Source: Candidatus Parvarchaeota archaeon (lineage in GTDB: Archaea; Nanobdellota; Nanobdellia; CSSed11-243R1). Taken from it: a stretch of 64,000 nt of DNA. The stretch spans positions 1 to 64,000 of the forward strand of contig WALP01000029.1 of the NCBI GenBank assembly GCA_015522785.1. Direction: 5' to 3'. Within the stretch, counting starts at the first letter, position 1; each line of letters starts with the position of its first letter. A model generated the notes under the pieces. That model was not told the origin of the DNA. It saw nothing but the letters and a program-made list of their open reading frames with translations, and made no database searches. Made by a program: the position numbers and the translations under genes. Shown here in pieces: positions 1-64,000 of this stretch.

Positions 1-429
1 AACTCTAATCTTCAAAGTTTTATGGGAAAAGAAAGGATGATGTACCATTGGAAGTTTAATTCCGCTCAACACAAATTCAAAATTAATATGAAGGTTTTGG
101 CCAAAGGGAAGGGGGAATTTGAGTTTATCACTTTGTGGATAACACCAAAGGAATTCGATAAAATTTCTAAGAGTGTTAGTGTAACTGAAAAACCCGCGAC
201 AACATCAACCATAACCGGGCACGCAATAGCTATTGAAAACAAAAATACAAACAGTACTGCACAAAACACTACGCATACCATCCAGATTAACACTACATAC
301 ACACAACATAATCTAACGCAGCAAAATGAAACACCCATAAACGAAAATTATGAAACACAGACTCACAAAGAAAATGCACTCTCTATGATATTTTCAACAT
401 TAAAAATCTGGATATCTAATTTATTCTAA
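1..429 (+). CDS. C-terminal part of an unknown, probably surface-exposed protein (truncated at the window edge)
   Basis: The reading frame is open from base 1, so the ATG at 22 is probably internal and the true start lies left of the window. The visible part begins with a beta-strand-like segment of about 50 residues (FKINMKVLAKGKGEFEF). It then changes to a stretch of about 60 residues very rich in Thr and Asn with many N-x-S/T sequons, and ends in a short hydrophobic tail (IFSTLKIWISNLF). A Thr/Asn-rich stalk before a hydrophobic end is typical of archaeal surface or cell-wall proteins, but no named domain is recognisable. It runs toward the oppositely oriented PCNA gene, 5 bases away. Confidence 0.5.
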   Translation, partial: NSNLQSFMGKERMMYHWKFNSAQHKFKINMKVLAKGKGEFEFITLWITPKEFDKISKSVSVTEKPATTSTITGHAIAIENKNTNSTAQNTTHTIQINTTYTQHNLTQQNETPINENYETQTHKENALSMIFSTLKIWISNLF

Positions 430-434
430 TAAAA

Positions 435-1181
435 TTAATCGGTGTCGACTCTTGGGGCGAGGATGAAACTCAACTGGTACTTGTCAATTTTGTTGCAGTC
501 CAGCCTTAAAGGATAATCCGTTGAAAAGTTCACAACTATTTTATCCGTCGGCTTGACGCCTTTCAGTATTTTTTCCATATAATCTATTGAATACTTCGAC
601 TTTTGCTCGCCGTCTGTCTCAAGAGAGACCAAACTTGGAGAATCCTTCGCCAGTTCCAACTGCGTTTCTGAGATATCTCCAAACGATTTAATCACAAAGG
701 AATTTGCATTTGCTTCAAGAACAACGCAGTCAGAAACCATTGACGCATCCTTCACACCATCTTTCAAAACGTTTGCAAAAAGTTCCACCTTAGACTTAAA
801 CGACAATGACGGCATGTTGTGGCTTCCATGTGGGGTGTCTATTAGCGGAATTGAAAAATTCCTCTTGAAGTCCCCCACCATACTTATCTTTAACTTGCTC
901 TCGGAGAGCTCAAGTTTTATCTTGTCATTAGCTCTTGCTCTTTTTAAAATAGAAACAAAGTTTGGAAGATTAATTGTCATTTCGCTTTCTTCCTCAAAGT
1001 TGTATTCCAAAAATGCGCTCGGAAGAATCTTAAAAATAACCATAGCAACCGAGGCGGGGTCCATGGCAATCAAATCCAACCCATTCTTGCTTACCTTAAA
1101 TGTTCCTTCATTTATCAATAAAGAAATGGCATCCAAACTGTCTTTGAGTACTGAGATATCCTGAATTAATGCCTTAAACAT
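435..1181 (-). CDS. pcn: DNA polymerase sliding clamp (PCNA)
   Basis: The 248-residue product has the normal length for archaeal PCNA. It forms the trimeric ring that tethers DNA polymerase and other repair and replication enzymes to DNA. Family landmarks are visible: the N-terminal domain with GLDLIAMDPASVAMV, the connector region IPLIDTPHG, and the C-terminal STDYPLRLD followed by YQLSFILAPRVD. It is the only PCNA in the window and fits with the clamp loader genes at 10.2-12.9 kb. It is the last gene of a leftward group with the small membrane protein, OB-fold protein and TFS genes, though spacing to the next gene is 23 bases. Confidence 0.97.
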   Translation of the reverse strand: MFKALIQDISVLKDSLDAISLLINEGTFKVSKNGLDLIAMDPASVAMVIFKILPSAFLEYNFEEESEMTINLPNFVSILKRARANDKIKLELSESKLKISMVGDFKRNFSIPLIDTPHGSHNMPSLSFKSKVELFANVLKDGVKDASMVSDCVVLEANANSFVIKSFGDISETQLELAKDSPSLVSLETDGEQKSKYSIDYMEKILKGVKPTDKIVVNFSTDYPLRLDCNKIDKYQLSFILAPRVDTD

Positions 1182-1204
1182 AAATCACCCCTTTTAACAT
1201 CAAT

Positions 1205-1393
1205 TTAATATGATGACAACACAGCGCCAATTATTGTTATGATTACCCCCACAATAAGCACCAACAAATTTCCTGAAATACCCATAACTCCTGGAAGATT
1301 AATTCCTAAATCAATGCCCAACGGCAAAAATCCAGCCAATAAAGCACCTAACACTGCAATGATTATACCAATTATCAACACAATTATCTTCAT
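1205..1393 (-). CDS. Small two-helix membrane protein
   Basis: The 62-residue protein consists of two hydrophobic helices (IIVLIIGIIIAVLGALLAG and LLVLIVGVIITIIGAVL) joined by a Gly/Pro-rich loop (LPLGIDLGINLPGVMG). It resembles the many unnamed two-helix membrane proteins of archaea. No catalytic residues are visible. It sits between the OB-fold gene (14 bases upstream) and PCNA in the same orientation, so it is probably co-transcribed with them. The function is unknown. Confidence 0.6.
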   Translation of the reverse strand: MKIIVLIIGIIIAVLGALLAGFLPLGIDLGINLPGVMGISGNLLVLIVGVIITIIGAVLSSY

Positions 1394-1407
1394 AATATCA
1401 CTAATTA

Positions 1408-1743
1408 TTAATCACTCTTCAACTTTAAATATTTTTCATATAACTCGGGATTTAGCTTTGAAAAATCCTGAACAATTTCACCCCGTAGTTCAACGGTTTC
1501 TCCTTCAAGTGGAGGTATAACAACACCCATAACTCTTATGAGTTTTCCAACTTCAATTTTGTTGAATTCATCAGGCTCCAACAAAATTCTCAATGTTGAA
1601 CCCCCATCGTCTATCACAATAGACATATTTGAAGCATCCTTCTCAATTACAGTTCCTATAACCTTAACACGTATGTCTGTGGAATTAAGCTCTGAAATCC
1701 TTTTTTCAAATGCGACATTTCTCCTTTTTCTTTCGGATTTCAT
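1408..1743 (-). CDS. Single OB-fold nucleic-acid-binding protein (RPA-like)
   Basis: The start chosen is the ATG at 1743, which overlaps the TFS stop codon as TGATG; a longer upstream extension would run inside TFS. The 111-residue product has an OB-fold pattern close to RPA32-like proteins: VIGTVIEKDASNMSIVIDDGG, then LEPDEFNKIEVGKLIRVMG and VELRGEIVQDF. It probably binds single-stranded DNA or RNA. It lacks the C-terminal winged helix of the second RPA-like protein at 26.1-26.8 kb. Translational coupling to TFS suggests a link with transcription or genome maintenance, but the partner is unknown. Confidence 0.75.
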   Translation of the reverse strand: MKSERKRRNVAFEKRISELNSTDIRVKVIGTVIEKDASNMSIVIDDGGSTLRILLEPDEFNKIEVGKLIRVMGVVIPPLEGETVELRGEIVQDFSKLNPELYEKYLKLKSD

Positions 1744-2051
1744 CAGCTGTACTCCCTCCAAACATGCCCACACTTGGTGCATTTGTAAAATCTTGTTGGC
1801 GGTTCGTCGGCAGCTCTTGTCTGAACAACCCAAAAGTAAGCTTCATTGTTTCCACACTTCGGACATTTCGCCTTTGTCTTTGGATGAACCTCAGGATTTT
1901 CTTTGGCAACCTTCACAGTCTTATCTTTTTTCTTAGACTGCTTTTCTTTTATCTTACCTTCCTTTCCTTTTTTGAGGGTGTAACCACAACTAGAACAAAC
2001 CAACTTCCCATTCTTATTTATGATAATACTCCCACATTTAGGACAAAACAT
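1743..2051 (-). CDS. tfs: Transcription factor S (TFIIS-like cleavage factor)
   Basis: The product of 102 residues has two zinc ribbons. The N-terminal one uses C3, C6, C19 and C22, and the C-terminal one uses C63, C66, C91 and C94. The acidic pair D82-E83 in QTRAADEPPTRFYKC is the motif that TFS inserts into the RNA polymerase secondary channel to stimulate RNA cleavage in stalled complexes. A Lys-rich linker joins the ribbons. It is first in a leftward group and translationally coupled to the OB-fold gene. Confidence 0.96.
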   Translation of the reverse strand: MFCPKCGSIIINKNGKLVCSSCGYTLKKGKEGKIKEKQSKKKDKTVKVAKENPEVHPKTKAKCPKCGNNEAYFWVVQTRAADEPPTRFYKCTKCGHVWREYS

Positions 2052-2086
2052 AAATTGTTAGAAAAGAATAAGGGTTAAAAACTTTT

Positions 2087-2686
2087 CTAAAAAGGAACTA
2101 ATTTTGAAAAAATTACTTTCGGCCATCCCAAATAAGGTACTTTTGCGACCAATTTCCCGCGCACTTCCCTGTAGGGGATGTCCTTTTCAAGCGACATTAT
2201 CATAGGATTAGCATCACCTTTTGTTGTGTAAAAGTAATCATTCCCAATCTTTTTGACATACATAACTCTATGGATTATCTGTCCTCTAGAAGAATAAAAG
2301 AGAATTACATCGCCTACATGTATCTCACTCGCAGGTACTTTTTTAACTGCTATGACATCACCTACATTTAAACCGTTCAGATAAGGCCAATTTTCTACTT
2401 CGCTTTTATTAAAACCATTGAACTCAAGCCAGTCATAAAAAGTATGGTCTGTCAAAGCGTCATGATGCATGGAACCTGATACCACAGCTGCAATATCAGA
2501 ATATCCAGTTACAAGAAGAACCCCTGGAAACACAGCAAATTTCAATAGCACAAATGCAATAATTATAAAAGCAGTATAGCTTGCTACACTTTCTTCCTCC
2601 CAAAGAAAATGCCAAACTTTTTTCAAAGATTTTTTTACGGAAAATGCTTTCTTCGGATCATGTATCTTTTCGCCTTCTTCTTCCAT
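2087..2686 (-). CDS. Signal peptidase I (archaeal Sec11-type)
   Basis: The 199-residue membrane protein has one transmembrane helix near residues 38-60, followed by the catalytic core outside the membrane. The Ser box is VVSGSMHHD, where the Ser before Met is the nucleophile. The His box is GQIIHRVMYV and the Asp box is TTKGDANPM. Ser-His-Asp is the arrangement of archaeal and eukaryotic signal peptidases; bacterial LepB uses Lys. It removes N-terminal signal peptides from proteins exported by Sec. The gene is separated from TFS by 35 bases and reads the same way. Confidence 0.93.
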   Translation of the reverse strand: MEEEGEKIHDPKKAFSVKKSLKKVWHFLWEEESVASYTAFIIIAFVLLKFAVFPGVLLVTGYSDIAAVVSGSMHHDALTDHTFYDWLEFNGFNKSEVENWPYLNGLNVGDVIAVKKVPASEIHVGDVILFYSSRGQIIHRVMYVKKIGNDYFYTTKGDANPMIMSLEKDIPYREVRGKLVAKVPYLGWPKVIFSKLVPF

Positions 2687-2764
2687 TTCAAATCCTTCTT
2701 TATGACATTAATTTTTGTTTAGCAATGGTTTATATTGTTTTCTAATAATATCAAAGAATAAAAA

Positions 2765-3037
2765 TTAAATCTTTTTTATTTCCGTCTCAAGCTTTGAAAG
2801 TTTCTTTTGAAGCCTTTCAATTGCTTTTTTTATTGCGGTTCTTGGCGTCCCTTTTGACATTGAAACTGTGAAAATTGCGTCCTTCACAAGGGGATGCTCA
2901 ATTGTATATCCCGCAAACTCCACAGACTCGTCATTAAAAAGCTCATTTCTAATAAGATTCAAAATTGTGTGCGTCTCGCCCTTTACCTTGAACTTAATTT
3001 TATTTTTTTCTTCTTCTAGTATTTCAATTTCAACCAT
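2765..3037 (-). CDS. rpo11: DNA-directed RNA polymerase subunit L (Rpo11)
   Basis: The ATG at 3037 gives the usual start MVEIEILEEEKNKIKFKV; the extra five upstream residues are unlikely to be used. At 90 residues it is a normal Rpo11, the homologue of eukaryotic Rpb11, which dimerises with Rpo3 to nucleate RNA polymerase assembly. Family signatures are GETHTILNLIRNEL, AGYTIEHPLV and the C-terminal helix rich in Lys and Glu. It is divergent from nop5, with a shared AT-rich promoter region of about 75 bases. Confidence 0.95.
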   Translation of the reverse strand: MVEIEILEEEKNKIKFKVKGETHTILNLIRNELFNDESVEFAGYTIEHPLVKDAIFTVSMSKGTPRTAIKKAIERLQKKLSKLETEIKKI

Positions 3038-3116
3038 ACTCAAACCACGCATTTGGGCATTTTAAAAGTTTTCTATATCACTAATTATTTAAACCATTAG
3101 CAATATTTTGGTGTAT

Positions 3117-4130
3117 ATGAAAAAAGAATTCAAACACAAAAAGCGCAAACACGCAAAATCCAAGGAGAAAAAACGCGCTAAGAAGCAAGTTGAAAGAGAA
3201 CCAGTTGTCATAAAAGTAACTCCATTCGGACTCTTCGCGTTTCACAAAAACAAGCTTGTCAAGAAAAGCATTTGGAAAGAAAACGAGGCGGCTGAGAATT
3301 TCTTCAAAAGAGATGAACTCATAAAAGAATTTAGGTCAAAAGTAGGCATACGCGCTAAATACGAAACTCATTCCATTTTTGGGAGTGAACTCGAGGATTT
3401 CGCAAAAAAACAAGGAATTAAATTCAACTTCCAGAAATTCATGATAGAATTTACAAAACTAAAGATAAAAGCAGGGCTCTCAAAGGATAGAATAATTATA
3501 CAGGCAGTCAACACATTTGAAGAGCTCAACAAAATGATTAACATGATGTATGAAAAGCTAAGGGAATGGTACGGATTGTATTGGCCGGAAAGCGTCGAGA
3601 AAACAAAAACCATTGATGAATTCCTGGAGATAGTCGGCAAAAGGCGCGACGGACAAAGCATGGGCTTTGAATTTGAGGAAGAAGACTTGGAGATAATAGG
3701 TGTTACCAGCGAAGAACTCAAATCCATGATTTCGCTCAAGGAGAAAATATCAAAATATATAGAAAAAGTGATGTCTAAAACAGCACCTAATATGACAAAA
3801 GTAGCGGGTGCTATAGTGGGTGCAAAGTTGATATCAATTGCTGGTGGTATGGAAAAACTCGCCGAAATGCCGTCATCAACAATACAGATACTCGGAGCGG
3901 AAAAGGCACTATTTAGACATATAAGAAAGGGAACCAAACCACCAAAGTATGGAGTGCTTTTGTCCCACGAGCTCATGAAGAAAGTTAATCTTAAAAAGCG
4001 TGGAAAGCTGGCGCGCATATTGTCCGCCAAGATATCCATTGCCGCAAGAGTGGATTTTTACTCCAAAGGAAGAGATATTATCTGGAAAGGACTTTTGGAT
4101 GACATAAATGAAAAAATAAAAAGAATCTGA
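3117..4130 (+). CDS. nop5: Nop5 (Nop56/58-like) C/D box sRNP core protein
   Basis: Nop5 bridges L7Ae-bound C/D guide RNA and fibrillarin, which methylates rRNA and tRNA 2'-hydroxyls. The protein has the N-terminal fibrillarin-binding region, a long coiled coil in the middle and the Nop domain with TKVAGAIVGAKLISIAGG, the signature LGAEKALFRH, and GLLLSH-like YGVLLSHELM. The ATG at 3117 is used because a TATA-like ATTTAAACC lies about 27 bases upstream; a GTG at 3111 is possible. An unusual point is the strongly basic tail at the N-terminus (KHKKRKHAKSKEKKRAKK); related proteins usually carry Lys-rich tails at the C-terminus. Fibrillarin lies 1.1 kb downstream. Confidence 0.95.
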   Translation: MKKEFKHKKRKHAKSKEKKRAKKQVEREPVVIKVTPFGLFAFHKNKLVKKSIWKENEAAENFFKRDELIKEFRSKVGIRAKYETHSIFGSELEDFAKKQGIKFNFQKFMIEFTKLKIKAGLSKDRIIIQAVNTFEELNKMINMMYEKLREWYGLYWPESVEKTKTIDEFLEIVGKRRDGQSMGFEFEEEDLEIIGVTSEELKSMISLKEKISKYIEKVMSKTAPNMTKVAGAIVGAKLISIAGGMEKLAEMPSSTIQILGAEKALFRHIRKGTKPPKYGVLLSHELMKKVNLKKRGKLARILSAKISIAARVDFYSKGRDIIWKGLLDDINEKIKRI

Positions 4131-4182
4131 TAGAAATCTTTTTAAATGATTGTAAAATCGTATGGGTACTGGAGGTTATACC

Positions 4183-4806
4183 ATGACAATACAGATAGAT
4201 GAACAATCTAAGGAAAACGTGAAAAAAATCCTTGAAGGATTGGAAAAAGAAACAAAAATAATGTTCTTTGAAGGCGAAAACTGCCAAACATGCCCAGACG
4301 TAAAAGAATTAATAACAATGGTTGAAGAATTGAGCAACGGCAAGCTGAAAGTCGAATACCATAACATAAGCGAAGACATCGCAAAAGAGATGAAAGTTGA
4401 CAAGGCACCAGCAATAGTGATGGGAAACGTAAGATATTACGGGATGCCATCAGGGCATGAATTTGGTCCTTTTGTCGAGATGATTGTTTTTGTGTCAAAG
4501 GGAGAAAATATACTTCAAAACAGCACAATCAAAAAGATAAAGAAAATTGACAAGCCAGTAAGACTACAGGTATTTATAACACCAACATGTCCGTACTGTC
4601 CTAAGGCGGTAATAATAGCACACATGTTTGCAATTGCCAACAAGAACATAACTTCAGACATGGTAGAAGCAATTGAATTTCCAAAGGAATCCCAAAAGTA
4701 TGGAGTAATGGCTGTTCCAAAAATAGTCATAAACGAAAAGCACAGCTTTGAGGGAGCATATCCTGAGGAAGCTTTCGCGGACGAAGTGCTCAAGGCAGTC
4801 GAGTAA
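4183..4806 (+). CDS. Protein disulfide oxidoreductase-like protein with two thioredoxin folds
   Basis: The ATG at 4183 follows a good ribosome binding site (GGAGGT at 4171-4176), so the earlier in-frame ATG at 4162 was rejected. The 207-residue product has two thioredoxin-like halves, each with a CxxC site: C34-Q-T-C37 in the first and C136-P-Y-C139 in the second. This is the layout of archaeal PDO and glutaredoxin-like proteins that make or exchange disulfides. The first site is CQTC, which is unusual; the second CPYC is the glutaredoxin-type site. Cis-proline motifs are present (KAPAIV and AVPKIV). Confidence 0.9.
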   Translation: MTIQIDEQSKENVKKILEGLEKETKIMFFEGENCQTCPDVKELITMVEELSNGKLKVEYHNISEDIAKEMKVDKAPAIVMGNVRYYGMPSGHEFGPFVEMIVFVSKGENILQNSTIKKIKKIDKPVRLQVFITPTCPYCPKAVIIAHMFAIANKNITSDMVEAIEFPKESQKYGVMAVPKIVINEKHSFEGAYPEEAFADEVLKAVE

Positions 4807-4841
4807 ACACTTTTTTAAACTTTTATTTTATTTCGTTTTCT

Positions 4842-5249
4842 ATGAATACAAGAAAAGTTTCAGTAGTCGTGTTTTACACAGAAGACAAAAAAATCCTTCT
4901 CCAAGACAGGAGGAACATGAGCAAATTTGGGGAAGAATGGGGATTCTTCGGCGGAGGAATTGAAGACGGGGAAACACCCGAAGACGCCCTTGTCAGGGAG
5001 ATAAGAGAAGAGTTAACATATGACTTGCGCGACTTCATATTTATAGGAGATGCATTTGGAATAGTTGACAGCGAACACTCAGTCGAGGCGTACGTTTTCA
5101 TATCCCCGCTAGACGACAAGCAGAAACATTTCAAACAAAAAGAAGGAGCAGGAATGAAACTTTTCACGATTGAGGAAGCGGAGAAACTGAAATTGATGCC
5201 AGGAATAGACAAAGAGATTTTAAAGCTTGTTAAGGAGAAGTTAATATGA
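4842..5249 (+). CDS. Nudix hydrolase
   Basis: The product of 135 residues contains a complete Nudix box, G38-x5-E44-x7-R52-E53-x-x-E56-E57, which binds the metal ion that cleaves nucleoside diphosphates linked to another group. The exact substrate cannot be read from sequence. The start lies about 25 bases below an AT-rich TATA-like stretch (TTTAAAC), consistent with a leaderless message. Its last codons overlap the fibrillarin start by four bases (ATGA), so the two genes are translationally coupled. Confidence 0.92.
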   Translation: MNTRKVSVVVFYTEDKKILLQDRRNMSKFGEEWGFFGGGIEDGETPEDALVREIREELTYDLRDFIFIGDAFGIVDSEHSVEAYVFISPLDDKQKHFKQKEGAGMKLFTIEEAEKLKLMPGIDKEILKLVKEKLI

Positions 5250-5920
5250 AAATCACAAAATCAAAATACGAAGGGATATTTCTAGTTGAAAATGGCAAGA
5301 AAAAAATTGCCACCATCAACTTGGTTCCGGGATACACGCCGTTCAGCGAACAAACAGTCAAGCAGGATGGAAAAGAATACAGGATTTGGAACCCTCACCG
5401 CTCGAAGTGGGCTGCGGCAATAATGAAGAACATAAAAAAATTCTCCCTAAAGAAAGGAGACAACGTATTGTACTTGGGCGCGGCATCCGGGCAGAGCGCG
5501 TCATACATCTCAGACATAGTCGGGAAGGAAGGAAAAGTTTTTTGCATTGACATTGCGCCTCGCGTTATGAGGGACTTGATATTCGTCGCGGAGAAAAAGG
5601 AAAACATGGTTCCTATACTCGCCGACGCGACAAACCCAAAAGAGTACGAGTTCATCGGCAAGGTTGATTTCATATTCCAGGATGTTGCCATGCCAAACCA
5701 GGTTGAAATCCTGAAAAGAAACGCACACTTTCTCAAAGATGGCGGGCAGATTCTGCTTGCCGTCAAATCAAGAAGTATAGACGTGACTGCAAAGCCCAGC
5801 GACATATTCGCAAAAGTCGAGCATCAGCTCGCGAAGGATTTTGACATAATCGACAAGAAAAGGCTCGAGCCGTATGAGATGGACCACATCGTATTTCTTT
5901 TAAGCAAAAAGGTTAAATAA
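5246..5920 (+). CDS. flpA: Fibrillarin-like 2'-O-methyltransferase
   Basis: The 224-residue product is a full-length archaeal fibrillarin, the catalytic subunit of the C/D box sRNP. SAM-binding motif I is VLYLGAASGQSASYISDIVG, motif II VFCIDIAPRVMRDL, and the catalytic region includes DFIFQDVAMPNQ and LLAVKSRSID. The N-terminal domain carries NLVPGYTPFSEQTV and YRIWNPHRSKWAAAI, both characteristic. Its partner Nop5 is encoded just upstream. It overlaps the Nudix gene by four bases. Confidence 0.97.
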   Translation: MKITKSKYEGIFLVENGKKKIATINLVPGYTPFSEQTVKQDGKEYRIWNPHRSKWAAAIMKNIKKFSLKKGDNVLYLGAASGQSASYISDIVGKEGKVFCIDIAPRVMRDLIFVAEKKENMVPILADATNPKEYEFIGKVDFIFQDVAMPNQVEILKRNAHFLKDGGQILLAVKSRSIDVTAKPSDIFAKVEHQLAKDFDIIDKKRLEPYEMDHIVFLLSKKVK

Positions 5921-5950
5921 GGTGTCGCGTTCAAACAAAGAGGGGTAAGT

Positions 5951-6709
5951 ATGAATAAAAAAATATTTTTGGCAATTGCATTTGTAGCAGTCATATTTGT
6001 ATTTGGATGTGTAGGTGCAAAGAAGATTCCATTAAGAGAAAATAAGTCTAATATGGTGGTTGGTAACAACACTGCGAATGTTGTTGTAAATACACCTGTT
6101 GTCAAGGATATAGATATAAATTATTTCACATTCCACCCGAACATACTAAAAATTTCTCCTGGAACAACCGTTGTCTGGAAGAACCAGGACGATGATGTTA
6201 TTTATGAAGTCGTAAGCGGACACATTGAAGGATACAAGGAATTCCAAACAAATTTGTTTGACAGCGGAGAAATGGGTTATGGGAACAGCTTCAATTACAC
6301 TTTTGACAAAGAAGGAGATTACCCATTCTACCTGAAAGGACATGTCAACATACAGGGGATTATAATTGTCGGAAATGGAAATGACACCCCAATTGAAATA
6401 AGAAGTCCTCATTTTGTCGGCTCGACGCCTCCACACAACAAAACACTTGATTCCCTCAATGAGATTTGGATAACATTCAACGCACAGATAAGCAATCAAA
6501 GCACAATCACGGTGTATGATGTTAAAAACCACAAAATCGTTGAGCCAACTGAAAGCGGAGTTGATATATCCAATAACTTGAGGTTATTCGCAAAGTTTAA
6601 TTCTCTTGAACCGTCCGAATACAAAGTGGAATATTATGAAGTAATAGGCAATGAGAGGGCGTATGGGCAGTTTTTCTTCGACATTGCGAAAAATTTAAAA
6701 ACAGATTAG
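5951..6709 (+). CDS. Lipoprotein with cupredoxin-like and CopC-like domains
   Basis: A ribosome binding site (AGGGGTAAGT) precedes the ATG. The signal sequence ends in FVFGCVGA, a lipobox-like Cys at about residue 20. Residues 50-140 resemble a plastocyanin/cupredoxin fold (FHPNILKISPGTTVVWKNQ, then GDYPFYLKGHVNIQGIIIVG). Residues 150-250 resemble CopC (SPHFVGSTPPHNKTL, ITFNAQISNQSTITVYD). The cupredoxin Cys copper ligand is replaced by Leu in the FYLKGH loop, and the first His ligand is not evident, so a type 1 copper site is unlikely. A structural or adhesive surface role is possible. Confidence 0.75.
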   Translation: MNKKIFLAIAFVAVIFVFGCVGAKKIPLRENKSNMVVGNNTANVVVNTPVVKDIDINYFTFHPNILKISPGTTVVWKNQDDDVIYEVVSGHIEGYKEFQTNLFDSGEMGYGNSFNYTFDKEGDYPFYLKGHVNIQGIIIVGNGNDTPIEIRSPHFVGSTPPHNKTLDSLNEIWITFNAQISNQSTITVYDVKNHKIVEPTESGVDISNNLRLFAKFNSLEPSEYKVEYYEVIGNERAYGQFFFDIAKNLKTD

Positions 6710-6714
6710 TAATA

Positions 6715-6767
6715 ATATAAGAAATATATTCTCATCACAACAAGCAATGAGAAAGGGGTGATTTAAA
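6715..6767 (+). promoter_or_regulatory. Promoter and ribosome binding site of the thermosome gene
   Basis: The region has a TATA-like run (AATATAAGAAATATATT) at about 6713-6729 and a strong Shine-Dalgarno sequence, GGGGTGAT, at 6755-6762, six bases before the ATG. The GGTGAT core is complementary to the ATCACC of the 16S tail in this window. Confidence 0.6.
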
Positions 6768-8387
6768 ATGGCAGACAACAATCAACAACCAATATTCATT
6801 TTACCGGAAGGGTATAAGAGACAGATGGGTAAAGACGCCCAGAGAACAAATATAATGGCCGCAAGGATTGTGGCGGAGACAATACGGACAACATTGGGTC
6901 CAAAAGGGATGGACAAAATGCTTGTCGACACATTGGGAGACGTCGTAATAACAAACGACGGAGTCACAATCCTGAAAGAAATGGAAATAGAACATCCCGC
7001 CGCAAAGATGATGGTGGAAATCGCCGAAACCCAAGAGGAAGAAGTCGGCGACGGAACCACAACGGCAGTAATTCTCGCGGGCGAGCTTTTGAAAAGGGCA
7101 GAGGACTTGCTTGACCAGGAGATTCACCCGACGATAATCGCGCACGGCTTTGAGATGGCTGCTGACAAGGCGGCAGAAATTCTAGAAAAAATTGCCATAA
7201 AGATAAATCCAGATGAAACTGAAATGCTAGAAAAAATCGTAAAAACCGCGATGACTGGAAAAGGCTCGATTGCAATAAGAGAAAAACTCAACAAAATAAT
7301 TGTGAGCGCTGTGAAGGAAGTCGCGGAAAAAACGGATGAAGGAATTGTGATTGATGTTGACAATATAAAACTCGAAAAGAAAACTGGTGGTGGAGTTAGT
7401 GACACAGAATTAATCAAGGGGATCACAATCGACAAGGAGAGGGTCCACTCGGAAATGCCAAAGACCGTCAAGGATGCTAAGATACTTGTAATCGAAACAC
7501 CGCTTGAGGCAAAAGAAACTGGCTCCGACACACAGATAAGAATAAACACACCCGAACAGCTGAAAGCATTCATAGCAGAAGAAGAGAATCAACTAAAGGA
7601 TATGGTTGAGAAAATAAAATCTGTAGGTGCAAATGTTGTCTTCTGCCAAAAGGGCATTGATGACGTAGCTCAGCATTTTCTTGCGAAGGAGGGCATCTAC
7701 GCGTGCAGAAGAGTCAAGCGCTCAGACATAGAAAAGCTCGCGAAGGCGACGGGTGCCAAGATTGTCTCGACTATTGATGATTTAAGCGAAAGCGACTTGG
7801 GATATGCGGGGCTCGTTGAGGAAAGAAAAATATCCGGAGAGGCAATGACATTTGTTAGAAACTGCAAGAATCCAAAGGCAGTTACAATTTTGATACGCGG
7901 TGGAACAGAGCATGTCGTCGACGAAGTTGAAAGGGCAATTCAGGACGCAATAGGAGACTTAGCATCGGTTTTAGAGAACAGCAAAATTGTTGCCGGCGGA
8001 GGAGCACCAGAGATTGAAGTCGCTAAGGAAATACGAAAATTCGCAGCATCTCTAGGAGGTAGAGAACAGCTTGCAGCGCAGGCATTCGCGGATGCCATGG
8101 AATCTATTCCAAGAACCCTTGCTGAGAACGCAGGGCTGGACCCAATAGATATGCTTGTCAATCTCAAAGCAGCCCACGAGGAAGGAAAATTGTGGGCAGG
8201 AATAGACATCGCAAAGGGAGAAATAGTTGACATGCTTAATGGTGATGTTATTGAGCCACTGAAAGTAAAGACACAAGCAATAAAATCCGCAAGCGAAGTA
8301 GCGATAATGATATTAAGAATTGACGATGTAATCGCAGCGGGCAAGTTAAGCAAGGATAATATGCCTCAAAGTATGCCCGGCATGTAA
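6768..8387 (+). CDS. ths: Thermosome subunit (group II chaperonin)
   Basis: The 539-residue product is a full-length thermosome subunit that builds the two-ring ATP-driven folding chamber. N-terminal nucleotide-binding motifs [14 protein letters not shown] and [10 protein letters not shown] are present, followed by [17 protein letters not shown]. The apical domain carries the helical protrusion region, and the C-terminal equatorial domain has [16 protein letters not shown] and [10 protein letters not shown]. The tail PQSMPGM is a short version of the usual Gly/Met-rich end. Only one paralogue is present here. A T-rich terminator-like stretch follows. Confidence 0.98.
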
Positions 8388-8420
8388 TTTTCTTTTTTTC
8401 TATATTTTTCTAAAGGTTTT
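8388..8420 (+). terminator. Poly-T terminator after the thermosome gene
   Basis: Directly after the stop codon the coding strand reads TTTTCTTTTTTTCTATATTTTTC. Archaeal RNA polymerase terminates at such T-runs without needing a hairpin. No other support. Confidence 0.45.
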
Positions 8421-8456
8421 TATATTACATTTAATTTAAAATAATTGGTGAGGCTG

Positions 8457-8846
8457 ATGGCTAAAGAAAAAAAATACGAATTAATTCCAGCATCAACTTT
8501 AAACAAATTCAAAAAAGAGTTTAAGGATATAGAAAGTGAAGAAGACAAGCTGGAGAGGATGGAAAGAAAAATAAATTTATTATCAAAAAATATCGAAGAA
8601 TCAATGAAAGTTAATATCGAGCTCCAGGAAAAAGTCGCAGAGATGATGATATATATTTCTCAGCTTGTGGAAATAATGGGGAAACACCCTTCAAAAACAA
8701 AAAAAAGTGAGGATGAATTTCAAACTCTTGCCGAGCAGAACAAAGAGCTCACAGATACATTAAGAAATCTTGAAGAACAGCTCAAAAAAGAGGAGCTTAG
8801 AGCCTCTATACGGAAAGCATTGAGCAAAGTGAGGGCGATTAAATGA
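8457..8846 (+). CDS. Coiled-coil protein next to a pilin-like peptide and secretion-type ATPase
   Basis: The ATG at 8457 follows GGTGAGG at 8447-8453, a good ribosome binding site; in-frame TTG and GTG codons upstream were rejected. The 129-residue protein is almost entirely charged coiled coil (LERMERKINLLSKNIEESMK and LRNLEEQLKKEELRASIRK). A TATA-like TTTTTATATTAC lies upstream. It overlaps the next small gene by four bases (ATGA), so the three genes up to 10.19 kb form an operon. Accessory coiled-coil proteins occur in archaellum and pilus operons, but no specific family match is claimed. Confidence 0.7.
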   Translation: MAKEKKYELIPASTLNKFKKEFKDIESEEDKLERMERKINLLSKNIEESMKVNIELQEKVAEMMIYISQLVEIMGKHPSKTKKSEDEFQTLAEQNKELTDTLRNLEEQLKKEELRASIRKALSKVRAIK

Positions 8847-8944
8847 AGAAAGGACTAACACCTCAGGTTGCCATGTTCCTCTTGGTGTCTCTCGTAGTAA
8901 TAATCATTCTAATAGGAATTGTTTGGATGAAAGTGCTAAGTTAA
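8843..8944 (+). CDS. 33-residue pilin-like or single-pass membrane peptide
   Basis: The reading frame begins with ATG overlapping the previous stop (ATGA) and ends at TAA, one base before the next start codon. The product begins MKKGLTPQVAMFLLVSL, followed by a continuous hydrophobic helix and the end WMKVLS. The start resembles the processed N-terminus of archaeal type IV pilins (KKG-x-P followed by a hydrophobic helix), but the globular head domain is missing. Coupling on both sides supports real translation. Alternatively it is simply a small membrane anchor. Confidence 0.65.
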   Translation: MKKGLTPQVAMFLLVSLVVIIILIGIVWMKVLS

Positions 8945-8945
8945 A

Positions 8946-10190
8946 ATGGAAGAAACAAATGTTCAAGAAATTGAAACTTATCCTTTGGTTGTGTTTAATT
9001 ACGGTGGGAATGAAATAAAATTCGCGGAAGCCACGATATGTAATAATTCCAATGAATTAAAATATTGTGTAAATGAAATCGAACTTGAGGAACATGAAAG
9101 CGATATTTACTATGAAATCCTAAAACGAATAAAAAAAATTGACAAGGAAAAAAACCTAAGAAAGTTAAGTCAACAAGATGCGTTCAGGTTCATAGACTAT
9201 AAAATAAAAGAAACTTGTCATGAGATGAGAGAAGATATTTCCACTCAAGAGAAGACAAGGATAAAATATTTTCTATATAAAAATTACTTTGGATTCGGAG
9301 AAATTGAGCCATTGTTTTATGACAAGGACGTAAAATATATTTTCTGCGAGCGTCCTGGATTGCCGATTTACATTTTTCACAAAAATCCAAGATATGGATT
9401 TATGAAAACAAACATCGTACTGAGGAGCATAAGAGAATACAAACTGATATCTGAAAATCTCAAATTGAAATCTAAAAAGCTGAGAGAATCTCCTGATTTC
9501 TTTGGCATATTGGAGGACAAACAAGTGGTTGAAGTGAGTGATTCTCATAGAGAATTTAGCATAACCCGCTTCTCAAAAATGCCGACATCCCCAAGAGATA
9601 TGGTAAAACTAAAACTAATTCGGAGGGATGTTTTGGTGTATCTATATAGGATAATCAAAAATAGAGGTTCTGTGCTTATCATTGGAGGAAACTCATCCCA
9701 AAGAATTCAATTAGCTAATTCATTGGCTCTCCTTACCGACAAAAAACTGAAAGCAGTCATCTTTGAAAAAACACCCAGTATCATCCTGCCACACAATGAC
9801 GCATACTACAAAGTGCTTCCGCTTTATGAAAAAAAACATAAACACGTGATAAAAGAATACTTGAGGAAAAATCCAGAGCTAGTAATCTCAGCAGAGATTG
9901 AAACAAACAAGCAAACAATAAAAAACATAAAACATAAGTGTCAAACATTCATAACTATTGAAGCAAACGATTTGGACAATGCAATTAAAATACTTAACAA
10001 TGAAGTACCTGCACCGTGGATATCCTACATAGATGTCATAGTAAAAATAAAGGAATCAATTGGATGGCCACGTGTAGACGAAATTTATGAAATTACAGCA
10101 TATGACGCCCAGTCAAAAATGCTTATGATATCTCCAATTTTTTACAACAATGTTTTGAGAAAAAGCAAATTACTTAGCCAGCAAAGTTAA
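8946..10190 (+). CDS. Degenerate type IV pilus/archaellum-type secretion ATPase (GspE/ArlI-like)
   Basis: The 414-residue product matches the secretion ATPase family in its N-terminal half: KNYFGFGEIEPLFYDKDVKY and ERPGLPIYIFHKNPRYG correspond to the 'GxGxIxPL...PxxPVYVYHR' region, and SITRFSKMPTSPRDMV to the conserved 'xTIRK...TP' segment. The nucleotide-binding loop is lost: the Walker A site reads VLIIGGNSSQRIQL instead of G-x-T-G-S-G-K-T. Later motifs are also weakened. It is therefore probably not an active ATPase and may act as a scaffold or partner. It sits in an operon with a pilin-like peptide and a coiled-coil protein. It overlaps the 3' end of rfcL by about 20 bases, tail to tail. 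Confidence 0.75.
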   Translation: MEETNVQEIETYPLVVFNYGGNEIKFAEATICNNSNELKYCVNEIELEEHESDIYYEILKRIKKIDKEKNLRKLSQQDAFRFIDYKIKETCHEMREDISTQEKTRIKYFLYKNYFGFGEIEPLFYDKDVKYIFCERPGLPIYIFHKNPRYGFMKTNIVLRSIREYKLISENLKLKSKKLRESPDFFGILEDKQVVEVSDSHREFSITRFSKMPTSPRDMVKLKLIRRDVLVYLYRIIKNRGSVLIIGGNSSQRIQLANSLALLTDKKLKAVIFEKTPSIILPHNDAYYKVLPLYEKKHKHVIKEYLRKNPELVISAEIETNKQTIKNIKHKCQTFITIEANDLDNAIKILNNEVPAPWISYIDVIVKIKESIGWPRVDEIYEITAYDAQSKMLMISPIFYNNVLRKSKLLSQQS

Positions 10191-11360
10191 TTCGCCGTCA
10201 GTCAACCCAAATTCTTCCTTGATATGTTTCTTCTTGACTTTCTTTGTCTTTATCAAAATCTTTAACAGGGGAACATAATCCTTCAAAAAGACGCTTGATG
10301 AAACATGAAATTTGGGGGCTATCTTTCTGGATGTTGATTTCATAGAACTTCTTAAATTTTTGCTCTGCGACAACTTAAGGAGCCTTGATGGAAAAGCATA
10401 CCTCACAAATCTCTTGCTCTTGACTGGGGCATTTATATTTATACCTGCAGTGGACAAAATTTTGGCATATTTGTAAAATCCGTAATACTGCCTACGCCTT
10501 ATCCTGCCTAAAAATACATCGCTTCTGGAAACATTTTCATAAGCACCAGCAATAGTTATTGGATTTGTGTACTCATTGCAGATGTTCTCAGAAACCCATA
10601 GTATACCAGTATTCAAATCTATGTCCGCTACATCAAACACAATAAGCACGTCCATCGAAAATGGAGACTTAAATATTTTCTGCATTGCTGAGAAGACATT
10701 CTTTTTTATATTCCTGTCGCACAAAAAGACATTGTCCTTTGTAAGTTTATTGTCAATTGCAATCGATGCTTCCAAATCATTTATTGCTGCCCTTAAATCT
10801 CCGTCTGAAGATTTAGCGAGCAATTCAACTGCGCTATAATCATACTCAATTCCTTCTGAGTTAAGAATTGAAATTAACTTAGCCATAATCTCCTTGTAAG
10901 TCAGTTTTCTGAACTCAACCTTTTCACAATACGGACGTAAGAATTTAAACTTTTGATTCCAAAAATCAAGCCCAATAACAACAACAGGCACACCAGACTT
11001 TCGTATAAGCTCTGCTACTTTAGCAATAGAACGTGAATTTAGAGAATCTATTCCATCTATCAAAACCAATCGTTTTTTCCCAAAGATACTGGCGGTGTTT
11101 ATAGAGTTACTTATTAAGGAATCCATTTTTTCTGTATCTCTCAAATCGTCCGCCGTAAGTTGTATTACTTCATAATCCATTTCTTTTATTATCACACGAA
11201 TTGAAGCCGTCTTGCCGACGCCCGGCTGTCCAAATATAAACAAACCCTTTTTCTTTTTATGTGACTCTAAAAAATTGATAATTTTAGATATAGCCAGCTT
11301 TTGCCCTACTATCTCATCTATCTTCTTTGGAGAATATTTAATCAATAAATTTGTCATCAT
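10170..11360 (-). CDS. rfcL: Replication factor C large subunit, with altered ATPase motifs
   Basis: The 396-residue protein starts like RFC subunits (IKYSPKKIDEIVGQ) and has a normal Walker A, F-G-Q-P-G-V-G-K-T at about residues 43-51. It is one of the two proteins that load PCNA onto primer ends. Walker B is LVLIDGIDSL where DE is expected, so the catalytic Glu is replaced by Gly. The sensor 1 region is VVVIGLDFW and lacks the usual Asn. The C-terminal part is short and basic, without a recognisable PIP box. It overlaps the preceding gene by four bases in an operon with rfcS. Confidence 0.85.
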   Translation of the reverse strand: MMTNLLIKYSPKKIDEIVGQKLAISKIINFLESHKKKKGLFIFGQPGVGKTASIRVIIKEMDYEVIQLTADDLRDTEKMDSLISNSINTASIFGKKRLVLIDGIDSLNSRSIAKVAELIRKSGVPVVVIGLDFWNQKFKFLRPYCEKVEFRKLTYKEIMAKLISILNSEGIEYDYSAVELLAKSSDGDLRAAINDLEASIAIDNKLTKDNVFLCDRNIKKNVFSAMQKIFKSPFSMDVLIVFDVADIDLNTGILWVSENICNEYTNPITIAGAYENVSRSDVFLGRIRRRQYYGFYKYAKILSTAGININAPVKSKRFVRYAFPSRLLKLSQSKNLRSSMKSTSRKIAPKFHVSSSVFLKDYVPLLKILIKTKKVKKKHIKEEFGLTDGELTLLAK

Positions 11361-11935
11361 ACCAAACCGTTTTTCTTAAGAATTTTCATAAGTCTGTCCA
11401 TATCAAGCTTTCCGGAGCCTTTTATCATTTCTAAATCCGAAATATCGTTTTCGTCGTCGTTGTTCATTTTTGAAAAGTAAATTTCTTCCAAAGGCGCGAC
11501 TCTAAAAAATCCTTTCCCACTCTTTCCTCTTCCGAAGTAACCCCATATTTCCTTGACATCGGAATCAAAAATGCTTTTTGAAAATACCATCTCTTTATCA
11601 TTATAATTCAATGTATAAGATTTTCCATCAAATTTTCCTAAGACAATGTTTATCCTTATATCTCCACTTGGTGATGATTTTTTAGATTTTATAACATCTT
11701 GAGTTATGGAATAAATTGTGTAATTCATCTTGAAAAGAAGTTCAAGAATTTTGTTTTTCGCAGAAGCGTCCGAAATTATAATCCCCGTTGGAACGTGTTT
11801 TGTTTGTATCCCTCTGGCAAGAAGGGCATATTCACCAAAGACACAGTATTTTATCTTCAGGGTATCAAATAAATTCCCCATTTTAGTCATTTCTTCTAGA
11901 CATGCCCTTTCCAACTTTTGCTTATCCACAAACAT
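11357..11935 (-). CDS. Unknown protein with a nucleotidyltransferase-like N-terminus, between the clamp loader genes
   Basis: The ATG at 11935 is chosen because it lies one base after the rfcS stop codon. The 192-residue product has YCVFGEYALLARGIQ, which resembles the 'xxxGGxALxxxG' start of minimal nucleotidyltransferases of the AbiEii/MNT type. The two metal-binding Asp residues are not evident (GIIISD follows). The rest is mixed charge (FRVAPLEEIYFSKM is similar to the 'xPEdliixKL' region of that family). It overlaps rfcL by four bases, so it is co-translated with both clamp loader subunits. Its role in replication is unproven. Confidence 0.7.
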   Translation of the reverse strand: MFVDKQKLERACLEEMTKMGNLFDTLKIKYCVFGEYALLARGIQTKHVPTGIIISDASAKNKILELLFKMNYTIYSITQDVIKSKKSSPSGDIRINIVLGKFDGKSYTLNYNDKEMVFSKSIFDSDVKEIWGYFGRGKSGKGFFRVAPLEEIYFSKMNNDDENDISDLEMIKGSGKLDMDRLMKILKKNGLV

Positions 11936-11936
11936 T

Positions 11937-12887
11937 TCAATCAACCGCCGCGAATTGAGCAAGAAGAGACTCAATTTGAAGATACTCGTCAGAACCTTCC
12001 ACTATCCTAAACTCATATTCCCCAATCTTGTCTATCAATTTTATTTTCTTCCTATCATCAATATCCATATCCCAAACAATTTTGTTTATCAACTTTATGA
12101 CATCCAAACCGCTTAATCCATATTTTAACATAACATCAAGCATCCTGTCCTTCGCTTTTTTTATGTCTCCTTTGACCGCAGTCTCAAGAATCTCCTTCAT
12201 CTCTTTTGGCTTTGCTATCCCTGCAACCGAATAAACAGATTCTTCAGAAATATTTTTGTCCAAAGCCGAACAGCTTTGAAGTATGTTTGTAACTTTTCTC
12301 AAATCACCATCGCTTGAGTCAATTACAGCTTGAATTGCCTTGTCATCAATTTTTAGTTTTTCCTCTTTGGCAATCCTATTTATGTAATTCTTGACATCTT
12401 CCTCACTCAAAGGTTTAAATCTGAAAACAACACATCTTGATTGGATTGGAAGGATAATTTTTGATGAATAATTACAATCCAAAATGAATCTACAGGTTGT
12501 AGTATATTTTTCCATCATCCTTCTGAGAGCGTGCTGAGCTTCGCTTGTGAGGGCGTCGGCTTCGTCAAGAAGGATAATTTTAAAAGGTGCATCAATGGGC
12601 TTTGTTCTCGCAAAGTCCTTTACTTTTGTGCGTATCATATCAATACCCCTCTCATCGCTCGCGTTCATCTCAAGGAAGTTTGAGTGCCAATTGTCTCCAA
12701 AAAGCTCCTTAGCCATAGCCATTGCACACGTGGTTTTTCCAACTCCTGCTGGTCCAGCGAAAAGAAGGTGTGGCACATTCTTGTTTTTTACAAAAGCAGA
12801 AAGCCTATTCACAATCTCCTTCTGTCCAACCACGTCATCTAGTTTGGAAGGGCGGTATTTTTCTGTCCAAATTTCAAGCTTATCCAT
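11937..12887 (-). CDS. rfcS: Replication factor C small subunit
   Basis: The 316-residue AAA+ protein is a complete RFC small subunit. Visible motifs are the RFC box (WTEKYRPSKLDDVVGQ), Walker A (A-G-P-A-G-V-G-K-T-T, residues 44-53), Walker B (IILLDEADAL), sensor 1 (FILDCNYSSKI) and the SRC motif (QSRCVVFRF) that supplies the arginine finger. It loads the PCNA clamp together with RfcL. It heads a leftward three-gene operon and is divergent from ileS. The TATA-like element for ileS lies in the 94-base spacer. Confidence 0.97.
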   Translation of the reverse strand: MDKLEIWTEKYRPSKLDDVVGQKEIVNRLSAFVKNKNVPHLLFAGPAGVGKTTCAMAMAKELFGDNWHSNFLEMNASDERGIDMIRTKVKDFARTKPIDAPFKIILLDEADALTSEAQHALRRMMEKYTTTCRFILDCNYSSKIILPIQSRCVVFRFKPLSEEDVKNYINRIAKEEKLKIDDKAIQAVIDSSDGDLRKVTNILQSCSALDKNISEESVYSVAGIAKPKEMKEILETAVKGDIKKAKDRMLDVMLKYGLSGLDVIKLINKIVWDMDIDDRKKIKLIDKIGEYEFRIVEGSDEYLQIESLLAQFAAVD

Positions 12888-12981
12888 GATAATTAATCAA
12901 AAAGACACTACATTAAAACTTTTGCGGAAAGGTTAAAAACTAAGGGAAATCTTTATAGCATCTGAGCATTTTGGTGATTTT

Positions 12982-15900
12982 ATGAAAAAGTATAGCCCCA
13001 AGGAAACAGAAGAGGAAATACTTAAATTTTGGACTAAAAATAAGATATACAAAAAGCAGAAAGAATTGGGCAAGGATGGTCCTAAATTCTACTGGCTCTG
13101 CGGTCCGCCTTATACTTCGGGAAAATTCCACGTAGGGCACTTCTGGAACTATGCTTCGCTAAAAGACCCGCTGTTTAGATACAAAAGAAAACAAGGTTTT
13201 GACGTTTGGGACAGAGGTGGATGGGACATGCACGGACTACCCACTTCTAGAAAAGTCATGGCAAAGCTCGGCATAAAAACAAAAGACGAAATCGAAAGCT
13301 TTGGAGTAGGAAAATTCGTAAAAGAATGCGAAAATTTCTCAAAAGAAACAATGGAAAAGATGACAAAAGATTACGTGAGATGGGGTGTCTGGTTCGACCA
13401 CAAAAATGCATACATGCCTATCACAAACGACTTCATGGAAGGCGTATGGTGGGGCATTAAAAAGGCATGGGAAAATGGATTTTTGTATGAAGGCAAGAAA
13501 GTTATGGCATGGTGCCCTGAAAGCGAAACAGTCGCGGCAAAACACGAGCTGGAGTACAAAGAGGTTACTGATGATTCGATATTTTTGAAATTCAAAATCA
13601 AAGGGGAGGAAAAAACATTTCTCGTTATATGGACGACAACGCCGTGGACAATACCATTCAATCTTGGCGTGATGGCAAATCCGGATATAACCTATACTTA
13701 TGCAAGGGCGGGCGACGAAACATGGATTGTCGCAAAGGAACTTCTTGAAAAAGTTTCAGAAGTTGCAAACATCAAATTGGAGCCCATCAAAGAAATCCAA
13801 GGAAAGGAACTTGAGAGTATTGAATATGAACCTTTCCTAAAAGATGATATCCCAAAAATCAAGGAGTTACAAAAAGAAAACAAATGGGCATTCAAAGTTC
13901 TCCTATCAAAAGAATACGTCGAAACTACTTCGGGAACAGGACTCGTGCACTGTGCTCCAGGATGTGGTCCTGAAGATTATGAAGTGGGACGGAAATATAA
14001 ACTCCCTGCCTTCAACGAAGTTGACTCAAAAGGATATTTTCCTAAAGATATGGGTGTTTTCAGCGGATGGAGAGCTAGATTTGATGACAAGAAATTTATA
14101 CAATTCTTCAAAGAGAAAGGGAACCTTGTCGCCGTCCAAAAATACAAACATGAGTATCCTTTCCATGAGCGCTCAAAGTCACCAGTTATATTCAGGACAA
14201 CAAAGCAGTGGTTCTTCGCAGTGGAAAAAATAAAAGACAAACTTTTGAAGTGGAACAAAAAAGTGAAATGGATTCCAAAGTGGGCAGGTGAAAAAACATT
14301 TGACAATTGGATTGCAAACCTCAAGGATATAAGCATAACAAGGCAGAGATATTGGGGGACACCTATTCCCATATGGAAATGCGAAAAATGTGATAACTAT
14401 ACTGTTGTTGGCTCGCTTGACGAATTGAAAAAACTCTCAGGAAAGAAGCCAAAAAGCATGCACAAACCATGGATAGATGAAATTACATTCAAATGCGACA
14501 AGTGTGGAGGCACAATGAAAAGGATTCCTGACATCGGCGATGTTTGGTTAGACGCAGGATGCACATCATGGATTTCATTGTATTTCCCGCAAAGAAAGGA
14601 CTTAATGGAAAAGTATTGGCCCGCAGATTTCATACTCGAAGCAAAAGACCAGATAAGAGGGTGGTTTAACTTGCTCTTTGATACAGCAGGTGTCACGGGA
14701 CTTGGAATTCCTTTCTTAAATTCTTACATGACTGGTTGGGTAAACGATGCCAAGGGAAGAAAAATGTCCAAGAGTCTTGGCAACATCATCGACCCGTATG
14801 AAGTCGTCGATAAGTTTGGAACGGACACAGTCAGGTATTATATGATGGGTGCGGCGCAGCCAGGAGTTGACATGAACTACAACCACCGCGACATAGAAGT
14901 TAAGTTCAGAAACATTTCAATCCTTTGGAATATTCACAACTACTTAATTGACTTTGTTAATACAAATAAGTTGAAACTGCCTAAAAATCCAAAACTTGGA
15001 ATTGAAGAAAAATACATCCTTTCTAGGACGCACAGCACAATAAAGAAAGTTACTGAGTTGTATGACAATTACAAATTAAACGAAGTGCCCATTGAAATCG
15101 AAAAATTATTCCTTGACTTAAGCAGAGTATATATCAAATCCATTAGGGACAAAGCAAGCAGCGGAACAAAAGAGGAAAAAGAAGCAGTCGCATTTGCGAT
15201 TTACGAAAGCTTAATCGCTGTTTTAAACATGTTTGGAACTGTGGCGCCTTTCGTTTGCGACAAAATGTATCAAAATCTTAAGCCCGTTTTTAATCTTAAA
15301 CAAAAGTCAATCCAGCTTTTCAAGTGGCCAGAGGCAAACGAAGAATTAATAGATGAAACTATTGAAAGAAGCGTTGAAACTGCTAACGAGATAATAACAG
15401 GCATTCTCTCAATAAGAGACAAAAAGGGAATTGGCGTGAGATGGCCGCTAAGCAAAGCTCTTGTTTACTCCAATGACGAGCTGAACTTGGACAAAATAAA
15501 AAGTATTATCCTTAATCAAACAAATGTTAAAGAGATAAAACAAATCAAACGCTCGCCGGAGTGGATAAAACTTCAAATTAAGGTGCGACATGGCAACCTC
15601 GCCAAGAAATTCAAGGGACTTGAGCCAAAAATAGTCGGCACGCTGATTCAAATGAGCCCGGAATCCGTTAAGTCAAAACTAGATAAGGAAGGTAAGTTCG
15701 AAATTGATGTCGACGGGGAAAGATATGAGGTGAACTCCAATGATGTATATATAGAGGAAATAATGCCTGAAGAGTGGGGCAGCGTCAATATGACAAATGG
15801 GAAGGTATATCTCAATTTATCCCAAAACAACGAACTTCTTGCGGAAGGATTCGCCCGTGAAATAGCGAGAAGAATACAGGATTTAAGAAAGGAGCTAAAA

Positions 15901-16113
15901 CTCAGCAAAACCGACAAGGCTAGAGCTACAGTAATCATCTCAGATGATAAACTAAGGAGTAAAATAAAGCCATATCTGTCAAAATTGGAAAATAAAACAG
16001 GAACTTCTATAAGTGTTATTGCTGAAGGCACGCCAAATGAAAAAGTTACAAAAGAGATTAAAATCAAAGGAAAGCACATAATCGTTGGATTATCCCCTAA
16101 AAAAATTTTATAA
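12982..16113 (+). CDS. ileS: Isoleucyl-tRNA synthetase
   Basis: The 1,043-residue product is a full-length class I synthetase that charges tRNA-Ile. The HIGH motif appears as HVGH in SGKFHVGHFWNYASLKD, the family marker is GWDMHGLPTS, and KMSKS appears in GRKMSKSLGN. The editing domain (TTPWTIPFNLGVMANP) and the WYFAV-like QWFFAVEKIK region are present. Zinc-type Cys pairs lie at CEKCDNY and CDKCGG. A TATA-like CTTTATAGC lies about 30 bases upstream and GGTGATTTT precedes the ATG. A tRNA-Ile(GAT) gene is in this window. Confidence 0.97.
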   Translation: MKKYSPKETEEEILKFWTKNKIYKKQKELGKDGPKFYWLCGPPYTSGKFHVGHFWNYASLKDPLFRYKRKQGFDVWDRGGWDMHGLPTSRKVMAKLGIKTKDEIESFGVGKFVKECENFSKETMEKMTKDYVRWGVWFDHKNAYMPITNDFMEGVWWGIKKAWENGFLYEGKKVMAWCPESETVAAKHELEYKEVTDDSIFLKFKIKGEEKTFLVIWTTTPWTIPFNLGVMANPDITYTYARAGDETWIVAKELLEKVSEVANIKLEPIKEIQGKELESIEYEPFLKDDIPKIKELQKENKWAFKVLLSKEYVETTSGTGLVHCAPGCGPEDYEVGRKYKLPAFNEVDSKGYFPKDMGVFSGWRARFDDKKFIQFFKEKGNLVAVQKYKHEYPFHERSKSPVIFRTTKQWFFAVEKIKDKLLKWNKKVKWIPKWAGEKTFDNWIANLKDISITRQRYWGTPIPIWKCEKCDNYTVVGSLDELKKLSGKKPKSMHKPWIDEITFKCDKCGGTMKRIPDIGDVWLDAGCTSWISLYFPQRKDLMEKYWPADFILEAKDQIRGWFNLLFDTAGVTGLGIPFLNSYMTGWVNDAKGRKMSKSLGNIIDPYEVVDKFGTDTVRYYMMGAAQPGVDMNYNHRDIEVKFRNISILWNIHNYLIDFVNTNKLKLPKNPKLGIEEKYILSRTHSTIKKVTELYDNYKLNEVPIEIEKLFLDLSRVYIKSIRDKASSGTKEEKEAVAFAIYESLIAVLNMFGTVAPFVCDKMYQNLKPVFNLKQKSIQLFKWPEANEELIDETIERSVETANEIITGILSIRDKKGIGVRWPLSKALVYSNDELNLDKIKSIILNQTNVKEIKQIKRSPEWIKLQIKVRHGNLAKKFKGLEPKIVGTLIQMSPESVKSKLDKEGKFEIDVDGERYEVNSNDVYIEEIMPEEWGSVNMTNGKVYLNLSQNNELLAEGFAREIARRIQDLRKELKLSKTDKARATVIISDDKLRSKIKPYLSKLENKTGTSISVIAEGTPNEKVTKEIKIKGKHIIVGLSPKKIL

Positions 16114-16119
16114 ACTTTA

Positions 16120-16156
16120 CCCTTCTTTATAAAGCAACGAATTTTCTGGTGATAAG
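16120..16156 (+). promoter_or_regulatory. Promoter and ribosome binding site of tbp
   Basis: A TATA-like box, TCTTTATAAAG, lies at about 16124-16134. A ribosome binding site, TGGTGATAAG, lies at 16147-16156 directly before the ATG at 16157. Confidence 0.5.
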
Positions 16157-16810
16157 ATGATTAAGACAATAAAAAAGAAAAAAACAGCTTCTAAAAAGAG
16201 AACTGCTAAAAAAACTGTAAAAAAAACAACTAAAAAAGCAGTCAAAACCGCATCTAAAAAATCAACAAAATCCAAAAAACCGACATATACAATCCAAAAT
16301 GTTGTGGCTTCAGCAAGCTTACACCATGATATCCCTCTTGAAAAGGTAACAATCAAACTCCCAAACACGGAATATAATCCCGAACAGTTTCCGGGATTAG
16401 TATTGCGATTGATGAAAGGAAAAACGGCACTTATATTCTCATCCGGAAAGATAGTGTGCACCGGAGCGAAGTCAGAAACAGAATTGAAAGAAACTGTAAA
16501 GATGATTATAAAAGAACTAAAAAAAGTAAACATAATAATACGCAGGAAACCGGACATTACAATCCAAAATATGGTTGCGTCAGGCGACATAAATATGACA
16601 TTGAACCTCAACAAGCTCGCATTCAAGCTTGAAAACGCAGAGTATGAACCTGAACAATTTCCAGGACTTGTTTACAAAGTCCCAAATTCACACATAACTT
16701 TCTTGCTGTTCGGCACAGGAAAAATAGTCTGTACCGGCGCTAAAAATGAGAAGGAAATAAAAGACGCAATTCATAAATTGGTACTAACACTCAAGAAGAT
16801 AAGTAAATAA
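16157..16810 (+). CDS. tbp: TATA-box-binding protein with a long Lys-rich N-terminal tail
   Basis: Residues 43-217 form the two imperfect direct repeats of the TBP saddle: YTIQNVVASASL and later ITIQNMVASGDI; EYNPEQFPGLVLRL and EYEPEQFPGLVYKV; ALIFSSGKIVCTGAKSE and TFLLFGTGKIVCTGAKNE. It recognises TATA boxes and recruits TFB and RNA polymerase. The first 42 residues are an extremely basic tail made almost only of Lys, Thr, Ala and Ser, reminiscent of histone H1 tails. Archaeal TBPs normally lack such an extension. The start is fixed by the ribosome binding site immediately upstream. Confidence 0.97.
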   Translation: MIKTIKKKKTASKKRTAKKTVKKTTKKAVKTASKKSTKSKKPTYTIQNVVASASLHHDIPLEKVTIKLPNTEYNPEQFPGLVLRLMKGKTALIFSSGKIVCTGAKSETELKETVKMIIKELKKVNIIIRRKPDITIQNMVASGDINMTLNLNKLAFKLENAEYEPEQFPGLVYKVPNSHITFLLFGTGKIVCTGAKNEKEIKDAIHKLVLTLKKISK

Positions 16811-16846
16811 TGTTCTCTTTGAGATAAACTATAAGGGGTATTGCTC

Positions 16847-18889
16847 ATGAACGAGAAAGCAGCTAGTTTTGAAGATGGGGTAATCGAAAAATTCGAAGAA
16901 TTCATTAACAAAAGGTATCTTTCCAATTTAAGCACAGCCCTAAACACGGGCATGCATTCTCTGATTGTGGATTTTACCGAACTTGACAAGTTCGACCCCG
17001 AGCTCACAGATTTTCTCATTGAACAACCCGAAGATGCTATAAAATTATTCCAGTCAGCACTCAAAAGAATCGAAATGGTTCCTGAAGATGAAGAATTAAA
17101 CATCAGGTTCTCAAACATTCCCGAGAGCAAAAGAATTCTCATAAGAGATATACGAAGCAAACATATAGATAAAATGGTTTCAATTGAAGGACTCATAAGA
17201 CAGGCATCAGATGTTAGGCCTGTCTCAAGAATTATAACCTTTGAATGTCCTGCATGCGGAACTAAAATTGATATGCCCCAATCCGGAACGACAATCAAAG
17301 AACCAACAGTTTGTGTGAATTGTGGAAGACGTGGAAAGTTCAAATTAGTCGATAAAACATTAGTTGACACACAAAGAATTGTTTTAGAAGAATCACCTGA
17401 ACAACTTGCAAGCGATGCTCAGCCAAGAAGAATGAGCATTTTCTTAACTGACGATTTGGTGGACCCAAAAATTGAAAAGAAAACTGTCCCAGGTAGTAGA
17501 GTTATAATTACGGGTATCGTAAAAGAAATACCAATTGTGGATAGGGGAACAAAAAGCACGAGATTTGATTTGATAATAAATGCAAACAACATTGAGCCTT
17601 CCGAAAAAGAATTTGACGAGATAGAACTCACACCAGAAGACAAAAAAATAATAGAAGACATGTCAAAGGATCCCTTGATAAATAAAAAATTGATAAACTC
17701 AATAGCCCCAAGCATTTATGGATATGAAACCATCAAAGAAGCAATTGTTCTGCAATTGTTTGGTGGGATAAGGACAAAAAGGCCTGACGAAACGAATGTT
17801 AGAGGAGATATACACATTTTATTAGTCGGAGACCCTGGTGTAGCTAAGTCACAATTGTTGAAATATGTCTCAGCTGTGGCACCAAAGGCTAGATACGTAT
17901 CAGGAAAAGGCGCAAGCGGCGCGGGATTAACTGCATCCGTAGTCAAAGATGAATTCTTAAAAGGATGGTCCCTTGAAGCAGGAGCTATTGTCCTCGCGAA
18001 CAAAGGTATTTGCTGTATAGACGAAATTGACAAGATGGAAAAGGAAGATAGGGTTGCAATGCACGAAGCGATGGAACAACAAACAATCACAATCGCAAAG
18101 GCAAATATACACTCAACCCTAAGAGCAGAAACGACAATTCTCGCGGCGGCAAACCCAAAGTTCGGAAGGTTCGACCCTTACAGGCCCATCGCGGACCAAA
18201 TTGACATGCCACCAACCTTGATTTCAAGATTTGATTTAATATTCCCAATTAGAGATATCCCTGACAAAGATAGAGACAGCAAACTTGCAGAACATATACT
18301 TTCATCATTCAGAAAACCCGAGAAATTAGTTCCGGAAATATCCCCTGAATTAATGAGAAAATATATCGCATACGCGAAGAGGTACATACATCCAAAACTT
18401 TCTAAAGAAGCATCTGATGAAATAAAATCCTTTTTCGTTGGACTCCGTTCTCAAAAGAGTAGAGGTGATGAGGAACTTAAACCAATCCCAATATCGGCAA
18501 GACAACTTGAAGCTATGGTAAGATTATCACAGGCATCCGCCAAAATTAGACTCAGTAATATAGTGGAAGGAAAAGATGCGAGAAGAGGAATTAGAATTAT
18601 GAAATACTGTCTAAACAAAGTGGGGATGGATACAGAGACAGGAGAATTAGATATTGATAGAATTGCTACAGGTATATCCACTTCCCAAAGAAATAAGATA
18701 ATGACTGTGAGAAACATAATCAGAGAATTAGAGTCGAGATACGGCGCCAATGTTCCTCTAGCAGATGTCATCGATGCGGCAAAATCAAAAGGAATAGATG
18801 AATCCCGTATAGAAGAGATTATTGAAAAGATGAAAAGAAGCGGCGAACTTTTCGAACCAAAGCACGGCGTAATAAGACGCATGCCCTAA
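16847..18889 (+). CDS. mcm: Replicative DNA helicase MCM
   Basis: The 680-residue product unwinds DNA as a hexamer ahead of the replication fork. The N-terminal OB region contains a zinc site (CPACGTKI and CVNCGRRG). The AAA+ core has Walker A G-D-P-G-V-A-K-S, Walker B GICCIDEIDKM and the arginine finger TLISRFDLIFPI. The C-terminal end folds as a winged helix (VPLADVIDAAKSKGIDESRI, then GELFEPKHGVIRRM). The GELFEP wing is also present in the RPA-like protein at 26.1-26.8 kb. The ATG at 16847 follows GGGGTATTG, and a TTG six bases earlier is a weaker alternative. Confidence 0.98.
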   Translation: MNEKAASFEDGVIEKFEEFINKRYLSNLSTALNTGMHSLIVDFTELDKFDPELTDFLIEQPEDAIKLFQSALKRIEMVPEDEELNIRFSNIPESKRILIRDIRSKHIDKMVSIEGLIRQASDVRPVSRIITFECPACGTKIDMPQSGTTIKEPTVCVNCGRRGKFKLVDKTLVDTQRIVLEESPEQLASDAQPRRMSIFLTDDLVDPKIEKKTVPGSRVIITGIVKEIPIVDRGTKSTRFDLIINANNIEPSEKEFDEIELTPEDKKIIEDMSKDPLINKKLINSIAPSIYGYETIKEAIVLQLFGGIRTKRPDETNVRGDIHILLVGDPGVAKSQLLKYVSAVAPKARYVSGKGASGAGLTASVVKDEFLKGWSLEAGAIVLANKGICCIDEIDKMEKEDRVAMHEAMEQQTITIAKANIHSTLRAETTILAAANPKFGRFDPYRPIADQIDMPPTLISRFDLIFPIRDIPDKDRDSKLAEHILSSFRKPEKLVPEISPELMRKYIAYAKRYIHPKLSKEASDEIKSFFVGLRSQKSRGDEELKPIPISARQLEAMVRLSQASAKIRLSNIVEGKDARRGIRIMKYCLNKVGMDTETGELDIDRIATGISTSQRNKIMTVRNIIRELESRYGANVPLADVIDAAKSKGIDESRIEEIIEKMKRSGELFEPKHGVIRRMP

Positions 18890-18893
18890 CCCA

Positions 18894-18930
18894 CCTTCTC
18901 TTTAGAAAAGAGAAGTTGGACCAAGAGAAA
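18894..18930 (+). repeat. Intron-like three-arm element in the mcm-glyA spacer
   Basis: The spacer contains CCTTCTCTTTAG, then AAAAGAGAAG, then TTGGACCAAGAGAAA. The first arm can pair with either of the two purine arms. The same arm order and the ACCAA junction occur in the introns of tRNA-Ile, tRNA-Glu and tRNA-Ala and in the rRNA trailers. Here it lies in the leader of glyA and ends seven bases before its start codon. Confidence 0.55.
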
Positions 18931-18936
18931 TGTGAT

Positions 18937-20250
18937 ATGATGAGTGAAAATATTCCATACGATGCAATTGAAAAAAAAGATTCTGAGATTTTCAAGTACT
19001 TAAATCTTGAAGTTGAAAGACAAAAGGAAGTTCTCAACATGATTCCTTCCGAGAATTATGTCTCAAAGGCTGTGCTTGAAGCCAGCGGAAGTATCCTAAC
19101 AAACAAATACGCTGAAGGTTATCCAGGAAAAAGATATTACCAGGGCATGTCAAATGTCGACGAGATTGAAAAGATTGCAATCGAAAGGGCGAAAAAACTT
19201 TTCGGGGCAGAGCACGCAAATGTCCAGCCATACTCTGGAAGCCCGGCGAACGCGGCAATTTATTACGCTCTTTTGAAACCCGGAGACAAGATAATGGGAA
19301 TGCGACTCGACATGGGCGGACACCTTACGCACGGGCACAACGTCAATTTCTCGGCGCGTTTTTACAAGTCAACACCTTATGTTCTCGACAAGGAAACCCA
19401 AATGCTTGATATGGACGAAATAAGAAAACTTGCAATCAGAGAAAAACCGAAATTGATAATTTCTGGTTATACAGCATATCCGCGAAAAATTCCATTCAAG
19501 GAGTTTCATGAGATAGCTGAAGAAGTCGGCGCGTATTCAATGGCGGACATTTCCCACATATCTGGATTGATTGTCGGAGGCGTTCATCCTTCACCTTTTC
19601 CATTCACGGATGTTGTCATGACAACAACACACAAGACGCTTAGAGGTCCACGCGGGGCAATTATTCTCTCAAAAAAAGAGGACAGACTCGCGAATGTTGA
19701 AGGGCTTGACGAAAAGAAGGCAAAAAGGGCAAAGAATCTCGCCTTGAAAATTGACAGGGCTGTTTTTCCCGGACTGCAGGGAGGACCACACATGAACGTA
19801 ATCGCCGCGAAGGCAGTAGCCTTTGAGGAGGCAATGACGCCGGAGTTCAAGGATTACGCGAAACAGGTTGTAACAAACGCAAAAGTGCTTGCGGAAACTC
19901 TTCTTGACAACGGCGTAAAACTTGTTACTGGCGGAACTGACAACCATTTGATTTTAATTGACTTGACACCTATTGGCGTCGGGATTGGAAAGGAAGTCGC
20001 TGTCGCCCTTGAAAACGCGGGCATAGTCGCGAACATGAACACAATTCCATACGACCCGTCAACGCCGTTCAAGCCGTCGGGATTGAGAATCGGGACTCCG
20101 CTTTTGACAACACGCGGAATGAAAGAGGAAGAAATGCAAATAATCGGCGAGTGGATTTCAAGAATAATCCTCAACAGAAAAGACGCCGCGCTCCAAAAGA
20201 AAACAAAAGAAGAAGTCAAAGCGCTCTGCGAGAAATTTCCTTTTTACTAA
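18937..20250 (+). CDS. glyA: Serine hydroxymethyltransferase
   Basis: This PLP enzyme interconverts serine and glycine while passing a one-carbon unit to a folate or tetrahydromethanopterin carrier. Clear motifs are NMIPSENYVSKAVLEA at the N-terminus, GYPGKRYYQG, the PLP-binding segment DISHISGLIVGG, and the active-site Lys in MTTTHKTLRGPRGA. FPGLQGGPHMNVIAAKAV and PSGLRIGTPLLTTRG follow. About 438 residues, close to the normal length. ATG codons at 18937 and 18940 both follow GTGAT; the first is taken. The one-carbon unit could supply the ThyX-like enzyme at 22.9-24.4 kb, which is an inference. Confidence 0.97.
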   Translation: MMSENIPYDAIEKKDSEIFKYLNLEVERQKEVLNMIPSENYVSKAVLEASGSILTNKYAEGYPGKRYYQGMSNVDEIEKIAIERAKKLFGAEHANVQPYSGSPANAAIYYALLKPGDKIMGMRLDMGGHLTHGHNVNFSARFYKSTPYVLDKETQMLDMDEIRKLAIREKPKLIISGYTAYPRKIPFKEFHEIAEEVGAYSMADISHISGLIVGGVHPSPFPFTDVVMTTTHKTLRGPRGAIILSKKEDRLANVEGLDEKKAKRAKNLALKIDRAVFPGLQGGPHMNVIAAKAVAFEEAMTPEFKDYAKQVVTNAKVLAETLLDNGVKLVTGGTDNHLILIDLTPIGVGIGKEVAVALENAGIVANMNTIPYDPSTPFKPSGLRIGTPLLTTRGMKEEEMQIIGEWISRIILNRKDAALQKKTKEEVKALCEKFPFY

Positions 20251-20267
20251 AAATAAAAAAGTTTGAA

Positions 20268-20558
20268 TTACTTTCGCAAATATTCACTCTTCTCTTTCAA
20301 AGCATTGACATATGCTCCAAGGATTTCTTTTGCACCTTCAGATAATCTATATTTGTCATTCTCTATCAAATTCTGTACATACGCTGTAACAAGTGCATAT
20401 GCACCATCTAATTTGATACCTTCAGGTGCATTATCCAACGCTACAACTGCTAATGGGAGAATCTGTAAATCTCTTGGTAGTCCTTTCTCCGAAAGAGCTT
20501 CAACATCCCTCAAAAAATCTGAAAGTTCCTCTTTATTCTTTTCAGTCATATCTATCAC
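20268..20558 (-). CDS. Small helical hypothetical protein
   Basis: The 96-residue product appears almost entirely helical and acidic (KEELSDFLRDVEALSEKG, AYALVTAYVQNLIENDKY, LSEGAKEILGAYVNALKEK). No family is recognised, although the arrangement resembles small archaeal helical proteins of the UPF0147 kind. It is transcribed divergently from the HATPase gene with a 47-base shared promoter region, and its 3' end faces glyA 17 bases away. Confidence 0.6.
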   Translation of the reverse strand: MIDMTEKNKEELSDFLRDVEALSEKGLPRDLQILPLAVVALDNAPEGIKLDGAYALVTAYVQNLIENDKYRLSEGAKEILGAYVNALKEKSEYLRK

Positions 20559-20605
20559 CCTATGCTCACTAAAAAGTAGTAATATTTAAATATTTCGATA
20601 GTTAA

Positions 20606-21223
20606 ATGACAAGTATGGTATTCACAGAAAAATCATTAGAGGAATGTCTTGAAGAAATTGGATTTGATAAAGATAATTTAGTTAAGCGAAGATTATCAGA
20701 TCGTGAAAGAGAGCTATGGAAAATTTCAACAGGAGAATATCCTGGAGAATATAGACTACCTCATTTAATAGACGTTACTTCTCCGCCAATCCGTGGGGAT
20801 ATACACAAACAAATATTAGATGGTGGAAGTTTAGAAATAAACTATTCAGTAAATGTAACATTAGATAGCTATATAAGCGAGCTGAAAGACGTTGACAAGA
20901 TAGCTTTTATCTTTCTAAAAAAGCTACCAAAAAGACCGGACATCTTTTTCTTTTCCGAAGTTTTTACCAACTGCATAGAATGGGGAAATGACAACGAGGG
21001 AAAGCTAGACATCCACATATGGGCCACCAACAAAGGAAGTCTAACTGCGATCACTCAAAAGAACGAATGGGACTATAAGAAGTATATCAGCGATTTCAAA
21101 AATGAAATAGCAAAACCGAAAGGTGGAGGAGCGGGAATGTGGGTAATTGACAAAAGTCCCTATGAAGTTGGATATACAAACAACGGCCGAACCACATACA
21201 TTTTAATAACAAAAAAATGGTAA
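20606..21223 (+). CDS. RsbW-like histidine-kinase-type ATPase domain protein
   Basis: The 205-residue protein has a C-terminal HATPase domain of the anti-sigma-factor/serine-kinase type. The N-box appears as FFFSEVFTNCIEWGNDNEG, the G1/G2 region as PKGGGAGMWVIDKSPYEV, and the final strand as TNNGRTTYILITKKW. A histidine phosphoacceptor domain is absent, so it is not a classical sensor kinase. The first 90 residues are not recognised. It is a single-gene unit with a TATA-like ATATTTAAATATTT upstream. Its client in an organism without sigma factors is unknown. Confidence 0.75.
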   Translation: MTSMVFTEKSLEECLEEIGFDKDNLVKRRLSDRERELWKISTGEYPGEYRLPHLIDVTSPPIRGDIHKQILDGGSLEINYSVNVTLDSYISELKDVDKIAFIFLKKLPKRPDIFFFSEVFTNCIEWGNDNEGKLDIHIWATNKGSLTAITQKNEWDYKKYISDFKNEIAKPKGGGAGMWVIDKSPYEVGYTNNGRTTYILITKKW

Positions 21224-21320
21224 AATGAAATACAGACTCATCGAAAAATCAATATAATAATATTTTAGTTAGAAAAAACCTATTTATTCAACAATCACAT
21301 CAAACTTCTACTTCATCTAT

Positions 21321-22781
21321 TTACATATTAAATCCCTTATATGCATTAACTTTCCAAATGGATTTATACTCTCCATCATTGACTTCTTCGGGAAGCATAT
21401 CTGCGATTGCAAAAATCGGCTTCTTTTCCCCAACAATATAGTTTATGTCCTCAATCTCTTCCGGCGACATAATAACATCAACCATAACAGTTCCATCCTT
21501 AGGTAAGTTAGAGGATGTCTTTCTTGGATTGTAAAGATGGATGTCTTTGCCAAGATTCTTTGAGATGGTATATCCAAGTGGAATTATGTTATTAGTTGCT
21601 CCTACTTTTTCCATTAAAATTGGTGTTGCACCTATATCTTTTAATCCATTTTCAAGATTTTTCAAAAATAATTTATTCTGTGGATTGGATGTAACTGAAT
21701 GTGGAATGTCTATCGAGATTGGAGAATTTCCATAAGGAGTCACAAATAAACCTCTAAAATCACTTAGCCCCATAAACAAACCATTAACTGTTGATGAATT
21801 AAAATAGTTGAGGACAAAGCTTTCTCTTAATGTTTCGACAAACTGTCTTAGTTTGTTTGACATCTCCTCTGGAATTTGTTCTTCATCTTTATTATAAACT
21901 ATATCTTTTTTTTCTTCAACAAGCTCATTTAATTTTTTGTATTCATTTTCAGGAATATTCTGATACAAAAAGTCGTAATGCAAGTAGTAAAACAATGCAG
22001 TACCAAAAGATTCAACCCCACGGGATCTTGCTTTCTGTAGATTGTAAATATTTTTTGTAAGCTGATATCTCTCACTCTGAGCATATTCAATTTCAACTTT
22101 TCTCATATCTTTTTCAAAATTCTCTTGCAATGAATTGTTCTTCCAATCAACAAACACAGCATCTACATTATTAGGATGAATTTCTTGGTATATTAATTCG
22201 CTAAAAGCGTATTCTGGACCCGATTCAAAATTGTCAACCACAAATAATGTTTTTTTAGAGTGGCCCATTTTACCATTTTTAGAGTATCTATATAATAAAT
22301 GCCTTGGACTGCGAATCACAAAATTTTTTGACTCGCTTTGATTGACAAGCTCGGATAAAAACACAAGAGAACTAAGTCCTTCTTTACGCGGCTCCAAGAG
22401 AACGACTTGCTCAAATTTGTTTTCATTTATGTAATCCAACAATTCAGAAAATATTTTGTCCATGTTTTCTTTTTTCCCAATTTCCTGCGATGGAACAAAA
22501 CTAAAAGAATTGTATTCATCTACCAACTCATCTATAAATTTGCCATCAAATGGCGGCATGAGGAGATAGTCTTTAACGCCTTTAACTAACCTACTCATCT
22601 TCTCTTTATTCATATAACCTCCCGTAGAATTATACAACAGATATTCCAAAATTAACCCGTCAAAAAGATAATTAATATCTTTTGAATTTAAATTTTCATT
22701 ATTCATGGATTCTAAGAAATCTTTTTTAATCGTTGAAATCGCTTTAACAGCCCCATCTAGATTATTATCAGACAATTTCAT
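21321..22781 (-). CDS. Unknown 486-residue protein, possibly with PRTase-like segments
   Basis: The N-terminal 110 residues are helical and acidic. Two later segments look like remote phosphoribosyltransferase folds: FEQVVLLEPRKEGLSSLVFL then KKTLFVVDNFESGPEYAFSEL, and ATPILMEKVGATNNIIPLGY then DGTVMVDVIMSPEEIEDINY. In both, a hydrophobic strand is followed by an acidic turn in the position of the PRPP loop. This resemblance is weak and no catalytic residues can be proven. The gene stands alone, about 100 bases from its convergent neighbour, and is relatively AT-rich. Confidence 0.5.
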   Translation of the reverse strand: MKLSDNNLDGAVKAISTIKKDFLESMNNENLNSKDINYLFDGLILEYLLYNSTGGYMNKEKMSRLVKGVKDYLLMPPFDGKFIDELVDEYNSFSFVPSQEIGKKENMDKIFSELLDYINENKFEQVVLLEPRKEGLSSLVFLSELVNQSESKNFVIRSPRHLLYRYSKNGKMGHSKKTLFVVDNFESGPEYAFSELIYQEIHPNNVDAVFVDWKNNSLQENFEKDMRKVEIEYAQSERYQLTKNIYNLQKARSRGVESFGTALFYYLHYDFLYQNIPENEYKKLNELVEEKKDIVYNKDEEQIPEEMSNKLRQFVETLRESFVLNYFNSSTVNGLFMGLSDFRGLFVTPYGNSPISIDIPHSVTSNPQNKLFLKNLENGLKDIGATPILMEKVGATNNIIPLGYTISKNLGKDIHLYNPRKTSSNLPKDGTVMVDVIMSPEEIEDINYIVGEKKPIFAIADMLPEEVNDGEYKSIWKVNAYKGFNM

Positions 22782-22852
22782 TATACCACCTCACAAGTTA
22801 AACTACACAATCTAATAAAAACTTTTTGTAATTCAAGAGTGTAAAAAATAGT

Positions 22853-24415
22853 TTAAATCAACCCCTTCTTGATTTTTTCCTCGAGGCGCAATTCCGCTTT
22901 TAGTCTGCCGAGCTCGTCGTCGCTCATGTTGCAAACCATGTATTTAGTCAAAAGCGGAAACTTTTCTTTCATTATTATGTACATCTGCCGCACTATGTTC
23001 CTGTATGACTCATGCGCCTGCGGCGTCGTCCTTATCTTGACCAAATGGTACATCTCTCTCAAGTTTGCAGTCATCAAGTATCTTTTCTTAAACGCCAGCG
23101 GAACAATATACTGTGCTTCGTAAGGATACTTTTCGTAAATTTTTCTGAAAAGCTTGTCCGCCTTCTGCATTATCTTGTCAAACTCTTCCTTAAATCCGGC
23201 TTCAACTATGTCTTTTGGAATCGAATATCCGTTAAAAGTTGTAGTCATCTGCGGCGTCTGAGTGCAGATTCTGTGTCTCTGCAAGTCCCTGAACGCGCCA
23301 TAATCCATTAAGATATCCCAAGTGAAATAAACATGCTCAAGCTCGCGCATGGGCCAGTCGTGCGGACCCATCTTTTCCAAATAGCTATCAAATACTTTTT
23401 CTTTCTCTTTTTTTGGCATCTCTTTAACTTTATTTAAAACTTTTTCCATTGGCGCGTTTGAATACTTGTAAATAATCGCTGCAACAACTAAATCGTCAAT
23501 GTCTTCCGAATGAGAAATCAAATTGACGGGTGTGCCACTCTCTTTTTCAAAATTATATTCTTTGACAAGCTCGCGCATATTGCTGTTGGTTTCAGATAGG
23601 TAATCATCTCTGTCGGCGTACTTCAAAAGGGATGGCAAAACCTTTTTTCCTTCCTCTCTAAGCATCTTTCCAATAACCTGCATCTTGTTTATCGGATGCG
23701 AAAGCAACTTCTTTATGCCGTGGGCGAGTTCCCTAGCGTTGACTGTCCACCCCAAGCTCGTCATTGTCGCGGCAGGCAGGACATATCTAACAGCGTCAAA
23801 CCTTCTGGCGGCGCACGCGCGCTCCCACGCTTTCTCTAATTGTCCCTCAGCAAGAGGCGCCGTCTTCTTCACATATTCCAAGACTGGCTCCTGGAGCTTT
23901 TCATAAAAGTCAAACAGCTCGTTAATCATATTCTCGACTTCCTCGCCGAACTCAGAATTTTTTAATTTTTCATCTATATAAAAAGAGTTCCTGTTGAAGT
24001 GAACATATCTTGTTGACTTTTCTATGAAGGATGAAAGGCGGTTGTCCTCAATTACCTTTGTCGCTAAAATACTTACTCCCTCCAGCCCTATTCCGACGAC
24101 TGCGCCTTCCGCGACTGAGGCGTGCCCATATCCGAGAACCCACTTGTCCATGAATTTAATTGCCTTGTTTATGGCATTGTCAATTCTTATCTGTGATTCT
24201 TTGTTCTTAAGGACTTCGACAAGCTGATTGAAATTTTCCTCATCCTGTTTCAAAAGTTCCAAAAAGTTCTGCCTTAATCCTTTTTTGGAACGGGAATACA
24301 TTGCCTGCATCAAAGCCCAAACTTCCGGGTGCATATTTTTCACAAAGAAGACGGGTTTGTCAAGATTTGTGAAGAAATGATTCAAAACAATTTTTTCGTC
24401 ATCAGTATAATCCAA
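22853..24415 (-). CDS. ThyX-like protein with two tandem halves (FAD-dependent thymidylate synthase family)
   Basis: The product of about 520 residues is twice the length of a normal ThyX subunit. The first half has GYGHASVAEGAVVGIGLEG and the ThyX-type signature DNRLSSFIEKSTRYVHF. The second half repeats the pattern with DYGAFRDLQRHRICTQTPQ and LKxREMYHLVKIRT-like NLREMYHLVKIRTTPQAH. Canonical ThyX motifs (RHRxxSxxxxSxRY) are split between the halves. Related long forms exist in other archaea. TTG at 24415 is chosen because GGGGTGGT precedes it; GTG 24424 or ATG 24445 are alternatives. The promoter overlaps that of the divergent membrane protein. Confidence 0.8.
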   Translation of the reverse strand: MDYTDDEKIVLNHFFTNLDKPVFFVKNMHPEVWALMQAMYSRSKKGLRQNFLELLKQDEENFNQLVEVLKNKESQIRIDNAINKAIKFMDKWVLGYGHASVAEGAVVGIGLEGVSILATKVIEDNRLSSFIEKSTRYVHFNRNSFYIDEKLKNSEFGEEVENMINELFDFYEKLQEPVLEYVKKTAPLAEGQLEKAWERACAARRFDAVRYVLPAATMTSLGWTVNARELAHGIKKLLSHPINKMQVIGKMLREEGKKVLPSLLKYADRDDYLSETNSNMRELVKEYNFEKESGTPVNLISHSEDIDDLVVAAIIYKYSNAPMEKVLNKVKEMPKKEKEKVFDSYLEKMGPHDWPMRELEHVYFTWDILMDYGAFRDLQRHRICTQTPQMTTTFNGYSIPKDIVEAGFKEEFDKIMQKADKLFRKIYEKYPYEAQYIVPLAFKKRYLMTANLREMYHLVKIRTTPQAHESYRNIVRQMYIIMKEKFPLLTKYMVCNMSDDELGRLKAELRLEEKIKKGLI

Positions 24416-24460
24416 AATTACCACCCCAAAACTTAAAACATGCAACTTAAATAAAAAGTT

Positions 24461-25003
24461 ATGGGTGACGACTGGTTCGAAAAACTTTCAAAAGAATTTA
24501 ATCCGAAGCACCTTGTTGTAATCCCATTAGTCACAATTCCCACATTAATGTTCACAAAAACGATGATAATCCTACTCCTTTTCACAGCCACATTCGCGGC
24601 AAGTTACTTCGGAAGGAAAACAAAACTTAAAAAATTTGGATTGGAATTGGCGACGTTTACCACAATCATAACAGGGATGACATTCGGGGTAATTCCCGGA
24701 TTGCTTGCTGGTGTTTTAACAATCTTGTTCCACGACTTGATTACAGGCAGGATAAACTTGTACCTGGCTGTCGTTGTGCCGACGTTCGGCGTAATCGGAG
24801 CGGTCGCGGGGATGTACCCACATGCGAATATTTTCGTTTTGGGAGTCGGGTTGACAATATTTTCCCATCTAATATTCATTATTTTCCAAACTCTACTTTA
24901 CAGGTTTCCCGCAAGATACCTGCCGTACTTTGCGCTAAATGTTGTCTTCAACGCGCTCTTGTTTTACAACATAGCACCGACAGTTCTAAAGTTAATAACT
25001 TAA
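24461..25003 (+). CDS. Multi-helix membrane protein
   Basis: The 180-residue protein has five or six hydrophobic segments, including HLVVIPLVTIPTLMF, TMIILLLFTATFAASYF, the Gly-rich TTIITGMTFGVIPGLLAGVL, LYLAVVVPTFGVIGAVAGM, and FVLGVGLTIFSHLIFIIF. The Gly/Pro-rich third helix and an Asp at HDLITGRI are reminiscent of small transporter-like or ECF S-component-like proteins, but no family is claimed. The ATG lies only 46 bases from the divergent ThyX start, so the two promoters overlap. Confidence 0.65.
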   Translation: MGDDWFEKLSKEFNPKHLVVIPLVTIPTLMFTKTMIILLLFTATFAASYFGRKTKLKKFGLELATFTTIITGMTFGVIPGLLAGVLTILFHDLITGRINLYLAVVVPTFGVIGAVAGMYPHANIFVLGVGLTIFSHLIFIIFQTLLYRFPARYLPYFALNVVFNALLFYNIAPTVLKLIT

Positions 25004-25044
25004 TGGTAGTAAATTTTATAAACAATTAATTGGTTGTGTTCAAC

Positions 25045-26073
25045 ATGGATATATATGACTCATTTATAACATATCTACTTAATAACCGCGATGGGGATCA
25101 TGTGATTTTAGAACGCATTGCAGATGATGTACTTCTGAAAATGCACGACGATGTACTCACGGATAATTCATGTGAAATGTATGTCGATGACATCCTGTCA
25201 AGTGGTTTTAGAGAAAGTGAGTTGCCAAAGATAACTAAAGCAATATCCTATCTCGTCAAAGATAAAGAACTCCGAGATGCAATTCTTGATTATGTTGTAG
25301 AAGGAGAATATGATGAATACGACTCCTTTGTGGAATATATCCAAAACTTACACAAAATTGTTTCCAACAAAGAGGATATTCCGAATACATTCAGCATCGC
25401 GAAAGACATAGATGAATTTGTTGATAGCGAAGAATTCAAGGAGCTTGAGAAATTAATAGATGATGTGCACTCAAAAGCGAGTATTGAAATTTCTTATCTC
25501 ATCTATAACGACAGTCAAACAGATAACTGTATCAATATAGAGTTAGGATTGGATAGAAAAAGAGTTTATTCAACAGAAAGTACAATGTACAAAACAACAG
25601 ACGGCGACGAGTTAGGGGAGTTTCAATTAGAACTTAGTTATATAGATGATAAAGTGAGATCCAGGATTAAATCATATGATGGGGGATATATCTCTGTTAC
25701 TATCTCTTTCAACGAAGGTGAAAAGGAGTCCACTGTGTCTGTTGAAAGTTACGCTCCAAGATTATTTAGAAAAGGGTTTGTGAAAAAAGGTGAAACACAA
25801 TTCAAAACGGACGGAGCGGAGGAATTAGTTAAAATTCTAAAAAAACGCCATGTCAAGGAATATATAAAATATTGTTCTGACCCATCTACTTGGTCTCCAA
25901 GCATAGCAGAACCTAATGACATTTCAGATTATATTACTGATTTGAGATATCTTGCGGCAATAGCTGAGATAATAGACGAGCACAAAGATGAAAATGGCAA
26001 AGTCAAATTTCCAGAAGACTACGAGAAAGTCAAAGACAAACTCATACAAGCAGGATGGCCAATTCAGCAATAA
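25045..26073 (+). CDS. Acidic hypothetical protein
   Basis: The ATG at 25045 is preferred because a TATA-like AAATTTTATAAAC lies about 25 bases upstream; the longer frame would begin with TTG. The 342-residue product is rich in Asp and Glu, with no signal peptide, membrane helix or recognised motif. The N-terminal 150 residues look helical, and residues 160-250 look like a beta-rich domain (IEISYLIYNDSQTDNCINIE, VSVESYAPRLF). It is monocistronic; RPA-like gene transcription restarts from its own TATA box after it. Confidence 0.6.
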   Translation: MDIYDSFITYLLNNRDGDHVILERIADDVLLKMHDDVLTDNSCEMYVDDILSSGFRESELPKITKAISYLVKDKELRDAILDYVVEGEYDEYDSFVEYIQNLHKIVSNKEDIPNTFSIAKDIDEFVDSEEFKELEKLIDDVHSKASIEISYLIYNDSQTDNCINIELGLDRKRVYSTESTMYKTTDGDELGEFQLELSYIDDKVRSRIKSYDGGYISVTISFNEGEKESTVSVESYAPRLFRKGFVKKGETQFKTDGAEELVKILKKRHVKEYIKYCSDPSTWSPSIAEPNDISDYITDLRYLAAIAEIIDEHKDENGKVKFPEDYEKVKDKLIQAGWPIQQ

Positions 26074-26103
26074 TTTTATAATGCTACTTTTATTTGATTT
26101 TTC

Positions 26104-26802
26104 ATGACTAAAAGATGGACTGCTTACAAGATGGCTATTTCAGATATCGTTAACGGCACTTTCACAGACGACGGCTTCGTGCAGTTCGGAAACCTTCAAG
26201 TAAACAGGGTCAGGATTATGGGTACAGTTGTCTCAAAATTCACTGCCGACGACAGAAAATACGGGTTTTTCATAGTCGACGACGGGACTGAAACAATCAG
26301 AGTCAGGAGTTTTGAAGACAATTTAAAATTAATTGAAAAGGTAAACATAGGCGATATCGTCGATGTAATCGGGAGGATAAGAAGATATGAAGATGAAATA
26401 TATATCATACCCGAAGGCGTTCAGGTTATAGACGACCCAAACTGGGTAATACTAAGAAAACTTGAGCTGATGAAACAAAAGAAGGAGATGCCCAAAGAGG
26501 CACCTCAACAAGAAGAAACGCCCAAGGAAGAAACAAATTCCAACGAGGAGATGATTGTTGAAGAAGTTGTCGAGGAAGTCGTGGAAGCAAAACTTCCGGC
26601 AGGACAGACAACCCTAACCGAAAGCCCGCGCCAAAAAGTAATTAAACTCATCAAGGAGTTGGATAAGGGTGAGGGCGCGGAAGTTTCAAAGATAATTGAA
26701 CGCATCGGGGACGAGAAAGTCGTTGAAAGCGCGCTTACGGAACTGATGAATGAAGGCGAGCTCTTCGAACCACGTCCCGGAAAAGTCAAACTCTTGGAGT
26801 GA
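26104..26802 (+). CDS. RPA32-like single-stranded DNA-binding protein with C-terminal winged helix
   Basis: The 232-residue protein has an N-terminal OB fold (NRVRIMGTVVSKFTADDRKY, GFFIVDDGTETIRVRSF, VGRIRRYEDEIYIIPEGVQV-like IGRIRRYEDEIYIIPEG). A flexible acidic linker rich in Glu, Pro and Gln follows, then a winged helix (VIKLIKELDKGEGAEVSKII and GELFEPRPGKVKLLE). This is the RPA2/RPA32 layout of archaea, and it would protect single-stranded DNA. A TATA-like TTTTATAATG lies about 27 bases upstream. The aIF2-beta gene follows after five bases. Confidence 0.88.
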   Translation: MTKRWTAYKMAISDIVNGTFTDDGFVQFGNLQVNRVRIMGTVVSKFTADDRKYGFFIVDDGTETIRVRSFEDNLKLIEKVNIGDIVDVIGRIRRYEDEIYIIPEGVQVIDDPNWVILRKLELMKQKKEMPKEAPQQEETPKEETNSNEEMIVEEVVEEVVEAKLPAGQTTLTESPRQKVIKLIKELDKGEGAEVSKIIERIGDEKVVESALTELMNEGELFEPRPGKVKLLE

Positions 26803-26807
26803 TAATC

Positions 26808-27215
26808 ATGAATTATAAAGAATTATTGAAAAAGGCGTATGAAACAATTCCAAAGCATTCTGACAGGCATGAGAGGTTTCAGCCGCCAAAGGTGGAGTCG
26901 TTCATAGAGGGAAGCAGAACAATCGTTAAAAACCTAAATACAATTGCCAATTACCTTAACAGAGATATACAGCACATCGTCAAGTATCTTTCAAAGGAGC
27001 TTGCTTCGCCCGGAACCGTCGACGGCAACAGGGTAATCTTCGTGGGAAAATTCAGGAACAAGCTCGTTAACGAAAAGATGCAGCAGTACATAAAAGAGTA
27101 TGTGGTTTGCAAGGAATGTGGCAGCCCAGACACAAGGTTTGAAAAGGAAGATAGAGTTCTCATGATTCACTGCATGGCATGTCAGGCAAAATACCCCGTC
27201 CAAAAGGTGAGGTAG
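26808..27215 (+). CDS. Translation initiation factor aIF2 beta subunit
   Basis: The 135-residue product starts MNYKELLKKAYETIPKH at the ATG 26808, the normal start for the family. It belongs to the trimeric aIF2 that brings Met-initiator tRNA to the ribosome. The middle domain contains VESFIEGSRTIVKNL and SKELASPGTVDGNRVIF, and the zinc ribbon is CKECGSPDTRFE with CMACQAKYPV. It is co-transcribed with the RPA-like gene upstream and directly abuts the MFS transporter gene. Confidence 0.96.
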   Translation: MNYKELLKKAYETIPKHSDRHERFQPPKVESFIEGSRTIVKNLNTIANYLNRDIQHIVKYLSKELASPGTVDGNRVIFVGKFRNKLVNEKMQQYIKEYVVCKECGSPDTRFEKEDRVLMIHCMACQAKYPVQKVR

Positions 27216-28403
27216 TTGCGGCGGGAAGCTATTGAGGCAAACATCAAAAAGTTTTTTGCCTTTAAAATTCTTTCAAGCTTCTGGTTCACAATTGCAATAT
27301 GGATATTATTCATAAGAGCATTTGATATATCCTACACTCAAATTGGAATTCTTGAAGCTGTAGCATTAATTACAATTATAATTCTAGAACTTCCATCAGG
27401 AGTGTTCTCCGACTTGTTTGGGCACAAGATAACTGTTTTCATTGCCACACTTTTGTGGAGCGTTGGAAATTTTGTCATAGGACTAGGCAACGGATTTTAT
27501 GCTTTTCTTGTTGGATATTCGCTACTGGGAATTACCGAGGCGTTCCGCTCCGGCGCACAGTCTGCTCTTCTTTATGAATCCCTAAGAAAACTAAAAAAAT
27601 CAAATGATTACCTAAAGATAAAAAGCAAATTACGAAAGATTACTACTGTTACTGTTGTTACGGGAGCATTAGTGGGTCCAGTTTTGTTTAACATAAACAT
27701 AAGGCTGCCTTTCATAATAAATGGTGTTTTAATTTTGATTTCATCATTTATTGTATTGACAATGGTAGAGCCTTACGCCAAAAAGCGGGTAAATTCTCTC
27801 AAAAAGCACATCAACCACTTCAAAGATTCTTTAAAATTTTCAATGAGCAATACCCACATAAAATGGTTTATCATATTCGGCGTAATTGTTACAATCCCCA
27901 TGGGAATCTTCGTAAATCTATTAAGCCAACCTTACTTGTTAAAAATTGGATTTAGTGTTCTAAATATTGGAATTGTTTTTGCAGTAGTACATGGGTTATC
28001 AGGATTAGTGGCATCATTTTCAGACAAGATAGAAGGAAAATTAAAAGAAAAAATTTCAATGGGAGGAATAATACTCGTTCAAAGTATTTCTTTCATATTT
28101 ATGTCAATGATAAACGCACCGATAGCAGTAATAGCAGTTGTCATGTTATATATATCAAGAGATTACAAAGTAATGGTATTAGATGCATATATGAACTACC
28201 ACATAAGCCCAAAAAACAGGGCGACGGTTCTGTCAATAAGCCAATTTGTTTCCGACTTGTTTGCAGCTGTGTTTGTGATAATAGGAGGATATATCACTGA
28301 CGTGTTTAGTATGAAAATCACATTGATATTGCTTGGAGTTGCCACTTTGGCTCTTGGCGTACCACATTTTTTAAAAAGATACAGCCTCTTTAAGAAAGCA
28401 TGA
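27216..28403 (+). CDS. Major facilitator superfamily transporter
   Basis: The 395-residue membrane protein has about twelve hydrophobic segments and the MFS loop motif after helix 2 in the form GVFSDLFGHKITVFIATLLW. The N-terminal part resembles drug or small-solute exporters (YTQIGILEAVALITIIILELPSG is the common helix 1-2 start). The TTG start at 27216 directly follows the aIF2-beta stop. Four bases of overlap link it to the DUF424 gene. The substrate cannot be inferred. Confidence 0.88.
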   Translation: MRREAIEANIKKFFAFKILSSFWFTIAIWILFIRAFDISYTQIGILEAVALITIIILELPSGVFSDLFGHKITVFIATLLWSVGNFVIGLGNGFYAFLVGYSLLGITEAFRSGAQSALLYESLRKLKKSNDYLKIKSKLRKITTVTVVTGALVGPVLFNINIRLPFIINGVLILISSFIVLTMVEPYAKKRVNSLKKHINHFKDSLKFSMSNTHIKWFIIFGVIVTIPMGIFVNLLSQPYLLKIGFSVLNIGIVFAVVHGLSGLVASFSDKIEGKLKEKISMGGIILVQSISFIFMSMINAPIAVIAVVMLYISRDYKVMVLDAYMNYHISPKNRATVLSISQFVSDLFAAVFVIIGGYITDVFSMKITLILLGVATLALGVPHFLKRYSLFKKA

Positions 28404-28702
28404 AATATTGGGTTAAAGTTCAAAAAGTTATGCAGGAAACTAGAGAGGAAAGAGTCGTGGCTGTCTGCGATGAGGATATTCTCGGAAAGGAATTTGGAGA
28501 TTTCAAAATATCCGAACATTTTTTCAAGGGCGAGCTTGTAGATTTCAAAAAAATTCTTGAAGAACTAGAAAAAGCAACCATAGCAAACATTGCAGGAAAT
28601 GACATTGTGTCAAAACTCATTGAAGAAAAAATTATAGACAAAGATAACACAAAAGAAACAAACGGCGTGCTCCATGCGCAGATATACATTTTGAATGGAT
28701 AG
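28400..28702 (+). CDS. DUF424 family protein
   Basis: The 100-residue product matches the archaeal DUF424 pattern: an N-terminal strand (YWVKVQKV), then VVAVCDEDILGKEFGDFKIS, the helix ATIANIAGNDIVSKLIEEKI and the end NGVLHAQIYIL. The family is widespread in archaea, often near translation factors, and has no known function. It is overlapped by the MFS gene upstream (ATGA) and precedes aIF1A, which supports a translation-linked context. Confidence 0.85.
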   Translation: MKYWVKVQKVMQETREERVVAVCDEDILGKEFGDFKISEHFFKGELVDFKKILEELEKATIANIAGNDIVSKLIEEKIIDKDNTKETNGVLHAQIYILNG

Positions 28703-28733
28703 TTTTATAAAACAATCTTCTATGGTTATTATT

Positions 28734-29039
28734 ATGCAACAAAATACACCCCCCGTTAGATTAAGATTCCCAAAAAATGGAGAGATGATTGGGATGATAG
28801 AACAACTTCTCGGATATGCTAAGATGAGAGTTAAGGGCACTGACGGAAAGGTAAGGGTGTGTAGGGTTCCAGGCAGGCTAATGAGACATCTTTGGCTAAG
28901 AGAAAGAGACATTATAATCTTCAAGCCTTGGGAATTCCAACCGGATACCAAGGGCGACGTTCTTTACAAATACAGAAAAAATCAAGTAGAAATATTAAAA
29001 AAGAAGGGACTCCTTAAGGGACTTGAGGACGAACTTTAG
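28734..29039 (+). CDS. eif1a: Translation initiation factor aIF1A
   Basis: The ATG at 28734 is preferred because a TATA-like TTTTATAAAAC lies 25 bases upstream; longer versions would start inside DUF424. The product of about 101 residues has the S1-like OB fold typical of aIF1A/eIF1A (RLRFPKNGEMIGMIEQLLGY, VRVCRVPGRLMRHLWL, RERDIIIFKPWEFQ, GDVLYKYRKNQVEIL). It binds the ribosomal A site and helps place initiator tRNA. The gene overlaps a longer upstream frame that also covers the DUF424 stop. Confidence 0.96.
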   Translation: MQQNTPPVRLRFPKNGEMIGMIEQLLGYAKMRVKGTDGKVRVCRVPGRLMRHLWLRERDIIIFKPWEFQPDTKGDVLYKYRKNQVEILKKKGLLKGLEDEL

Positions 29040-29049
29040 GGGTGATAAA

Positions 29050-29595
29050 ATGTTTTTTACTTTAATTGGCGCGGTTATATTAATTGCAGTGTTCTTTGGA
29101 TATTACTACAACAAGATAATTGTGCTGGAAAACAGGATAAGCAACGCCTGGGCGCAGATAGATGTCCAGTTAAAGAAAAGAGCGGATTTGGTGCCAAACC
29201 TTGTCGAGACCGTGAGAGGTTACATGAAGCACGAAAAGAGCGTGTTTGAGAATGTTACAAAAGCAAGAACTGCAATGTTAAGCGCGAAAACTCCGCAGCA
29301 AAAAGTAAAGGCTGGAAACCAACTTGCCGGCGCGCTAAAGACAATCTTTGCTGTCGCGGAAAATTATCCAAAGCTAAGAGCAAGCGAAAATTTCCTTCAG
29401 CTTCAGGAAGAGTTAAGCGGTATAGAAGACAAAATCGCATATGCGAGGCAGGCTTACAACGATTCAGTTTTGCAATACAATAACATCGTTGAAACAATTC
29501 CTGGCGTGTGGATTGCAAAATCAATGGGAAGAAAAGAAAAGCCAATGCTGAAGATAAAGGAAGTTGACAGAAAGCCCATTAAAGTAAAGTTCTAG
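29050..29595 (+). CDS. lemA: LemA family membrane protein
   Basis: The ATG at 29050 is preceded by GGGGTGAT, which decides the start. The 181-residue product has one N-terminal transmembrane helix (FTLIGAVILIAVFFGYYYN) and the LemA core: NAWAQIDVQLKKRADLVPNL, TVRGYMKHEKSVFENV and AYARQAYNDSVLQYNNIVE. LemA proteins form helical bundles outside the membrane. The gene is followed by htpX after one base, the well-known LemA-HtpX pair, which suggests a role in membrane protein quality control. Confidence 0.95.
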   Translation: MFFTLIGAVILIAVFFGYYYNKIIVLENRISNAWAQIDVQLKKRADLVPNLVETVRGYMKHEKSVFENVTKARTAMLSAKTPQQKVKAGNQLAGALKTIFAVAENYPKLRASENFLQLQEELSGIEDKIAYARQAYNDSVLQYNNIVETIPGVWIAKSMGRKEKPMLKIKEVDRKPIKVKF

Positions 29596-29596
29596 A

Positions 29597-30475
29597 ATGG
29601 CAAACTTCTTCGATGAGATAAGAAAGAACAAAATCAAGTCAATCCTTTTGATTTTTTTAGTCATTCCTGTTTTCATACTTCTCGCGTATGCAATTGCAGA
29701 GGTTTACAATCCCGAATTGACGTTTTTGTTCATAACCATCGCGTCCTTAATTGCGATAGTTCAAATTTTTGTGAGTTATTACAAAGGGGACAAAATTGTC
29801 CTTAAAATAACTGGAGCAAAGCCAGCGACAAAGCCAAAGTACACGCGGTTAATCAACATTGTTGAGGGATTGAGCATCGCCGCAAACATCCCAACTCCAA
29901 AAGTGTATGTTATTGAAAATCCGGACTTGAACGCCTTCGCAACGGGGCGGGACCCAGAACACGCGTCAATTGCCGTGACAACAGGACTGCTCGAAAAGAT
30001 GAACAAAGAAGAGCTTGAGGGGGTCATAGGACACGAAATGTCTCACATTAAAAATTATGACATAAAGTTCATGACTCTTGTGTCTGTACTAATCGGACTC
30101 GTTGTCATAATCAGCAATATATTTCTTCGCTCGCTTTGGTTTAGGGGGCGAAGCAGAAACAAAAACTCGGGAATTTTCCTACTAATTGGTTTGGCACTTG
30201 CGATAATCGCACCTATAGCCGTAAAGCTAATACAGCTGGCGATTTCCCGCAAGAGAGAATTTTTGGCGGACGCGTCAAGTGCCCAGCTTACAAGATACCC
30301 CGATGGACTAGCAAGCGCTCTCGAAAAAATTAAGGAATATAATACCGGAAAACTTCAAGTCAGCGACGCAGTCGCGCCACTGTTTATATCGGAGCCCAAG
30401 AGAAATAGATTTGTTTATTTATTCTCAACTCATCCTCCGATAGAAGAAAGAATAAAAAGATTGAGGGAGATGTAA
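29597..30475 (+). CDS. htpX: HtpX-type membrane zinc metalloprotease (M48)
   Basis: The 292-residue product has two N-terminal transmembrane helices, the zinc-binding HExxH site GHEMSHIKNYD, and two further helices. The third zinc ligand is the Glu in SRKREFLADASSAQL. The segment VIENPDLNAFATGRDP is also typical of the M48 family. It degrades damaged membrane proteins. It forms an operon with lemA. The final THPPIEERIKRLREM is the usual C-terminal end. Confidence 0.96.
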   Translation: MANFFDEIRKNKIKSILLIFLVIPVFILLAYAIAEVYNPELTFLFITIASLIAIVQIFVSYYKGDKIVLKITGAKPATKPKYTRLINIVEGLSIAANIPTPKVYVIENPDLNAFATGRDPEHASIAVTTGLLEKMNKEELEGVIGHEMSHIKNYDIKFMTLVSVLIGLVVIISNIFLRSLWFRGRSRNKNSGIFLLIGLALAIIAPIAVKLIQLAISRKREFLADASSAQLTRYPDGLASALEKIKEYNTGKLQVSDAVAPLFISEPKRNRFVYLFSTHPPIEERIKRLREM

Positions 30476-30594
30476 TAATCTTTTGACACATAATACTATC
30501 ACTTAATATTTCTATAACAAATAGTATAATTAAAATGTTTATAATGATAATTTATGACATAACCTTTTTATATTCATAACTTATTCTCATTTTA

Positions 30595-31155
30595 ATGGGA
30601 CTACCCAAGCCAAAAAGAATTAAACTTAAACTCCTTTTACGTAATAGACTATCAATCCCTCAACCTAATCTCAAAGTTAACCTATATCGAATAGATGATG
30701 ATATATTTGAGGATAACCCCAATATTTTACATTTTATAACCAATGATGAAGGAGTAATTAATAAATCTATCCCAGAAGGAGTGTATGTAGCACAGATCGT
30801 AAAAAGAAAGAGTATATTTGAAAAAGTAATAGATACATATAAAAAAAAATTCTTCATAATAACAACTCCAATTACATTTGGATTGTTTAGTAAGAAATAT
30901 GAAATAAGTATGGATAAAATTCAAGAAATTTATGAACAACAACGTACTGATTTAAAGTTTTGTTTTAAATGTAAGAAAAGATATTCCTCTTTATCAGATA
31001 GATTTAAATGTAATTACTGTGGAAAATATTTTTGTATAAAACATAGATTACCTGAAAACCATAATTGTAAAGGGATGAATAATATAAAATCCCCACCAAG
31101 TAGCTTAAGAGAAATTCATACAGCTAGTGGTAAAATAATTGCATATGGAAAATAA
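30595..31155 (+). CDS. AN1-type zinc finger protein
   Basis: The 186-residue product has a C-terminal AN1-like zinc finger: CFKCKKRYSSLSDRFKC, then CGKYFCIKHRLPENHNC, with a Cys/His pattern close to eukaryotic AN1 fingers. The N-terminal part is beta-rich (KVNLYRIDDDIFEDNP), with a basic start. AN1 fingers bind ubiquitin-like or ribosome-linked partners in eukaryotes; archaeal functions are unknown. The gene is markedly AT-rich and lies in an AT-rich block (30.48-31.19 kb), unlike its neighbours, which hints at horizontal origin. Confidence 0.75.
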   Translation: MGLPKPKRIKLKLLLRNRLSIPQPNLKVNLYRIDDDIFEDNPNILHFITNDEGVINKSIPEGVYVAQIVKRKSIFEKVIDTYKKKFFIITTPITFGLFSKKYEISMDKIQEIYEQQRTDLKFCFKCKKRYSSLSDRFKCNYCGKYFCIKHRLPENHNCKGMNNIKSPPSSLREIHTASGKIIAYGK

Positions 31156-31185
31156 ATATTAAACCAACTGAAGGAATTAGTAAAT

Positions 31186-31965
31186 TTAAAAATTATCCTC
31201 GAATACCTTGCTTTCTTTTTCGTAAAACACACCTATAGGAATTCTCTCTTTCCACTCGTCCGCTTTTTTCATGGCGGCGTCCAAGCTTGAGGTGTCATGA
31301 TTGTCCTCGCTCAAGTCGTAAACCTTTCTGTTGTATTCCTGATAAGTGTTATTAAATACAACACACGGCTGAAGCACTTCCACAAATGAAAAACCCTTGT
31401 GCCTGGCGGCTTTCTTAATCAATTCTTTCAGGTGATTTGGATTTCCGGCGTATCCTCTCGCGACAAATGTGGCTCCGGCGGAAAGCATAAGCTTGAGCGG
31501 GTTCAACGGGTTTTCAACGCTCCCGTTTGGAGTGGATTTTCCCCTAAATCCTCTCGGCGATGTCGCAGTAAACTGCCCCGTAGTCAGCGCGAAAACCCTG
31601 TTGTCATGGATAACCATCGTTATATCAGTGTTTCTTTTTGCTGCGTGAATAAGATGGGAAATCCCTTCATCATACATATCTCCATCGCCTGCAAATCCAA
31701 TTGCAACTAAGTTTTTGTTGGCAAGTTTCATTCCCGTAAGAGTGGGCGGCACCCTGCCGTGTATTGAATAAAATGAATTAACATTTATGTAATCAACAAT
31801 CTTCGCGTGGCATCCTATACCACTTGCTATGACTATGTTTTCCTTTGGCGTCCCCTCTGCCACCAAATCATTTACGGCATTCTTTAAGGCGGCAAGTATG
31901 CCAAAATTTCCGCATCCGGGGCACCATGTTATTTCCGCGTTGGTGTTTAATTTCACTTCAACCAC
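31186..31965 (-). CDS. korB: 2-oxoacid:ferredoxin oxidoreductase beta subunit
   Basis: The 259-residue subunit binds thiamine diphosphate. The N-terminal cluster site begins TWCPGCGNFGILAALK, and the cofactor motif is GDGDMYDEGISHLIH followed by DNRVFALTTGQ. It pairs with the alpha subunit encoded upstream (13-base overlap) to decarboxylate a 2-oxoacid to acyl-CoA and reduced ferredoxin. No separate gamma or delta subunits are present; the gamma part is fused to alpha. The exact substrate (pyruvate or 2-oxoglutarate) cannot be told from sequence alone. Confidence 0.92.
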   Translation of the reverse strand: MVEVKLNTNAEITWCPGCGNFGILAALKNAVNDLVAEGTPKENIVIASGIGCHAKIVDYINVNSFYSIHGRVPPTLTGMKLANKNLVAIGFAGDGDMYDEGISHLIHAAKRNTDITMVIHDNRVFALTTGQFTATSPRGFRGKSTPNGSVENPLNPLKLMLSAGATFVARGYAGNPNHLKELIKKAARHKGFSFVEVLQPCVVFNNTYQEYNRKVYDLSEDNHDTSSLDAAMKKADEWKERIPIGVFYEKESKVFEDNF

Positions 31966-33605
31966 CTTTTAAGCTGTTTAAGCAATTCAGTCGGGTTGAA
32001 CTCCCGAGAGTCATATTTCAATACTCTTTTATCGATTTCAATTCCGGTATGCAACTTTATCAAGTCCGCGAGCTGCCCCATCGCGTTTGCTTCAACACAA
32101 ACAATTTTGCCCGCGCCCCTTAAATGCTTTGCAACTTCTTTTTTCGGAAAAGGCATCATATAAATTGGCTGAACAATTTTTACGTTCTTCAACTGCTTCG
32201 CAGCCTCAAGCACAGCCCCTATCGATGAGCCCCAAGTTAAAACCACATTCTTGCCGCGCCCATAAACCTTGACAGCCTCAAGCTTCTCAATTTCCTTTTC
32301 AATTGATTTCATTTTCATCAATCGCTTGTCCTGCATTTTCTTGACAACAACAGGGTCTTCAGTCGTAATTCCAAACTCATCATGCTCATAACTTGACGAT
32401 TTAACTATTGTGTCTTTTGTACCTGGAAATGCAATCGGCGAAACACCATCTTTCGTTATTGAGTACCTTTTGTAATTCTTGCCGCCCTTTGAAATTTTTC
32501 CTTTTGCCTTCTTCGCCTTCGAGAGTTTTATTTCAATAGTCTTGATACTCTCCCCAAGATGCTTGTCACCAAGCACAATCACCGGCGCCTGATATTTCCA
32601 CGCGAGATAAAGTGCCTCAGCAGATTTGTAAAACGCCTGCTCGTTTGTTCCGGGCGCAACAACTATTTTTGGAAACTCGCCGTGCCCCGCATTCAAGACA
32701 AAATTCAAATCCGCCTGTGAAGTATAAGTTGGAACTCCTGTGCTTGGTCCGGGACGCTGTATCTCAGCAATAACAAGTGGGGTTTCAGACATCCCCGCCA
32801 GACTCAACGCCTCGTTCATCAACGCGAATCCTCCACCGGATGTTCCTATCATTGTCTTGGCTCCGGCGTACGCACTGCCAAGCGCCATGTTTATGACTGA
32901 AATCTCGTTCTCCGCCTGAACAACCTTGACGCCAAATTTGGATGAATTCTTGGCAAGATAGTGGAGTATTGACGTCGCAGGAGTCATTGGGTAAGCTATG
33001 TAATGATTTAATCCCGCATTAACAGCCCCATATGCAATAGCAGTATTGCCGGTCATTATATCCTTCGGAGAACCAATTTTTTTCAGTACCATAACTTTTT
33101 TTGAATTCTTTTTGGCGAATTCGTAACCTTTCTTCGCGATTGCCACATTCTTCTCGACTGCTTTTGGATAAGTCTCCTTCAAAACTTTCTCAACATATTT
33201 GAAGTCAATACCTAAAACAAACGACAGAGCCCCCAAAAGAGCGACATTGCGCATTATTCTTGTCCCTCCAACTTCGTTGACGATATCAAGCGACGGGACT
33301 CCAATGCCTTTTGATTTAACTGAATTTGAATCATAAATGATAATTCCACCTTTCTTCAACTCATTCTTGTGTTGCTTGATTGTTTTTTCGTCAATCGCAA
33401 CCAGCACATCTGTTTCAACATAATGGCTATAAAGCGGCTTCTTGTCAAAAGATATCTTGTTGAAGTTATGCCCCCCTGTTATCAAAGACGGATAATCATC
33501 GAGAACAAATATGTAATATCCTAATTGAGAAATAATCTTGGAAAATAATTTCCCGAACGCTTTCACACCTTCGCCGGCTTTGCCCCCAATTGTTACTGTA
33601 TTCAT
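31953..33605 (-). CDS. korA: 2-oxoacid:ferredoxin oxidoreductase alpha subunit with fused gamma domain
   Basis: The ATG at 33605 gives the normal start (MNTVTIGGKAGEGVKAFG). Residues 1-180 are the gamma domain, and the alpha domain follows with MTGNTAIAYGAVNAGLNHY, AENEISVINMALGSAYAG, and TSGGGFALMNEALSLAGM. The gamma-alpha fusion is typical of two-subunit KorAB enzymes. A fused ferredoxin domain is absent. It is divergent from rio1, with an AT-rich promoter region of about 80 bases between them. Confidence 0.93.
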   Translation of the reverse strand: MNTVTIGGKAGEGVKAFGKLFSKIISQLGYYIFVLDDYPSLITGGHNFNKISFDKKPLYSHYVETDVLVAIDEKTIKQHKNELKKGGIIIYDSNSVKSKGIGVPSLDIVNEVGGTRIMRNVALLGALSFVLGIDFKYVEKVLKETYPKAVEKNVAIAKKGYEFAKKNSKKVMVLKKIGSPKDIMTGNTAIAYGAVNAGLNHYIAYPMTPATSILHYLAKNSSKFGVKVVQAENEISVINMALGSAYAGAKTMIGTSGGGFALMNEALSLAGMSETPLVIAEIQRPGPSTGVPTYTSQADLNFVLNAGHGEFPKIVVAPGTNEQAFYKSAEALYLAWKYQAPVIVLGDKHLGESIKTIEIKLSKAKKAKGKISKGGKNYKRYSITKDGVSPIAFPGTKDTIVKSSSYEHDEFGITTEDPVVVKKMQDKRLMKMKSIEKEIEKLEAVKVYGRGKNVVLTWGSSIGAVLEAAKQLKNVKIVQPIYMMPFPKKEVAKHLRGAGKIVCVEANAMGQLADLIKLHTGIEIDKRVLKYDSREFNPTELLKQLKRWLK

Positions 33606-33691
33606 CAACCTCACCTAATAAATTAAGAATCTTCGCATTTAAATTACTTTTTGCGTCAAAAGTATATAAAGGGATATATCCTTTTTAAGAT

Positions 33692-34417
33692 ATGCAAAAG
33701 GATAAGGAAAAATTCAAGATTTTCAAGGAAGTGTTCGATGAATCAACAATGAAAACCATCTACAAGCTGTCAAGCGACGGATATATTGATTACATAATTG
33801 GGCCTATATCAACTGGAAAAGAAGCCAACGTTTTCCTTGGAAAAAATTTTGATGAAAAACCAATTGCCATAAAAGTTTACAGAACTGAAACAAGCAGCTT
33901 CAATAACATGTGGAGGTATATTTATGGCGACCCAAGATTTGAAAAAATAAAAAAAAGTAAGAGAGACATTGTTTTCGCATGGGCAAGAAAAGAAATCAAA
34001 AATCTTGAAATTGCTATCAATGCGGGTGTAAACGCCCCGGAACCAATAGCGTTACGCAACAATGTATTAGTTATGCAATTCATAGGGGATGATGACACTC
34101 CTGCTCCATCCGCAAAGAATATGCCTCCAAAAAACCCAAAAAGATGGATGGAAATCATTTTAGAGTACCTAAAAAAAATGTATGAGAAAGGATTGGTCCA
34201 TGGTGATATAAGTGAATATAATATCCTAAATTTCAACGAAGTTCCATACCTCATTGATTTCGGACAAGGAGTAATCAAAGGTTATCCTCTCGCGGACGAA
34301 TTATTAAGAAAAGATATAGAAAATATATTGAAATGGTTCAAAAAATTGGGTATAAACACCCCAAGTTTCGAAAAAGTTTATAAAGAAATAATAAAGGGAG
34401 ATATTAGAAATGGATAA
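33692..34417 (+). CDS. rio1: Rio1-type serine/threonine kinase
   Basis: The 241-residue atypical kinase has the RIO glycine loop (YIIGPISTGKEANVFLG), the ATP-binding Lys in IAIKVYR, the catalytic loop LVHGDISEYNIL and the metal-binding LIDFGQGV. Rio kinases act in small-subunit ribosome maturation. The gene overlaps the KH protein gene by eight bases. In many archaea the Rio1 and Dim2 genes sit together next to aIF1A; here they precede topoisomerase VI. Confidence 0.95.
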   Translation: MQKDKEKFKIFKEVFDESTMKTIYKLSSDGYIDYIIGPISTGKEANVFLGKNFDEKPIAIKVYRTETSSFNNMWRYIYGDPRFEKIKKSKRDIVFAWARKEIKNLEIAINAGVNAPEPIALRNNVLVMQFIGDDDTPAPSAKNMPPKNPKRWMEIILEYLKKMYEKGLVHGDISEYNILNFNEVPYLIDFGQGVIKGYPLADELLRKDIENILKWFKKLGINTPSFEKVYKEIIKGDIRNG

Positions 34418-34946
34418 TTTTGAACAAGTTTTAAAAATTCCAAAAGAGAGAGTAGCAGTTCTAATTGGGACTAAAGGCGAAACTAAGAGAGAAATAGAAG
34501 AAGAAACCCACACAAACCTTGAAATCTCCAAAGAAGGAGAAGTAAAAATAACGGGCGACTCTTTCGACGCTTGGATAACCCAGAAGATTGTCAAAGCAAT
34601 TGGTAGGGGATTTTCTCCCGCAAAAGCACTTTTATTGCTAAAAGAAGGGTATCAATTTGAGATTATTGAGTTGAAGGACTGGGCAAAAACGGAAAATTCC
34701 ATGAAGCGCCTGAAAGGAAGAGTAATTGGTGAGAAAGGAAAATCAAAAGAAACAATTGAGAGGACAACAGAAACATATATATCTGTGTATGGAAAAACAA
34801 TTTGTATAATCGGAGAAACAAAAAGAGCGTTGGTAGCCAAAAGAGCAATAGAAATGCTTTTATCTGGAAGTAAACATTCAACTGTGTTTTCGATGCTCGA
34901 GAAAGAAAGAAAAATTTTGAAAAAAGAAGAGATTATGAATTGGTGA
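34410..34946 (+). CDS. KH-domain RNA-binding protein (Dim2/Krr1-like)
   Basis: The 178-residue protein has two KH domains: VLKIPKERVAVLIGTKGETK, then EENSMKRLKGRVIGEKGKSK-like SMKRLKGRVIGEKGKSKET. The GxxG loops are GTKG and GEKG. Archaeal Dim2p helps mature the 3' end of 16S rRNA and binds aIF2-alpha. It follows rio1 in an overlapping operon and is followed by top6B after four bases. It would act on the 16S rRNA encoded here. Confidence 0.9.
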   Translation: MDNFEQVLKIPKERVAVLIGTKGETKREIEEETHTNLEISKEGEVKITGDSFDAWITQKIVKAIGRGFSPAKALLLLKEGYQFEIIELKDWAKTENSMKRLKGRVIGEKGKSKETIERTTETYISVYGKTICIIGETKRALVAKRAIEMLLSGSKHSTVFSMLEKERKILKKEEIMNW

Positions 34947-34950
34947 AATA

Positions 34951-36792
34951 TTGGCCGACAAAAAATTTGATGATATTGCTGAGGAACTCGGAAGCCAAAT
35001 GAAGGCAGTTTCCGTAGCGGAATTCTTTAAGAAAAACAAACACCTACTTGGTTTTGACAGTCCAATCAAAGCCATGCTTATGGTAGTAAAAGAAGCAGTT
35101 GACAATTCTCTTGATGCAACAGAGGAATATGGTCATAACTACTACAAGAAAAATAAGAAATGGTATTTTCCAGAAATTTATGTTGATATAAAAAAAGAAG
35201 AATATGGATTAGTCATAATCCCAAAAGGGGATGACAGGCCGCTTGCGGATATAATAAAAACAGGCAAAAAATGGGAACTTATGCATTTCGGCAAAAAACT
35301 ACGTGCTTCAAAAGTCGACGGAAACAGAAAAACATACAATGTCGATGGCACAAAAGTCGAAGTAATTGAAGAGGGCTTGAAAAAGCCAAAAGTTTATGTT
35401 GAAAATGAAAGAGCGGATATAAAAGAAAGAACATTGAAGTACAGAGTAACAATAAGAGACAATGGCCCGGGAATAATAGAAAAAAATATCCCAAATGTTT
35501 TCGGAAAATTATTGTATGGTTCTAAATTTCATAGACTAAGGCAATCTCGCGGACAGCAGGGAATTGGTATTTCATCCGTTGTTCTTTACGCGCAGCAAAC
35601 AACTGGAATTCCCGCAAAAATAATATCAAAAACCGAAAAGGGAAAAGCAGTCCAAATGGAAATAACTATCGCGGACAATAACGAGCCTATAGTTCAAAAC
35701 AAAGAGTATGTAAATTTCTCACTTGAGCATGGAACTGAAATTTCTGTCGTGATTGAAGCAGATTACATATCAAGTGGTGAAAAATCAGTATATGAATTTT
35801 TAAGAAGAACATCAATCGTAAATCCACACGCGACAATAATATTCTCAGATCCAAATAAGAAAAAATATGTATTCAAGCGAACCGCAACATTCCTTCCACC
35901 AGAACCAAAAGAAATAAAACCCCATCCTTACGGGTTGGAATTTGGAAAGTTAAAAGATATGTTACTTGTAACATCCTCAAGGAATATACGCTCATTTTTG
36001 ATGAACGACTTGAGCAGAGTTAGTGGAGCAATTGCGGATTCAATTTTATCAAAGCTTGATATTGACCCATCCACAAAACCAAAAGAGCTTACAAGAAGAG
36101 AGATTGAAAAGTTGTTGAGGGCTCTTCAAAAAGCACCCCTAAAGAGACCGCCAACTGATTGCTTAAGCCCAATCGGCAAAGATGCATTAAAGAAAAGTAT
36201 AACTGAAGACACAAAGGCGGAATTCGTTGCGGTTGTCTCAAGAAAGCCAGCGGTTTACAAAGGGATTCCATTCCTTGTAGAAGCAGCAATAGCATATGGT
36301 GGGGAAATTAAAAATACTGGAACAGCCCAAAGGTTGAGATATGCAAATAAAATTCCCTTAGTTTATGACGCTGCAGGATGCGCTATAACAAAAGCAATTC
36401 AGGAAACAAGCTGGAAGCAATACAAGGTTGAAAATGTGGCATCAAATGGATTACCAAGCGGACCATATATTATAATTGTTCACATAGCAAGCGTATGGGT
36501 TCCATACACTTCAGAAGGAAAATCTGCCATTGCGGGATATCCAGCTATAATTAAAGAAATGAAACTCGCACTCCAGGAGTGTGGTAGGAAACTTAAAGGA
36601 TATCTCAGCGCCAAGTATAGAGAAAAAAGAAGTGCACAAAGAAGGAGCTTATTTGAAATTTATGTTCCTGAATTGGCATATAGCTTATCAAAGATAACAG
36701 ATGTTAAAGAAAAAGAAATAATTGATGGACTCAAAAAAGTGCTAAACAAAGGAAAAGCTGATAGTGAGGTAGATAAAGATGCCAAAGAATAA
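34951..36792 (+). CDS. top6B: DNA topoisomerase VI subunit B
   Basis: The 613-residue GHKL ATPase subunit relaxes DNA together with top6A. The Bergerat motifs are complete: KEAVDNSLDATEE (motif I), IRDNGPGI (II) and RGQQGIGISSVVLYA (III). The transducer region has the Lys switch loop later (the region around PPTDCLSPIG). The TTG start at 34951 overlaps nothing but follows the KH gene by four bases. The last codons overlap the top6A start by 14 bases. Confidence 0.97.
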   Translation: MADKKFDDIAEELGSQMKAVSVAEFFKKNKHLLGFDSPIKAMLMVVKEAVDNSLDATEEYGHNYYKKNKKWYFPEIYVDIKKEEYGLVIIPKGDDRPLADIIKTGKKWELMHFGKKLRASKVDGNRKTYNVDGTKVEVIEEGLKKPKVYVENERADIKERTLKYRVTIRDNGPGIIEKNIPNVFGKLLYGSKFHRLRQSRGQQGIGISSVVLYAQQTTGIPAKIISKTEKGKAVQMEITIADNNEPIVQNKEYVNFSLEHGTEISVVIEADYISSGEKSVYEFLRRTSIVNPHATIIFSDPNKKKYVFKRTATFLPPEPKEIKPHPYGLEFGKLKDMLLVTSSRNIRSFLMNDLSRVSGAIADSILSKLDIDPSTKPKELTRREIEKLLRALQKAPLKRPPTDCLSPIGKDALKKSITEDTKAEFVAVVSRKPAVYKGIPFLVEAAIAYGGEIKNTGTAQRLRYANKIPLVYDAAGCAITKAIQETSWKQYKVENVASNGLPSGPYIIIVHIASVWVPYTSEGKSAIAGYPAIIKEMKLALQECGRKLKGYLSAKYREKRSAQRRSLFEIYVPELAYSLSKITDVKEKEIIDGLKKVLNKGKADSEVDKDAKE

Positions 36793-37867
36793 TAAGGAAA
36801 TAATCAAAAAAATAGAACTTCTTGGCAAACAGATATTAAAAGAAATAAAATCCGGTGAAAATCCATTCTTAGATATTCCTATCCGTTCACTTTCAAACGT
36901 GTATTACAATCCAAAAACAAAAATGATTGAACTCGGGCTTTCAAAGTCAAAGAGATATTTCTTCAACGTGGCACACATAAGAAAATTCGTGCAGACAATC
37001 GAAGCGGCAGCTACAGTAACAGAACTGCTAAAAGTTGACAAGCACCTAAGTTTAAGACAGGTGTTCTACGCAATGAGACGTACAATCAAAGGAACAAATA
37101 TTGATGTAGTTGATGAACAAACAGAAAGCAACCAGGCAATTGAAGACTTAGAGCTTTTGACAGGATTTGCTAGAGAAGAATTACACATAAACGCAAAGAA
37201 AAGTGGAGCAGCAGCCGGAAAAATAGTAATCAAAGATAGAGGCGACATTATTGACTTGTCGAAGATGGGAAGCGGTGGATGGGCAATCCCATCAAATACC
37301 GAAGATGTAGAATTCAAAAAAGTCGATGCAAAATTTGTTTTATACATGGAAAAAGATGCCATGTGGGAAAGACTAAACGAAGATAAGTTCTGGGAAAAAA
37401 ACAACTGTGTAATCATCGCATCACAGGGACAGGCAACCCGTGGTATCAGAAGGCTTTTGAGAAGACTGAGTGATGAGTACAAACTTCCAATTTTGGTATT
37501 GACTGACTTTGACCCATGGGGATTCTACATCTTTTCAGTATTGAAGTATGGCTCAATCGCCTTAGCCAACTTTTCAAACAAACTCGCAATTACAAATGCC
37601 AAGTTTTTAGGTATGAGAGCAGAAGACATAAAAAAATATGGGTTAGAAAGGCAAATAATCAAATTCAAAGATGTCGATAAGAAAAGGCTCGAGCAAATAA
37701 AAAACTATGAGTGGTTCAAGGAAAATAAGGAATGGCAAAAACAATTCAAGAGGATGAAGGACATGAAAGGTAAGGTTGAACTTGATGCGCTAGTAACTAG
37801 AGGTATAAGCTTCGTTTCAGAAAAATACTTGCCTGAAAAAATTAAAAATAAGGATTGGATAGAGTAG
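36779..37867 (+). CDS. top6A: DNA topoisomerase VI subunit A (Spo11 homologue)
   Basis: The 362-residue product is the DNA-cleaving subunit. The catalytic Tyr lies in SLRQVFYAMRRTIKGT, and the Toprim metal site is VLYMEKDAMWERL with LTDFDPWGFYIF. YYNPKTKMIELG is at the N-terminus. It makes a transient double-strand break through which another DNA duplex passes. It overlaps top6B and ends the rio1-KH-top6B-top6A operon. Confidence 0.97.
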   Translation: MPKNNKEIIKKIELLGKQILKEIKSGENPFLDIPIRSLSNVYYNPKTKMIELGLSKSKRYFFNVAHIRKFVQTIEAAATVTELLKVDKHLSLRQVFYAMRRTIKGTNIDVVDEQTESNQAIEDLELLTGFAREELHINAKKSGAAAGKIVIKDRGDIIDLSKMGSGGWAIPSNTEDVEFKKVDAKFVLYMEKDAMWERLNEDKFWEKNNCVIIASQGQATRGIRRLLRRLSDEYKLPILVLTDFDPWGFYIFSVLKYGSIALANFSNKLAITNAKFLGMRAEDIKKYGLERQIIKFKDVDKKRLEQIKNYEWFKENKEWQKQFKRMKDMKGKVELDALVTRGISFVSEKYLPEKIKNKDWIE

Positions 37868-37903
37868 GCAAAAACTTTTATTTTAATATCCATTTAGACT
37901 TTT

Positions 37904-37990
37904 ATGGAACTTTGGCTTTTTGGGACAGTAATTACAATTATTATAATCATATTTACATATCTTTTCCTAAAAAAGAGAAAAAGACACTAG
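37904..37990 (+). CDS. Possible 28-residue single-pass membrane peptide
   Basis: An ATG reading frame after top6A encodes MELWLFGTVITIIIIIFTYL followed by FLKKRKRH, a hydrophobic helix with a basic end. A TATA-like TTTTATTTTAATA lies about 25 bases upstream. The size and topology fit a small membrane peptide, but there is no homology or ribosome binding site to prove it. Confidence 0.35.
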   Translation: MELWLFGTVITIIIIIFTYLFLKKRKRH

Positions 37991-38005
37991 CAGCAAGGAT
38001 ATATA

Positions 38006-38119
38006 ATGCTTGGCACTTCAAAAAGCAAATCCTCTTCTAGAAATGATTATCCTATAAATAATCCTCCAGAAGAAAAAGGTGAGGAAGATATAATAATACC
38101 CCCAGGGATGTTTGACTAA
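38006..38119 (+). CDS. Possible 37-residue hydrophilic peptide
   Basis: An ATG frame encodes MLGTSKSKSSSRNDYPINNP and ends in EEDIIIPPGMFD. It has no cysteine, membrane helix or known motif. It follows the tiny membrane peptide by 15 bases and precedes the paired two-helix membrane proteins by 34. The C-terminal EEDIIIPPGMF is the kind of short linear motif that binds another protein, but this is speculation. Confidence 0.35.
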   Translation: MLGTSKSKSSSRNDYPINNPPEEKGEEDIIIPPGMFD

Positions 38120-38153
38120 AAAGTTTATTAATGATTACTCTTTTAGAAAGCAT

Positions 38154-38366
38154 ATGACAAGTACAAGAGGAGTTATAATTGGGATTTTAATTATGATATT
38201 AGGAATATTTGTGATATACACATTTACATCTCCAGACTTTTTGTTCTCTATCGGGATGGATATCAAAACATATAATGCCATAAATGAGCAGTGGGGTATG
38301 TGGGGCCCAGCAGTAGGAATTGCAATAATAATCGCAGGATTAGTTGCAATGGGTAAGGTGGAATAA
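38154..38366 (+). CDS. Small two-helix membrane protein, first of a pair
   Basis: The ATG at 38154 lies about 25 bases below AAGTTTATTAATGA. The 70-residue product has two hydrophobic helices (GVIIGILIMILGIFVIYTF and AVGIAIIIAGLVAMG) joined by a loop with MDIKTYNAINEQWGM. Its stop overlaps the next start (TAATG). Both proteins of the pair have 70 residues and two helices, which suggests a heterodimeric membrane complex or an ancestral duplication. No function is known. Confidence 0.6.
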   Translation: MTSTRGVIIGILIMILGIFVIYTFTSPDFLFSIGMDIKTYNAINEQWGMWGPAVGIAIIIAGLVAMGKVE

Positions 38367-38578
38367 TGGGAATGGGAAAAATATTCTTTGGTGTCGCAGT
38401 CATTGTAATAGGAATTGTTATTTGGGCATCGCTTTTCAGCGGCATGTTGAATGTATTTATTGAGTCTCCGCAAGAGAGATATGATTTCAGGCAAGATTTG
38501 GAGAGTTTTCAAACTATCTACTTCCTAATTATTATCATGACAGGAATAGGATTAATTATGTGGGGAGCACAGACATAA
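38366..38578 (+). CDS. Small two-helix membrane protein, second of a pair
   Basis: The 70-residue product starts MGMGKIFFGVAVIVIGIVIW and ends FLIIIMTGIGLIMWGAQT. The two helices flank a charged loop (ESPQERYDFRQDLESFQ). The start codon overlaps the preceding stop by one base (TAATG), so the two proteins are translated together. It ends two bases before the TATA-like box of tRNA-Ile. Confidence 0.6.
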   Translation: MGMGKIFFGVAVIVIGIVIWASLFSGMLNVFIESPQERYDFRQDLESFQTIYFLIIIMTGIGLIMWGAQT

Positions 38579-38579
38579 A

Positions 38580-38589
38580 CTTTTAAAAG
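38580..38589 (+). promoter_or_regulatory. TATA-like box of tRNA-Ile
   Basis: CTTTTAAAAG lies 26-35 bases before the 5' end of the tRNA. Similar boxes stand at the same distance before tRNA-Glu (40036-40044), tRNA-Leu (40477-40485) and tRNA-Ala (45167-45176), so all four have their own promoter. Confidence 0.55.
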
Positions 38590-38628
38590 GATTCTCTTTT
38601 TCTATTTCATTATTGGCCCGGTAGCTTA

Positions 38629-38681
38629 ACAAGCACCCTTCTTAAAAAGAAGCGTGCACGGAAGAAGTGGTGTTTGGGTGA
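38629..38681 (+). other. Intron in the D loop of tRNA-Ile
   Basis: This 53-base insertion begins ACAAGCACCC and ends GGTGTTTGGGTGA. AAGCACC can pair with GGTGTTT. It shares AAGCACCCTT and GCGTGCACGGAA with the T-loop intron of tRNA-Ala. Exact boundaries can shift by one base because of flanking A residues. Confidence 0.8.
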
Positions 38682-38708
38682 AGCCTGGTTGGAGCGCACG
38701 GCTGATAA

Positions 38709-38751
38709 CACCTTTCTTTGGAAAAGTTGTACCAAAGAAAAGTGAAAGAGA
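38709..38751 (+). other. Intron next to the anticodon of tRNA-Ile
   Basis: The 43-base insertion follows the complete anticodon loop, at the usual archaeal 37/38-type position. It contains CCTTTCTTTGG, GAAAAG and ACCAAAGAAAAG, the three-arm design seen in other introns here. Confidence 0.85.
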
Positions 38752-38805
38752 CCGTGAGGTCCTGAGTTCAAATCTCAGCCGGGCCATATTTTTTAGTGAT
38801 GTAAA

Positions 38806-40041
38806 ATGAAGATTGCAATATTCACAGATACATTTTCTCCACAGGTAAATGGTGTAGTCTCTGTAATAAAAGAACAGATAAAAGAACTAAAGAATAAAGG
38901 TGTAGAAGTTATAGTTTTTGCACCCTCAAAAAAAACACACATGGAATATTTTGAGGGGGTTAGGGTGTATTATTTTTCCGCTCGTGAAGTCAAAGTGTAT
39001 AGCGGATATTTACTTACTAAAGTTGAAAATGCAATAAAAATAAACGCAATTGTTGAAATGGAAAATCCCGATATATTTTATATCCATACACCATTCATAA
39101 TGGGATTGATGGGGTTAAGTTTGAGTAAAAAGTATTCAAAACCATCAGTTGGGGTGTTTCATACTCTTTTAAGTGAGTACACAGGACATCTAACAAATGG
39201 AAAAAACGAAAAACTTGTAAAAACAATCTTAAAAAAACCGACATGGGAATATATCGGGCTATTTTATAGAAGGGTTAAGGTAACAATTGCTCTTGGAAAA
39301 GAAATCGCCAAAAGACTGAAGAAAGAGGGCAATATTAAAAATATCAAGATAATCCCAAATGGGATTGATATCTCCAGACTTCAAAAAACAAAAACGAAGG
39401 ATATCCGCAAGAGATATAAAATTCCAAAAGGTGCAATGTTATTCTTCTTTTTAGGGAGAGTTAGCCTTGAGAAAAGAATAAATATATTAATTAACGCGTT
39501 CAATGATGCCAGCAAAGAAAAGAATATTTACTTAATCATTGGAGGTACAGGACCTCAGCTACAAAAATACAAACAATTATCTAAAGAAAATGACAGAATA
39601 ATATTCACAGGATTTATTCCAGACAATGAATTAGCATCTTACTACAATTCTGCTGATGTATTTATATCAGCATCTGATACCGAAGTGTGTCCAATAACAT
39701 TTTTAGAAGCTATGGCATTTAAATGTGCTTTAATCGGTGCGGATAAGATGGGTTCAAAAGATATTATCCGCAATGGTGTGAATGGACTCACTTTTAAATC
39801 AGGGAATACTAAAAGTTTATCATCAATAATTAAAAAAATATCAAGCAACAAAAAAGATATTAAAAGAATGAAAGAAAAATCATTCTCCATCCTAAAAAGA
39901 TATTACTCAATTGATAAAATTACAGATGAATACATTTCAATTTTCAAGAGATTATTAAACAAAAAAATCGAAAAAAATCACATTACCCATTTACTTGATT
40001 TTTGGCCAAAACTAAAGAAAGTTATACAAAGAAAGATTTAA
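38806..40041 (+). CDS. GT4-family glycosyltransferase
   Basis: The 411-residue product is a retaining GT-B glycosyltransferase. The N-terminal acceptor domain begins MKIAIFTDTFSPQVNGVVSV, with DIFYIHTPFIMGLMGLSL. The C-terminal donor domain has NGIDISRLQK, FFLGRVSLEKRINILINAF and the EX7E-type region SDTEVCPITFLEAMAFKC. These are features of the diacylglycerol or phosphatidylinositol glycosyltransferase-like group. It probably makes glycolipids or surface glycans. It reads from GTGATG sites just after tRNA-Ile and ends shortly before tRNA-Glu. Confidence 0.9.
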   Translation: MKIAIFTDTFSPQVNGVVSVIKEQIKELKNKGVEVIVFAPSKKTHMEYFEGVRVYYFSAREVKVYSGYLLTKVENAIKINAIVEMENPDIFYIHTPFIMGLMGLSLSKKYSKPSVGVFHTLLSEYTGHLTNGKNEKLVKTILKKPTWEYIGLFYRRVKVTIALGKEIAKRLKKEGNIKNIKIIPNGIDISRLQKTKTKDIRKRYKIPKGAMLFFFLGRVSLEKRINILINAFNDASKEKNIYLIIGGTGPQLQKYKQLSKENDRIIFTGFIPDNELASYYNSADVFISASDTEVCPITFLEAMAFKCALIGADKMGSKDIIRNGVNGLTFKSGNTKSLSSIIKKISSNKKDIKRMKEKSFSILKRYYSIDKITDEYISIFKRLLNKKIEKNHITHLLDFWPKLKKVIQRKI

Positions 40042-40083
40042 AAGAGGCTATCCCCACGTTTTTATTATGCTCCGATAGTCTAG

Positions 40084-40133
40084 AGACCTTTTCTTTTGGA
40101 AAGAAAAGTTCTACCAAAAGAAAACTCGGACAT
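40084..40133 (+). other. Intron in the D loop of tRNA-Glu
   Basis: The 50-base insertion reads AGACCTTTTCTTTTGG, AAAGAAAAG, then TTCTACCAAAAGAAAACT. The first arm can pair with either later purine arm. It is the clearest copy of the shared element. Confidence 0.85.
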
Positions 40134-40159
40134 TCCGGTCAAGGATGTCGGCCTTTCGA

Positions 40160-40207
40160 ACGACCTTTCTTTGAAAGAAAGCTCGACCAAAGAAGGGCGT
40201 ATAGAAA
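40160..40207 (+). other. Intron next to the anticodon of tRNA-Glu
   Basis: The 48-base insertion reads ACGACCTTTCTTTG, AAAGAAAG, CTCGACCAAAGAAGGG and ends GTATAGAAA. It has the same arm order as the D-loop intron of this tRNA. Confidence 0.85.
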
Positions 40208-40309
40208 GCCGATGACCCGGGTTCGAATCCCGGTCGGAGCATTTTTCAAAAACATTTTAAATGTTGTGCTTGTTGAAAAACAAGATATACTAACTAAAAA
40301 AGTGAAAAC

Positions 40310-40426
40310 ATGAAGAGAAGTTCAAGAACTTGGAAAAAGAAAAGGCAATGTCGCTGGAAGACAAGAAAAAAAAGGATTAAAGAAAGAAAGAGAAAGAGAA
40401 AGCAAGAAAAAGCCAGAGCTAAGTAG
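40310..40426 (+). CDS. rpl41e: Ribosomal protein eL41
   Basis: A 38-residue reading frame, MKRSSRTWKKKRQCRWK then a basic helix (RKKRIKERKRKRKQEKARAK), matches the archaeal eL41 pattern (M-K-R-x-x-R-x-W-K-K-K followed by RW). eL41 is a tiny, almost purely basic peptide that sits between the ribosomal subunits. It lies between tRNA-Glu and tRNA-Leu, followed by a perfect inverted repeat that may end its message. Confidence 0.85.
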   Translation: MKRSSRTWKKKRQCRWKTRKKRIKERKRKRKQEKARAK

Positions 40427-40445
40427 TGAAGATATTTCTTTAATT

Positions 40446-40467
40446 AATCTTTCTTTAAAGAAAGATT
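40446..40467. terminator. Perfect inverted repeat after eL41
   Basis: AATCTTTCTTT is followed directly by its complement AAAGAAAGATT. It could form a hairpin and end the eL41 transcript. It also resembles the first two arms of the shared intron element, without the third. Confidence 0.4.
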
Positions 40468-40526
40468 ATTTCAAAACTTTTAAAAATACCCCTAAAATTA
40501 GTTAGTCTTATGCGGGGGTACCCAAG

Positions 40527-40563
40527 AAACCTTCCACTCTTTTAGAGGAGAAGGGATGGGAAT
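40527..40563 (+). other. Intron in the D loop of tRNA-Leu
   Basis: A 37-base insertion between CCCAAG and CTGGTCC: AACCTTCCACTCTTTTAG, AGGAGAAGGGATGGGAAT. It is the shortest of the set, and its arms are the least regular. Confidence 0.75.
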
Positions 40564-40588
40564 CTGGTCCAAGGGGCAGGACTTAAGA

Positions 40589-40630
40589 AGCCCTTTTCGC
40601 GAAAAGCGCTTGCGGAAAAGGCTTTTGATA
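40589..40630 (+). other. Intron next to the anticodon of tRNA-Leu
   Basis: A 42-base insertion: AGCCCTTTTCGC, GAAAAGCGCTT, GCGGAAAAGGCTTTTGATA. CCTTTTCGC can pair with GCGGAAAAGG or with the nearer GAAAAG. It resembles the intron in the 16S gene, which also has a CTTTTC/GCGGAAAAG-type pattern. Confidence 0.8.
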
Positions 40631-40660
40631 TCCTGTGACTTAGTGTCCGCGAGGGTTCAA

Positions 40661-40725
40661 AAGCACTTTCTCTCTTTGAAAAGAGAGAACCTGCGCTAAG
40701 AGAGAAACTTAGCGAGTGTTTGAAA
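40661..40725 (+). other. Intron in the T loop of tRNA-Leu
   Basis: A 65-base insertion in the T loop (TTCAA before, GT after). It starts AAGCAC and ends GTGTTTGAAA, which can pair with each other. The T-loop intron of tRNA-Ala has the same ends. Confidence 0.8.
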
Positions 40726-40760
40726 GTCCCTTCCCCCGCATTTCATAATCTGGTGAACAC

Positions 40761-41471
40761 ATGGTAAATATCTCAGTAATAATCCCAACGATAAATGAAG
40801 AAAAATATATCGGAATAACATTGGGCGCATTAAAAAAGCAGTTAAGCAAAGGTGATGAAATAATAATAATTGATTCTAACAGCACAGACAAAACAATAGC
40901 CATAGCCAAGAAGTTTAATGCAAAAGTGTTAAATTTACCACGTAGAGGAATAGGTCCAACAAAAACATACGGTGCCAAACAAGCTAAAAATAAAATAGTT
41001 GCAATGTTGGATGCTGATGGAATTCCTCATGAAAATTGGGTCAAGTATATTAAACATTCTTTTGAAAACAACGATTATGATGCAGTTGCCGGATTAGACA
41101 TATATACTGGAAAGACAATATTTCACAAATTCTTATACAATTTGTTCTCAAGAATAGTATGGGTAATTGCAAAAGCGGGGTATTACATATTACAAATACC
41201 TTGGATGCCCGTTAACAACATAGCAATAAAAAAAGATATTCTCTTAAAATACGGCGGGTGGAAAAATGTTGTATGTGAAGATTTGGACTTCGCAAAGCGG
41301 GCCAGAGGAATAAAAGTTAAATACAACATTAAGATGAGAGTAACATTATCAGACAGGCGCTTTCGAAATGAGGGATTTATAAAAACGATTATCCTTTGGG
41401 GAATTAGCGATTTAAAAATATTATTCAGTAAAAAAAGAAATTTATCCACCGACTATAAAGTAACCAGATGA
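40761..41471 (+). CDS. GT2-family glycosyltransferase
   Basis: The 236-residue GT-A enzyme begins VNISVIIPTINEEKYIGITL and has the metal-binding DAD-like acidic site MLDADGIPHENWV. It transfers sugars to glycolipids or polyprenols. A short hydrophobic segment (VWVIAKAGYYILQIPWM) near residue 140 could anchor it to the membrane. GGTGAACACATG precedes the start. Its 3' end is about 290 bases from the 16S gene. Confidence 0.88.
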   Translation: MVNISVIIPTINEEKYIGITLGALKKQLSKGDEIIIIDSNSTDKTIAIAKKFNAKVLNLPRRGIGPTKTYGAKQAKNKIVAMLDADGIPHENWVKYIKHSFENNDYDAVAGLDIYTGKTIFHKFLYNLFSRIVWVIAKAGYYILQIPWMPVNNIAIKKDILLKYGGWKNVVCEDLDFAKRARGIKVKYNIKMRVTLSDRRFRNEGFIKTIILWGISDLKILFSKKRNLSTDYKVTR

Positions 41472-41762
41472 TACCGACAGATTTATAAATAACTAAATTT
41501 CTCTAAACTTCTGTGACGATAAACGGGAGATAGATGATATAATCACTCTCCTAGTCTTTGTCAGAGATCCCTGGCCAAGACTCAGATGGACCTGATAAGG
41601 TTAAGAGTGAAGAGTCTTTTCCATTTCTGACAAAAAAAGACAAGTCACTGCTCTCGCCGGTGCATTGCGTGCTGGCACAAAGAGAGTGATGAGTAAGCGG
41701 TTATCCTGCTTATGATGTAGGAAGGTAACAAGTGAAATAGATTGTGCAACTAAAAAGCGACC
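41472..41762 (+). promoter_or_regulatory. 16S promoter and leader
   Basis: A TATA-like box, GATTTATAAATAAC, lies at 41480-41493. The leader of about 250 bases has no gene. It contains several hairpin-like segments, then GGAAGGTAACAA at 41720-41731 and ATAGATTGTGCAAC at 41737-41750, which pair with the 16S trailer. I looked for C/D box motifs (GTGATGAGT at about 41686) but found no matching D box. Confidence 0.55.
41720..41750 (+). other. 5' strand of the 16S processing stem
   Basis: GGAAGGTAACAA, AGTG and ATAGATTGTGCAA pair with TTGCGCAATCT, CACT and TTGTTGCCTTCC at 43350-43380. The stem flanks the 16S gene and would release the precursor, as in other archaea. Confidence 0.7.
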
Positions 41763-43312
<1,550 letters not shown>

Positions 43313-43349
43313 TATTATAAAGGTGGATGCAAGAAAACAATTCCTTGCA

Positions 43350-43380
43350 TTGCGCAATCTACCACTAGTTGTTGCCTTCC
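43350..43380 (+). other. 3' strand of the 16S processing stem
   Basis: TTGCGCAATCT, CACT and TTGTTGCCTTCC complement the leader strand at 41720-41750. The intervening trailer starts right after the anti-Shine-Dalgarno tail. Confidence 0.7.
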
Positions 43381-43386
43381 TACAAA

Positions 43387-43419
43387 CCTTCTTTAAAAAA
43401 GAAGCTTTACCAAAAGAAA
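43387..43419 (+). repeat. Intron-like element in the 16S trailer, copy A
   Basis: CCTTCTTT, AAAAAAGAAG and CTTTACCAAAAGAAA repeat the arm order and ACC junction of the tRNA introns. It lies outside the processing stem. Confidence 0.55.
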
Positions 43420-43450
43420 TTTCTTTAGAGAAATACTTTCTTTGATGCAA

Positions 43451-43488
43451 CTTTCTTAGAAAGGTGCTAAGAAGCTTTACCAAGAAAT
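43451..43488 (+). repeat. Intron-like element in the 16S trailer, copy B
   Basis: CTTTCTTAG, AAAGGTGCTAAGAAG and CTTTACCAAGAAA. The string AAGAAGCTTTACC occurs in almost the same form in copy A, so the two are related. Confidence 0.5.
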
Positions 43489-43554
43489 TCTAATACTTTT
43501 CATAGAAAAAAGTGATTAAATAAAATTTAAAAACTAGCGGGAGCTTTCTTGATT

Positions 43555-44079
43555 ATGCAATTCAAAAAAATTCTCGACAAGCTTGGATATGTGAAAGAGA
43601 AAACCAATTTGAAAGATTTCGCGCTTCTTTATGTGATTGTTTTAATTCCTGAAGTCATGCGCCACTTGGCGTATTACTTTGCCCAGCTAAAAACAAACAC
43701 AATTGGTTTCATAGCGAGCTACGAGACTCGCGCGATGTACTCCGCGCACTTTCCAGTCGCTGGTATTACTGAGGAATTCATAATTGGATTAATTTACATC
43801 CCGCTTTGGTTCAAGTTCAAAAAGCTTAAATTTTTAACATACGCGTGGATTGCGGACGTCGCATTTGATTTTCTCAGCGTTATGTCTTTCATCTTAATCG
43901 GCGCAACACCTTTGCAGATGCTCGGACTTTCGTCAAAAGTGAGGTTCCTTTTGAGAGAAGTAATATTCTTCTATGTAATTACGGGACCACTCTTGATGAA
44001 GTGGAAAATTGATGTGAAAAAATTCGCAATTGGAACTGCAATCTTTGGGGTTATAACAATTTTACTTTGTATCATCTAA
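43555..44079 (+). CDS. Multi-helix membrane protein
   Basis: The 174-residue protein has about five hydrophobic segments (FALLYVIVLIPEVMRHLAYYF, GITEEFIIGLIYIPLWF, FLSVMSFILIGATPLQML, VIFFYVITGPLLM, AIFGVITILLCII). No motif suggests a function. The ATG at 43555 is preceded by weak ribosome binding signals; a TTG six bases earlier is possible. It is tail-to-tail with the HD hydrolase gene, one base away. Confidence 0.6.
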   Translation: MQFKKILDKLGYVKEKTNLKDFALLYVIVLIPEVMRHLAYYFAQLKTNTIGFIASYETRAMYSAHFPVAGITEEFIIGLIYIPLWFKFKKLKFLTYAWIADVAFDFLSVMSFILIGATPLQMLGLSSKVRFLLREVIFFYVITGPLLMKWKIDVKKFAIGTAIFGVITILLCII

Positions 44080-44080
44080 T

Positions 44081-44695
44081 TCACTCTTTAAAAAATTCCT
44101 TAAGAAATTGCTTCATGAATTTTGTTCTCTCTTTTGCGATTTTCTTTCCAGTTTTTGTGTTCATCAGCTTTTCAAGATGAAAAAGTTTCTCGTAAAAATG
44201 ATTGACGCTTGTCTGCGAGCCTTTGTAATTTTTTAAATCAACTTTTGGTTTTATGTTCGGGTCGTAAATCGGGCGGTTAAGCTTTGCGCCGGTCGCAAAG
44301 CACCTCGCGATTCCAATCGCGCCTAGAGCATCAATCCTATCGACGTCCTGAACAACTTCTGCCTCTTTTGTTTTTAATTTTTTCAAAACATTTTTGCTGA
44401 AGGAAATATTATCAATGATATATTCAACTTGAGAAATTGTTTCCTCGTCGACGCCAAGCTTCCTCAAAAGTTTCCCGGCAATATTTTGTTTCTTTTTTAC
44501 AAACTTGTGGTCTTCCAAATCGTGAAGAAGCGCCGCAAGCTCGACAACAAAAGCATTTGCTTTTTCTTCCTTTGCAATCTTCTTCGCAAGCTTCCAAACG
44601 CGGTAAACATGCCACCAGTCATGTCCAGACTCTTCATTATACATTTTCTGCTTTACAAATTCCTTTGCTTTTGAAATTATTTGGCGTTTGTTCAT
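44081..44695 (-). CDS. HD-domain phosphohydrolase
   Basis: The ATG at 44695 gives MNKRQIISKAKEFVKQKMYN and is preferred over a much longer upstream frame. The 204-residue protein has the HD signature: HDWWHVYRVWKLAKKIA, then ELAALLHDLEDHKFV, and VQDVDRIDALGAIGIARC. The metal-binding residues are complete. Similar proteins act on nucleotides, dNTPs or unknown phosphoesters. It is transcribed away from the NifX-like gene and shares its upstream region. Confidence 0.9.
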   Translation of the reverse strand: MNKRQIISKAKEFVKQKMYNEESGHDWWHVYRVWKLAKKIAKEEKANAFVVELAALLHDLEDHKFVKKKQNIAGKLLRKLGVDEETISQVEYIIDNISFSKNVLKKLKTKEAEVVQDVDRIDALGAIGIARCFATGAKLNRPIYDPNIKPKVDLKNYKGSQTSVNHFYEKLFHLEKLMNTKTGKKIAKERTKFMKQFLKEFFKE

Positions 44696-44755
44696 ATCTA
44701 CTTGATGTAAAGTAAATTTAAAAAGTTTATATTTACTAAAATTATTGATGAAAAC

Positions 44756-45154
44756 ATGAAAATCAAACTTACCTGTGCAACAGACGACAAAATAAATTTT
44801 ACAAAAGAACATTTCGGAGAAGCAAAAGTTTACTTAATATATGAATTAAACTTAGAAAATAAAGAGCTAACTTTTCTCGAAGAAAGGAAAAATACCTCCT
44901 CTAAAGAAGAGGTACATGGCGACCCTAAGAAAGCAAAAGAAATTTCAAGACTACTAAATGATGTTCAGATTTTGGTTGCATTTGCTATGGGTCCAAATAT
45001 TGTGAGAATGAGAAAGAAATTTGTGCCAGTCATTTCAAGAAAAATAAACATAAAAAATGCTCTTGAGCTATTAAAATCTAAAACGGATGAACTAAAAGGA
45101 GAAGTCGAAAAACCAATAGGTGAAGATAAAGAAATAATTTTTCTAAAGGAATAA
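44756..45154 (+). CDS. NifX/NifB-type dinitrogenase cofactor domain protein
   Basis: The 132-residue product has the fold of the iron-molybdenum-cofactor-binding family (MKIKLTCATDDKINFTKEHFGEAK, KAKEISRLLNDVQILVAFAMGPNIV). In most archaea these proteins occur without nitrogenase and have unknown roles, perhaps in metal or cofactor handling. No nif genes are seen here. It ends just before the tRNA-Ala promoter. Confidence 0.8.
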   Translation: MKIKLTCATDDKINFTKEHFGEAKVYLIYELNLENKELTFLEERKNTSSKEEVHGDPKKAKEISRLLNDVQILVAFAMGPNIVRMRKKFVPVISRKINIKNALELLKSKTDELKGEVEKPIGEDKEIIFLKE

Positions 45155-45238
45155 TAAACTCGCTAGTTTTATAAATACTAAATTTAGTCTTAAAGATTGT
45201 GGGCCGGTGGCGCAATTGGTGGCGCGCCCGCCTTGCAC

Positions 45239-45298
45239 AAGCCTTTCTTTCAAAAAGAAAGCCTTGAGGAAAAGAAACTCGAGGGGGGCTTCAAGTGC
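45239..45298 (+). other. Intron next to the anticodon of tRNA-Ala
   Basis: The 60-base insertion contains CCTTTCTTTCA, AAAAGAAAG and GAGGAAAAGAAACTC, then AGGGGGGCTTCAAGTGC. It follows the same three-arm plan. Confidence 0.8.
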
Positions 45299-45318
45299 GC
45301 GGGAGGTTGGGGGTTCAA

Positions 45319-45380
45319 AAGCACCCTTTTCTTAAAAGAAAAGCGTGCACGGAAAAGAACTTTTTCGTGGGTGTTTGAAA
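45319..45380 (+). other. Intron in the T loop of tRNA-Ala
   Basis: The 62-base insertion starts AAGCACCCTTTTC and ends GGGTGTTTGAAA. It shares its core GCGTGCACGGAA with the D-loop intron of tRNA-Ile and its ends with the T-loop intron of tRNA-Leu. Confidence 0.85.
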
Positions 45381-45430
45381 GTCCCTCCCGGTCCATACTT
45401 TTTATAAAGAATAAATTCTTTGTAATTTCT

Positions 45431-46114
45431 ATGAATAAATTAGTCTTATTTGATATTGATAATACACTAATTAAAAGTTCAAAGGTTAAAGATAGCATCG
45501 CATTTCCTGAGGCATTCAAAAAAGTTTATGGTGTTGAAGCAAGCATTAATGACATAAATGCTCATGGAATGACAGATCAACAAATCATCATTGAATTAAT
45601 GAAATTAAAAGGTATAGATGAACATAAGATATTGTCAAAGTTAAAGGATTGTATGCAAACAATGATTGATTCCTTTAATAGGGTTTCTGATCAAGATGAA
45701 GTTGTCTTATTGGATGGTGTTAAAGAACTTTTGAGTGAACTTGAATCTAAAGGTTTCATAATAGGACTAGTAACTGGGAACCTTGAACCTATTGCTAGGG
45801 GAAAACTAAAAAAAGCAGGCATAAATCATTATTTCAAAGTTGGTGGGTTTGGTAATGAGGATATTAACAGAGTTAATTTAGTTAAATTAGCAATAAAGAA
45901 AAGTGAGGAAAGGTTTGGGTTCAAATTTAATAAAAATGTATTTCTTTTTGGGGATACACCACAAGATGTAAAATCTGGAAAGGCAGCAGGAGCAACTGCA
46001 ATTGGAGTTACAACAGGTATTTACTCTAAAGAGCAGTTAAAAGAAGCTGGTGCTGACTATATCTTTGAAAATTTAGAAGATACCAACAAAATTTTAGATA
46101 TTTTAATCCACTGA
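45431..46114 (+). CDS. HAD-superfamily phosphatase (phosphoglycolate phosphatase-like)
   Basis: The 227-residue product starts MNKLVLFDIDNTLIKSS, the catalytic Asp motif of the HAD family (DIDNT). Motif II is GLVTGNLEPIARGKL, and motif IV is FLFGDTPQDVKSGKAAG. The helical cap follows motif I. Substrates of this group are small phosphate esters. The start at 45431 follows tRNA-Ala; an upstream extension across the tRNA is an artefact. Confidence 0.92.
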   Translation: MNKLVLFDIDNTLIKSSKVKDSIAFPEAFKKVYGVEASINDINAHGMTDQQIIIELMKLKGIDEHKILSKLKDCMQTMIDSFNRVSDQDEVVLLDGVKELLSELESKGFIIGLVTGNLEPIARGKLKKAGINHYFKVGGFGNEDINRVNLVKLAIKKSEERFGFKFNKNVFLFGDTPQDVKSGKAAGATAIGVTTGIYSKEQLKEAGADYIFENLEDTNKILDILIH

Positions 46115-46205
46115 AAATGCCAGTTTGGACTCCCAGTTCACTTTTTATGAAAATGTTTTTTAAACAATTGAAACATATTTAAATTTAAAGTATAATCTTA
46201 TTTAT

Positions 46206-46682
46206 ATGATTATAAAAAATAAAAATAAGTTAAAAGAGATTATTGATGCTACAAAGGCTTCTGGAAAGTCAGTTTTAATAAAAAAAGGGGTTTTTGATAT
46301 AATCCACCCCGGACACATCTTTTTATTAAAAATGTTAAAACAGTATGCTGATATTGTAATAATATTAATCCAATCAGATAGCTTTACGCATAAGAAAAAA
46401 GGAGGGTGTAGACCAATAAATAACCAATACCACAGAATGAAAGTTATGGATGGAATAAAAGGAGTAGACTACGTCTTTCCGGATAAATCTAACTCCAGAA
46501 GAGAGTATATCGCTCTCTTGAATTTTCTTAAACCAACAGTTGTCGCTATAACTTCTACTAATACTAAAAAAACAAAAGCATATACAAATCCCCATTGGGA
46601 ATTAAAAGAATTTCCAGATAAGAAAAAGCCGGGGTTTTCGACAACAGAAATCATTAATAAAATATTAAAAAAATGTTCTTGA
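46206..46682 (+). CDS. Nucleotidyltransferase of the cytidylyltransferase (HIGH) family
   Basis: The 158-residue protein begins with KSVLIKKGVFDIIHPGHIFL, the GxFDxxHxGH motif that binds nucleotide. SRREYIALLNFLKP and TEIINKILKK are also typical. The closest architecture is the nucleotidyltransferase half of HldE or the CTP:glycerol-phosphate class, but the acceptor is unknown. TATA-like ATTTAAATTTAAAG lies upstream. It lies in the stable RNA region. Confidence 0.85.
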   Translation: MIIKNKNKLKEIIDATKASGKSVLIKKGVFDIIHPGHIFLLKMLKQYADIVIILIQSDSFTHKKKGGCRPINNQYHRMKVMDGIKGVDYVFPDKSNSRREYIALLNFLKPTVVAITSTNTKKTKAYTNPHWELKEFPDKKKPGFSTTEIINKILKKCS

Positions 46683-46872
46683 ATTATTTAATTCATTAAC
46701 TATTGCTCGGCAATTACCATAAGTGTGTTATCTTCCTTAATGAAAATTAATTTCGAAGAAGTATAAGAATATCCAAACATAAATTAGCGTAACATACTTT
46801 GTATCAAGACAATTTATAGTTAATTGAAAATACGATGTTCGTAAGAGAAGATGATCATCATAGAAGATTATT

Positions 46873-47820
46873 CTAAAAAGAAAATGCTGGTGCACCGCCA
46901 GGACCTGCCTCAAATCGTCTGTAATACTCATTTCCAAAATTATCATAACACTTAAAAGCCCCAAGCATCTCACATGAGTCATTCACTAGTATATAACTAA
47001 CATTCTCTCCAAAAGAAAGGTTAGTTAAAGTAAAATTACTCCACGCATACTCAACATGCTCCGCCATGTAAATCATATGACACCTCAAATACAAACTACT
47101 TATATCTCTCTTTGCCACAAGCTTAATGAATACATTACCATCTTTGCACCCGCCACCAGTTATACCAACATAACCTTTTGGCTCTAAGTTGTTAACAGTA
47201 TAGTTTATTCTACTTAATTTTAACAATGTAACAGTTTTATTAGAAATGTGATCAAAAAATGTGTACCTAGTCAAAACACCATTTGATAAACTTCTACATA
47301 TCTCTTGCGGGGTCGCATTGAAATCTTTCATAAAATTATATATGTAATCAGTCATAAAATGCCTCTCTGTTGGGTCTGTATTTCTAAAACAAATACTCAG
47401 TTGCCCAGCGATAATATGGAATCCGCTAAATCGTAAGGATCGTTCATCTATGTGTGGATGTAATATTAAAAATGGTGACTTATCCCACCCCAATGATGCA
47501 TTCCCCTTTACCCAATAATTGCTTAAAATCTCCAACTTGGAACGATTAAATTTTTCAGGACAACTATAGATGTAACACCCAAACCAATAGTACTTCGACA
47601 AATTACCTAATCTTGAATACCCTACGCCATATCCATAATGATCATGAAAGTCAACATATAATATCGCTCGAGGAGTTATGTACTCAACATTTATCTCATT
47701 GATATTTTTCTCCTTCCGTTCTAAATACAAATAAATTTCAGGAGAGAAAATACTTAACATAAATATAAAAGATAAGGATAATAAAACCAAAACAATCGCA
47801 GTAACAATCCATTTATTCAT
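46873..47820 (-). CDS. Exported, Cys-containing hypothetical protein
   Basis: The ATG at 47820 is preferred (MNKWIVTAIVLVLLSLSFIF). The 315-residue product has one N-terminal membrane helix and an extracellular part rich in aromatic residues and several Cys that could form disulfides (GCYIYSCPEKF, SICFRN, EICRSL, GGGCKDG, RCHMIYM, DSCEMLGAFKC). N-x-S/T sequons are frequent. No family is recognised. It is AT-rich and sits alone between the HIGH nucleotidyltransferase and the 23S gene. Confidence 0.6.
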   Translation of the reverse strand: MNKWIVTAIVLVLLSLSFIFMLSIFSPEIYLYLERKEKNINEINVEYITPRAILYVDFHDHYGYGVGYSRLGNLSKYYWFGCYIYSCPEKFNRSKLEILSNYWVKGNASLGWDKSPFLILHPHIDERSLRFSGFHIIAGQLSICFRNTDPTERHFMTDYIYNFMKDFNATPQEICRSLSNGVLTRYTFFDHISNKTVTLLKLSRINYTVNNLEPKGYVGITGGGCKDGNVFIKLVAKRDISSLYLRCHMIYMAEHVEYAWSNFTLTNLSFGENVSYILVNDSCEMLGAFKCYDNFGNEYYRRFEAGPGGAPAFSF

Positions 47821-47874
47821 ATGAAAATAAAGTTTTCTCAAGATAATAAATATTTCTCAATCAAATATCGTAAC

Positions 47875-47885
47875 ATTTATAAATG
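47875..47885 (+). promoter_or_regulatory. TATA-like box of the 23S transcript
   Basis: ATTTATAAATG lies about 190 bases before the 23S gene and about 25 bases before a purine-rich start region. The leader then contains the 5' strand of the processing stem. Confidence 0.5.
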
Positions 47886-48051
47886 CGGAAATTTCTCATT
47901 AACAAGTTAGGTTGATGATATATGATAAGCCAATAGTGCCTTTGAGCACCAAAATTGTGATTCAACCTATTTTCTTCGTGTGCTTCCAGAGTCAAATGCA
48001 CTTGGAAGTAAAGGCATCCACTTGTGCCATGTATCATGGTCAATGATGTCG

Positions 48052-48066
48052 TGCATAGGGAAACAC
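48052..48066 (+). other. 5' strand of the 23S processing stem
   Basis: TGCATAGGGAAACAC is the perfect complement of GTGTTTCCCTATGCA at 51056-51070, on the other side of the 23S gene. The stem marks the pre-23S excision site. Confidence 0.75.
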
Positions 48067-48071
48067 CAGAA

Positions 48072-51052
48072 TAATAGGCAACTACGCTGTTAGGTGGATG
48101 GCTCGGCTCGGATGCTGATGAAGGGCGCGGCAAGCTGTGATAAGCCACGGGTAGCCGCACGCAGGCTAAGATCCGTGGATCCCCGAATGAGACTTCTCGG
48201 CACGCAGTGATGTGTGTCACTTGCTTTGCAAGGAGTAACCCCGCGAATTGAAACATCTTAGTAGCGGGAGGAAAAGAAATCAATCGAGATGCTGTGAGTA
48301 ATGGCGAACGAAAGCGGCATAGGGCAAACTGAATCGCGCGCCGCAAGGCGTGTGAGATGTGGTGTTTGGAGCTGCATATGCCACTCTTGAGGTTAAGCTG
48401 AAGTTCTTTGGAAAAAGACACCATAGAGGGTGATAGTCCTGTAAGCATAAGCCAAGAGGGTGGTGCAGTTTCCAGAGTACATGGGGTTGAAATTCCTCGT
48501 GGAAAATGGGAGGCAGTAACTTCCAACCCTAAATACTCTCCGAGACCGATAGCGAATTAATACCGTGAGGGAATGCTGAAAAGTATCCAGAAGTGGAGGT
48601 GCAAAGAACCTGAAACCTAACAGTTACAGTGTGTTGCGGCTCAAAAGGCTAGTTCTTGAGTGAAGCTGTCGCGAGGCAGTTGTAGCGAAGGAGTTAGTTC
48701 CAGGGTTGCAACGTGTGTTTCGGATAATGTGGCAGGGAGTTTGTCTCAGTGGCAAGGGTAACTTCAGATAGGAAGGTACCCAAAGCGAAAGCAACAAGCG
48801 CGCAGCTTGCGAGGCGCGACGTATGAAAGTGCGTGGAGTCACTGGGACCAGACCCGAAGCCGCACGATCTATGCCTGGCTAGGATGAAATGGGGATTAAT
48901 TTTCCCATGGAGGTCCGTAGGGGTGCTGCCTTTCAAAGCGCTCCCATGAGCTGGGTATAGGGGTAAAAGGCCAATCATGTGCGGCGATAGCTGGTTCCTC
49001 CTGAAATGAGCCTAAGCTCAGCCTTGTCCGAGCTTGCTGGAGGGGTAGAGCACTGATTGCGTACGCAGGGATCGAAAGGTTTCGGTGCGCTGTCAAACTC
49101 CGAATCCTTCAGTAGTGTAGACGACAAGAGTCGGGGCATCGGGGTAAGCTCGGTGTCCAAAAGTGGAACAACGCAGACTGGAGTTAAGGTCCTTAAATGC
49201 TGACTGAGTGAATTGAACTTTGTCACCAGCCATAAACAGCCGGGAGGTAGGCTTAGAAGCAGCCATCCTTCAAAAAGTGTGTAACAACTTACCGGTCAAG
49301 GCTGTTGGCGGGGAAAATGGACGGGTCTAAGTCAGCTACCGATACTCCAGACCACATCTCTATGAGGTGTGTGTGGTAAGGAGGCGTGTCGCGTGGGCAG
49401 AAGTTAGTTCGTAAGGACTGATGGACCATGCGATATTGAAGATCCTGCCGGTAGTAGTAGCCTAGAAGGGTGAGAATCCCTTCCGCCTTATGAGCCAGGG
49501 TTCCTCGGCAATGCATCGTCAGCCGAGGGTCAGTCGGTCCTAACCCACTTGGTAATTCCTCAGTGGGGAAAGGGAAGCAGGTTAACATTCCTGCACCACT
49601 TGGATACGATCGGCAACGAAAGCCTGCTCAATGACGCTTCTGGATAGGTGGAGTAGCACCGTCGTGCTATCTAACAGAGATAAATCCGGGAAGTTCCGTA
49701 ATGGAGAGATCCGGATTAAATCTGGAACGGCTGGCATCTGTCAGTTCCATCGACTCCCGGAGCCCGTGAAAAGTTGAGCAGGAAGGATTCCAAGCGGCCG
49801 TACCGAGAACCGGGACAGGTGTCTCAGGCTTAGAAGGCTAAGGCGTGTAGGACTAAGTTAGTTAAGGGAAGTCGGCAAATTAGCCCCGTAACTTCGGGAG
49901 ATGGGGTACCTGCGACAGTGTTTCCTTGAGAAGTGTTGTTGCAGGTCGCAGTGACAAGGGAAACTGGACTGTTTAACAAAAACATAGCTGGTTGCTAATC
50001 GGAAACGACTTGTACAACCGGCGACGCCTGCCCAGTGCCGGTATCTGAAACCCCTTTTCAAGGGGGCCAAGGACCGGTAAACGGCGGAGGTAACTGTGAC
50101 CTTCTTAAGCAAGCGCAATGCCTTGCCATTTAAATGATGGCTTTGCGAACGGCGTAACTAGGTTTCCGCTGTCCCTAACTAACATCCTATGAATACACTA
50201 TTCTGGTGCAAAGGCCAGAGACTTCCATTGGGACGAAAAGACCCCAGGAGCTTTACTACAGCCTGCATTTGTGTTTCAGGTTTTGGTGTATAGCGTAGGC
50301 AGGAGAGGTTTGATAATGTCGACGCTAGTTGGCATCTACTCGCCAATGTAACACTGCCCACCTGAATCTGAAACACTCACCTCAAGATGAACTTGAGGAA
50401 CATGTGTTGGTGGGTAGTTTGGCTGGGGTGGCACGCCCGCGATAAAGGATCACGGGCGCCCAAAGGTCAGCTCATCCGGGTCAGAAATCCGGAGTAGAGC
50501 GTAAGGGCAAAAGCTGGCATGACTGCTTTCCTCAGATCACGGAAAGCAGGGACGAAAGTCGGGCCTAGCGAACCACAGAGCCTTTTTATTGAGGGCCTGT
50601 GATGACAGAAAAGCTACCCTGGGGGTAATAGAGTTGTCGCGGACGAGAGCTCATATCGACTCCGCGGCTTGCTACGTCGTCGTCGGCTCCCCCCATCCTG
50701 GCTGTGCAGCAGCAGCCAAGGGTACGGGTGTTCACCGGTTAAAGGGGGTCGTGAGCTGGGTTCAGTACGCTGCGAGGCAGTACGGTTTTTATCTAGTGGA
50801 AGTGTCGGGAGACTGAGTGGAGGGTCCCTTTAGTACGAGAGGAACGAGGGATCGGTGCCTCTAGTTAACCGGTTGTCCGACAGGGCAAACGCCGGGTAGC
50901 CACGCGCTAGCGGATAAACGCTGAAAGCATCTAAGCGTGAAGCCGCTCGCAAAAAGAGTCTCTCATGGTGCTGGGGAAGAAGACCCCGTTGATAGAGCCG
51001 AGATGTAATTTCGTAAGAAGCAGTCTACGGCTACTAATCGCACCACGCTTAT
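48072..51052 (+). rRNA. rrl: 23S ribosomal RNA
   Basis: The 5' part has GGTGGATGGCTCGGCTCGGATGC-type archaeal sequence (at 48092 onward), and later landmarks include GGCGATAGCTGG, GACGAAAAGACCCC, GGTAATAG...AGAGCTCATATCGAC and AGTACGAGAGGAACGAG. No intron was seen. The peptidyl transferase region deviates: 50621-50633 reads GGGGGTAATAGAG and 50671-50689 reads GCTACGTCGTCGTCGGCTC. By hand alignment 2452 is U, 2503 U and 2504 C, with 2455-2496 and 2456-2495 changed together. Ends are approximate. There is no linked 5S. Confidence 0.96.
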
Positions 51053-51055
51053 TGT

Positions 51056-51070
51056 GTGTTTCCCTATGCA
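51056..51070 (+). other. 3' strand of the 23S processing stem
   Basis: GTGTTTCCCTATGCA pairs perfectly with 48052-48066. Confidence 0.75.
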
Positions 51071-51097
51071 TGGCACTTGATATCTTTTCATTTGCCG

Positions 51098-51134
51098 CCT
51101 TCTTTAGAAAAGAAGGTAGGTTGCCAAGAAAGAG
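51098..51134 (+). repeat. Intron-like element in the 23S trailer
   Basis: CCTTCTTTAG, AAAAGAAGG, TAGGTTG and CCAAGAAAGAGA repeat the three-arm order of the tRNA introns. It lies outside the processing stem, in the transcribed trailer. Confidence 0.5.
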
Positions 51135-51223
51135 AAAAAGTTTCTAGATGGATTTGAGTTTAGCGTAAGCTTTAGTAAAGTTTATAAATAATTACTACTT
51201 TATAATAGTAACAGGTGAGGTAA

Positions 51224-51592
51224 ATGAAAGGGTATTTACACATAAATCCAAAAATAATGCTAAAAAAACTAGACGAATATGTATCCAATGAGGAATATGA
51301 TAAATACGAAAGGGTATTAGGTGTGCTCTCACAGTACCTTGCGCAAGGATTTGAAAAAGCAAACAACAAATATGAATTCCACGAAACTCTTATGGAAAGT
51401 ATAAATCCCAAAGACCCATTAAAATCTATTCATAAACTTCTTTATTTTATGGAAAGGTATAAGATATATTATACTTTTTTCCAAGATGTGGATTCAACTT
51501 TAAGGGATAAAGATATAGAAAATTTAGAAAATCTTCTTAACGGAGGATTGGAGATTGAATTGAATGAAAACACATTAAAAAAAGAAATGTGA
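51224..51592 (+). CDS. Hypothetical protein
   Basis: The 122-residue product is helical and charged, with YISNPKIM-like start MKGYLHINPKIMLKKLDEYV, then YFMERYKIYYTFFQDVDS. No motif is recognised. GGTGAGG precedes the ATG and TTTATAAATAATT lies about 40 bases upstream. The next gene starts seven bases after its stop, so the two form an operon between 23S and RNase P RNA. Confidence 0.55.
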   Translation: MKGYLHINPKIMLKKLDEYVSNEEYDKYERVLGVLSQYLAQGFEKANNKYEFHETLMESINPKDPLKSIHKLLYFMERYKIYYTFFQDVDSTLRDKDIENLENLLNGGLEIELNENTLKKEM

Positions 51593-51599
51593 TTCAAAA

Positions 51600-52031
51600 A
51601 TGGCAGACTGGAACAGAATAAAAACAAACACCAAGTTAATAGAAATTTACTCAAGAAATGTGGATAATCCATTTGATTTGTTTAATCTATTAAAAAAAGT
51701 TGAATTCGCAAAATTGGGTTGGGAAGGTGCAGGCAAGGTATTTAAAGAGAACCCCATTATTGAGGCAGAACAAAATTATACTTCCAACTGCGCAAAAAAT
51801 CTCGAAGAGGAATTTCTGTTCTCTATGGATATGTGGATATACTCAATTATAGATGAAGACAAAGAAAGCATAAACAGAAAAATTGCCGACGCCGTAACCA
51901 AAAACAAAAATTGTGGATTCAGTTTGATTTACACATTGGCTGACTATAAAGAACTGCTCCCTGTAATGTGGGAAACTTACAAGTTTTTGCTAAATGAAAA
52001 AAATATGAACCCAAAGGATGAAGTGTATTAG
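51600..52031 (+). CDS. Hypothetical protein
   Basis: The 143-residue acidic protein contains three Cys (SNCAKNL, NKNCGFS) but no zinc-finger pattern. MADWNRIKTNTKLIEIYSRN starts the sequence. Predicted helices cover most of it. It is co-transcribed with the preceding unknown gene and ends about 80 bases before the RNase P RNA promoter. Confidence 0.55.
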   Translation: MADWNRIKTNTKLIEIYSRNVDNPFDLFNLLKKVEFAKLGWEGAGKVFKENPIIEAEQNYTSNCAKNLEEEFLFSMDMWIYSIIDEDKESINRKIADAVTKNKNCGFSLIYTLADYKELLPVMWETYKFLLNEKNMNPKDEVY

Positions 52032-52112
52032 TTATTATGGAACGATTTATTCGGAACAGAAACAACTGTGAGAAACAACTTGTATGACTCAGAAATCGCG
52101 TATGCGTAAGTG

Positions 52113-52120
52113 TTATAAAA
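52113..52120 (+). promoter_or_regulatory. TATA-like box of RNase P RNA
   Basis: TTATAAAA lies about 25 bases before the 5' end of the RNA at 52141. Confidence 0.5.
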
Positions 52121-52165
52121 GAAAAATACACAATCAAAATGTGGGTGGGATAGGCAACTGCCGCC

Positions 52166-52207
52166 GTCTTTCTTTTGGTCCAGCTTTTCTTTCCAAAAGA
52201 AAAGATG
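52166..52207 (+). other. Intron-like insertion in the P3 region of RNase P RNA
   Basis: TCTTTCTTTTGG, then CTTTTCTTT, then CCAAAAGAAAAGA. The parts are those of the tRNA intron element. It could also be an enlarged P3 hairpin that stays in the RNA. Confidence 0.5.
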
Positions 52208-52223
52208 GTGAGGAAGCTCGTCC

Positions 52224-52315
52224 ACCAAAGCCTTTCTTACCAAGACATAGCGACTTCGTCGCTTGTGCCGAGACGAAGTCTCGTCAAAGCCTTGGGAAAG
52301 AAGGTTGAAAAGTTG
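52224..52315 (+). other. About 90-base insertion between CR-I and P8 of RNase P RNA
   Basis: Between CR-I and the P8/P9 hairpins (GGCGGAGTAATCCGTCC and CCGCAGAAATGCGGG) lie about 90 bases where other RNase P RNAs have about 15. The insert carries two hairpins (GCGACTTCGTCGC and GAGACGAAGTCTC) and is framed by CCTTTCTTACCAAG and CTTGGGAAAGAAGG. Confidence 0.55.
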
Positions 52316-52588
52316 GCGGAGTAATCCGTCCGCAGAAATGCGGGGCTCTGACGCAGAAAATTACCGCGCTCTGCGCAACATGATGTCGAAAGACAGACAT
52401 TGCAGAACCGCGGGTGAAATCGTTAGCCCAACTGGTGCAAGCCAAAAGGCGCTTAGTCGGATGTTGCCATCCTTTTCGAAGAAGCCGCCCTGCGCGGTGG
52501 AGAGGGAACAGGAGACGAACTATTTCCCACCCACTCCTTTTCCTTACAAAACAGAAAACTTATAAACCCATTAAAATTGATTCTTTCT

Positions 52589-52762
52589 ATGAGTGACAGT
52601 AAAATCAGGCTACCTGCAAGCTACGGCGGGATAATGCAGTATTATGACGAATACAAAAGCAAGATAGAAATATCGCCATATACTGTTATAATAATCACCG
52701 CTGTAGTAGTGGCATTTGTCATACTCCTCCATAAAATTGGACCATCAATATTTGGATTCTAA
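52589..52762 (+). CDS. secG: Sec61-beta / SecG translocon subunit
   Basis: The 57-residue product has the Sec61-beta pattern: a short cytosolic part with LPASYGGIMQYYDEYKSKIEI, then SPYTVIIITAVVVAFVILLH, a single membrane helix near the C-terminus. It is a small subunit of the protein-export channel. The ATG at 52589 is used, with TATA-like ACTTATAAAC about 25 bases upstream. It is convergent with tmk, overlapping by four bases. Confidence 0.9.
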   Translation: MSDSKIRLPASYGGIMQYYDEYKSKIEISPYTVIIITAVVVAFVILLHKIGPSIFGF

Positions 52763-53385
52763 ATAAGATTTTTATCTTTCAATGATTTTAATATTTGACT
52801 AAAAACTTCATCTTTGGACTTAGACGCATCTATAATCACAATATTGTCATCTAACTGTTCCTTCAATTTAAGGAAATAATTCCTTATCTTTTCCATGAAC
52901 TCCAGCTTCTCAAATTTTTCCACTTCGTCACGAGATTTATTTATACGCGAAAGCGCGACTTCAGGAGGAACATCCAAGATGAATGCTATTGTCGGTTTTA
53001 AAAAATTCTTCTGAACCTCATGTATCCTTTCAAAAGTTATTCCCTGCGCCTGCTGGAATGCATATGTGGAATAGTAATACCTATCGCAAATCACGAACTT
53101 TTTCATCTCGCCGCTTTCTTCGTTCAAGAAGGGTTTGATTGTCGTCTTAAGATGTTCTTCCCTATCATTGCTGTATAACTCCAACAAATCCTCTGCTTTC
53201 TCATATGGGTCCTTATCCTCTTTCAAAATCTTGCGTATCGTCACGCCATAAGTGCCATATGAGGGCTCTCTCGTAGTAAGAATAACATTTCTCTTGTCTG
53301 CCTCAAAAAGGAAGTTGTGCAACCTCTTTATCTGCTCTCCTTTTCCGCATCCATCAATTCCATCAACAACAATAAAAATACCCAT
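52759..53385 (-). CDS. tmk: Thymidylate kinase
   Basis: The 208-residue product has the P-loop GIDGCGKGEQIKRL, the DRxYY-like motif VICDRYYYSTYAFQQ and an LVDVPPEVALSRINKSRD-like lid region (FILDVPPEVALSRI). It phosphorylates dTMP to dTDP, the step after ThyX, so it and the ThyX-like protein belong to the same pathway. It is divergent from acdA, with about 50 bases between. Confidence 0.95.
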   Translation of the reverse strand: MGIFIVVDGIDGCGKGEQIKRLHNFLFEADKRNVILTTREPSYGTYGVTIRKILKEDKDPYEKAEDLLELYSNDREEHLKTTIKPFLNEESGEMKKFVICDRYYYSTYAFQQAQGITFERIHEVQKNFLKPTIAFILDVPPEVALSRINKSRDEVEKFEKLEFMEKIRNYFLKLKEQLDDNIVIIDASKSKDEVFSQILKSLKDKNLI

Positions 53386-53435
53386 AAAAAAAGAACCACC
53401 TTAAAAGATAAAAATATAGTGTTTGTATATATTTT

Positions 53436-54752
53436 ATGAAAAATTTCTTCAACCCGAAAAAAATTGCGGTAATTGGCGCTTCCATATTTAAAGGGAAAGT
53501 CGGACACGACATATTCAAGAACCTGATAAAAGAGAAAAAGAATGTTTACCCAATTAATCCGAATGCTAAAAAAATTCTCGGAAAGAAGGCGTTCGCGTCC
53601 GTGCTTGATGTAAATGAAAAAATTGATTTAGCTGTAATCGCGGTGCCAGCAAAGATTGTTCCAAAAGTGCTAATAGAGTGCGGCAAAAAGAAGATAAAGA
53701 GTGTTATAATTATCTCATCAGGTTTCTCAGAAGTTGGAGATAACGAACTAGAAGATAAAATTAAAACAATATCAAAGAAGTATGATATAAGGATTTTAGG
53801 GCCAAACTGTCTTGGTATAATCAATCCTCACAACAATATGAATGCGTCATTCTTCAACAAGATGCCAAAAAAAGGAAGTATAGCTTTTGTTTCCCAAAGC
53901 GGGGCGCTCGGCGTTGCGGTGCTAGACTGGGCAATCCAAAATAAAGTAGGTTTGAGCTCTTTTGTATCAATAGGAAATGCATTAGATATGAGATTTCCAG
54001 AACTTATTGACTATTTCAGCAAAGACAAAAAAACAAAGGCAATATGCCTCTATATTGAAGGGTTAAAAGATGGGAAAAGATTTATGAATATAGTGTCAAA
54101 AACAAAAAAACCAGTCATAGTGCTTAAAGGCGGATTGACAAAAACAGGAGAAAAAGCCGCAGCAACGCACACTGCCGCTCTTACATCAACGTTAGGTGTG
54201 TTTAAAGGCGCGCTAAAGCAATGCGGAGCAATCCAAGTTGAAAACTTACATCAGTTATTTGAAATTGCGAGATATTTTGTAGACAACAAAGCTCCAAAGG
54301 GGAAAAATGGTATTGTAATAACAAATGCTGGTGGTGCTGGTGTTCTGGCAAGCGACGCCTTCGAAGAAAACAACTTGAACTTAGTTGATATACCCCAAGA
54401 TGCAATGACTGTTCTGAACAAAATCCTTCCTTTACATTGGAGCAAAAGAAATCCTATTGATATAATCGGAGACGCAAAGCCAGAGAGGTATAAAAAAACA
54501 CTAAATGTGTTAAGCAAAGAAAAATTTTATGATTTTATCCTGCTGGCACTGACTCCACAGACAATGACACAACCTGAGGAAGTTGCAAAAATTCTGGTAA
54601 ATTTCCACAAAAAAACAAAAGTTCCAGTGTTTGGATGTTTTATGGGAGGGGACGCTGTCAAAAAAGCCAAAAAGATATTAAAAGAAAACGGAATTCTAAA
54701 TTTCAAAGAACCGGAGTATGGAATTAAAGTTATTGCGAGGATGATAAGATGA
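53436..54752 (+). CDS. acdA: Acyl-CoA synthetase (NDP-forming) alpha-type subunit
   Basis: The 438-residue product has the CoA-binding Rossmann domain (KKIAVIGASIFKGKVGHDIF), the ligase domains (GPNCLGIINPHNNMNA, FVSQSGALGVAVLDWAI) and the phospho-His loop KAAATHTAALTSTLGVF. It converts acetyl-CoA or related thioesters to acid with ATP formation (ADP-forming acetyl-CoA synthetase). The ATP-grasp beta subunit is not adjacent; the next gene is an unrelated protein, so the beta subunit must be elsewhere. It overlaps the next gene by four bases. Confidence 0.9.
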   Translation: MKNFFNPKKIAVIGASIFKGKVGHDIFKNLIKEKKNVYPINPNAKKILGKKAFASVLDVNEKIDLAVIAVPAKIVPKVLIECGKKKIKSVIIISSGFSEVGDNELEDKIKTISKKYDIRILGPNCLGIINPHNNMNASFFNKMPKKGSIAFVSQSGALGVAVLDWAIQNKVGLSSFVSIGNALDMRFPELIDYFSKDKKTKAICLYIEGLKDGKRFMNIVSKTKKPVIVLKGGLTKTGEKAAATHTAALTSTLGVFKGALKQCGAIQVENLHQLFEIARYFVDNKAPKGKNGIVITNAGGAGVLASDAFEENNLNLVDIPQDAMTVLNKILPLHWSKRNPIDIIGDAKPERYKKTLNVLSKEKFYDFILLALTPQTMTQPEEVAKILVNFHKKTKVPVFGCFMGGDAVKKAKKILKENGILNFKEPEYGIKVIARMIR

Positions 54753-55384
54753 TTTCATTAAAAGAATTTTCGAACATAGCAAAAGATATTCTGTCAAATA
54801 ATATTAGCGACATGACATATGCTTTCATAAATCATCTCCCAATCGGAATTACGAATTACAATTTTGGATTTATACTTGAAGGAAAGAGTGTTAAGATTTT
54901 ATCCCCATTAGAAAGTTTGTCCGTCGCTTTTGAAACTGCAAATATAATCAAACCACAGCAGGATTATACTCTTTCAATTAGAATTTTATCTCAAGGCGCC
55001 ACAAAAACTATATCCAAAAGTGCGCATTCAAAGATAAAAGTTGAAAGATTAAAAGAAGAGATATTAACAGGTGCCGCAGCAAATAGAATTTTTTATGAAA
55101 TAATAACCACCGAAGATTTTGAGATAACCCACTCAGAATATGAAGGAACTGTCGTCAGGTTCAAAAATGAAGACGCCGCAAGGAGATTTATTCAATTGTT
55201 GGTTGGACTATTTCCATTCGCGGAATTTAAAAGGGATGACACTAAAGCAAAAATTTTCTGCACGTTTGATATACAAAAATATGATGGTTTAAAGAAAGGG
55301 ATTGAAAAAAAAGGCAGATTTACATGCAAAATATCAATAAATGATAAGATAATTGGAACAAAATCAAGCAGCTTTATCCTTTAA
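54749..55384 (+). CDS. Hypothetical protein co-translated with acdA
   Basis: The 211-residue product starts MISLKEFSNIAKDILSNNIS and contains TNYNFGFILEGKSVKILSP and KDETFxIT-like DFEITHSEYEGTVVRF. No ATP-grasp or other named domain is visible, so I do not call it the beta subunit. It overlaps the acdA stop by four bases. Its 3' end overlaps the zinc-ribbon gene on the other strand by 21 bases. Confidence 0.55.
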   Translation: MISLKEFSNIAKDILSNNISDMTYAFINHLPIGITNYNFGFILEGKSVKILSPLESLSVAFETANIIKPQQDYTLSIRILSQGATKTISKSAHSKIKVERLKEEILTGAAANRIFYEIITTEDFEITHSEYEGTVVRFKNEDAARRFIQLLVGLFPFAEFKRDDTKAKIFCTFDIQKYDGLKKGIEKKGRFTCKISINDKIIGTKSSSFIL

Positions 55385-55642
55385 TCCTTTCATATCAAAT
55401 CCGGATTTTTTCATTTGTTCTTTCGTCAAAATATCAATATGCTTTTTAGATGTTTTCTCGCCATATCTTTTAACTGCTTCTTCAATAGGCATATCTTTCA
55501 ATTTAGCTGCACATCCATCACACACGCGGACAACCAAGAATTCAATCCTATCATAAATATACCTAACCTCTCTTTTTTTCTTGCAGATAGAACAAGTGTC
55601 TTTCTCATAACCTAAAGTTATACCATATCTGGCTTCGCTCAT
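55364..55642 (-). CDS. Small zinc-ribbon-like protein
   Basis: The 92-residue protein has two CxxC pairs (TCSICKKKREVRY and RVCDGCAAKLKDM), which could bind one zinc ion. The rest is charged and helical (DILTKEQMKKSGFDMK). It precedes the EF-Tu-like gene with a four-base overlap. No function is known. Confidence 0.65.
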   Translation of the reverse strand: MSEARYGITLGYEKDTCSICKKKREVRYIYDRIEFLVVRVCDGCAAKLKDMPIEEAVKRYGEKTSKKHIDILTKEQMKKSGFDMKGLKDKAA

Positions 55643-56706
55643 TCGACACCTTCCAACACTTTGCCATGCCCAACCACTTTAATAGAACGCCAATGCGCTT
55701 CTGGATGAATCATGATACACAACTGCCCTTTTTTGAACGCAAAAGGAAGCTTTGACTCAACCTCGATTTCAATTTTTTCCCCAGGTTTTCCAGAATCAAC
55801 ACTGCTACCATCTTTAAAGAGTTTAACAATAGAAACAGGAAATGTTTGAATTCCGATATTTAATTTAACTTCGCTCCCGCTTCTTAACTCATCCTTAAAG
55901 AATTTATTAATCTCAATTTCTACTTTCAATTTCTTTGATTTTTCGAAACTGCCTTCCACAGTCAAGATGTCACCAGTTTGAACATCCCATGGATAAAGCC
56001 CTTTGAGAGATATACCTACCCTATCACCAGCTTTAGCCTCTTCGACAACTTCACCATGTAAACTTATCTCCTGTACTACAAATTCCTTACCCCACGGCAT
56101 AATAAACAATTTATCATATTTCTTTACTTTTCCAGAAGAGATTATACCAAATAAAGTTGTCAAACCACTCTTAATTTCTTTTGCAACTTCAATTGGCATT
56201 GCAAATTCCCCGCTTTCATCCCTGCTGACTGGATTTAATTTAACCAACTCTTCCCTTAGTTCCGTGAATCCCTCATCTGTTATGGAAGAAATGCCGATTA
56301 TAGGCGCATCTTTGAGATTGGTTTCAATTAAAACCGCCTTTAGCTTCTTTTTTAATGATTCAACTTCATCAACAGTGGATGAATCTGTTTTTGTTATCAC
56401 TATCACTCCATTTTTCACGTCCAAGAATTTAAGAAGTAAAACTAGTTCCCCAAGTTTAGGATTAACACCATCAACAGCAGACACACACAAGACACATGCG
56501 TCAGATTCCTTAAGAAGAGCAATCATCTCCTTTGGTTCATCCATATTATATGGGGTGTCTGTAAGGTAAACAAGGCTACTTCCTTCTTTAAAGGAATAAA
56601 CTGAAAATTTTTCAGTTTCTAATTCCTTCTTTTGTTGTAATTTACCGACAATGGTTGTCTTACCCGAATTATCCAGCCCTATTAAAGCAACTTGAATTGA
56701 TTTCAT
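55639..56706 (-). CDS. EF-Tu/SelB-like GTPase with altered switch motifs
   Basis: The ATG at 56706 gives MKSIQVALIGLDNSGKTTIVG, so P-loop GLDNSGKT is intact. G3 is DTPYN in place of DTPG, and G4 is TKTD in place of NKxD, so GTP binding or hydrolysis may be altered. The beta-barrel domains follow (DKLFIMPWGKEFVVQEISLH, AKAGDRVGISLKGLY, DVQTGDILTVEG). It resembles archaeal SelB-like and EF-1-alpha-related proteins rather than EF-1-alpha itself. It heads a two-gene operon with the zinc-ribbon protein. Confidence 0.8.
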   Translation of the reverse strand: MKSIQVALIGLDNSGKTTIVGKLQQKKELETEKFSVYSFKEGSSLVYLTDTPYNMDEPKEMIALLKESDACVLCVSAVDGVNPKLGELVLLLKFLDVKNGVIVITKTDSSTVDEVESLKKKLKAVLIETNLKDAPIIGISSITDEGFTELREELVKLNPVSRDESGEFAMPIEVAKEIKSGLTTLFGIISSGKVKKYDKLFIMPWGKEFVVQEISLHGEVVEEAKAGDRVGISLKGLYPWDVQTGDILTVEGSFEKSKKLKVEIEINKFFKDELRSGSEVKLNIGIQTFPVSIVKLFKDGSSVDSGKPGEKIEIEVESKLPFAFKKGQLCIMIHPEAHWRSIKVVGHGKVLEGVE

Positions 56707-56831
56707 AAATTTCAAACAAAAAAAAGCATTTATATAACTTTCTAATTTATGCAAAATTCACTCTTAGTAAGATACAAATTTACACAACGAATATAAAAAT
56801 TCATTTAAATATCAAATACCTTTAGATAAAC

Positions 56832-57149
56832 ATGAAAAGAGCACTGTATATTGACGAAGTGTTGGTATCCGCGAATGGGGAAGAAGTGGGAAACTTCTCA
56901 TTAGGGTTATATGGAGAAAATGCAATAGAGGGACTGCTACTAGAAAAAGGGGAAACACTTATTGGAATCCCATTAGAGTTTATATCTTCAATTGGTAATA
57001 ATGATTACTTAGAACTCACACTCAATGACAGAACGCAACTATCAATTAATGGAAGGTACACTGAAAAGCTCCGTGCCTTAGCACACTATTTACAACCTCA
57101 CATCACTTACCTGAATAAACATAATCCCTTTCATTTAATGAATACATAA
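56832..57149 (+). CDS. Small hypothetical protein, possibly PRC-barrel-like
   Basis: The 105-residue product is beta-rich, with GEEVGNFSLGLYGENAIEGL and IGIPLEFISSIGNNDYLEL, a pattern similar to PRC-barrel proteins, followed by a short helix. The match is weak. It is transcribed alone, and its last 47 bases overlap the 3' end of the winged-helix gene on the other strand. Confidence 0.5.
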   Translation: MKRALYIDEVLVSANGEEVGNFSLGLYGENAIEGLLLEKGETLIGIPLEFISSIGNNDYLELTLNDRTQLSINGRYTEKLRALAHYLQPHITYLNKHNPFHLMNT

Positions 57150-57618
57150 GTTTAGTTATTTTTTCTGCACGATCATTTAACTTACTGCTTTTTATGTATC
57201 TCCCATTTTTCTTCTCCATAAGCCCCACAGATTCTAATTTTTTTATTATACTATAATATTTTGAGGTAATTGAATTCCATTCAATTGCTCTTTTCAAAAC
57301 ATCTTTCTCATCTTCTGTAAGTTGATTTTTGCTCGAATTTAGAACATGTAAAAATGGTTTTTTGCCCCGCCCGGTTGGAGGAGTATACCTGGAAATAATT
57401 GCCCTTAAAACAGTTTCATCATCTTCATCAAGAGGGAAAACTCCAAAAAGCTCTGAGATGTAAGCTCTCCAGCGTCTTGTATACATCATTTCTCCTGAAT
57501 AAACCTTCTTCAAGAATTTAAGAGCTGGAACAACCAAATCATTGTTCCGATAAAAGACGGCTCTAAGAAAATCTTCTATACCATCATAATCTCTAAACCT
57601 AATAAGAATTTCTTTCAT
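57103..57618 (-). CDS. Winged-helix-like protein next to xerA
   Basis: The 171-residue product has a helical N-terminal part (FRDYDGIEDFLRAVFYRNN) and a C-terminal winged-helix-like segment (SIIKKLESVGLMEKKNGRYI). The start overlaps the xerA stop by four bases, so it is translated with the recombinase. A DNA-binding partner of XerA or its regulator is possible but unproven. No close family is recognised. Confidence 0.6.
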   Translation of the reverse strand: MKEILIRFRDYDGIEDFLRAVFYRNNDLVVPALKFLKKVYSGEMMYTRRWRAYISELFGVFPLDEDDETVLRAIISRYTPPTGRGKKPFLHVLNSSKNQLTEDEKDVLKRAIEWNSITSKYYSIIKKLESVGLMEKKNGRYIKSSKLNDRAEKITKLMYSLNERDYVYSGK

Positions 57619-58442
57619 TCCAACTCATCCAATGGGTTTTTTATTTTTTTAAGTTCTGATTTTGACACCGAGGTATATATCTGTGTGGTGGATAAATTTG
57701 AATGTCCAAGCAAAACTTGAATTTTTCTTATGTCAACCCCAGACTCAAGAAGGTGAGTTGCAAATGAATGGCGCAAGGTGTGTGGTGAAACCTTCTTTGA
57801 TATCCCTGCTCGCTTAGCTGAATTGCCTACAATTTTTTGTACGGCGCGCTTTGATAGGTTCCCAGATTTACCCTTGAAAACAAAGCTATCACCTTCAGAG
57901 TTTGATACAAAGGATTTCAAATCATCTGACAATTTTTTTGATAGGATTATAATCCTATCCTTTGACCCCTTTCCTTTTCTAACCCATATTACTCCTTCAT
58001 CAAATTCTATGTCTCTCACTTTTAAATTAACACATTCGCTCAAACGCATACCTGTAGAGTACAAAAGTTCCAAAATCAGTTTATGCTTTTTATTACTTAC
58101 TGAATCAATAAGTTTTCTCACTTCCTCCCTCGTAAGAACTACAGGAACTTTTTTTGGTATTTTTGGCGTTTTAATGTTAAATTTTTTATCCAACATTTCA
58201 GAATACAAAAAGAGAAGCGCTGACTTAACTAATGCTATAGTGGAGTTTGATGCTCCCTTTTCAATTAAGTTTGATAAGTACAATTTAACATCCTTCTCAC
58301 TAACATCCTTTGGATGCTTTTTAATAAAATCCAAAAATTTTTTGTTATAAAAAGTATATGTCCTAATTGTTTCATTGCTGAATCCTCTTAATCTAAGTTC
58401 ACTCTCGAGCTGCTTAAGCATAACTATTTTAAGGGGGTTCAC
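57615..58442 (-). CDS. xerA: Tyrosine recombinase XerA
   Basis: The 275-residue integrase has the N-terminal SAM-like domain and the catalytic domain with R133 (TGMRLSE), K156-K158 region (VRKGKGSKDR), H221 and R224 (HTLRHSFATH), H247 (GHSNLSTTQIY) and Y256. It resolves chromosome dimers at a dif-like site. A dif site was looked for near the gene but none could be recognised by eye. It is divergent from the Cas4-like gene. Confidence 0.95.
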   Translation of the reverse strand: MNPLKIVMLKQLESELRLRGFSNETIRTYTFYNKKFLDFIKKHPKDVSEKDVKLYLSNLIEKGASNSTIALVKSALLFLYSEMLDKKFNIKTPKIPKKVPVVLTREEVRKLIDSVSNKKHKLILELLYSTGMRLSECVNLKVRDIEFDEGVIWVRKGKGSKDRIIILSKKLSDDLKSFVSNSEGDSFVFKGKSGNLSKRAVQKIVGNSAKRAGISKKVSPHTLRHSFATHLLESGVDIRKIQVLLGHSNLSTTQIYTSVSKSELKKIKNPLDELE

Positions 58443-58496
58443 ATTTAAATATTAAACGAACTTTTAAGAGAAGGAGAAATAAAACAGTGATGATAC

Positions 58497-59186
58497 ATGT
58501 TTAATTTTGATGAATTAATTCGTAATTATATAAAAAGAGAAGAGCATCCAAAAAAAATTGGGAGGTATTACCCTTCTGAAATAGGGGGCTGTCTTAGAAA
58601 AACTTGGTTTTCTTATAAACATCCAAAAGAACCGGAAGCGGATTTACTAAAAATATTTGAAATTGGTAATATCGTTCACGAGTTTGTGGTAGATGTCCTA
58701 AAAAGTGAAAAAAATCCTGAAGTTGAACTTTTGTCAGCTGAAGAACCATTTTCAATAAAAATGAAGGACTTTATAATCTCGGGAAGGATTGATGATTTAA
58801 TACTTGTAAAATCTTCTAATAAAAAAGTGTTAGTAGAAGTTAAGTCTATAAGTGATATAAATACAGTAAAAGACGCAAAACCACAGCACAAGATGCAACT
58901 TCAATTATATATGTTCGCAACAAAGATAAGGAATGGGACAATTTTGTATATTGACAAAAAAAATTTAAGAAGCAAAGTGTTTACTATACCATACGATGAA
59001 TCTGCTGCTCTTTATGCATTAGAGAGGTTTAGTTTGTTACACAAACATCTTATTGAGGACACACCCCCGCCACCAGAAGGTAAGATGGACCCTAAAAAAT
59101 CGTGGATGTGCCAATATTGTGAGTATAAAGATGAATGCGATAAAATTGATGGTGTAAAAATAAATGGAAAAAATAAAAAAAACTGA
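58497..59186 (+). CDS. Stand-alone Cas4/RecB-type nuclease with an iron-sulfur cluster motif
   Basis: The 229-residue protein has the PD-(D/E)xK core: GRIDDLILVKS, then KVLVEVKSISD and MQLQLYMFATKIRN. Cys C32 (GGCLRKTW) and the trio near the end (WMCQYCEYKDEC) are spaced like a Cas4-type 4Fe-4S cluster. No CRISPR array or other cas genes occur in the window. The enzyme could resect DNA in repair. It overlaps the DUF1858 gene by 23 bases. Confidence 0.82.
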   Translation: MFNFDELIRNYIKREEHPKKIGRYYPSEIGGCLRKTWFSYKHPKEPEADLLKIFEIGNIVHEFVVDVLKSEKNPEVELLSAEEPFSIKMKDFIISGRIDDLILVKSSNKKVLVEVKSISDINTVKDAKPQHKMQLQLYMFATKIRNGTILYIDKKNLRSKVFTIPYDESAALYALERFSLLHKHLIEDTPPPPEGKMDPKKSWMCQYCEYKDECDKIDGVKINGKNKKN

Positions 59187-59376
59187 CACAATTGGAGATA
59201 TACTGAAAAAACATCCTGAATTAGCAAATGCTTTTTTCGAAGCAGGCCTTGGGTGTATAGGTTGTCCGATGATGTCCCTTGAGACATTGGAGCAGGGATG
59301 CAAAGCACATGGTATGGAAGATGAAGAAATAAACAAGCTTGTCGAGAGGTTAAATAAAAAAATAATTAAAAATTAA
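59164..59376 (+). CDS. DUF1858 domain protein
   Basis: The 70-residue product has the DUF1858 pattern (DTIGDILKKHPELANAFFEA, GLGCIGCPMMSLETLEQGCK) with CxxC and a third Cys. This domain is found alone or fused to hybrid-cluster and iron-sulfur repair proteins, so a redox role is plausible. It overlaps the Cas4-like gene and is convergent with the PP-loop gene, four bases away. Confidence 0.85.
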   Translation: MEKIKKTDTIGDILKKHPELANAFFEAGLGCIGCPMMSLETLEQGCKAHGMEDEEINKLVERLNKKIIKN

Positions 59377-59379
59377 TTG

Positions 59380-59979
59380 TCACCATTGTATTAACTCATC
59401 GATACCTATCTTTCTTTCGATGCCCACAACATCGCTTTCTCTTGCTTGTGTAACAGGATGTTTTATACCAAGGATATTACAAAGCTCTGGACCTTTTGAC
59501 ATTTCAAAAGTGCCGATTTCCTCTGCAAAATTTATAATCTCAACTTTGTCATACGCTATCAAAGGGCGCAAAACAGGCATTGAGATAGATTTGTTTATAA
59601 CAAAAAGATTTTGGAGTGTTTGACTTGAAACTTGCCCAAGGTTTTCCCCAGTTGCGAGAAAATCAAATCCTTTTTTCCTAGCTATACCTTCGGATATCCT
59701 ATACATAACTCTTTTTAATAAAACAAAAAAGTATCTCCTATCTCCCTCTGAAATTTTTGAGAACACATCCTTTATATCTATAATAGTTAAAGGAATTCCA
59801 ACTTTTTTTGAGATGCGTTTTACTTTTTCAATATATTTTTTATTTATAAGTTTGCTATTGTAAAAATGAACTGCTTCTACATAAAACCCTCTCTTTTTTA
59901 ATATGTAAGCTACCACAGGAGAATCTATCCCACCTGATAATAACAAAAGTACCTTTTTAGTTTTAGTATCCTCTTTCAC
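59380..59979 (-). CDS. ThiI-like PP-loop ATPase lacking the THUMP domain
   Basis: The 199-residue product contains the PP-loop LLSGGIDSPVVAYIL and the later GENLGQVSSQTLQNLFVI, both characteristic of ThiI, the enzyme that thiolates tRNA uridine 8. The N-terminal THUMP tRNA-binding domain and rhodanese domain are absent. The partner that supplies the tRNA-binding role is unknown. An alternative role in other sulfur transfer cannot be excluded. Confidence 0.8.
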   Translation of the reverse strand: MKEDTKTKKVLLLLSGGIDSPVVAYILKKRGFYVEAVHFYNSKLINKKYIEKVKRISKKVGIPLTIIDIKDVFSKISEGDRRYFFVLLKRVMYRISEGIARKKGFDFLATGENLGQVSSQTLQNLFVINKSISMPVLRPLIAYDKVEIINFAEEIGTFEMSKGPELCNILGIKHPVTQARESDVVGIERKIGIDELIQW

Positions 59980-60014
59980 AAAAATTTAATATTAACACCA
60001 CACTTATATTAATT

Positions 60015-61019
60015 ATGTATCCTGCAAGATACTGGAAGAAAGAAGGAGAATTTATAAGATGCGAACTTTGCCCAAGGAAGTGTATAATTCCTAAAGGTGA
60101 AGTAGGATTTTGTAGAGTTAGAAAGAATATTAATGGAAAGTTGTATTCCCTTGTTTATGGCAGGCCAAGTTCAATTGGTGTAGACCCTATCGAAAAGAAG
60201 CCGTTTTATCATTTTCACCCAGGAACCAAAACACTTTCATTCGCCACGGTTGGATGTAATTTTAGATGCAAGTTCTGTTGCAATTGGGAAATTTCCCAGG
60301 CAGAGATTGACATCCTCCCACAAAAAGAGGTGCTTCCAAAAGAGATAGTTGAAACGGCAGAAAAGGAAAAAGTGCAGGGAATTGCATATACATATATTGA
60401 ACCGACAATATTTTTTGAATATGCTTTAGACACAGCAAAATTAGCAAAGCCAAAGGGATTTTATAATGTATTTGTAACAAATGGTTACTCTATGGATAAA
60501 CCACTAAAGGACATAAAACCGTTTTTAGATGCAGTAGTAATTGACTTTAAAGGAAACAATGAAGATTTTTATAGAAAATACTCATCAGCTGAGCTGAAGG
60601 AAGTAAAAAAGGGCGCACTAAGATATAAAAAAACTAATGCACATATTGAGATAACAAATCTTATAGTTCCAGGATTAAATGACAACCTTGATGAATTAAG
60701 AGAATTTGCAAAATGGGTAAAGGATAATTTTGGGAATGATACACCATATCATATTTTAAGATACTTCCCTACATACAAAATGCAAAAGCCTGCGGCGACG
60801 CCGATTGAAATCCTCAAAAAAGTTTATAACATATCAAAAGAAGAGGGGTTAAATTATGTTTATCTTGGCAATATAAACGAAGAAAAATATGATAACACAT
60901 ACTGCCCAACATGCGGAGAACTTTTAATAGAACGAAGGTTTATGCAAACATTAAAAATAAATTTAACAAAGGATAATAGGTGCCCAAAATGCGGAACGAA
61001 GATACCAATAATAAGATAG
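60015..61019 (+). CDS. AmmeMemoRadiSam system radical SAM enzyme
   Basis: The 334-residue radical SAM protein has CxxxCxxC as C81-C85-C88 (GCNFRCKFCCNW). An N-terminal Cys set (CELCPRKC) and a C-terminal zinc-ribbon-like CPTCGE...CPKCGT frame the core. LIVPGLNDNLDELREFA is also typical. It is similar to PflA-like activases. The AMMECR1 and Memo genes follow, so the known three-part AmmeMemoRadiSam set is complete. Confidence 0.93.
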   Translation: MYPARYWKKEGEFIRCELCPRKCIIPKGEVGFCRVRKNINGKLYSLVYGRPSSIGVDPIEKKPFYHFHPGTKTLSFATVGCNFRCKFCCNWEISQAEIDILPQKEVLPKEIVETAEKEKVQGIAYTYIEPTIFFEYALDTAKLAKPKGFYNVFVTNGYSMDKPLKDIKPFLDAVVIDFKGNNEDFYRKYSSAELKEVKKGALRYKKTNAHIEITNLIVPGLNDNLDELREFAKWVKDNFGNDTPYHILRYFPTYKMQKPAATPIEILKKVYNISKEEGLNYVYLGNINEEKYDNTYCPTCGELLIERRFMQTLKINLTKDNRCPKCGTKIPIIR

Positions 61020-61549
61020 ACTTCAAGGAATTAATAAAGTTAGCAAGAAAAGCAATCGAGACTAAAAAGGTGATAAATACAAACATAAACAAAAAAAGAG
61101 GTGTATTTATCACATTGCACACTTTTCCAGATAAAAAATTGAGAGGTTGTATAGGCTTCATTAAACCAATATACCCATTAGGCGAAGGTGTGCAAAGAGC
61201 TGCAATTGCCGCAGCATATAGCGACCCACGATTTAAACCTCTAAACAAAAATGAAATTGACAAAATAACAATTGAAGTTTCTGTGTTATCTTTGCCAGAG
61301 AGGGTATACCTCGAAAAAATAAAAGAAAGAGAGGGTGTAATTCTAAAGCATGGATATAATGAAGGTTTATTCCTACCTCAAGTCTGGAATGAACTTCCCA
61401 AAAAGGAGGACTTTCTTAACGCACTTTGTATGAAAGCAGGTTTGTTATCTGACTGTTGGAAAGATAAAAACATAGTATTCTATAAATTTAATGTAACTGC
61501 ATTTGAAGAGATTAAACCAAATGGAGACATACAAAAAATCAGAATATAA
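60989..61549 (+). CDS. AMMECR1-domain protein (AmmeMemoRadiSam system protein A)
   Basis: The ATG at 60989 is chosen; the frame overlaps the radical SAM gene by about 30 bases. The 186-residue product has GVFITLHTFPDKKLRGCIGF, ERxPLxEAVxxAAxxAAxxDPRF-like LGEGVQRAAIAAAYSDPRF and PQVWNELPKKEDFLNALCMKAG. The conserved LRGCIG motif is complete. The protein's biochemical role is not known. Confidence 0.93.
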   Translation: MRNEDTNNKIDFKELIKLARKAIETKKVINTNINKKRGVFITLHTFPDKKLRGCIGFIKPIYPLGEGVQRAAIAAAYSDPRFKPLNKNEIDKITIEVSVLSLPERVYLEKIKEREGVILKHGYNEGLFLPQVWNELPKKEDFLNALCMKAGLLSDCWKDKNIVFYKFNVTAFEEIKPNGDIQKIRI

Positions 61550-62414
61550 TTGAAGCATAACCAACACAATTGGTATAATCTCCTGAGATATCACCTGAGC
61601 AATAATATTTTAGAAGCTTTCCACTTTTAACATGTTTTTTTGCATAGGCAATAGCTGCAATTATTGGGGCAAATCCACAAATTGTGGCACCTGTTCTGTG
61701 GATATAATCTAAGAATTGTATCTCATGTAGCTTCAAAATTTCACTTATCGCCATTTTGTCCAATTCATAAACTTTTTTCCTTATTTCTAAGCTTGAACCA
61801 AAAAAAGGAAGGTAATTATAATGGTTACCATAATGAGTAAAATCTGAAGAAGCAATTACAAAAATTCTCCTTCCCAATACTTTTGCAGCTTTTTCTATAG
61901 AATCCACTAAGTCATTTGCTTCTTTAATAGTGTTATTTCCCCTAAAAACGATGGGTACAATTTTGAAAGTTTTAAATAAAAACTGTAGAAATGGGAGTTG
62001 AACTTCAACAGAATGTTCATGTATATGTGCAGATGTGTCCAATTTCGCAAAATGAGAAAGTGCCACAATACTTTTTGAAAAATCATTATCAACTTCAATT
62101 TCGCCTAAAGGCGTTTTCCATTTTCCACCAGGGAATACAGAAACAGAAGGGCCAACGCCGGAATGATTTGTCCCAATGATTACAAAAGTATCAATACCTT
62201 TTAATTCACCAATCTCTTTGTATACATAAGCTGCTGCTGGGCCAGAGTATGTGTAACCTGCATGAGGAACTACGGCTGCAAAATAATTTTCCAAGCTCTG
62301 ATTAGGCAACTCATGTGGCCCAAAACTAGATAGAAAACACCACTTAATCCTCTCCTTAAGTGCCTTTGGATTGGATTCATAAAATTGTCCTGCAACGAAA
62401 GATTCTCTTTCCAT
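61539..62414 (-). CDS. Memo-family protein (AmmeMemoRadiSam system protein B)
   Basis: The 291-residue product has AAVVPHAGYTYSGPAAAYVY, TFVIIGTNHSGVGPSVSV and SSDFTHYGNHYNYLPF, which carry the conserved His and Asp residues of the Memo fold, an extradiol-dioxygenase relative. It converges with the AMMECR1 gene with a small overlap. Its substrate is unknown. Confidence 0.93.
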   Translation of the reverse strand: MERESFVAGQFYESNPKALKERIKWCFLSSFGPHELPNQSLENYFAAVVPHAGYTYSGPAAAYVYKEIGELKGIDTFVIIGTNHSGVGPSVSVFPGGKWKTPLGEIEVDNDFSKSIVALSHFAKLDTSAHIHEHSVEVQLPFLQFLFKTFKIVPIVFRGNNTIKEANDLVDSIEKAAKVLGRRIFVIASSDFTHYGNHYNYLPFFGSSLEIRKKVYELDKMAISEILKLHEIQFLDYIHRTGATICGFAPIIAAIAYAKKHVKSGKLLKYYCSGDISGDYTNCVGYASIIF

Positions 62415-62455
62415 GCTAATTATAAAAGTGTTTGCTAATTAAAATCTTTGGAAAA

Positions 62456-64000
62456 TCAACCATAAAATGGAGAAATAATACCTGAAGGAAGCGCCATCCC
62501 ATAATTGCTGAATTCTTTAGTTATTGCTTTGGCATCCTCATCAGTAATAAATGAAAGGTAATATCTCGCATAAAGTTCAACACCTTTGTCCTCAGATCTT
62601 AGCGCCTCTTTTAAGTATCTCTCTGAGTTATCCATTTTACCAACACCCATATAAGCAATACCTAAATTTAATGCAATTCTATCATCATCAACATCTCGAT
62701 ACATCTTGCTAAGAGAATTAATTGCGTCAATGTAATTATCAGACTTTATGGCTGCAAGAGAGTTAAGATATCTCAAATCATCTTCAGAGAATTCATCTTT
62801 AAATGTAGTTATCAAACTATTAAACTCACCAATCTTACCTTTATTTAAAAGCAACTTAGCGAGCCTTACCCTTGCAGACTTACTGCCATTTGAGTTAGGT
62901 ATAATATCTTTAGACAACAACTCTGACGCCCCTTTAAAATCACCCATTAGATTATATGCGTCCACAAGTTTAAGTTTAAGATTCATCGCTTCCTCAGACG
63001 ATGCACCAACAAAATCAACCATTTTAGGAATATATTCTTTAATATCATGAAGAGTGCAATACTTGAGTAATTCCTCCCTAACTTCCGCTATCTCTTTTTC
63101 TATCAGCTTATGAGAAAGATTACCATTTAGTTCTCCCTCAAGTGTTCCCCAATTAAGTAGATGCTCTATCGATTTTTTGGCGTAATCACTTTCTTTATGT
63201 TCCTTAGATATATTCTTAAATGCAGTATATGCTCTTTTATGGAGAACCAATGAAGTATGCTTGCCAACATTATCTAGGATTGTATTCACAACAACGGAAG
63301 GTACATGACCTCCTTCACCAATCACACCAATATTATAGAGTTTATCAAGTATGACCGCAACTTTTTCTTCAACATCCACTGAGTAAGCAGTAGGACTAAG
63401 TAAATTCGCGATTACAGGCAATTTTACCTCCCCGCTAAAAGAGATATACTTCAGAACATTGTATTCATCAACTGAAAGATGGGATAATATCTCTATCATC
63501 CTATCTTTAGATTTTTCTCCAATTTTATTTTCAAGGGCAGATAAAAATTCTCTTGGTGAAACAGGATAGGCATCAACTACAGAATCTAAATCAATAGACT
63601 TCAATTTTTCTAATAACCCGGACTCACCCCCCAAACCAATCGATTTCAAAAAAACCTCCAAATTGGAGTCATTTTCAATAAACTTTTCAACATCTTCTTT
63701 AGAAATCCCTTCCAAACTCAAATAATTACTAAACCCATCTAATTTATTCCTTGAAGAAACAATAATTGGCCCATATTTATTTAGCAGATATCTAATAACC
63801 TCTTTGCTTTTATCATCAATCTTTTCGTAATCATCAACAATGATTGGTGTACCTCCAACTCTATTGTTGAGCTCTTGCACAAAAACATCCTTCCAATCAT
63901 CAGGGTGTTCATCAACAACACTTGAAAGAGAAATTGTATAAAATTCACCTTCTGTTGGAAATAATTCCTTAGTAAATTCCGCAAGATCATCCCTACCCTT
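62456..64000 (-). CDS. STAND-like ATPase with TPR repeats (truncated at the window edge)
   Basis: The frame is open through base 64000, so the start lies right of the window; GTG at 63880 is internal. At the visible N-terminal end, KGRDDLAEFTKELFP could follow a P-loop. Walker B-like GTPIIVDDYEKIDD and sensor-like GPIIVSSRNKL follow, then a winged-helix-like part (VDEYNVLKYISFSGEV) and TPR-like repeats (NSLSKMYRDVDDDRIALNLG, YMGVGKMDNSERYLKEAL). This is the layout of STAND signal-transduction ATPases. A regulatory or defence role is possible. Confidence 0.7.
   Translation of the reverse strand, partial: KGRDDLAEFTKELFPTEGEFYTISLSSVVDEHPDDWKDVFVQELNNRVGGTPIIVDDYEKIDDKSKEVIRYLLNKYGPIIVSSRNKLDGFSNYLSLEGISKEDVEKFIENDSNLEVFLKSIGLGGESGLLEKLKSIDLDSVVDAYPVSPREFLSALENKIGEKSKDRMIEILSHLSVDEYNVLKYISFSGEVKLPVIANLLSPTAYSVDVEEKVAVILDKLYNIGVIGEGGHVPSVVVNTILDNVGKHTSLVLHKRAYTAFKNISKEHKESDYAKKSIEHLLNWGTLEGELNGNLSHKLIEKEIAEVREELLKYCTLHDIKEYIPKMVDFVGASSEEAMNLKLKLVDAYNLMGDFKGASELLSKDIIPNSNGSKSARVRLAKLLLNKGKIGEFNSLITTFKDEFSEDDLRYLNSLAAIKSDNYIDAINSLSKMYRDVDDDRIALNLGIAYMGVGKMDNSERYLKEALRSEDKGVELYARYYLSFITDEDAKAITKEFSNYGMALPSGIISPFYG

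What the first reader, a model, noticed from the sequence alone, without database searches (positions are those of the whole stretch)
18894..52315. One three-arm RNA element recurs in tRNA introns, rRNA trailers, RNase P RNA and an mRNA leader
The pattern is: pyrimidine arm CC-TTTCTTT(T), complementary purine arm AAAGAAAG, short linker, then a second purine arm with (A)CC-AAAGAAA. The first arm can pair with either later arm, so the RNA may switch between two folds. Copies: mcm-glyA spacer 18894-18930, tRNA introns 38709-38751, 40084-40133, 40160-40207, 45239-45298, 16S trailer 43387-43419 and 43451-43488, 23S trailer 51098-51134, and RNase P inserts near 52166-52207. Its presence outside structural RNA exons suggests a mobile or regulatory RNA family, not just introns.
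Basis: partly seen in the sequence, partly recalled or inferred. Interest (0 to 1): 0.85.

Follow-up and report, generated by a model that had tools for sequence, protein, structure and literature searches.

The report
Archaeal three-strand repeat, intergenic and in introns
The window carries a dozen copies of a small repeat (about 35-45 bases), found in widely separated archaea, whose three arms follow the letter code of a triple helix; in this tiny archaeon it has also settled inside the spliced-out introns of tRNA and rRNA genes.

Summary
The copies are real but misread in part. The third arm is not a rival Watson-Crick partner of the first. It is the mirror image of the second (CTTTTTCTT..AAGAAAAAG..ACC-AAAAAGAA), the code of an antiparallel purine-motif (R.R-Y) triple helix. 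In the whole 578-kb genome, asymmetric arms gave 22 mirror-only and 0 direct-only third arms. All copies share a 3-bp base helix (covarying: 112/120 against a shuffle maximum of 46), a conserved pyrimidine-pyrimidine mismatch and a 3-nt linker. A detector found 64 in the genome and 0 in the reversed genome. Relatives carry up to 49; ANME-1, Methanosarcinales, Bathyarchaeia and several DPANN phyla also carry it, about 60 per ANME-1-type genome. Copies lie in tRNA and rRNA introns, rRNA trailers, directly after stop codons and between genes; the RNase P copy is antisense. ANME-1-type copies show no strand bias and often form inverted pairs. Closest known: E. coli BoxC/PIT/TM-ECO intrastrand-triplex repeats and GC-rich triplex repeats of Methanomicrobiaceae. 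Best reading: an AT-rich, archaea-wide, DNA-level dispersed repeat of that kind, which entered EndA-spliced introns in this lineage. Triplex folding and mobility are inferred; a two-fold switch is only weakly supported.

The parts
18891..18930 (+). class I copy in the mcm-glyA spacer: base helix 18891-18893/18917-18919, hairpin 18895-18915, ACC 18920-18922, mirror arm AAGAGAAA 18923-18930
   Evidence: starts 1 nt after the mcm stop codon
38629..38681 (+). tRNA-Ile(GAT) D-loop intron with a class II copy (38634-38667)
   Evidence: spliced product called tRNA-Ile(gat) by ARAGORN
38709..38751 (+). tRNA-Ile anticodon intron with a degenerate class I copy (R arm shortened)
40084..40133 (+). tRNA-Glu(TTC) D-loop intron with a class I copy (40084-40124)
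40160..40207 (+). tRNA-Glu anticodon intron with a class I copy (40161-40195)
   Evidence: sequence; class III consensus
43384..43419 (+). class I copy in the 16S rRNA trailer (third arm an imperfect mirror)
43436..43467 (-). class I copy on the opposite strand in the 16S trailer, facing the previous copy
   Evidence: C28 43463 -
45238..45292 (+). tRNA-Ala(TGC) anticodon intron with a class II-like copy (45239-45274)
45320..45381 (+). tRNA-Ala T-loop intron with a class II copy (45322-45352)
51095..51132 (+). degenerate copy in the 23S rRNA trailer (hairpin plus mirror arm AAGAAA; no Y.Y mismatch)
   Evidence: fold; not found by the strict detector
52167..52208 (-). class I copy inside the RNase P RNA gene, antisense to it
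   Evidence: G001 carries an antisense copy at the same place (L100 ~999)

Best explanation
This is a dispersed short repeat of Archaea, built as Y arm - loop - R arm - mirror R arm on one strand. It follows the letter code of a class II purine-motif (R.R-Y) intrastrand triple helix, standing on a conserved 3-bp base helix with a pyrimidine mismatch and a 3-nt linker (ACC, GCU or ACG-like). Shown: the anatomy, its covariation, its copy number and its spread. Inferred: that a single DNA strand (lagging strand or transcription bubble) folds into the triplex; that copies spread as DNA by an unknown machinery; and that in this Nanoarchaeia lineage copies settled inside bulge-helix-bulge introns, rRNA spacers and 3' gene ends, where splicing or position makes them harmless. 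In introns the exon-flanking sequences form the splice site and the element is probably a passenger.
For: Mirror rule: nT in arm 1 equals nA in arm 3 in 81 of 89 copies; mirror identity 97% against 65% for a direct copy; permutation 0.978 against mean 0.766, max 0.807. Unselected whole-genome scan: asymmetric arms 22 mirror-only, 0 direct-only. Base helix: 112/120 against shuffle max 46, ten or more different pairs; without requiring it, N1 138/145, N2 137/145. Orthologous 3' UTR copies in G000 and G001 changed AC/GT to AA/TT. 64 copies against 0 in the reversed genome. Copies per genome with a core pattern: 18 in G000, 49 in G001, 26 in G002, reversed-pattern control about 0. Archaea-wide. 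No orientation bias in archaea-wide loci: ++37, --25, +-30, -+20 against background 97/64/58/58. Class III faces class I in 36 of 47 cases. A G001 16S intron absent from G000 shows the 3-4-3 bulge-helix-bulge. Precedents: PMC4666352, PMC8044849.
Against: No structure was measured. Copies in tRNA genes are sense (T-arm test 60 sense, 0 antisense, 1 both, 145 undecided) and many mRNA copies in this genus start directly after a stop codon in sense, which suggests a role in RNA; PMC4666352 states that purine-motif triplexes cannot form in RNA. No transposase was linked: no Y1 transposase in G000-G005. Wobble counts do not say which strand folds (15 G.T against 9 A.C).
Confidence: 0.55

Rival explanations
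1. An RNA element: the third arm lies along the hairpin groove in RNA (minor-groove A-strand or an RNA purine triplex) and acts at RNA 3' ends and in introns, for example against exonucleases or as a processing signal.
For: Sense orientation in tRNA genes; copies start within a few nt of stop codons in sense with covarying base helices; the element after the same gene is kept in G000 and G001 although the downstream gene differs.
Against: No orientation bias in other archaea; antisense in RNase P of two species and antisense to tRNAs in G006; purine-motif triplexes reported not to form in RNA (PMC4666352).
Confidence: 0.2
2. A non-autonomous mobile element whose hairpins are transposase recognition ends (REP- or MITE-like; class I and inverted class III as the two ends).
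For: Inverted class I/class III pairs in 36 of 47 cases; gain and loss at orthologous sites; tRNA-end duplications around copies in G006.
Against: No Y1 transposase in the six genomes of the window's family, though these are 69-91% complete; a fixed-sequence binding site does not explain strict arm-to-arm mirror covariation; no longer I...III unit with a gene between was seen in the loci held.
Confidence: 0.15
3. A two-state RNA switch controlling EndA splicing.
For: In intron copies the 5' NACC can pair with a 3' GGUN, excluding the base helix (38/70 against 3/29).
Against: The third arm is a mirror, not a competing complement; non-intron copies keep the same core without the outer helix.
Confidence: 0.08

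Closest known systems
E. coli BoxC / PIT element / TM-ECO (class II intrastrand triplex motif; PMC4666352)
   Same: Y - loop - R - short linker - R order on one strand, many intergenic copies, inverted pairs, no link to gene orientation
   Different: TM-ECO is GC-rich and its published arms do not separate mirror from direct copy; no base helix with Y.Y mismatch is described; not in tRNA or rRNA introns; reported from proteobacteria
Repetitive G-rich/C-rich triplex-forming repeats of Methanomicrobiaceae (PMC8044849)
   Same: archaeal, intergenic, dispersed, predicted antiparallel R.R-Y triplex, no strand bias
   Different: R-R-Y order (third strand 5'), GC-rich, G-quadruplex potential, limited to one family
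Archaeal bulge-helix-bulge tRNA/rRNA introns, including introns at non-canonical positions (PMC4090602, abstract seen only)
   Same: the copies in tRNA and 16S genes sit in such introns
   Different: the core also occurs outside introns and keeps its own covariation
REP/BIME elements and their RAYT transposases
   Same: short palindromic dispersed repeats near gene ends, often in inverted pairs
   Different: third mirror arm; no RAYT-type gene found in these genomes

Membership tests
Class II intrastrand triplex motifs (PIT/TM-ECO) | Y arm, complementary R arm, then R arm with A over A-T and G over G-C in antiparallel order | tested here: met
Class II intrastrand triplex motifs (PIT/TM-ECO) | forms a triplex in single-stranded DNA | not testable with these tools
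   needs CD, NMR or footprinting
TM-ECO itself | pattern CCCTCNCCC N3-6 GGGNGAGGG N3 GGGNGAGGG | tested here: not met
   arms here are T/A-rich with single C/G; linker 7-8 nt including the base helix
BHB (EndA) introns | two 3-nt bulges separated by a 4-bp helix at the exon-intron borders | tested here: met
   read by eye for the G001 16S copy (sequence, against G000 16S); tRNA copies tested only by exon joining
BHB (EndA) introns | every copy lies in an intron | tested here: not met
   3' UTR, trailer and intergenic copies
REP/RAYT | Y1 transposase gene in the genome | tested here: not met
   none in G000-G005; genomes incomplete
Rfam families | match above gathering score | tested here: not met
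   only 16S and 23S rRNA in the window

The most novel reading that the evidence does not exclude
An archaea-wide element keeps a three-strand purine-motif code by compensatory change and works as RNA in introns and at 3' ends, so a natural R.R-Y triple helix would exist in RNA against the current rule.
Probability: 0.12. Interest if true: 0.9.

Novelty: new variant of a known kind. Interest (0 to 1): 0.66.

Why it matters
Intrastrand triplex repeats were known mainly from GC-rich bacterial and methanogen repeats. In TM-ECO the published arms do not separate a mirror from a direct copy. Here many diverged copies change arm 1, arm 2 and arm 3 together in mirror register, which is natural three-way covariation for a triple-helix code. 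It also gives one recognisable element shared by distant archaea and by tRNA introns, so the origin of some multi-intron archaeal tRNA genes becomes testable.

Tried and rejected
Watson-Crick switch between arm 1 and the two purine arms: rejected by asymmetric arms. 3' UTR terminator or stability element as the general explanation: the after-stop placement is tight in the window's genus but orientation is near background in other archaea. tRNA-minihelix mimic (ACCA after the helix): considered, but it does not explain the mirror arm and classes II/III lack ACC. Wobble test for the folding strand: 15 against 9, inconclusive. Y1 transposase: absent. Text search for core sequences: no archaeal paper in the 20 listed of 85 hits. 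Alignment A1 was made from copies chosen for their base helix, so it is not used as evidence of pairing.

Full report
Setting. The window is contig C28 of a 578-kb, 69% complete archaeal draft genome. I fetched essentially the whole genome (578,637 of 578,669 bases) and many loci of relatives.

The element. Each class I copy reads 5'-N1 N2 A Y - [C T..] loop [..A G] - Y U N2' N1' - ACC - purine arm. Three features hold. First, N1N2 pairs with N2'N1' in 112 of 120 distinct copies, using at least ten base combinations; shuffling partners gives a mean of 30 and a maximum of 46. Selecting copies only by the R arm and its mirror, without asking for the base helix, gives 138/145 and 137/145. Second, between base helix and hairpin there is nearly always a pyrimidine-pyrimidine mismatch (C.C 112, T.C 16, C.T 8, T.T 1 of 145). 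Third, the last arm is the mirror of the R arm in fixed register: T3C gives ACC-A3G, T4C gives ACC-A4G, T5C gives ACC-A5G, TTCTC gives AAGAG. In 73 asymmetric arms mirror identity is 97% against 65% for a direct copy. A scan of the whole genome that asked only for base helix, mismatch and hairpin found 22 asymmetric arms with a mirror-only third arm and none with a direct-only one; the archaea-wide counts in that call are biased because those loci were fetched with a mirror pattern. The mirror rule is the pairing code of an antiparallel purine-motif triplex (A.A-T, G.G-C). Class II (GAAAG after an ACG-like linker) and class III (CCTGUGCU linker) obey it too.

Chance. The core regex occurs 24 times against 0-3 in order-2 Markov sequence. 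The strict detector finds 64 copies, 0 in the reversed genome and 7 when a purine-purine mismatch is asked for.

Where copies lie. Joining exons in the window gives ARAGORN calls of tRNA-Ile(GAT), Glu(TTC), Ala(TGC) and Leu(TAA), which is why no tRNA was found unspliced. G001 has a copy inside 16S rRNA where G000 has none; by eye its borders fit a 3-4-3 bulge-helix-bulge (TACCG TGA CACC ... GGTG CGGT AAA). In the window's genus and other relatives many copies begin -3 to +2 nt from the end of a stop codon, in sense. One such site, after a 500-aa protein that is 80% identical between G000 and G001, keeps the element in both, with a compensated base-helix change and a different downstream gene. 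Other orthologous sites lack it, so copies are gained or lost. The RNase P copy is antisense in both G000 and G001. In tRNA-linked copies a T-arm test gave 60 sense and 0 antisense, with most undecided.

Spread. A core pattern finds 49 copies in G001, 26 in G002 and up to 18 in scattered genera of the class, with the reversed pattern near zero. The three bacterial hits have poor hairpins at the matched site. Two ANME-1 genomes hold 65 and 67 copies by a shorter pattern. In these archaea the element is mostly intergenic, its strand is close to background, and class III faces an inverted class I within 150 bp in 36 of 47 cases.

What it most likely is. The nearest published things are class II intrastrand triplex motifs such as BoxC/PIT/TM-ECO (PMC4666352) and GC-rich R-R-Y triplex repeats of Methanomicrobiaceae (PMC8044849). 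I take the archaeal element as an AT-rich, dispersed, DNA-level repeat of that kind. Entry into introns, rRNA spacers and 3' ends is then explained by tolerance. The sense bias in tRNA genes and the tight placement after stops are not well explained by this and keep an RNA role open.

Limits. No structure, expression or transposition was measured. Gene calls for orientation were simple longest-ORF calls. Sorting copies into intron and non-intron types was done by hand.

Noticed in passing
G006 loci L137-L140: Copies lie antisense in the 3' flank of tRNA genes and are flanked by a second copy of the tRNA 3' end; in L137 a 60-bp unit is in tandem.
   Followed up: partly
L100 2795-2865 and L121 1041-1112 (23S rRNA genes of G001 and G002): 23S introns hold two elements facing each other on opposite strands, making a three-hairpin palindrome; G000 lacks this intron.
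   Followed up: partly
L093 2442 (G001) and window 18923-18940: The mirror purine arm runs into the ribosome-binding region of the next gene (an RpoN-like frame in G001, glyA in the window).
   Followed up: no
window 40513-40740: tRNA-Leu(TAA) appears to be split by three introns.
   Followed up: partly

What the first reader, a model, noticed from the sequence alone, without database searches (positions are those of the whole stretch)
38615..45395. Four tRNA genes carry nine introns, at anticodon-loop, D-loop and T-loop sites
tRNA-Ile has 2, tRNA-Glu 2, tRNA-Leu 3 and tRNA-Ala 2 insertions. In each case removal leaves perfect acceptor, D, anticodon and T arms. Most archaeal tRNA introns sit next to the anticodon; introns in D and T loops are known mainly from Thermoproteales and need a splicing endonuclease with broad specificity. 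By family knowledge, such endonucleases include heterotetrameric and ARMAN-type forms; none is in this window.
Basis: partly seen in the sequence, partly recalled or inferred. Interest (0 to 1): 0.85.

Follow-up and report, generated by a model that had tools for sequence, protein, structure and literature searches.

The report
Intron-packed tRNA genes in a nanoarchaeon
The four tRNA genes really carry nine small introns, and so do nearly all tRNA genes of this tiny uncultured archaeon, about two per gene; most of these introns belong to one repeated hairpin family that also interrupts its 16S rRNA, and its close relatives seem to have only the simple type of splicing enzyme.

Summary
Confirmed and extended. 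The four genes (Ile-GAT, Glu-TTC, Leu-TAA, Ala-TGC) contain nine inserts of 36-65 nt at D-loop, anticodon and T-loop sites; in-silico removal gives clean tRNAs. It is genome-wide: 32 tRNA genes in the 69%-complete genome carry 61 introns, and a congener carries 72 in 39 genes; a reversed-genome control gives none. ARAGORN finds 2/32 genes unspliced and 32/32 spliced. Introns have bulge-helix-bulge junctions, and relatives have exact empty sites. Introns per gene (1.9) exceed the published record found (P. calidifontis, 71 in 46 genes). New beyond the finding: 114 of 133 introns share a hairpin with a conserved C.C mismatch and a flanking helix that covaries strongly; the same element forms a 46-nt 16S rRNA intron (absent from the congener) and dispersed copies. 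Congeners encode one 177-aa alpha-type EndA, without the specificity loop of A. pernix, although most D-loop introns have relaxed motifs. Dense tRNA introns are known in Thermoproteales and Asgard archaea; no transcript was examined.

The parts
38615..38786 (+). tRNA-Ile(GAT) gene with two introns
38629..38682 (+). D-loop intron of tRNA-Ile (14/15; alternative cut 15/16 = 38630-38685)
   Evidence: R1 hairpin 38633-38666
38708..38750 (+). anticodon intron 37/38 of tRNA-Ile
   Evidence: BHB rank 0 of 625 shifts; weak R1 hit 38707-38740
40069..40241 (+). tRNA-Glu(TTC) gene with two introns
   Evidence: intronless orthologue in G003
40084..40133 (+). D-loop intron 15/16 of tRNA-Glu
   Evidence: central helix GTCT:GGAC 4/4; R1 40083-40122
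40159..40206 (+). anticodon intron 37/38 of tRNA-Glu
   Evidence: BHB rank 0 of 625; R1 40160-40195
40512..40740 (+). tRNA-Leu(TAA) gene with three introns
40527..40562 (+). D-loop intron 15/16 of tRNA-Leu
   Evidence: central helix CCCA:TGGG 4/4; orthologue in G003 lacks it
40588..40629 (+). anticodon intron 37/38 of tRNA-Leu
   Evidence: R1 40588-40620
40662..40726 (+). T-loop intron 59/60 of tRNA-Leu
   Evidence: central helix TTCA:TGAA 4/4, outer helix = T stem
45201..45395 (+). tRNA-Ala(TGC) gene with two introns
45238..45297 (+). anticodon intron 37/38 of tRNA-Ala
   Evidence: BHB rank 0 of 625; R1 45238-45275, E=1.6e-10
45320..45381 (+). T-loop intron 59/60 of tRNA-Ala
   Evidence: central helix 4/4; R1 45321-45357; absent from G002 orthologue
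42515..42560 (+). 46-nt intron in the 16S rRNA gene, same element family
   Evidence: R1 42515-42552 E=7e-4; exact empty site in G002 16S; central helix TTAG:CTAA read from the sequence
43383..43418 (+). element copy in the spacer just 3' of 16S rRNA, outside any tRNA
   Evidence: R1 E=1.7e-6

Best explanation
These are archaeal protein-spliced (BHB) introns. In each pre-tRNA the 5' exon nucleotides just before the insertion (10-13 in the D arm, 32-35 in the anticodon loop, 54-57 in the T loop) pair with four nucleotides near the intron's 3' end, and the intron's ends pair with each other. The alpha-type EndA cuts in the two bulges and RtcB joins the exons. Most of the introns are copies of one short hairpin element: a pyrimidine/purine stem, a C.C mismatch, and a variable 3-4 bp foot. 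It has spread in this genus into D, anticodon and T sites of nearly all tRNA genes and into 16S rRNA. Shown here: the insertions, BHB complementarity, exact empty sites, the shared family, its dispersed copies, and single EndA and RtcB genes in congeners. Inferred: splicing itself, the enzyme's homotetrameric form, and spread by copying.
For: G000 32 genes/61 introns, G002 39 genes/72 introns, reversed-genome null 0. ARAGORN recognises 2/32 and 5/39 genes unspliced, 32/32 and 39/39 spliced, with a largely non-redundant anticodon set. Central helix pairs: anticodon 196/228 vs 133.5 +- 5.6 permuted, T 142/152 vs 112.6 +- 3.1, D 127/152 vs 80.4 +- 5.7. Exact empty sites in orthologues. Family: 114/133 introns with hairpin, foot pairs 293/321 vs 145 +- 8 permuted, 16 different foot sequences; model R1 hits 64, 83, 87 times in the three congeneric genomes and 0 in many relatives. 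EndA (177 aa) and RtcB (495 aa) in G001 and G002.
Against: No RNA data. EndA and RtcB are not in the draft of this genome; the contigs miss the whole region that surrounds EndA in G002. Finder boundaries used the BHB motif, so the central-helix counts are somewhat inflated (one search is the less biased test). A few genes (Asn C19:8078; several Leu, Ser and Ala in G002) were cut imprecisely. Most D introns lack the outer exon helix.
Confidence: 0.93

Rival explanations
1. The genes are decaying pseudogenes and intact copies elsewhere do the work.
For: Genome is only 69% complete, so copies could be missing.
Against: Almost every tRNA gene in two genomes is interrupted, at the same few sites, with intact arms after removal; the anticodon set is nearly non-redundant; orthologues keep the introns at the same sites.
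Confidence: 0.02
2. The inserts are BHB introns, but spread is by ordinary duplication/gene conversion between tRNA genes rather than by a mobile element.
For: Ile-GAT and Ile-TAT share an identical D intron, and several genes share nearly the same 65-nt T intron, as conversion would give; insertions are exact, without target duplication in tRNA or 16S.
Against: Copies also lie in 16S rRNA, spacers and intergenic DNA; two copies are flanked by 21- and 28-bp direct repeats; inverted doublets occur.
Confidence: 0.4
3. A second, very divergent EndA subunit exists, so the enzyme is (alpha-beta)2 as in crenarchaea.
For: D introns have relaxed motifs, which only (alpha-beta)2 and epsilon2 enzymes are reported to remove efficiently (PMC6379350); G002 is 91% complete; a sister clade (f7) does have two adjacent subunits.
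Against: Sensitive HMM search of all six frames of G002 finds one EndA and nothing else below E=2; most near-complete relatives have one; the G001 and G002 proteins match M. jannaschii EndA end to end, without the A. pernix insertion.
Confidence: 0.15
4. The introns are self-splicing (group I or II).
For: Group I introns occur in archaea (PMC6125680, abstract and search hit only).
Against: 28-115 nt, too short for a catalytic core; no Rfam intron match at E<=1; BHB at junctions.
Confidence: 0.01

Closest known systems
Multiple tRNA introns of Thermoproteales (Pyrobaculum calidifontis: 71 introns in 46 genes; PMC8450103)
   Same: Up to three BHB introns per tRNA at canonical and non-canonical sites including 59/60 and 53/54; similar introns shared between different tRNAs (intron transposition, reviewed in PMC4090602)
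   Different: Here a DPANN genus; higher density (1.9 and 1.85 per gene against 1.54); D introns mostly at one site, 15/16; single alpha-type EndA; one dominant hairpin family
Intron-rich tRNAs of Atabeyarchaeia and Freyarchaeia (PMC11291895)
   Same: 92-95% of tRNA genes interrupted, over half with several introns, often non-canonical
   Different: Unrelated lineage; the passages read there describe no intron family or endonuclease
Archaeal 16S rRNA introns (PMC4496867)
   Same: Intron in the archaeal 16S gene; BHB-type junction
   Different: 46 nt, no ORF, same element as the tRNA introns; site about 793/794 (E. coli numbering from memory) is not among the 13 listed loci
alpha4 EndA of Methanocaldococcus jannaschii (PDB 1A79)
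   Same: Full-length colinear match over 168 residues, E=6.5e-39; no A. pernix-type loop
   Different: Works in a lineage whose D-loop introns have relaxed motifs; oligomeric state unknown

Membership tests
Archaeal BHB tRNA introns | BHB (or relaxed BHB) at exon-intron junctions | tested here: met
Archaeal BHB tRNA introns | Removal restores a standard tRNA | tested here: met
   ARAGORN 32/32 and 39/39
Archaeal BHB tRNA introns | Precise absence in orthologous genes | tested here: met
Archaeal BHB tRNA introns | EndA and RtcB encoded in the lineage | tested here: met
   present in G001 and G002, absent from the incomplete G000
Archaeal BHB tRNA introns | Spliced RNA observed | not testable with these tools
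   no transcriptome available
alpha4-type EndA (congeners) | Single gene with complete N and C domains | tested here: met
   PF02778 and PF01974 in one 177-aa ORF; no second paralogue
alpha4-type EndA (congeners) | No crenarchaeal/ARMAN specificity loop | tested here: met
   10-11 residue insertion of 3P1Z and 2CV8 missing; the ARMAN loop was judged only from alignment length (150 residues against 158 in 4FZ2)
alpha4-type EndA (congeners) | Homotetramer | not testable with these tools
   needs protein
Transposed intron family (as in Thermoproteales) | Similar introns in unrelated tRNAs and sites | tested here: met
Group I/II introns | Catalytic core | tested here: not met
   28-115 nt; no Rfam intron match at E<=1 in the window region

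The most novel reading that the evidence does not exclude
A short mobile hairpin element has turned itself into a splice-out intron: it copies itself into tRNA loops and 16S rRNA of a DPANN genus, each copy re-creating a BHB with its new exon, and a single-gene homotetrameric EndA without any specificity loop removes them even from relaxed D-loop sites. This would contradict the view that intron expansion follows a change of endonuclease type. The element's foot can pair either with its hairpin partner or with the intron 3' end, so each intron may be a two-state RNA.
Probability: 0.35. Interest if true: 0.85.

Novelty: new variant of a known kind. Interest (0 to 1): 0.72.

Why it matters
The genome carries more introns per tRNA gene than any archaeon I found reported, in a lineage (DPANN, Woesearchaeota-like) where the papers searched describe nothing of the kind. 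ARAGORN misses most of these tRNAs, and other standard finders probably do too, so such genomes can look tRNA-poor. The 16S intron lies inside the target of common 16S primers around position 787-806 (own knowledge of numbering), so primer surveys may miss the organism. If one plain alpha-type EndA really removes relaxed D-loop introns, the accepted link between endonuclease type and intron diversity (PMC4033280, PMC6379350) needs revision. Having congeners with and without given introns makes intron gain testable.

Tried and rejected
First tRNA finder without BHB scoring left D and T boundaries ambiguous. First regex for the element, with fixed 3-nt foot, was too narrow and little better than its nulls (20 hits, reversed 13). 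A second was still noisy (62 vs 15); the third is clean (48 and 63 hits, reversed 2 and 2). MAFFT of elements of mixed length misaligned the foot; a same-length set was used. Because those were selected for pairing, the pair counts are biased; one search is the unselected test. Direct repeats flanking the dispersed copies: only one of 20 in G000 has a convincing one, so target duplication is not general. Group I introns, pseudogenes and chance were rejected as above.

Full report
WHAT IS THERE. The window is contig C28 of a 578,669-base draft (30 contigs, 68.8% complete). The only named relative found by a flanking glycosyltransferase is a Candidatus Woesearchaeota genome with a tRNA-Ile gene in the same place. 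The four tRNA genes claimed are present at the stated places, with nine inserts of 36-65 nt. They are invisible to ARAGORN and to Rfam at gathering threshold. Rfam with laxer filters recognises only tRNA-Ile, at 42.9 bits.

GENOME-WIDE. An intron-aware finder (acceptor, D, anticodon and T arms, one intron allowed per arm, scored for BHB) run over the whole draft gives 32 genes with 61 introns: 2 genes with none, 8 with one, 13 with two, 9 with three. The congener G002 (722,724 bases, 91% complete) gives 39 genes with 72 introns. The reversed genome gives no gene. A further serine tRNA (GCT) with three introns at about C26:3340-3590 was read by eye and is not counted. ARAGORN recognises 2 of 32 and 5 of 39 of these genes as they stand, but all of them after splicing, with a largely non-redundant set of anticodons. 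A few assignments are wrong because a boundary was cut imprecisely (for example Asn read as Thr at C19:8078). The density, 1.9 and 1.85 introns per gene, compares with 71 in 46 genes (1.54) for P. calidifontis, the highest of the complete genomes assessed in PMC8450103, and with 228 introns over three Asgard genomes (PMC11291895). I did not find a higher figure, but the search covered open-access papers only.

JUNCTIONS. With boundaries fixed only by the mature tRNA, 15 of 25 anticodon introns have the best BHB score of 625 possible boundary shifts. With BHB-informed boundaries, the 4-bp central helix is formed in 196/228, 142/152 and 127/152 pairs for anticodon, T and D introns, against 133.5 +- 5.6, 112.6 +- 3.1 and 80.4 +- 5.7 when intron ends are swapped between genes. 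These counts are inflated by the choice of boundaries. T introns sit at 59/60 or 53/54; those at 59/60 have the T stem as outer helix. Most D introns sit at 15/16, where positions 10-13 pair with GGAC-like intron ends and the outer exon helix is mostly missing (h of 3 or more in 6 of 18 and 5 of 20), that is, a relaxed HBh' motif. The Ile D intron can be cut at 14/15 or 15/16.

EMPTY SITES. In the syntenic locus of G003 (same family) tRNA-Glu has no intron, and its D loop GTCTAGTCCGGTCAAGGAT equals the spliced sequence predicted here. G003 Leu and Ile (TAT) have only the anticodon intron, and G004 Ile (TAT) has no D intron but has a T intron. G002 lacks the Ala T intron. So introns have come or gone exactly, without trace, within the family.

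ONE INTRON FAMILY. In 114 of 133 introns of the two genomes there is a pyrimidine/purine hairpin. In the 107 with room for it, the next pair outward is mostly C.C (74) or U.C (15), and the three pairs beyond it are complementary in 293 of 321 cases against 145 +- 8 after permutation, with 16 different sequences among the 82 fully paired feet. A 38-position covariance model of this hairpin (R1) hits 64, 83 and 87 times in the three genomes of the genus, 39 times in G003, 0-19 times elsewhere among the 57 relatives, and at E<=1e-5 in only 17 of 279 genomes of the phylum. A strict pattern search finds 48 and 63 elements against 2 and 2 in reversed genomes; 35 and 43 of them lie inside tRNA genes. 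The foot overlaps the strand that forms the BHB intron helix, so hairpin foot and BHB compete; folding puts them within about 2 kcal/mol on average, BHB ahead in 52 of 82. That this is a functional switch is speculation.

16S rRNA. The 16S gene carries a 46-nt insertion at 42515-42560, a member of the same family (R1 E=7e-4); G002 has GGATTAGATACCCCGG uninterrupted with the same flanks. The two sides form a 4-bp central helix (TTAG:CTAA), read by eye. The 13 loci listed for archaeal 16S introns include 781 and 803 but not this site (PMC4496867; numbering of this site from memory).

ENZYMES. This draft has no EndA or RtcB; none of the 15 ORFs around EndA in G002 has its counterpart in it, except one distant paralogue hit, so the region is simply missing. 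G001 and G002 each have one EndA of 177 aa with both domains and one RtcB. A sensitive profile search of all frames of G002 finds no second EndA. The protein aligns end to end with M. jannaschii EndA and lacks the 10-11 residue insertion of the A. pernix and S. tokodaii enzymes. Reviews state that only (alpha-beta)2 and epsilon2 enzymes remove relaxed motifs efficiently and that specific loops track with intron-rich tRNAs (PMC6379350; PMC4033280). This genus appears to break that rule, unless a partner subunit is missing from 91%-complete genomes or beyond recognition.

VERDICT. What is new is the lineage, the density, the single covarying hairpin family shared by tRNA and 16S introns, and the apparent alpha-only endonuclease. 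No step of splicing was observed.

Noticed in passing
window 42515-42560: 46-nt intron in 16S rRNA of the tRNA-intron family; exact empty site in G002. It interrupts the conserved stretch used by common 16S primers.
   Followed up: yes
G000 C29:6115-6152 (L055, minus strand): Element copy upstream of a gene whose product looks like the N-terminal part of threonyl-tRNA synthetase (by eye), flanked by a 21-bp direct repeat that begins at the start codon; G002 has neither element nor repeat.
   Followed up: partly
L198 (G024 C6:2400-2800): Element flanked by a 28-bp direct repeat ATGATAAGTAAAAAAGGTATAACTCCAA, again starting at an ATG; why both duplications start at a start codon is unexplained.
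   Followed up: no
L183-L186, L189 (G003): In the intron-poor relative, antisense copies end 0-2 nt before the 5' end of tRNA genes and sense copies lie in 3' trailers; possibly end processing by EndA.
   Followed up: partly
L052 5106-5186; L060 5319-5399: Inverted doublets of the element inside 90-nt T-loop introns, resembling REP doublets.
   Followed up: no
L202 (G281 C27): Tandem array of about 48-bp element copies.
   Followed up: no
window 43383-43418 (+), 43437-43468 (-), 18890-18929 (+), 52170-52209 (-): Dispersed element copies outside tRNA genes, two of them in the spacer 3' of 16S rRNA.
   Followed up: partly
G000 C29:75870-75983: tRNA-Lys(TTT) intron at 30/31 with a complete BHB, unrelated to the hairpin family, conserved in G002.
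   Followed up: no
G000 C25:4124-4255 and G002 C21:61955-62089: A conserved tRNA-like gene the finder could not resolve (score 61-63.5).
   Followed up: no
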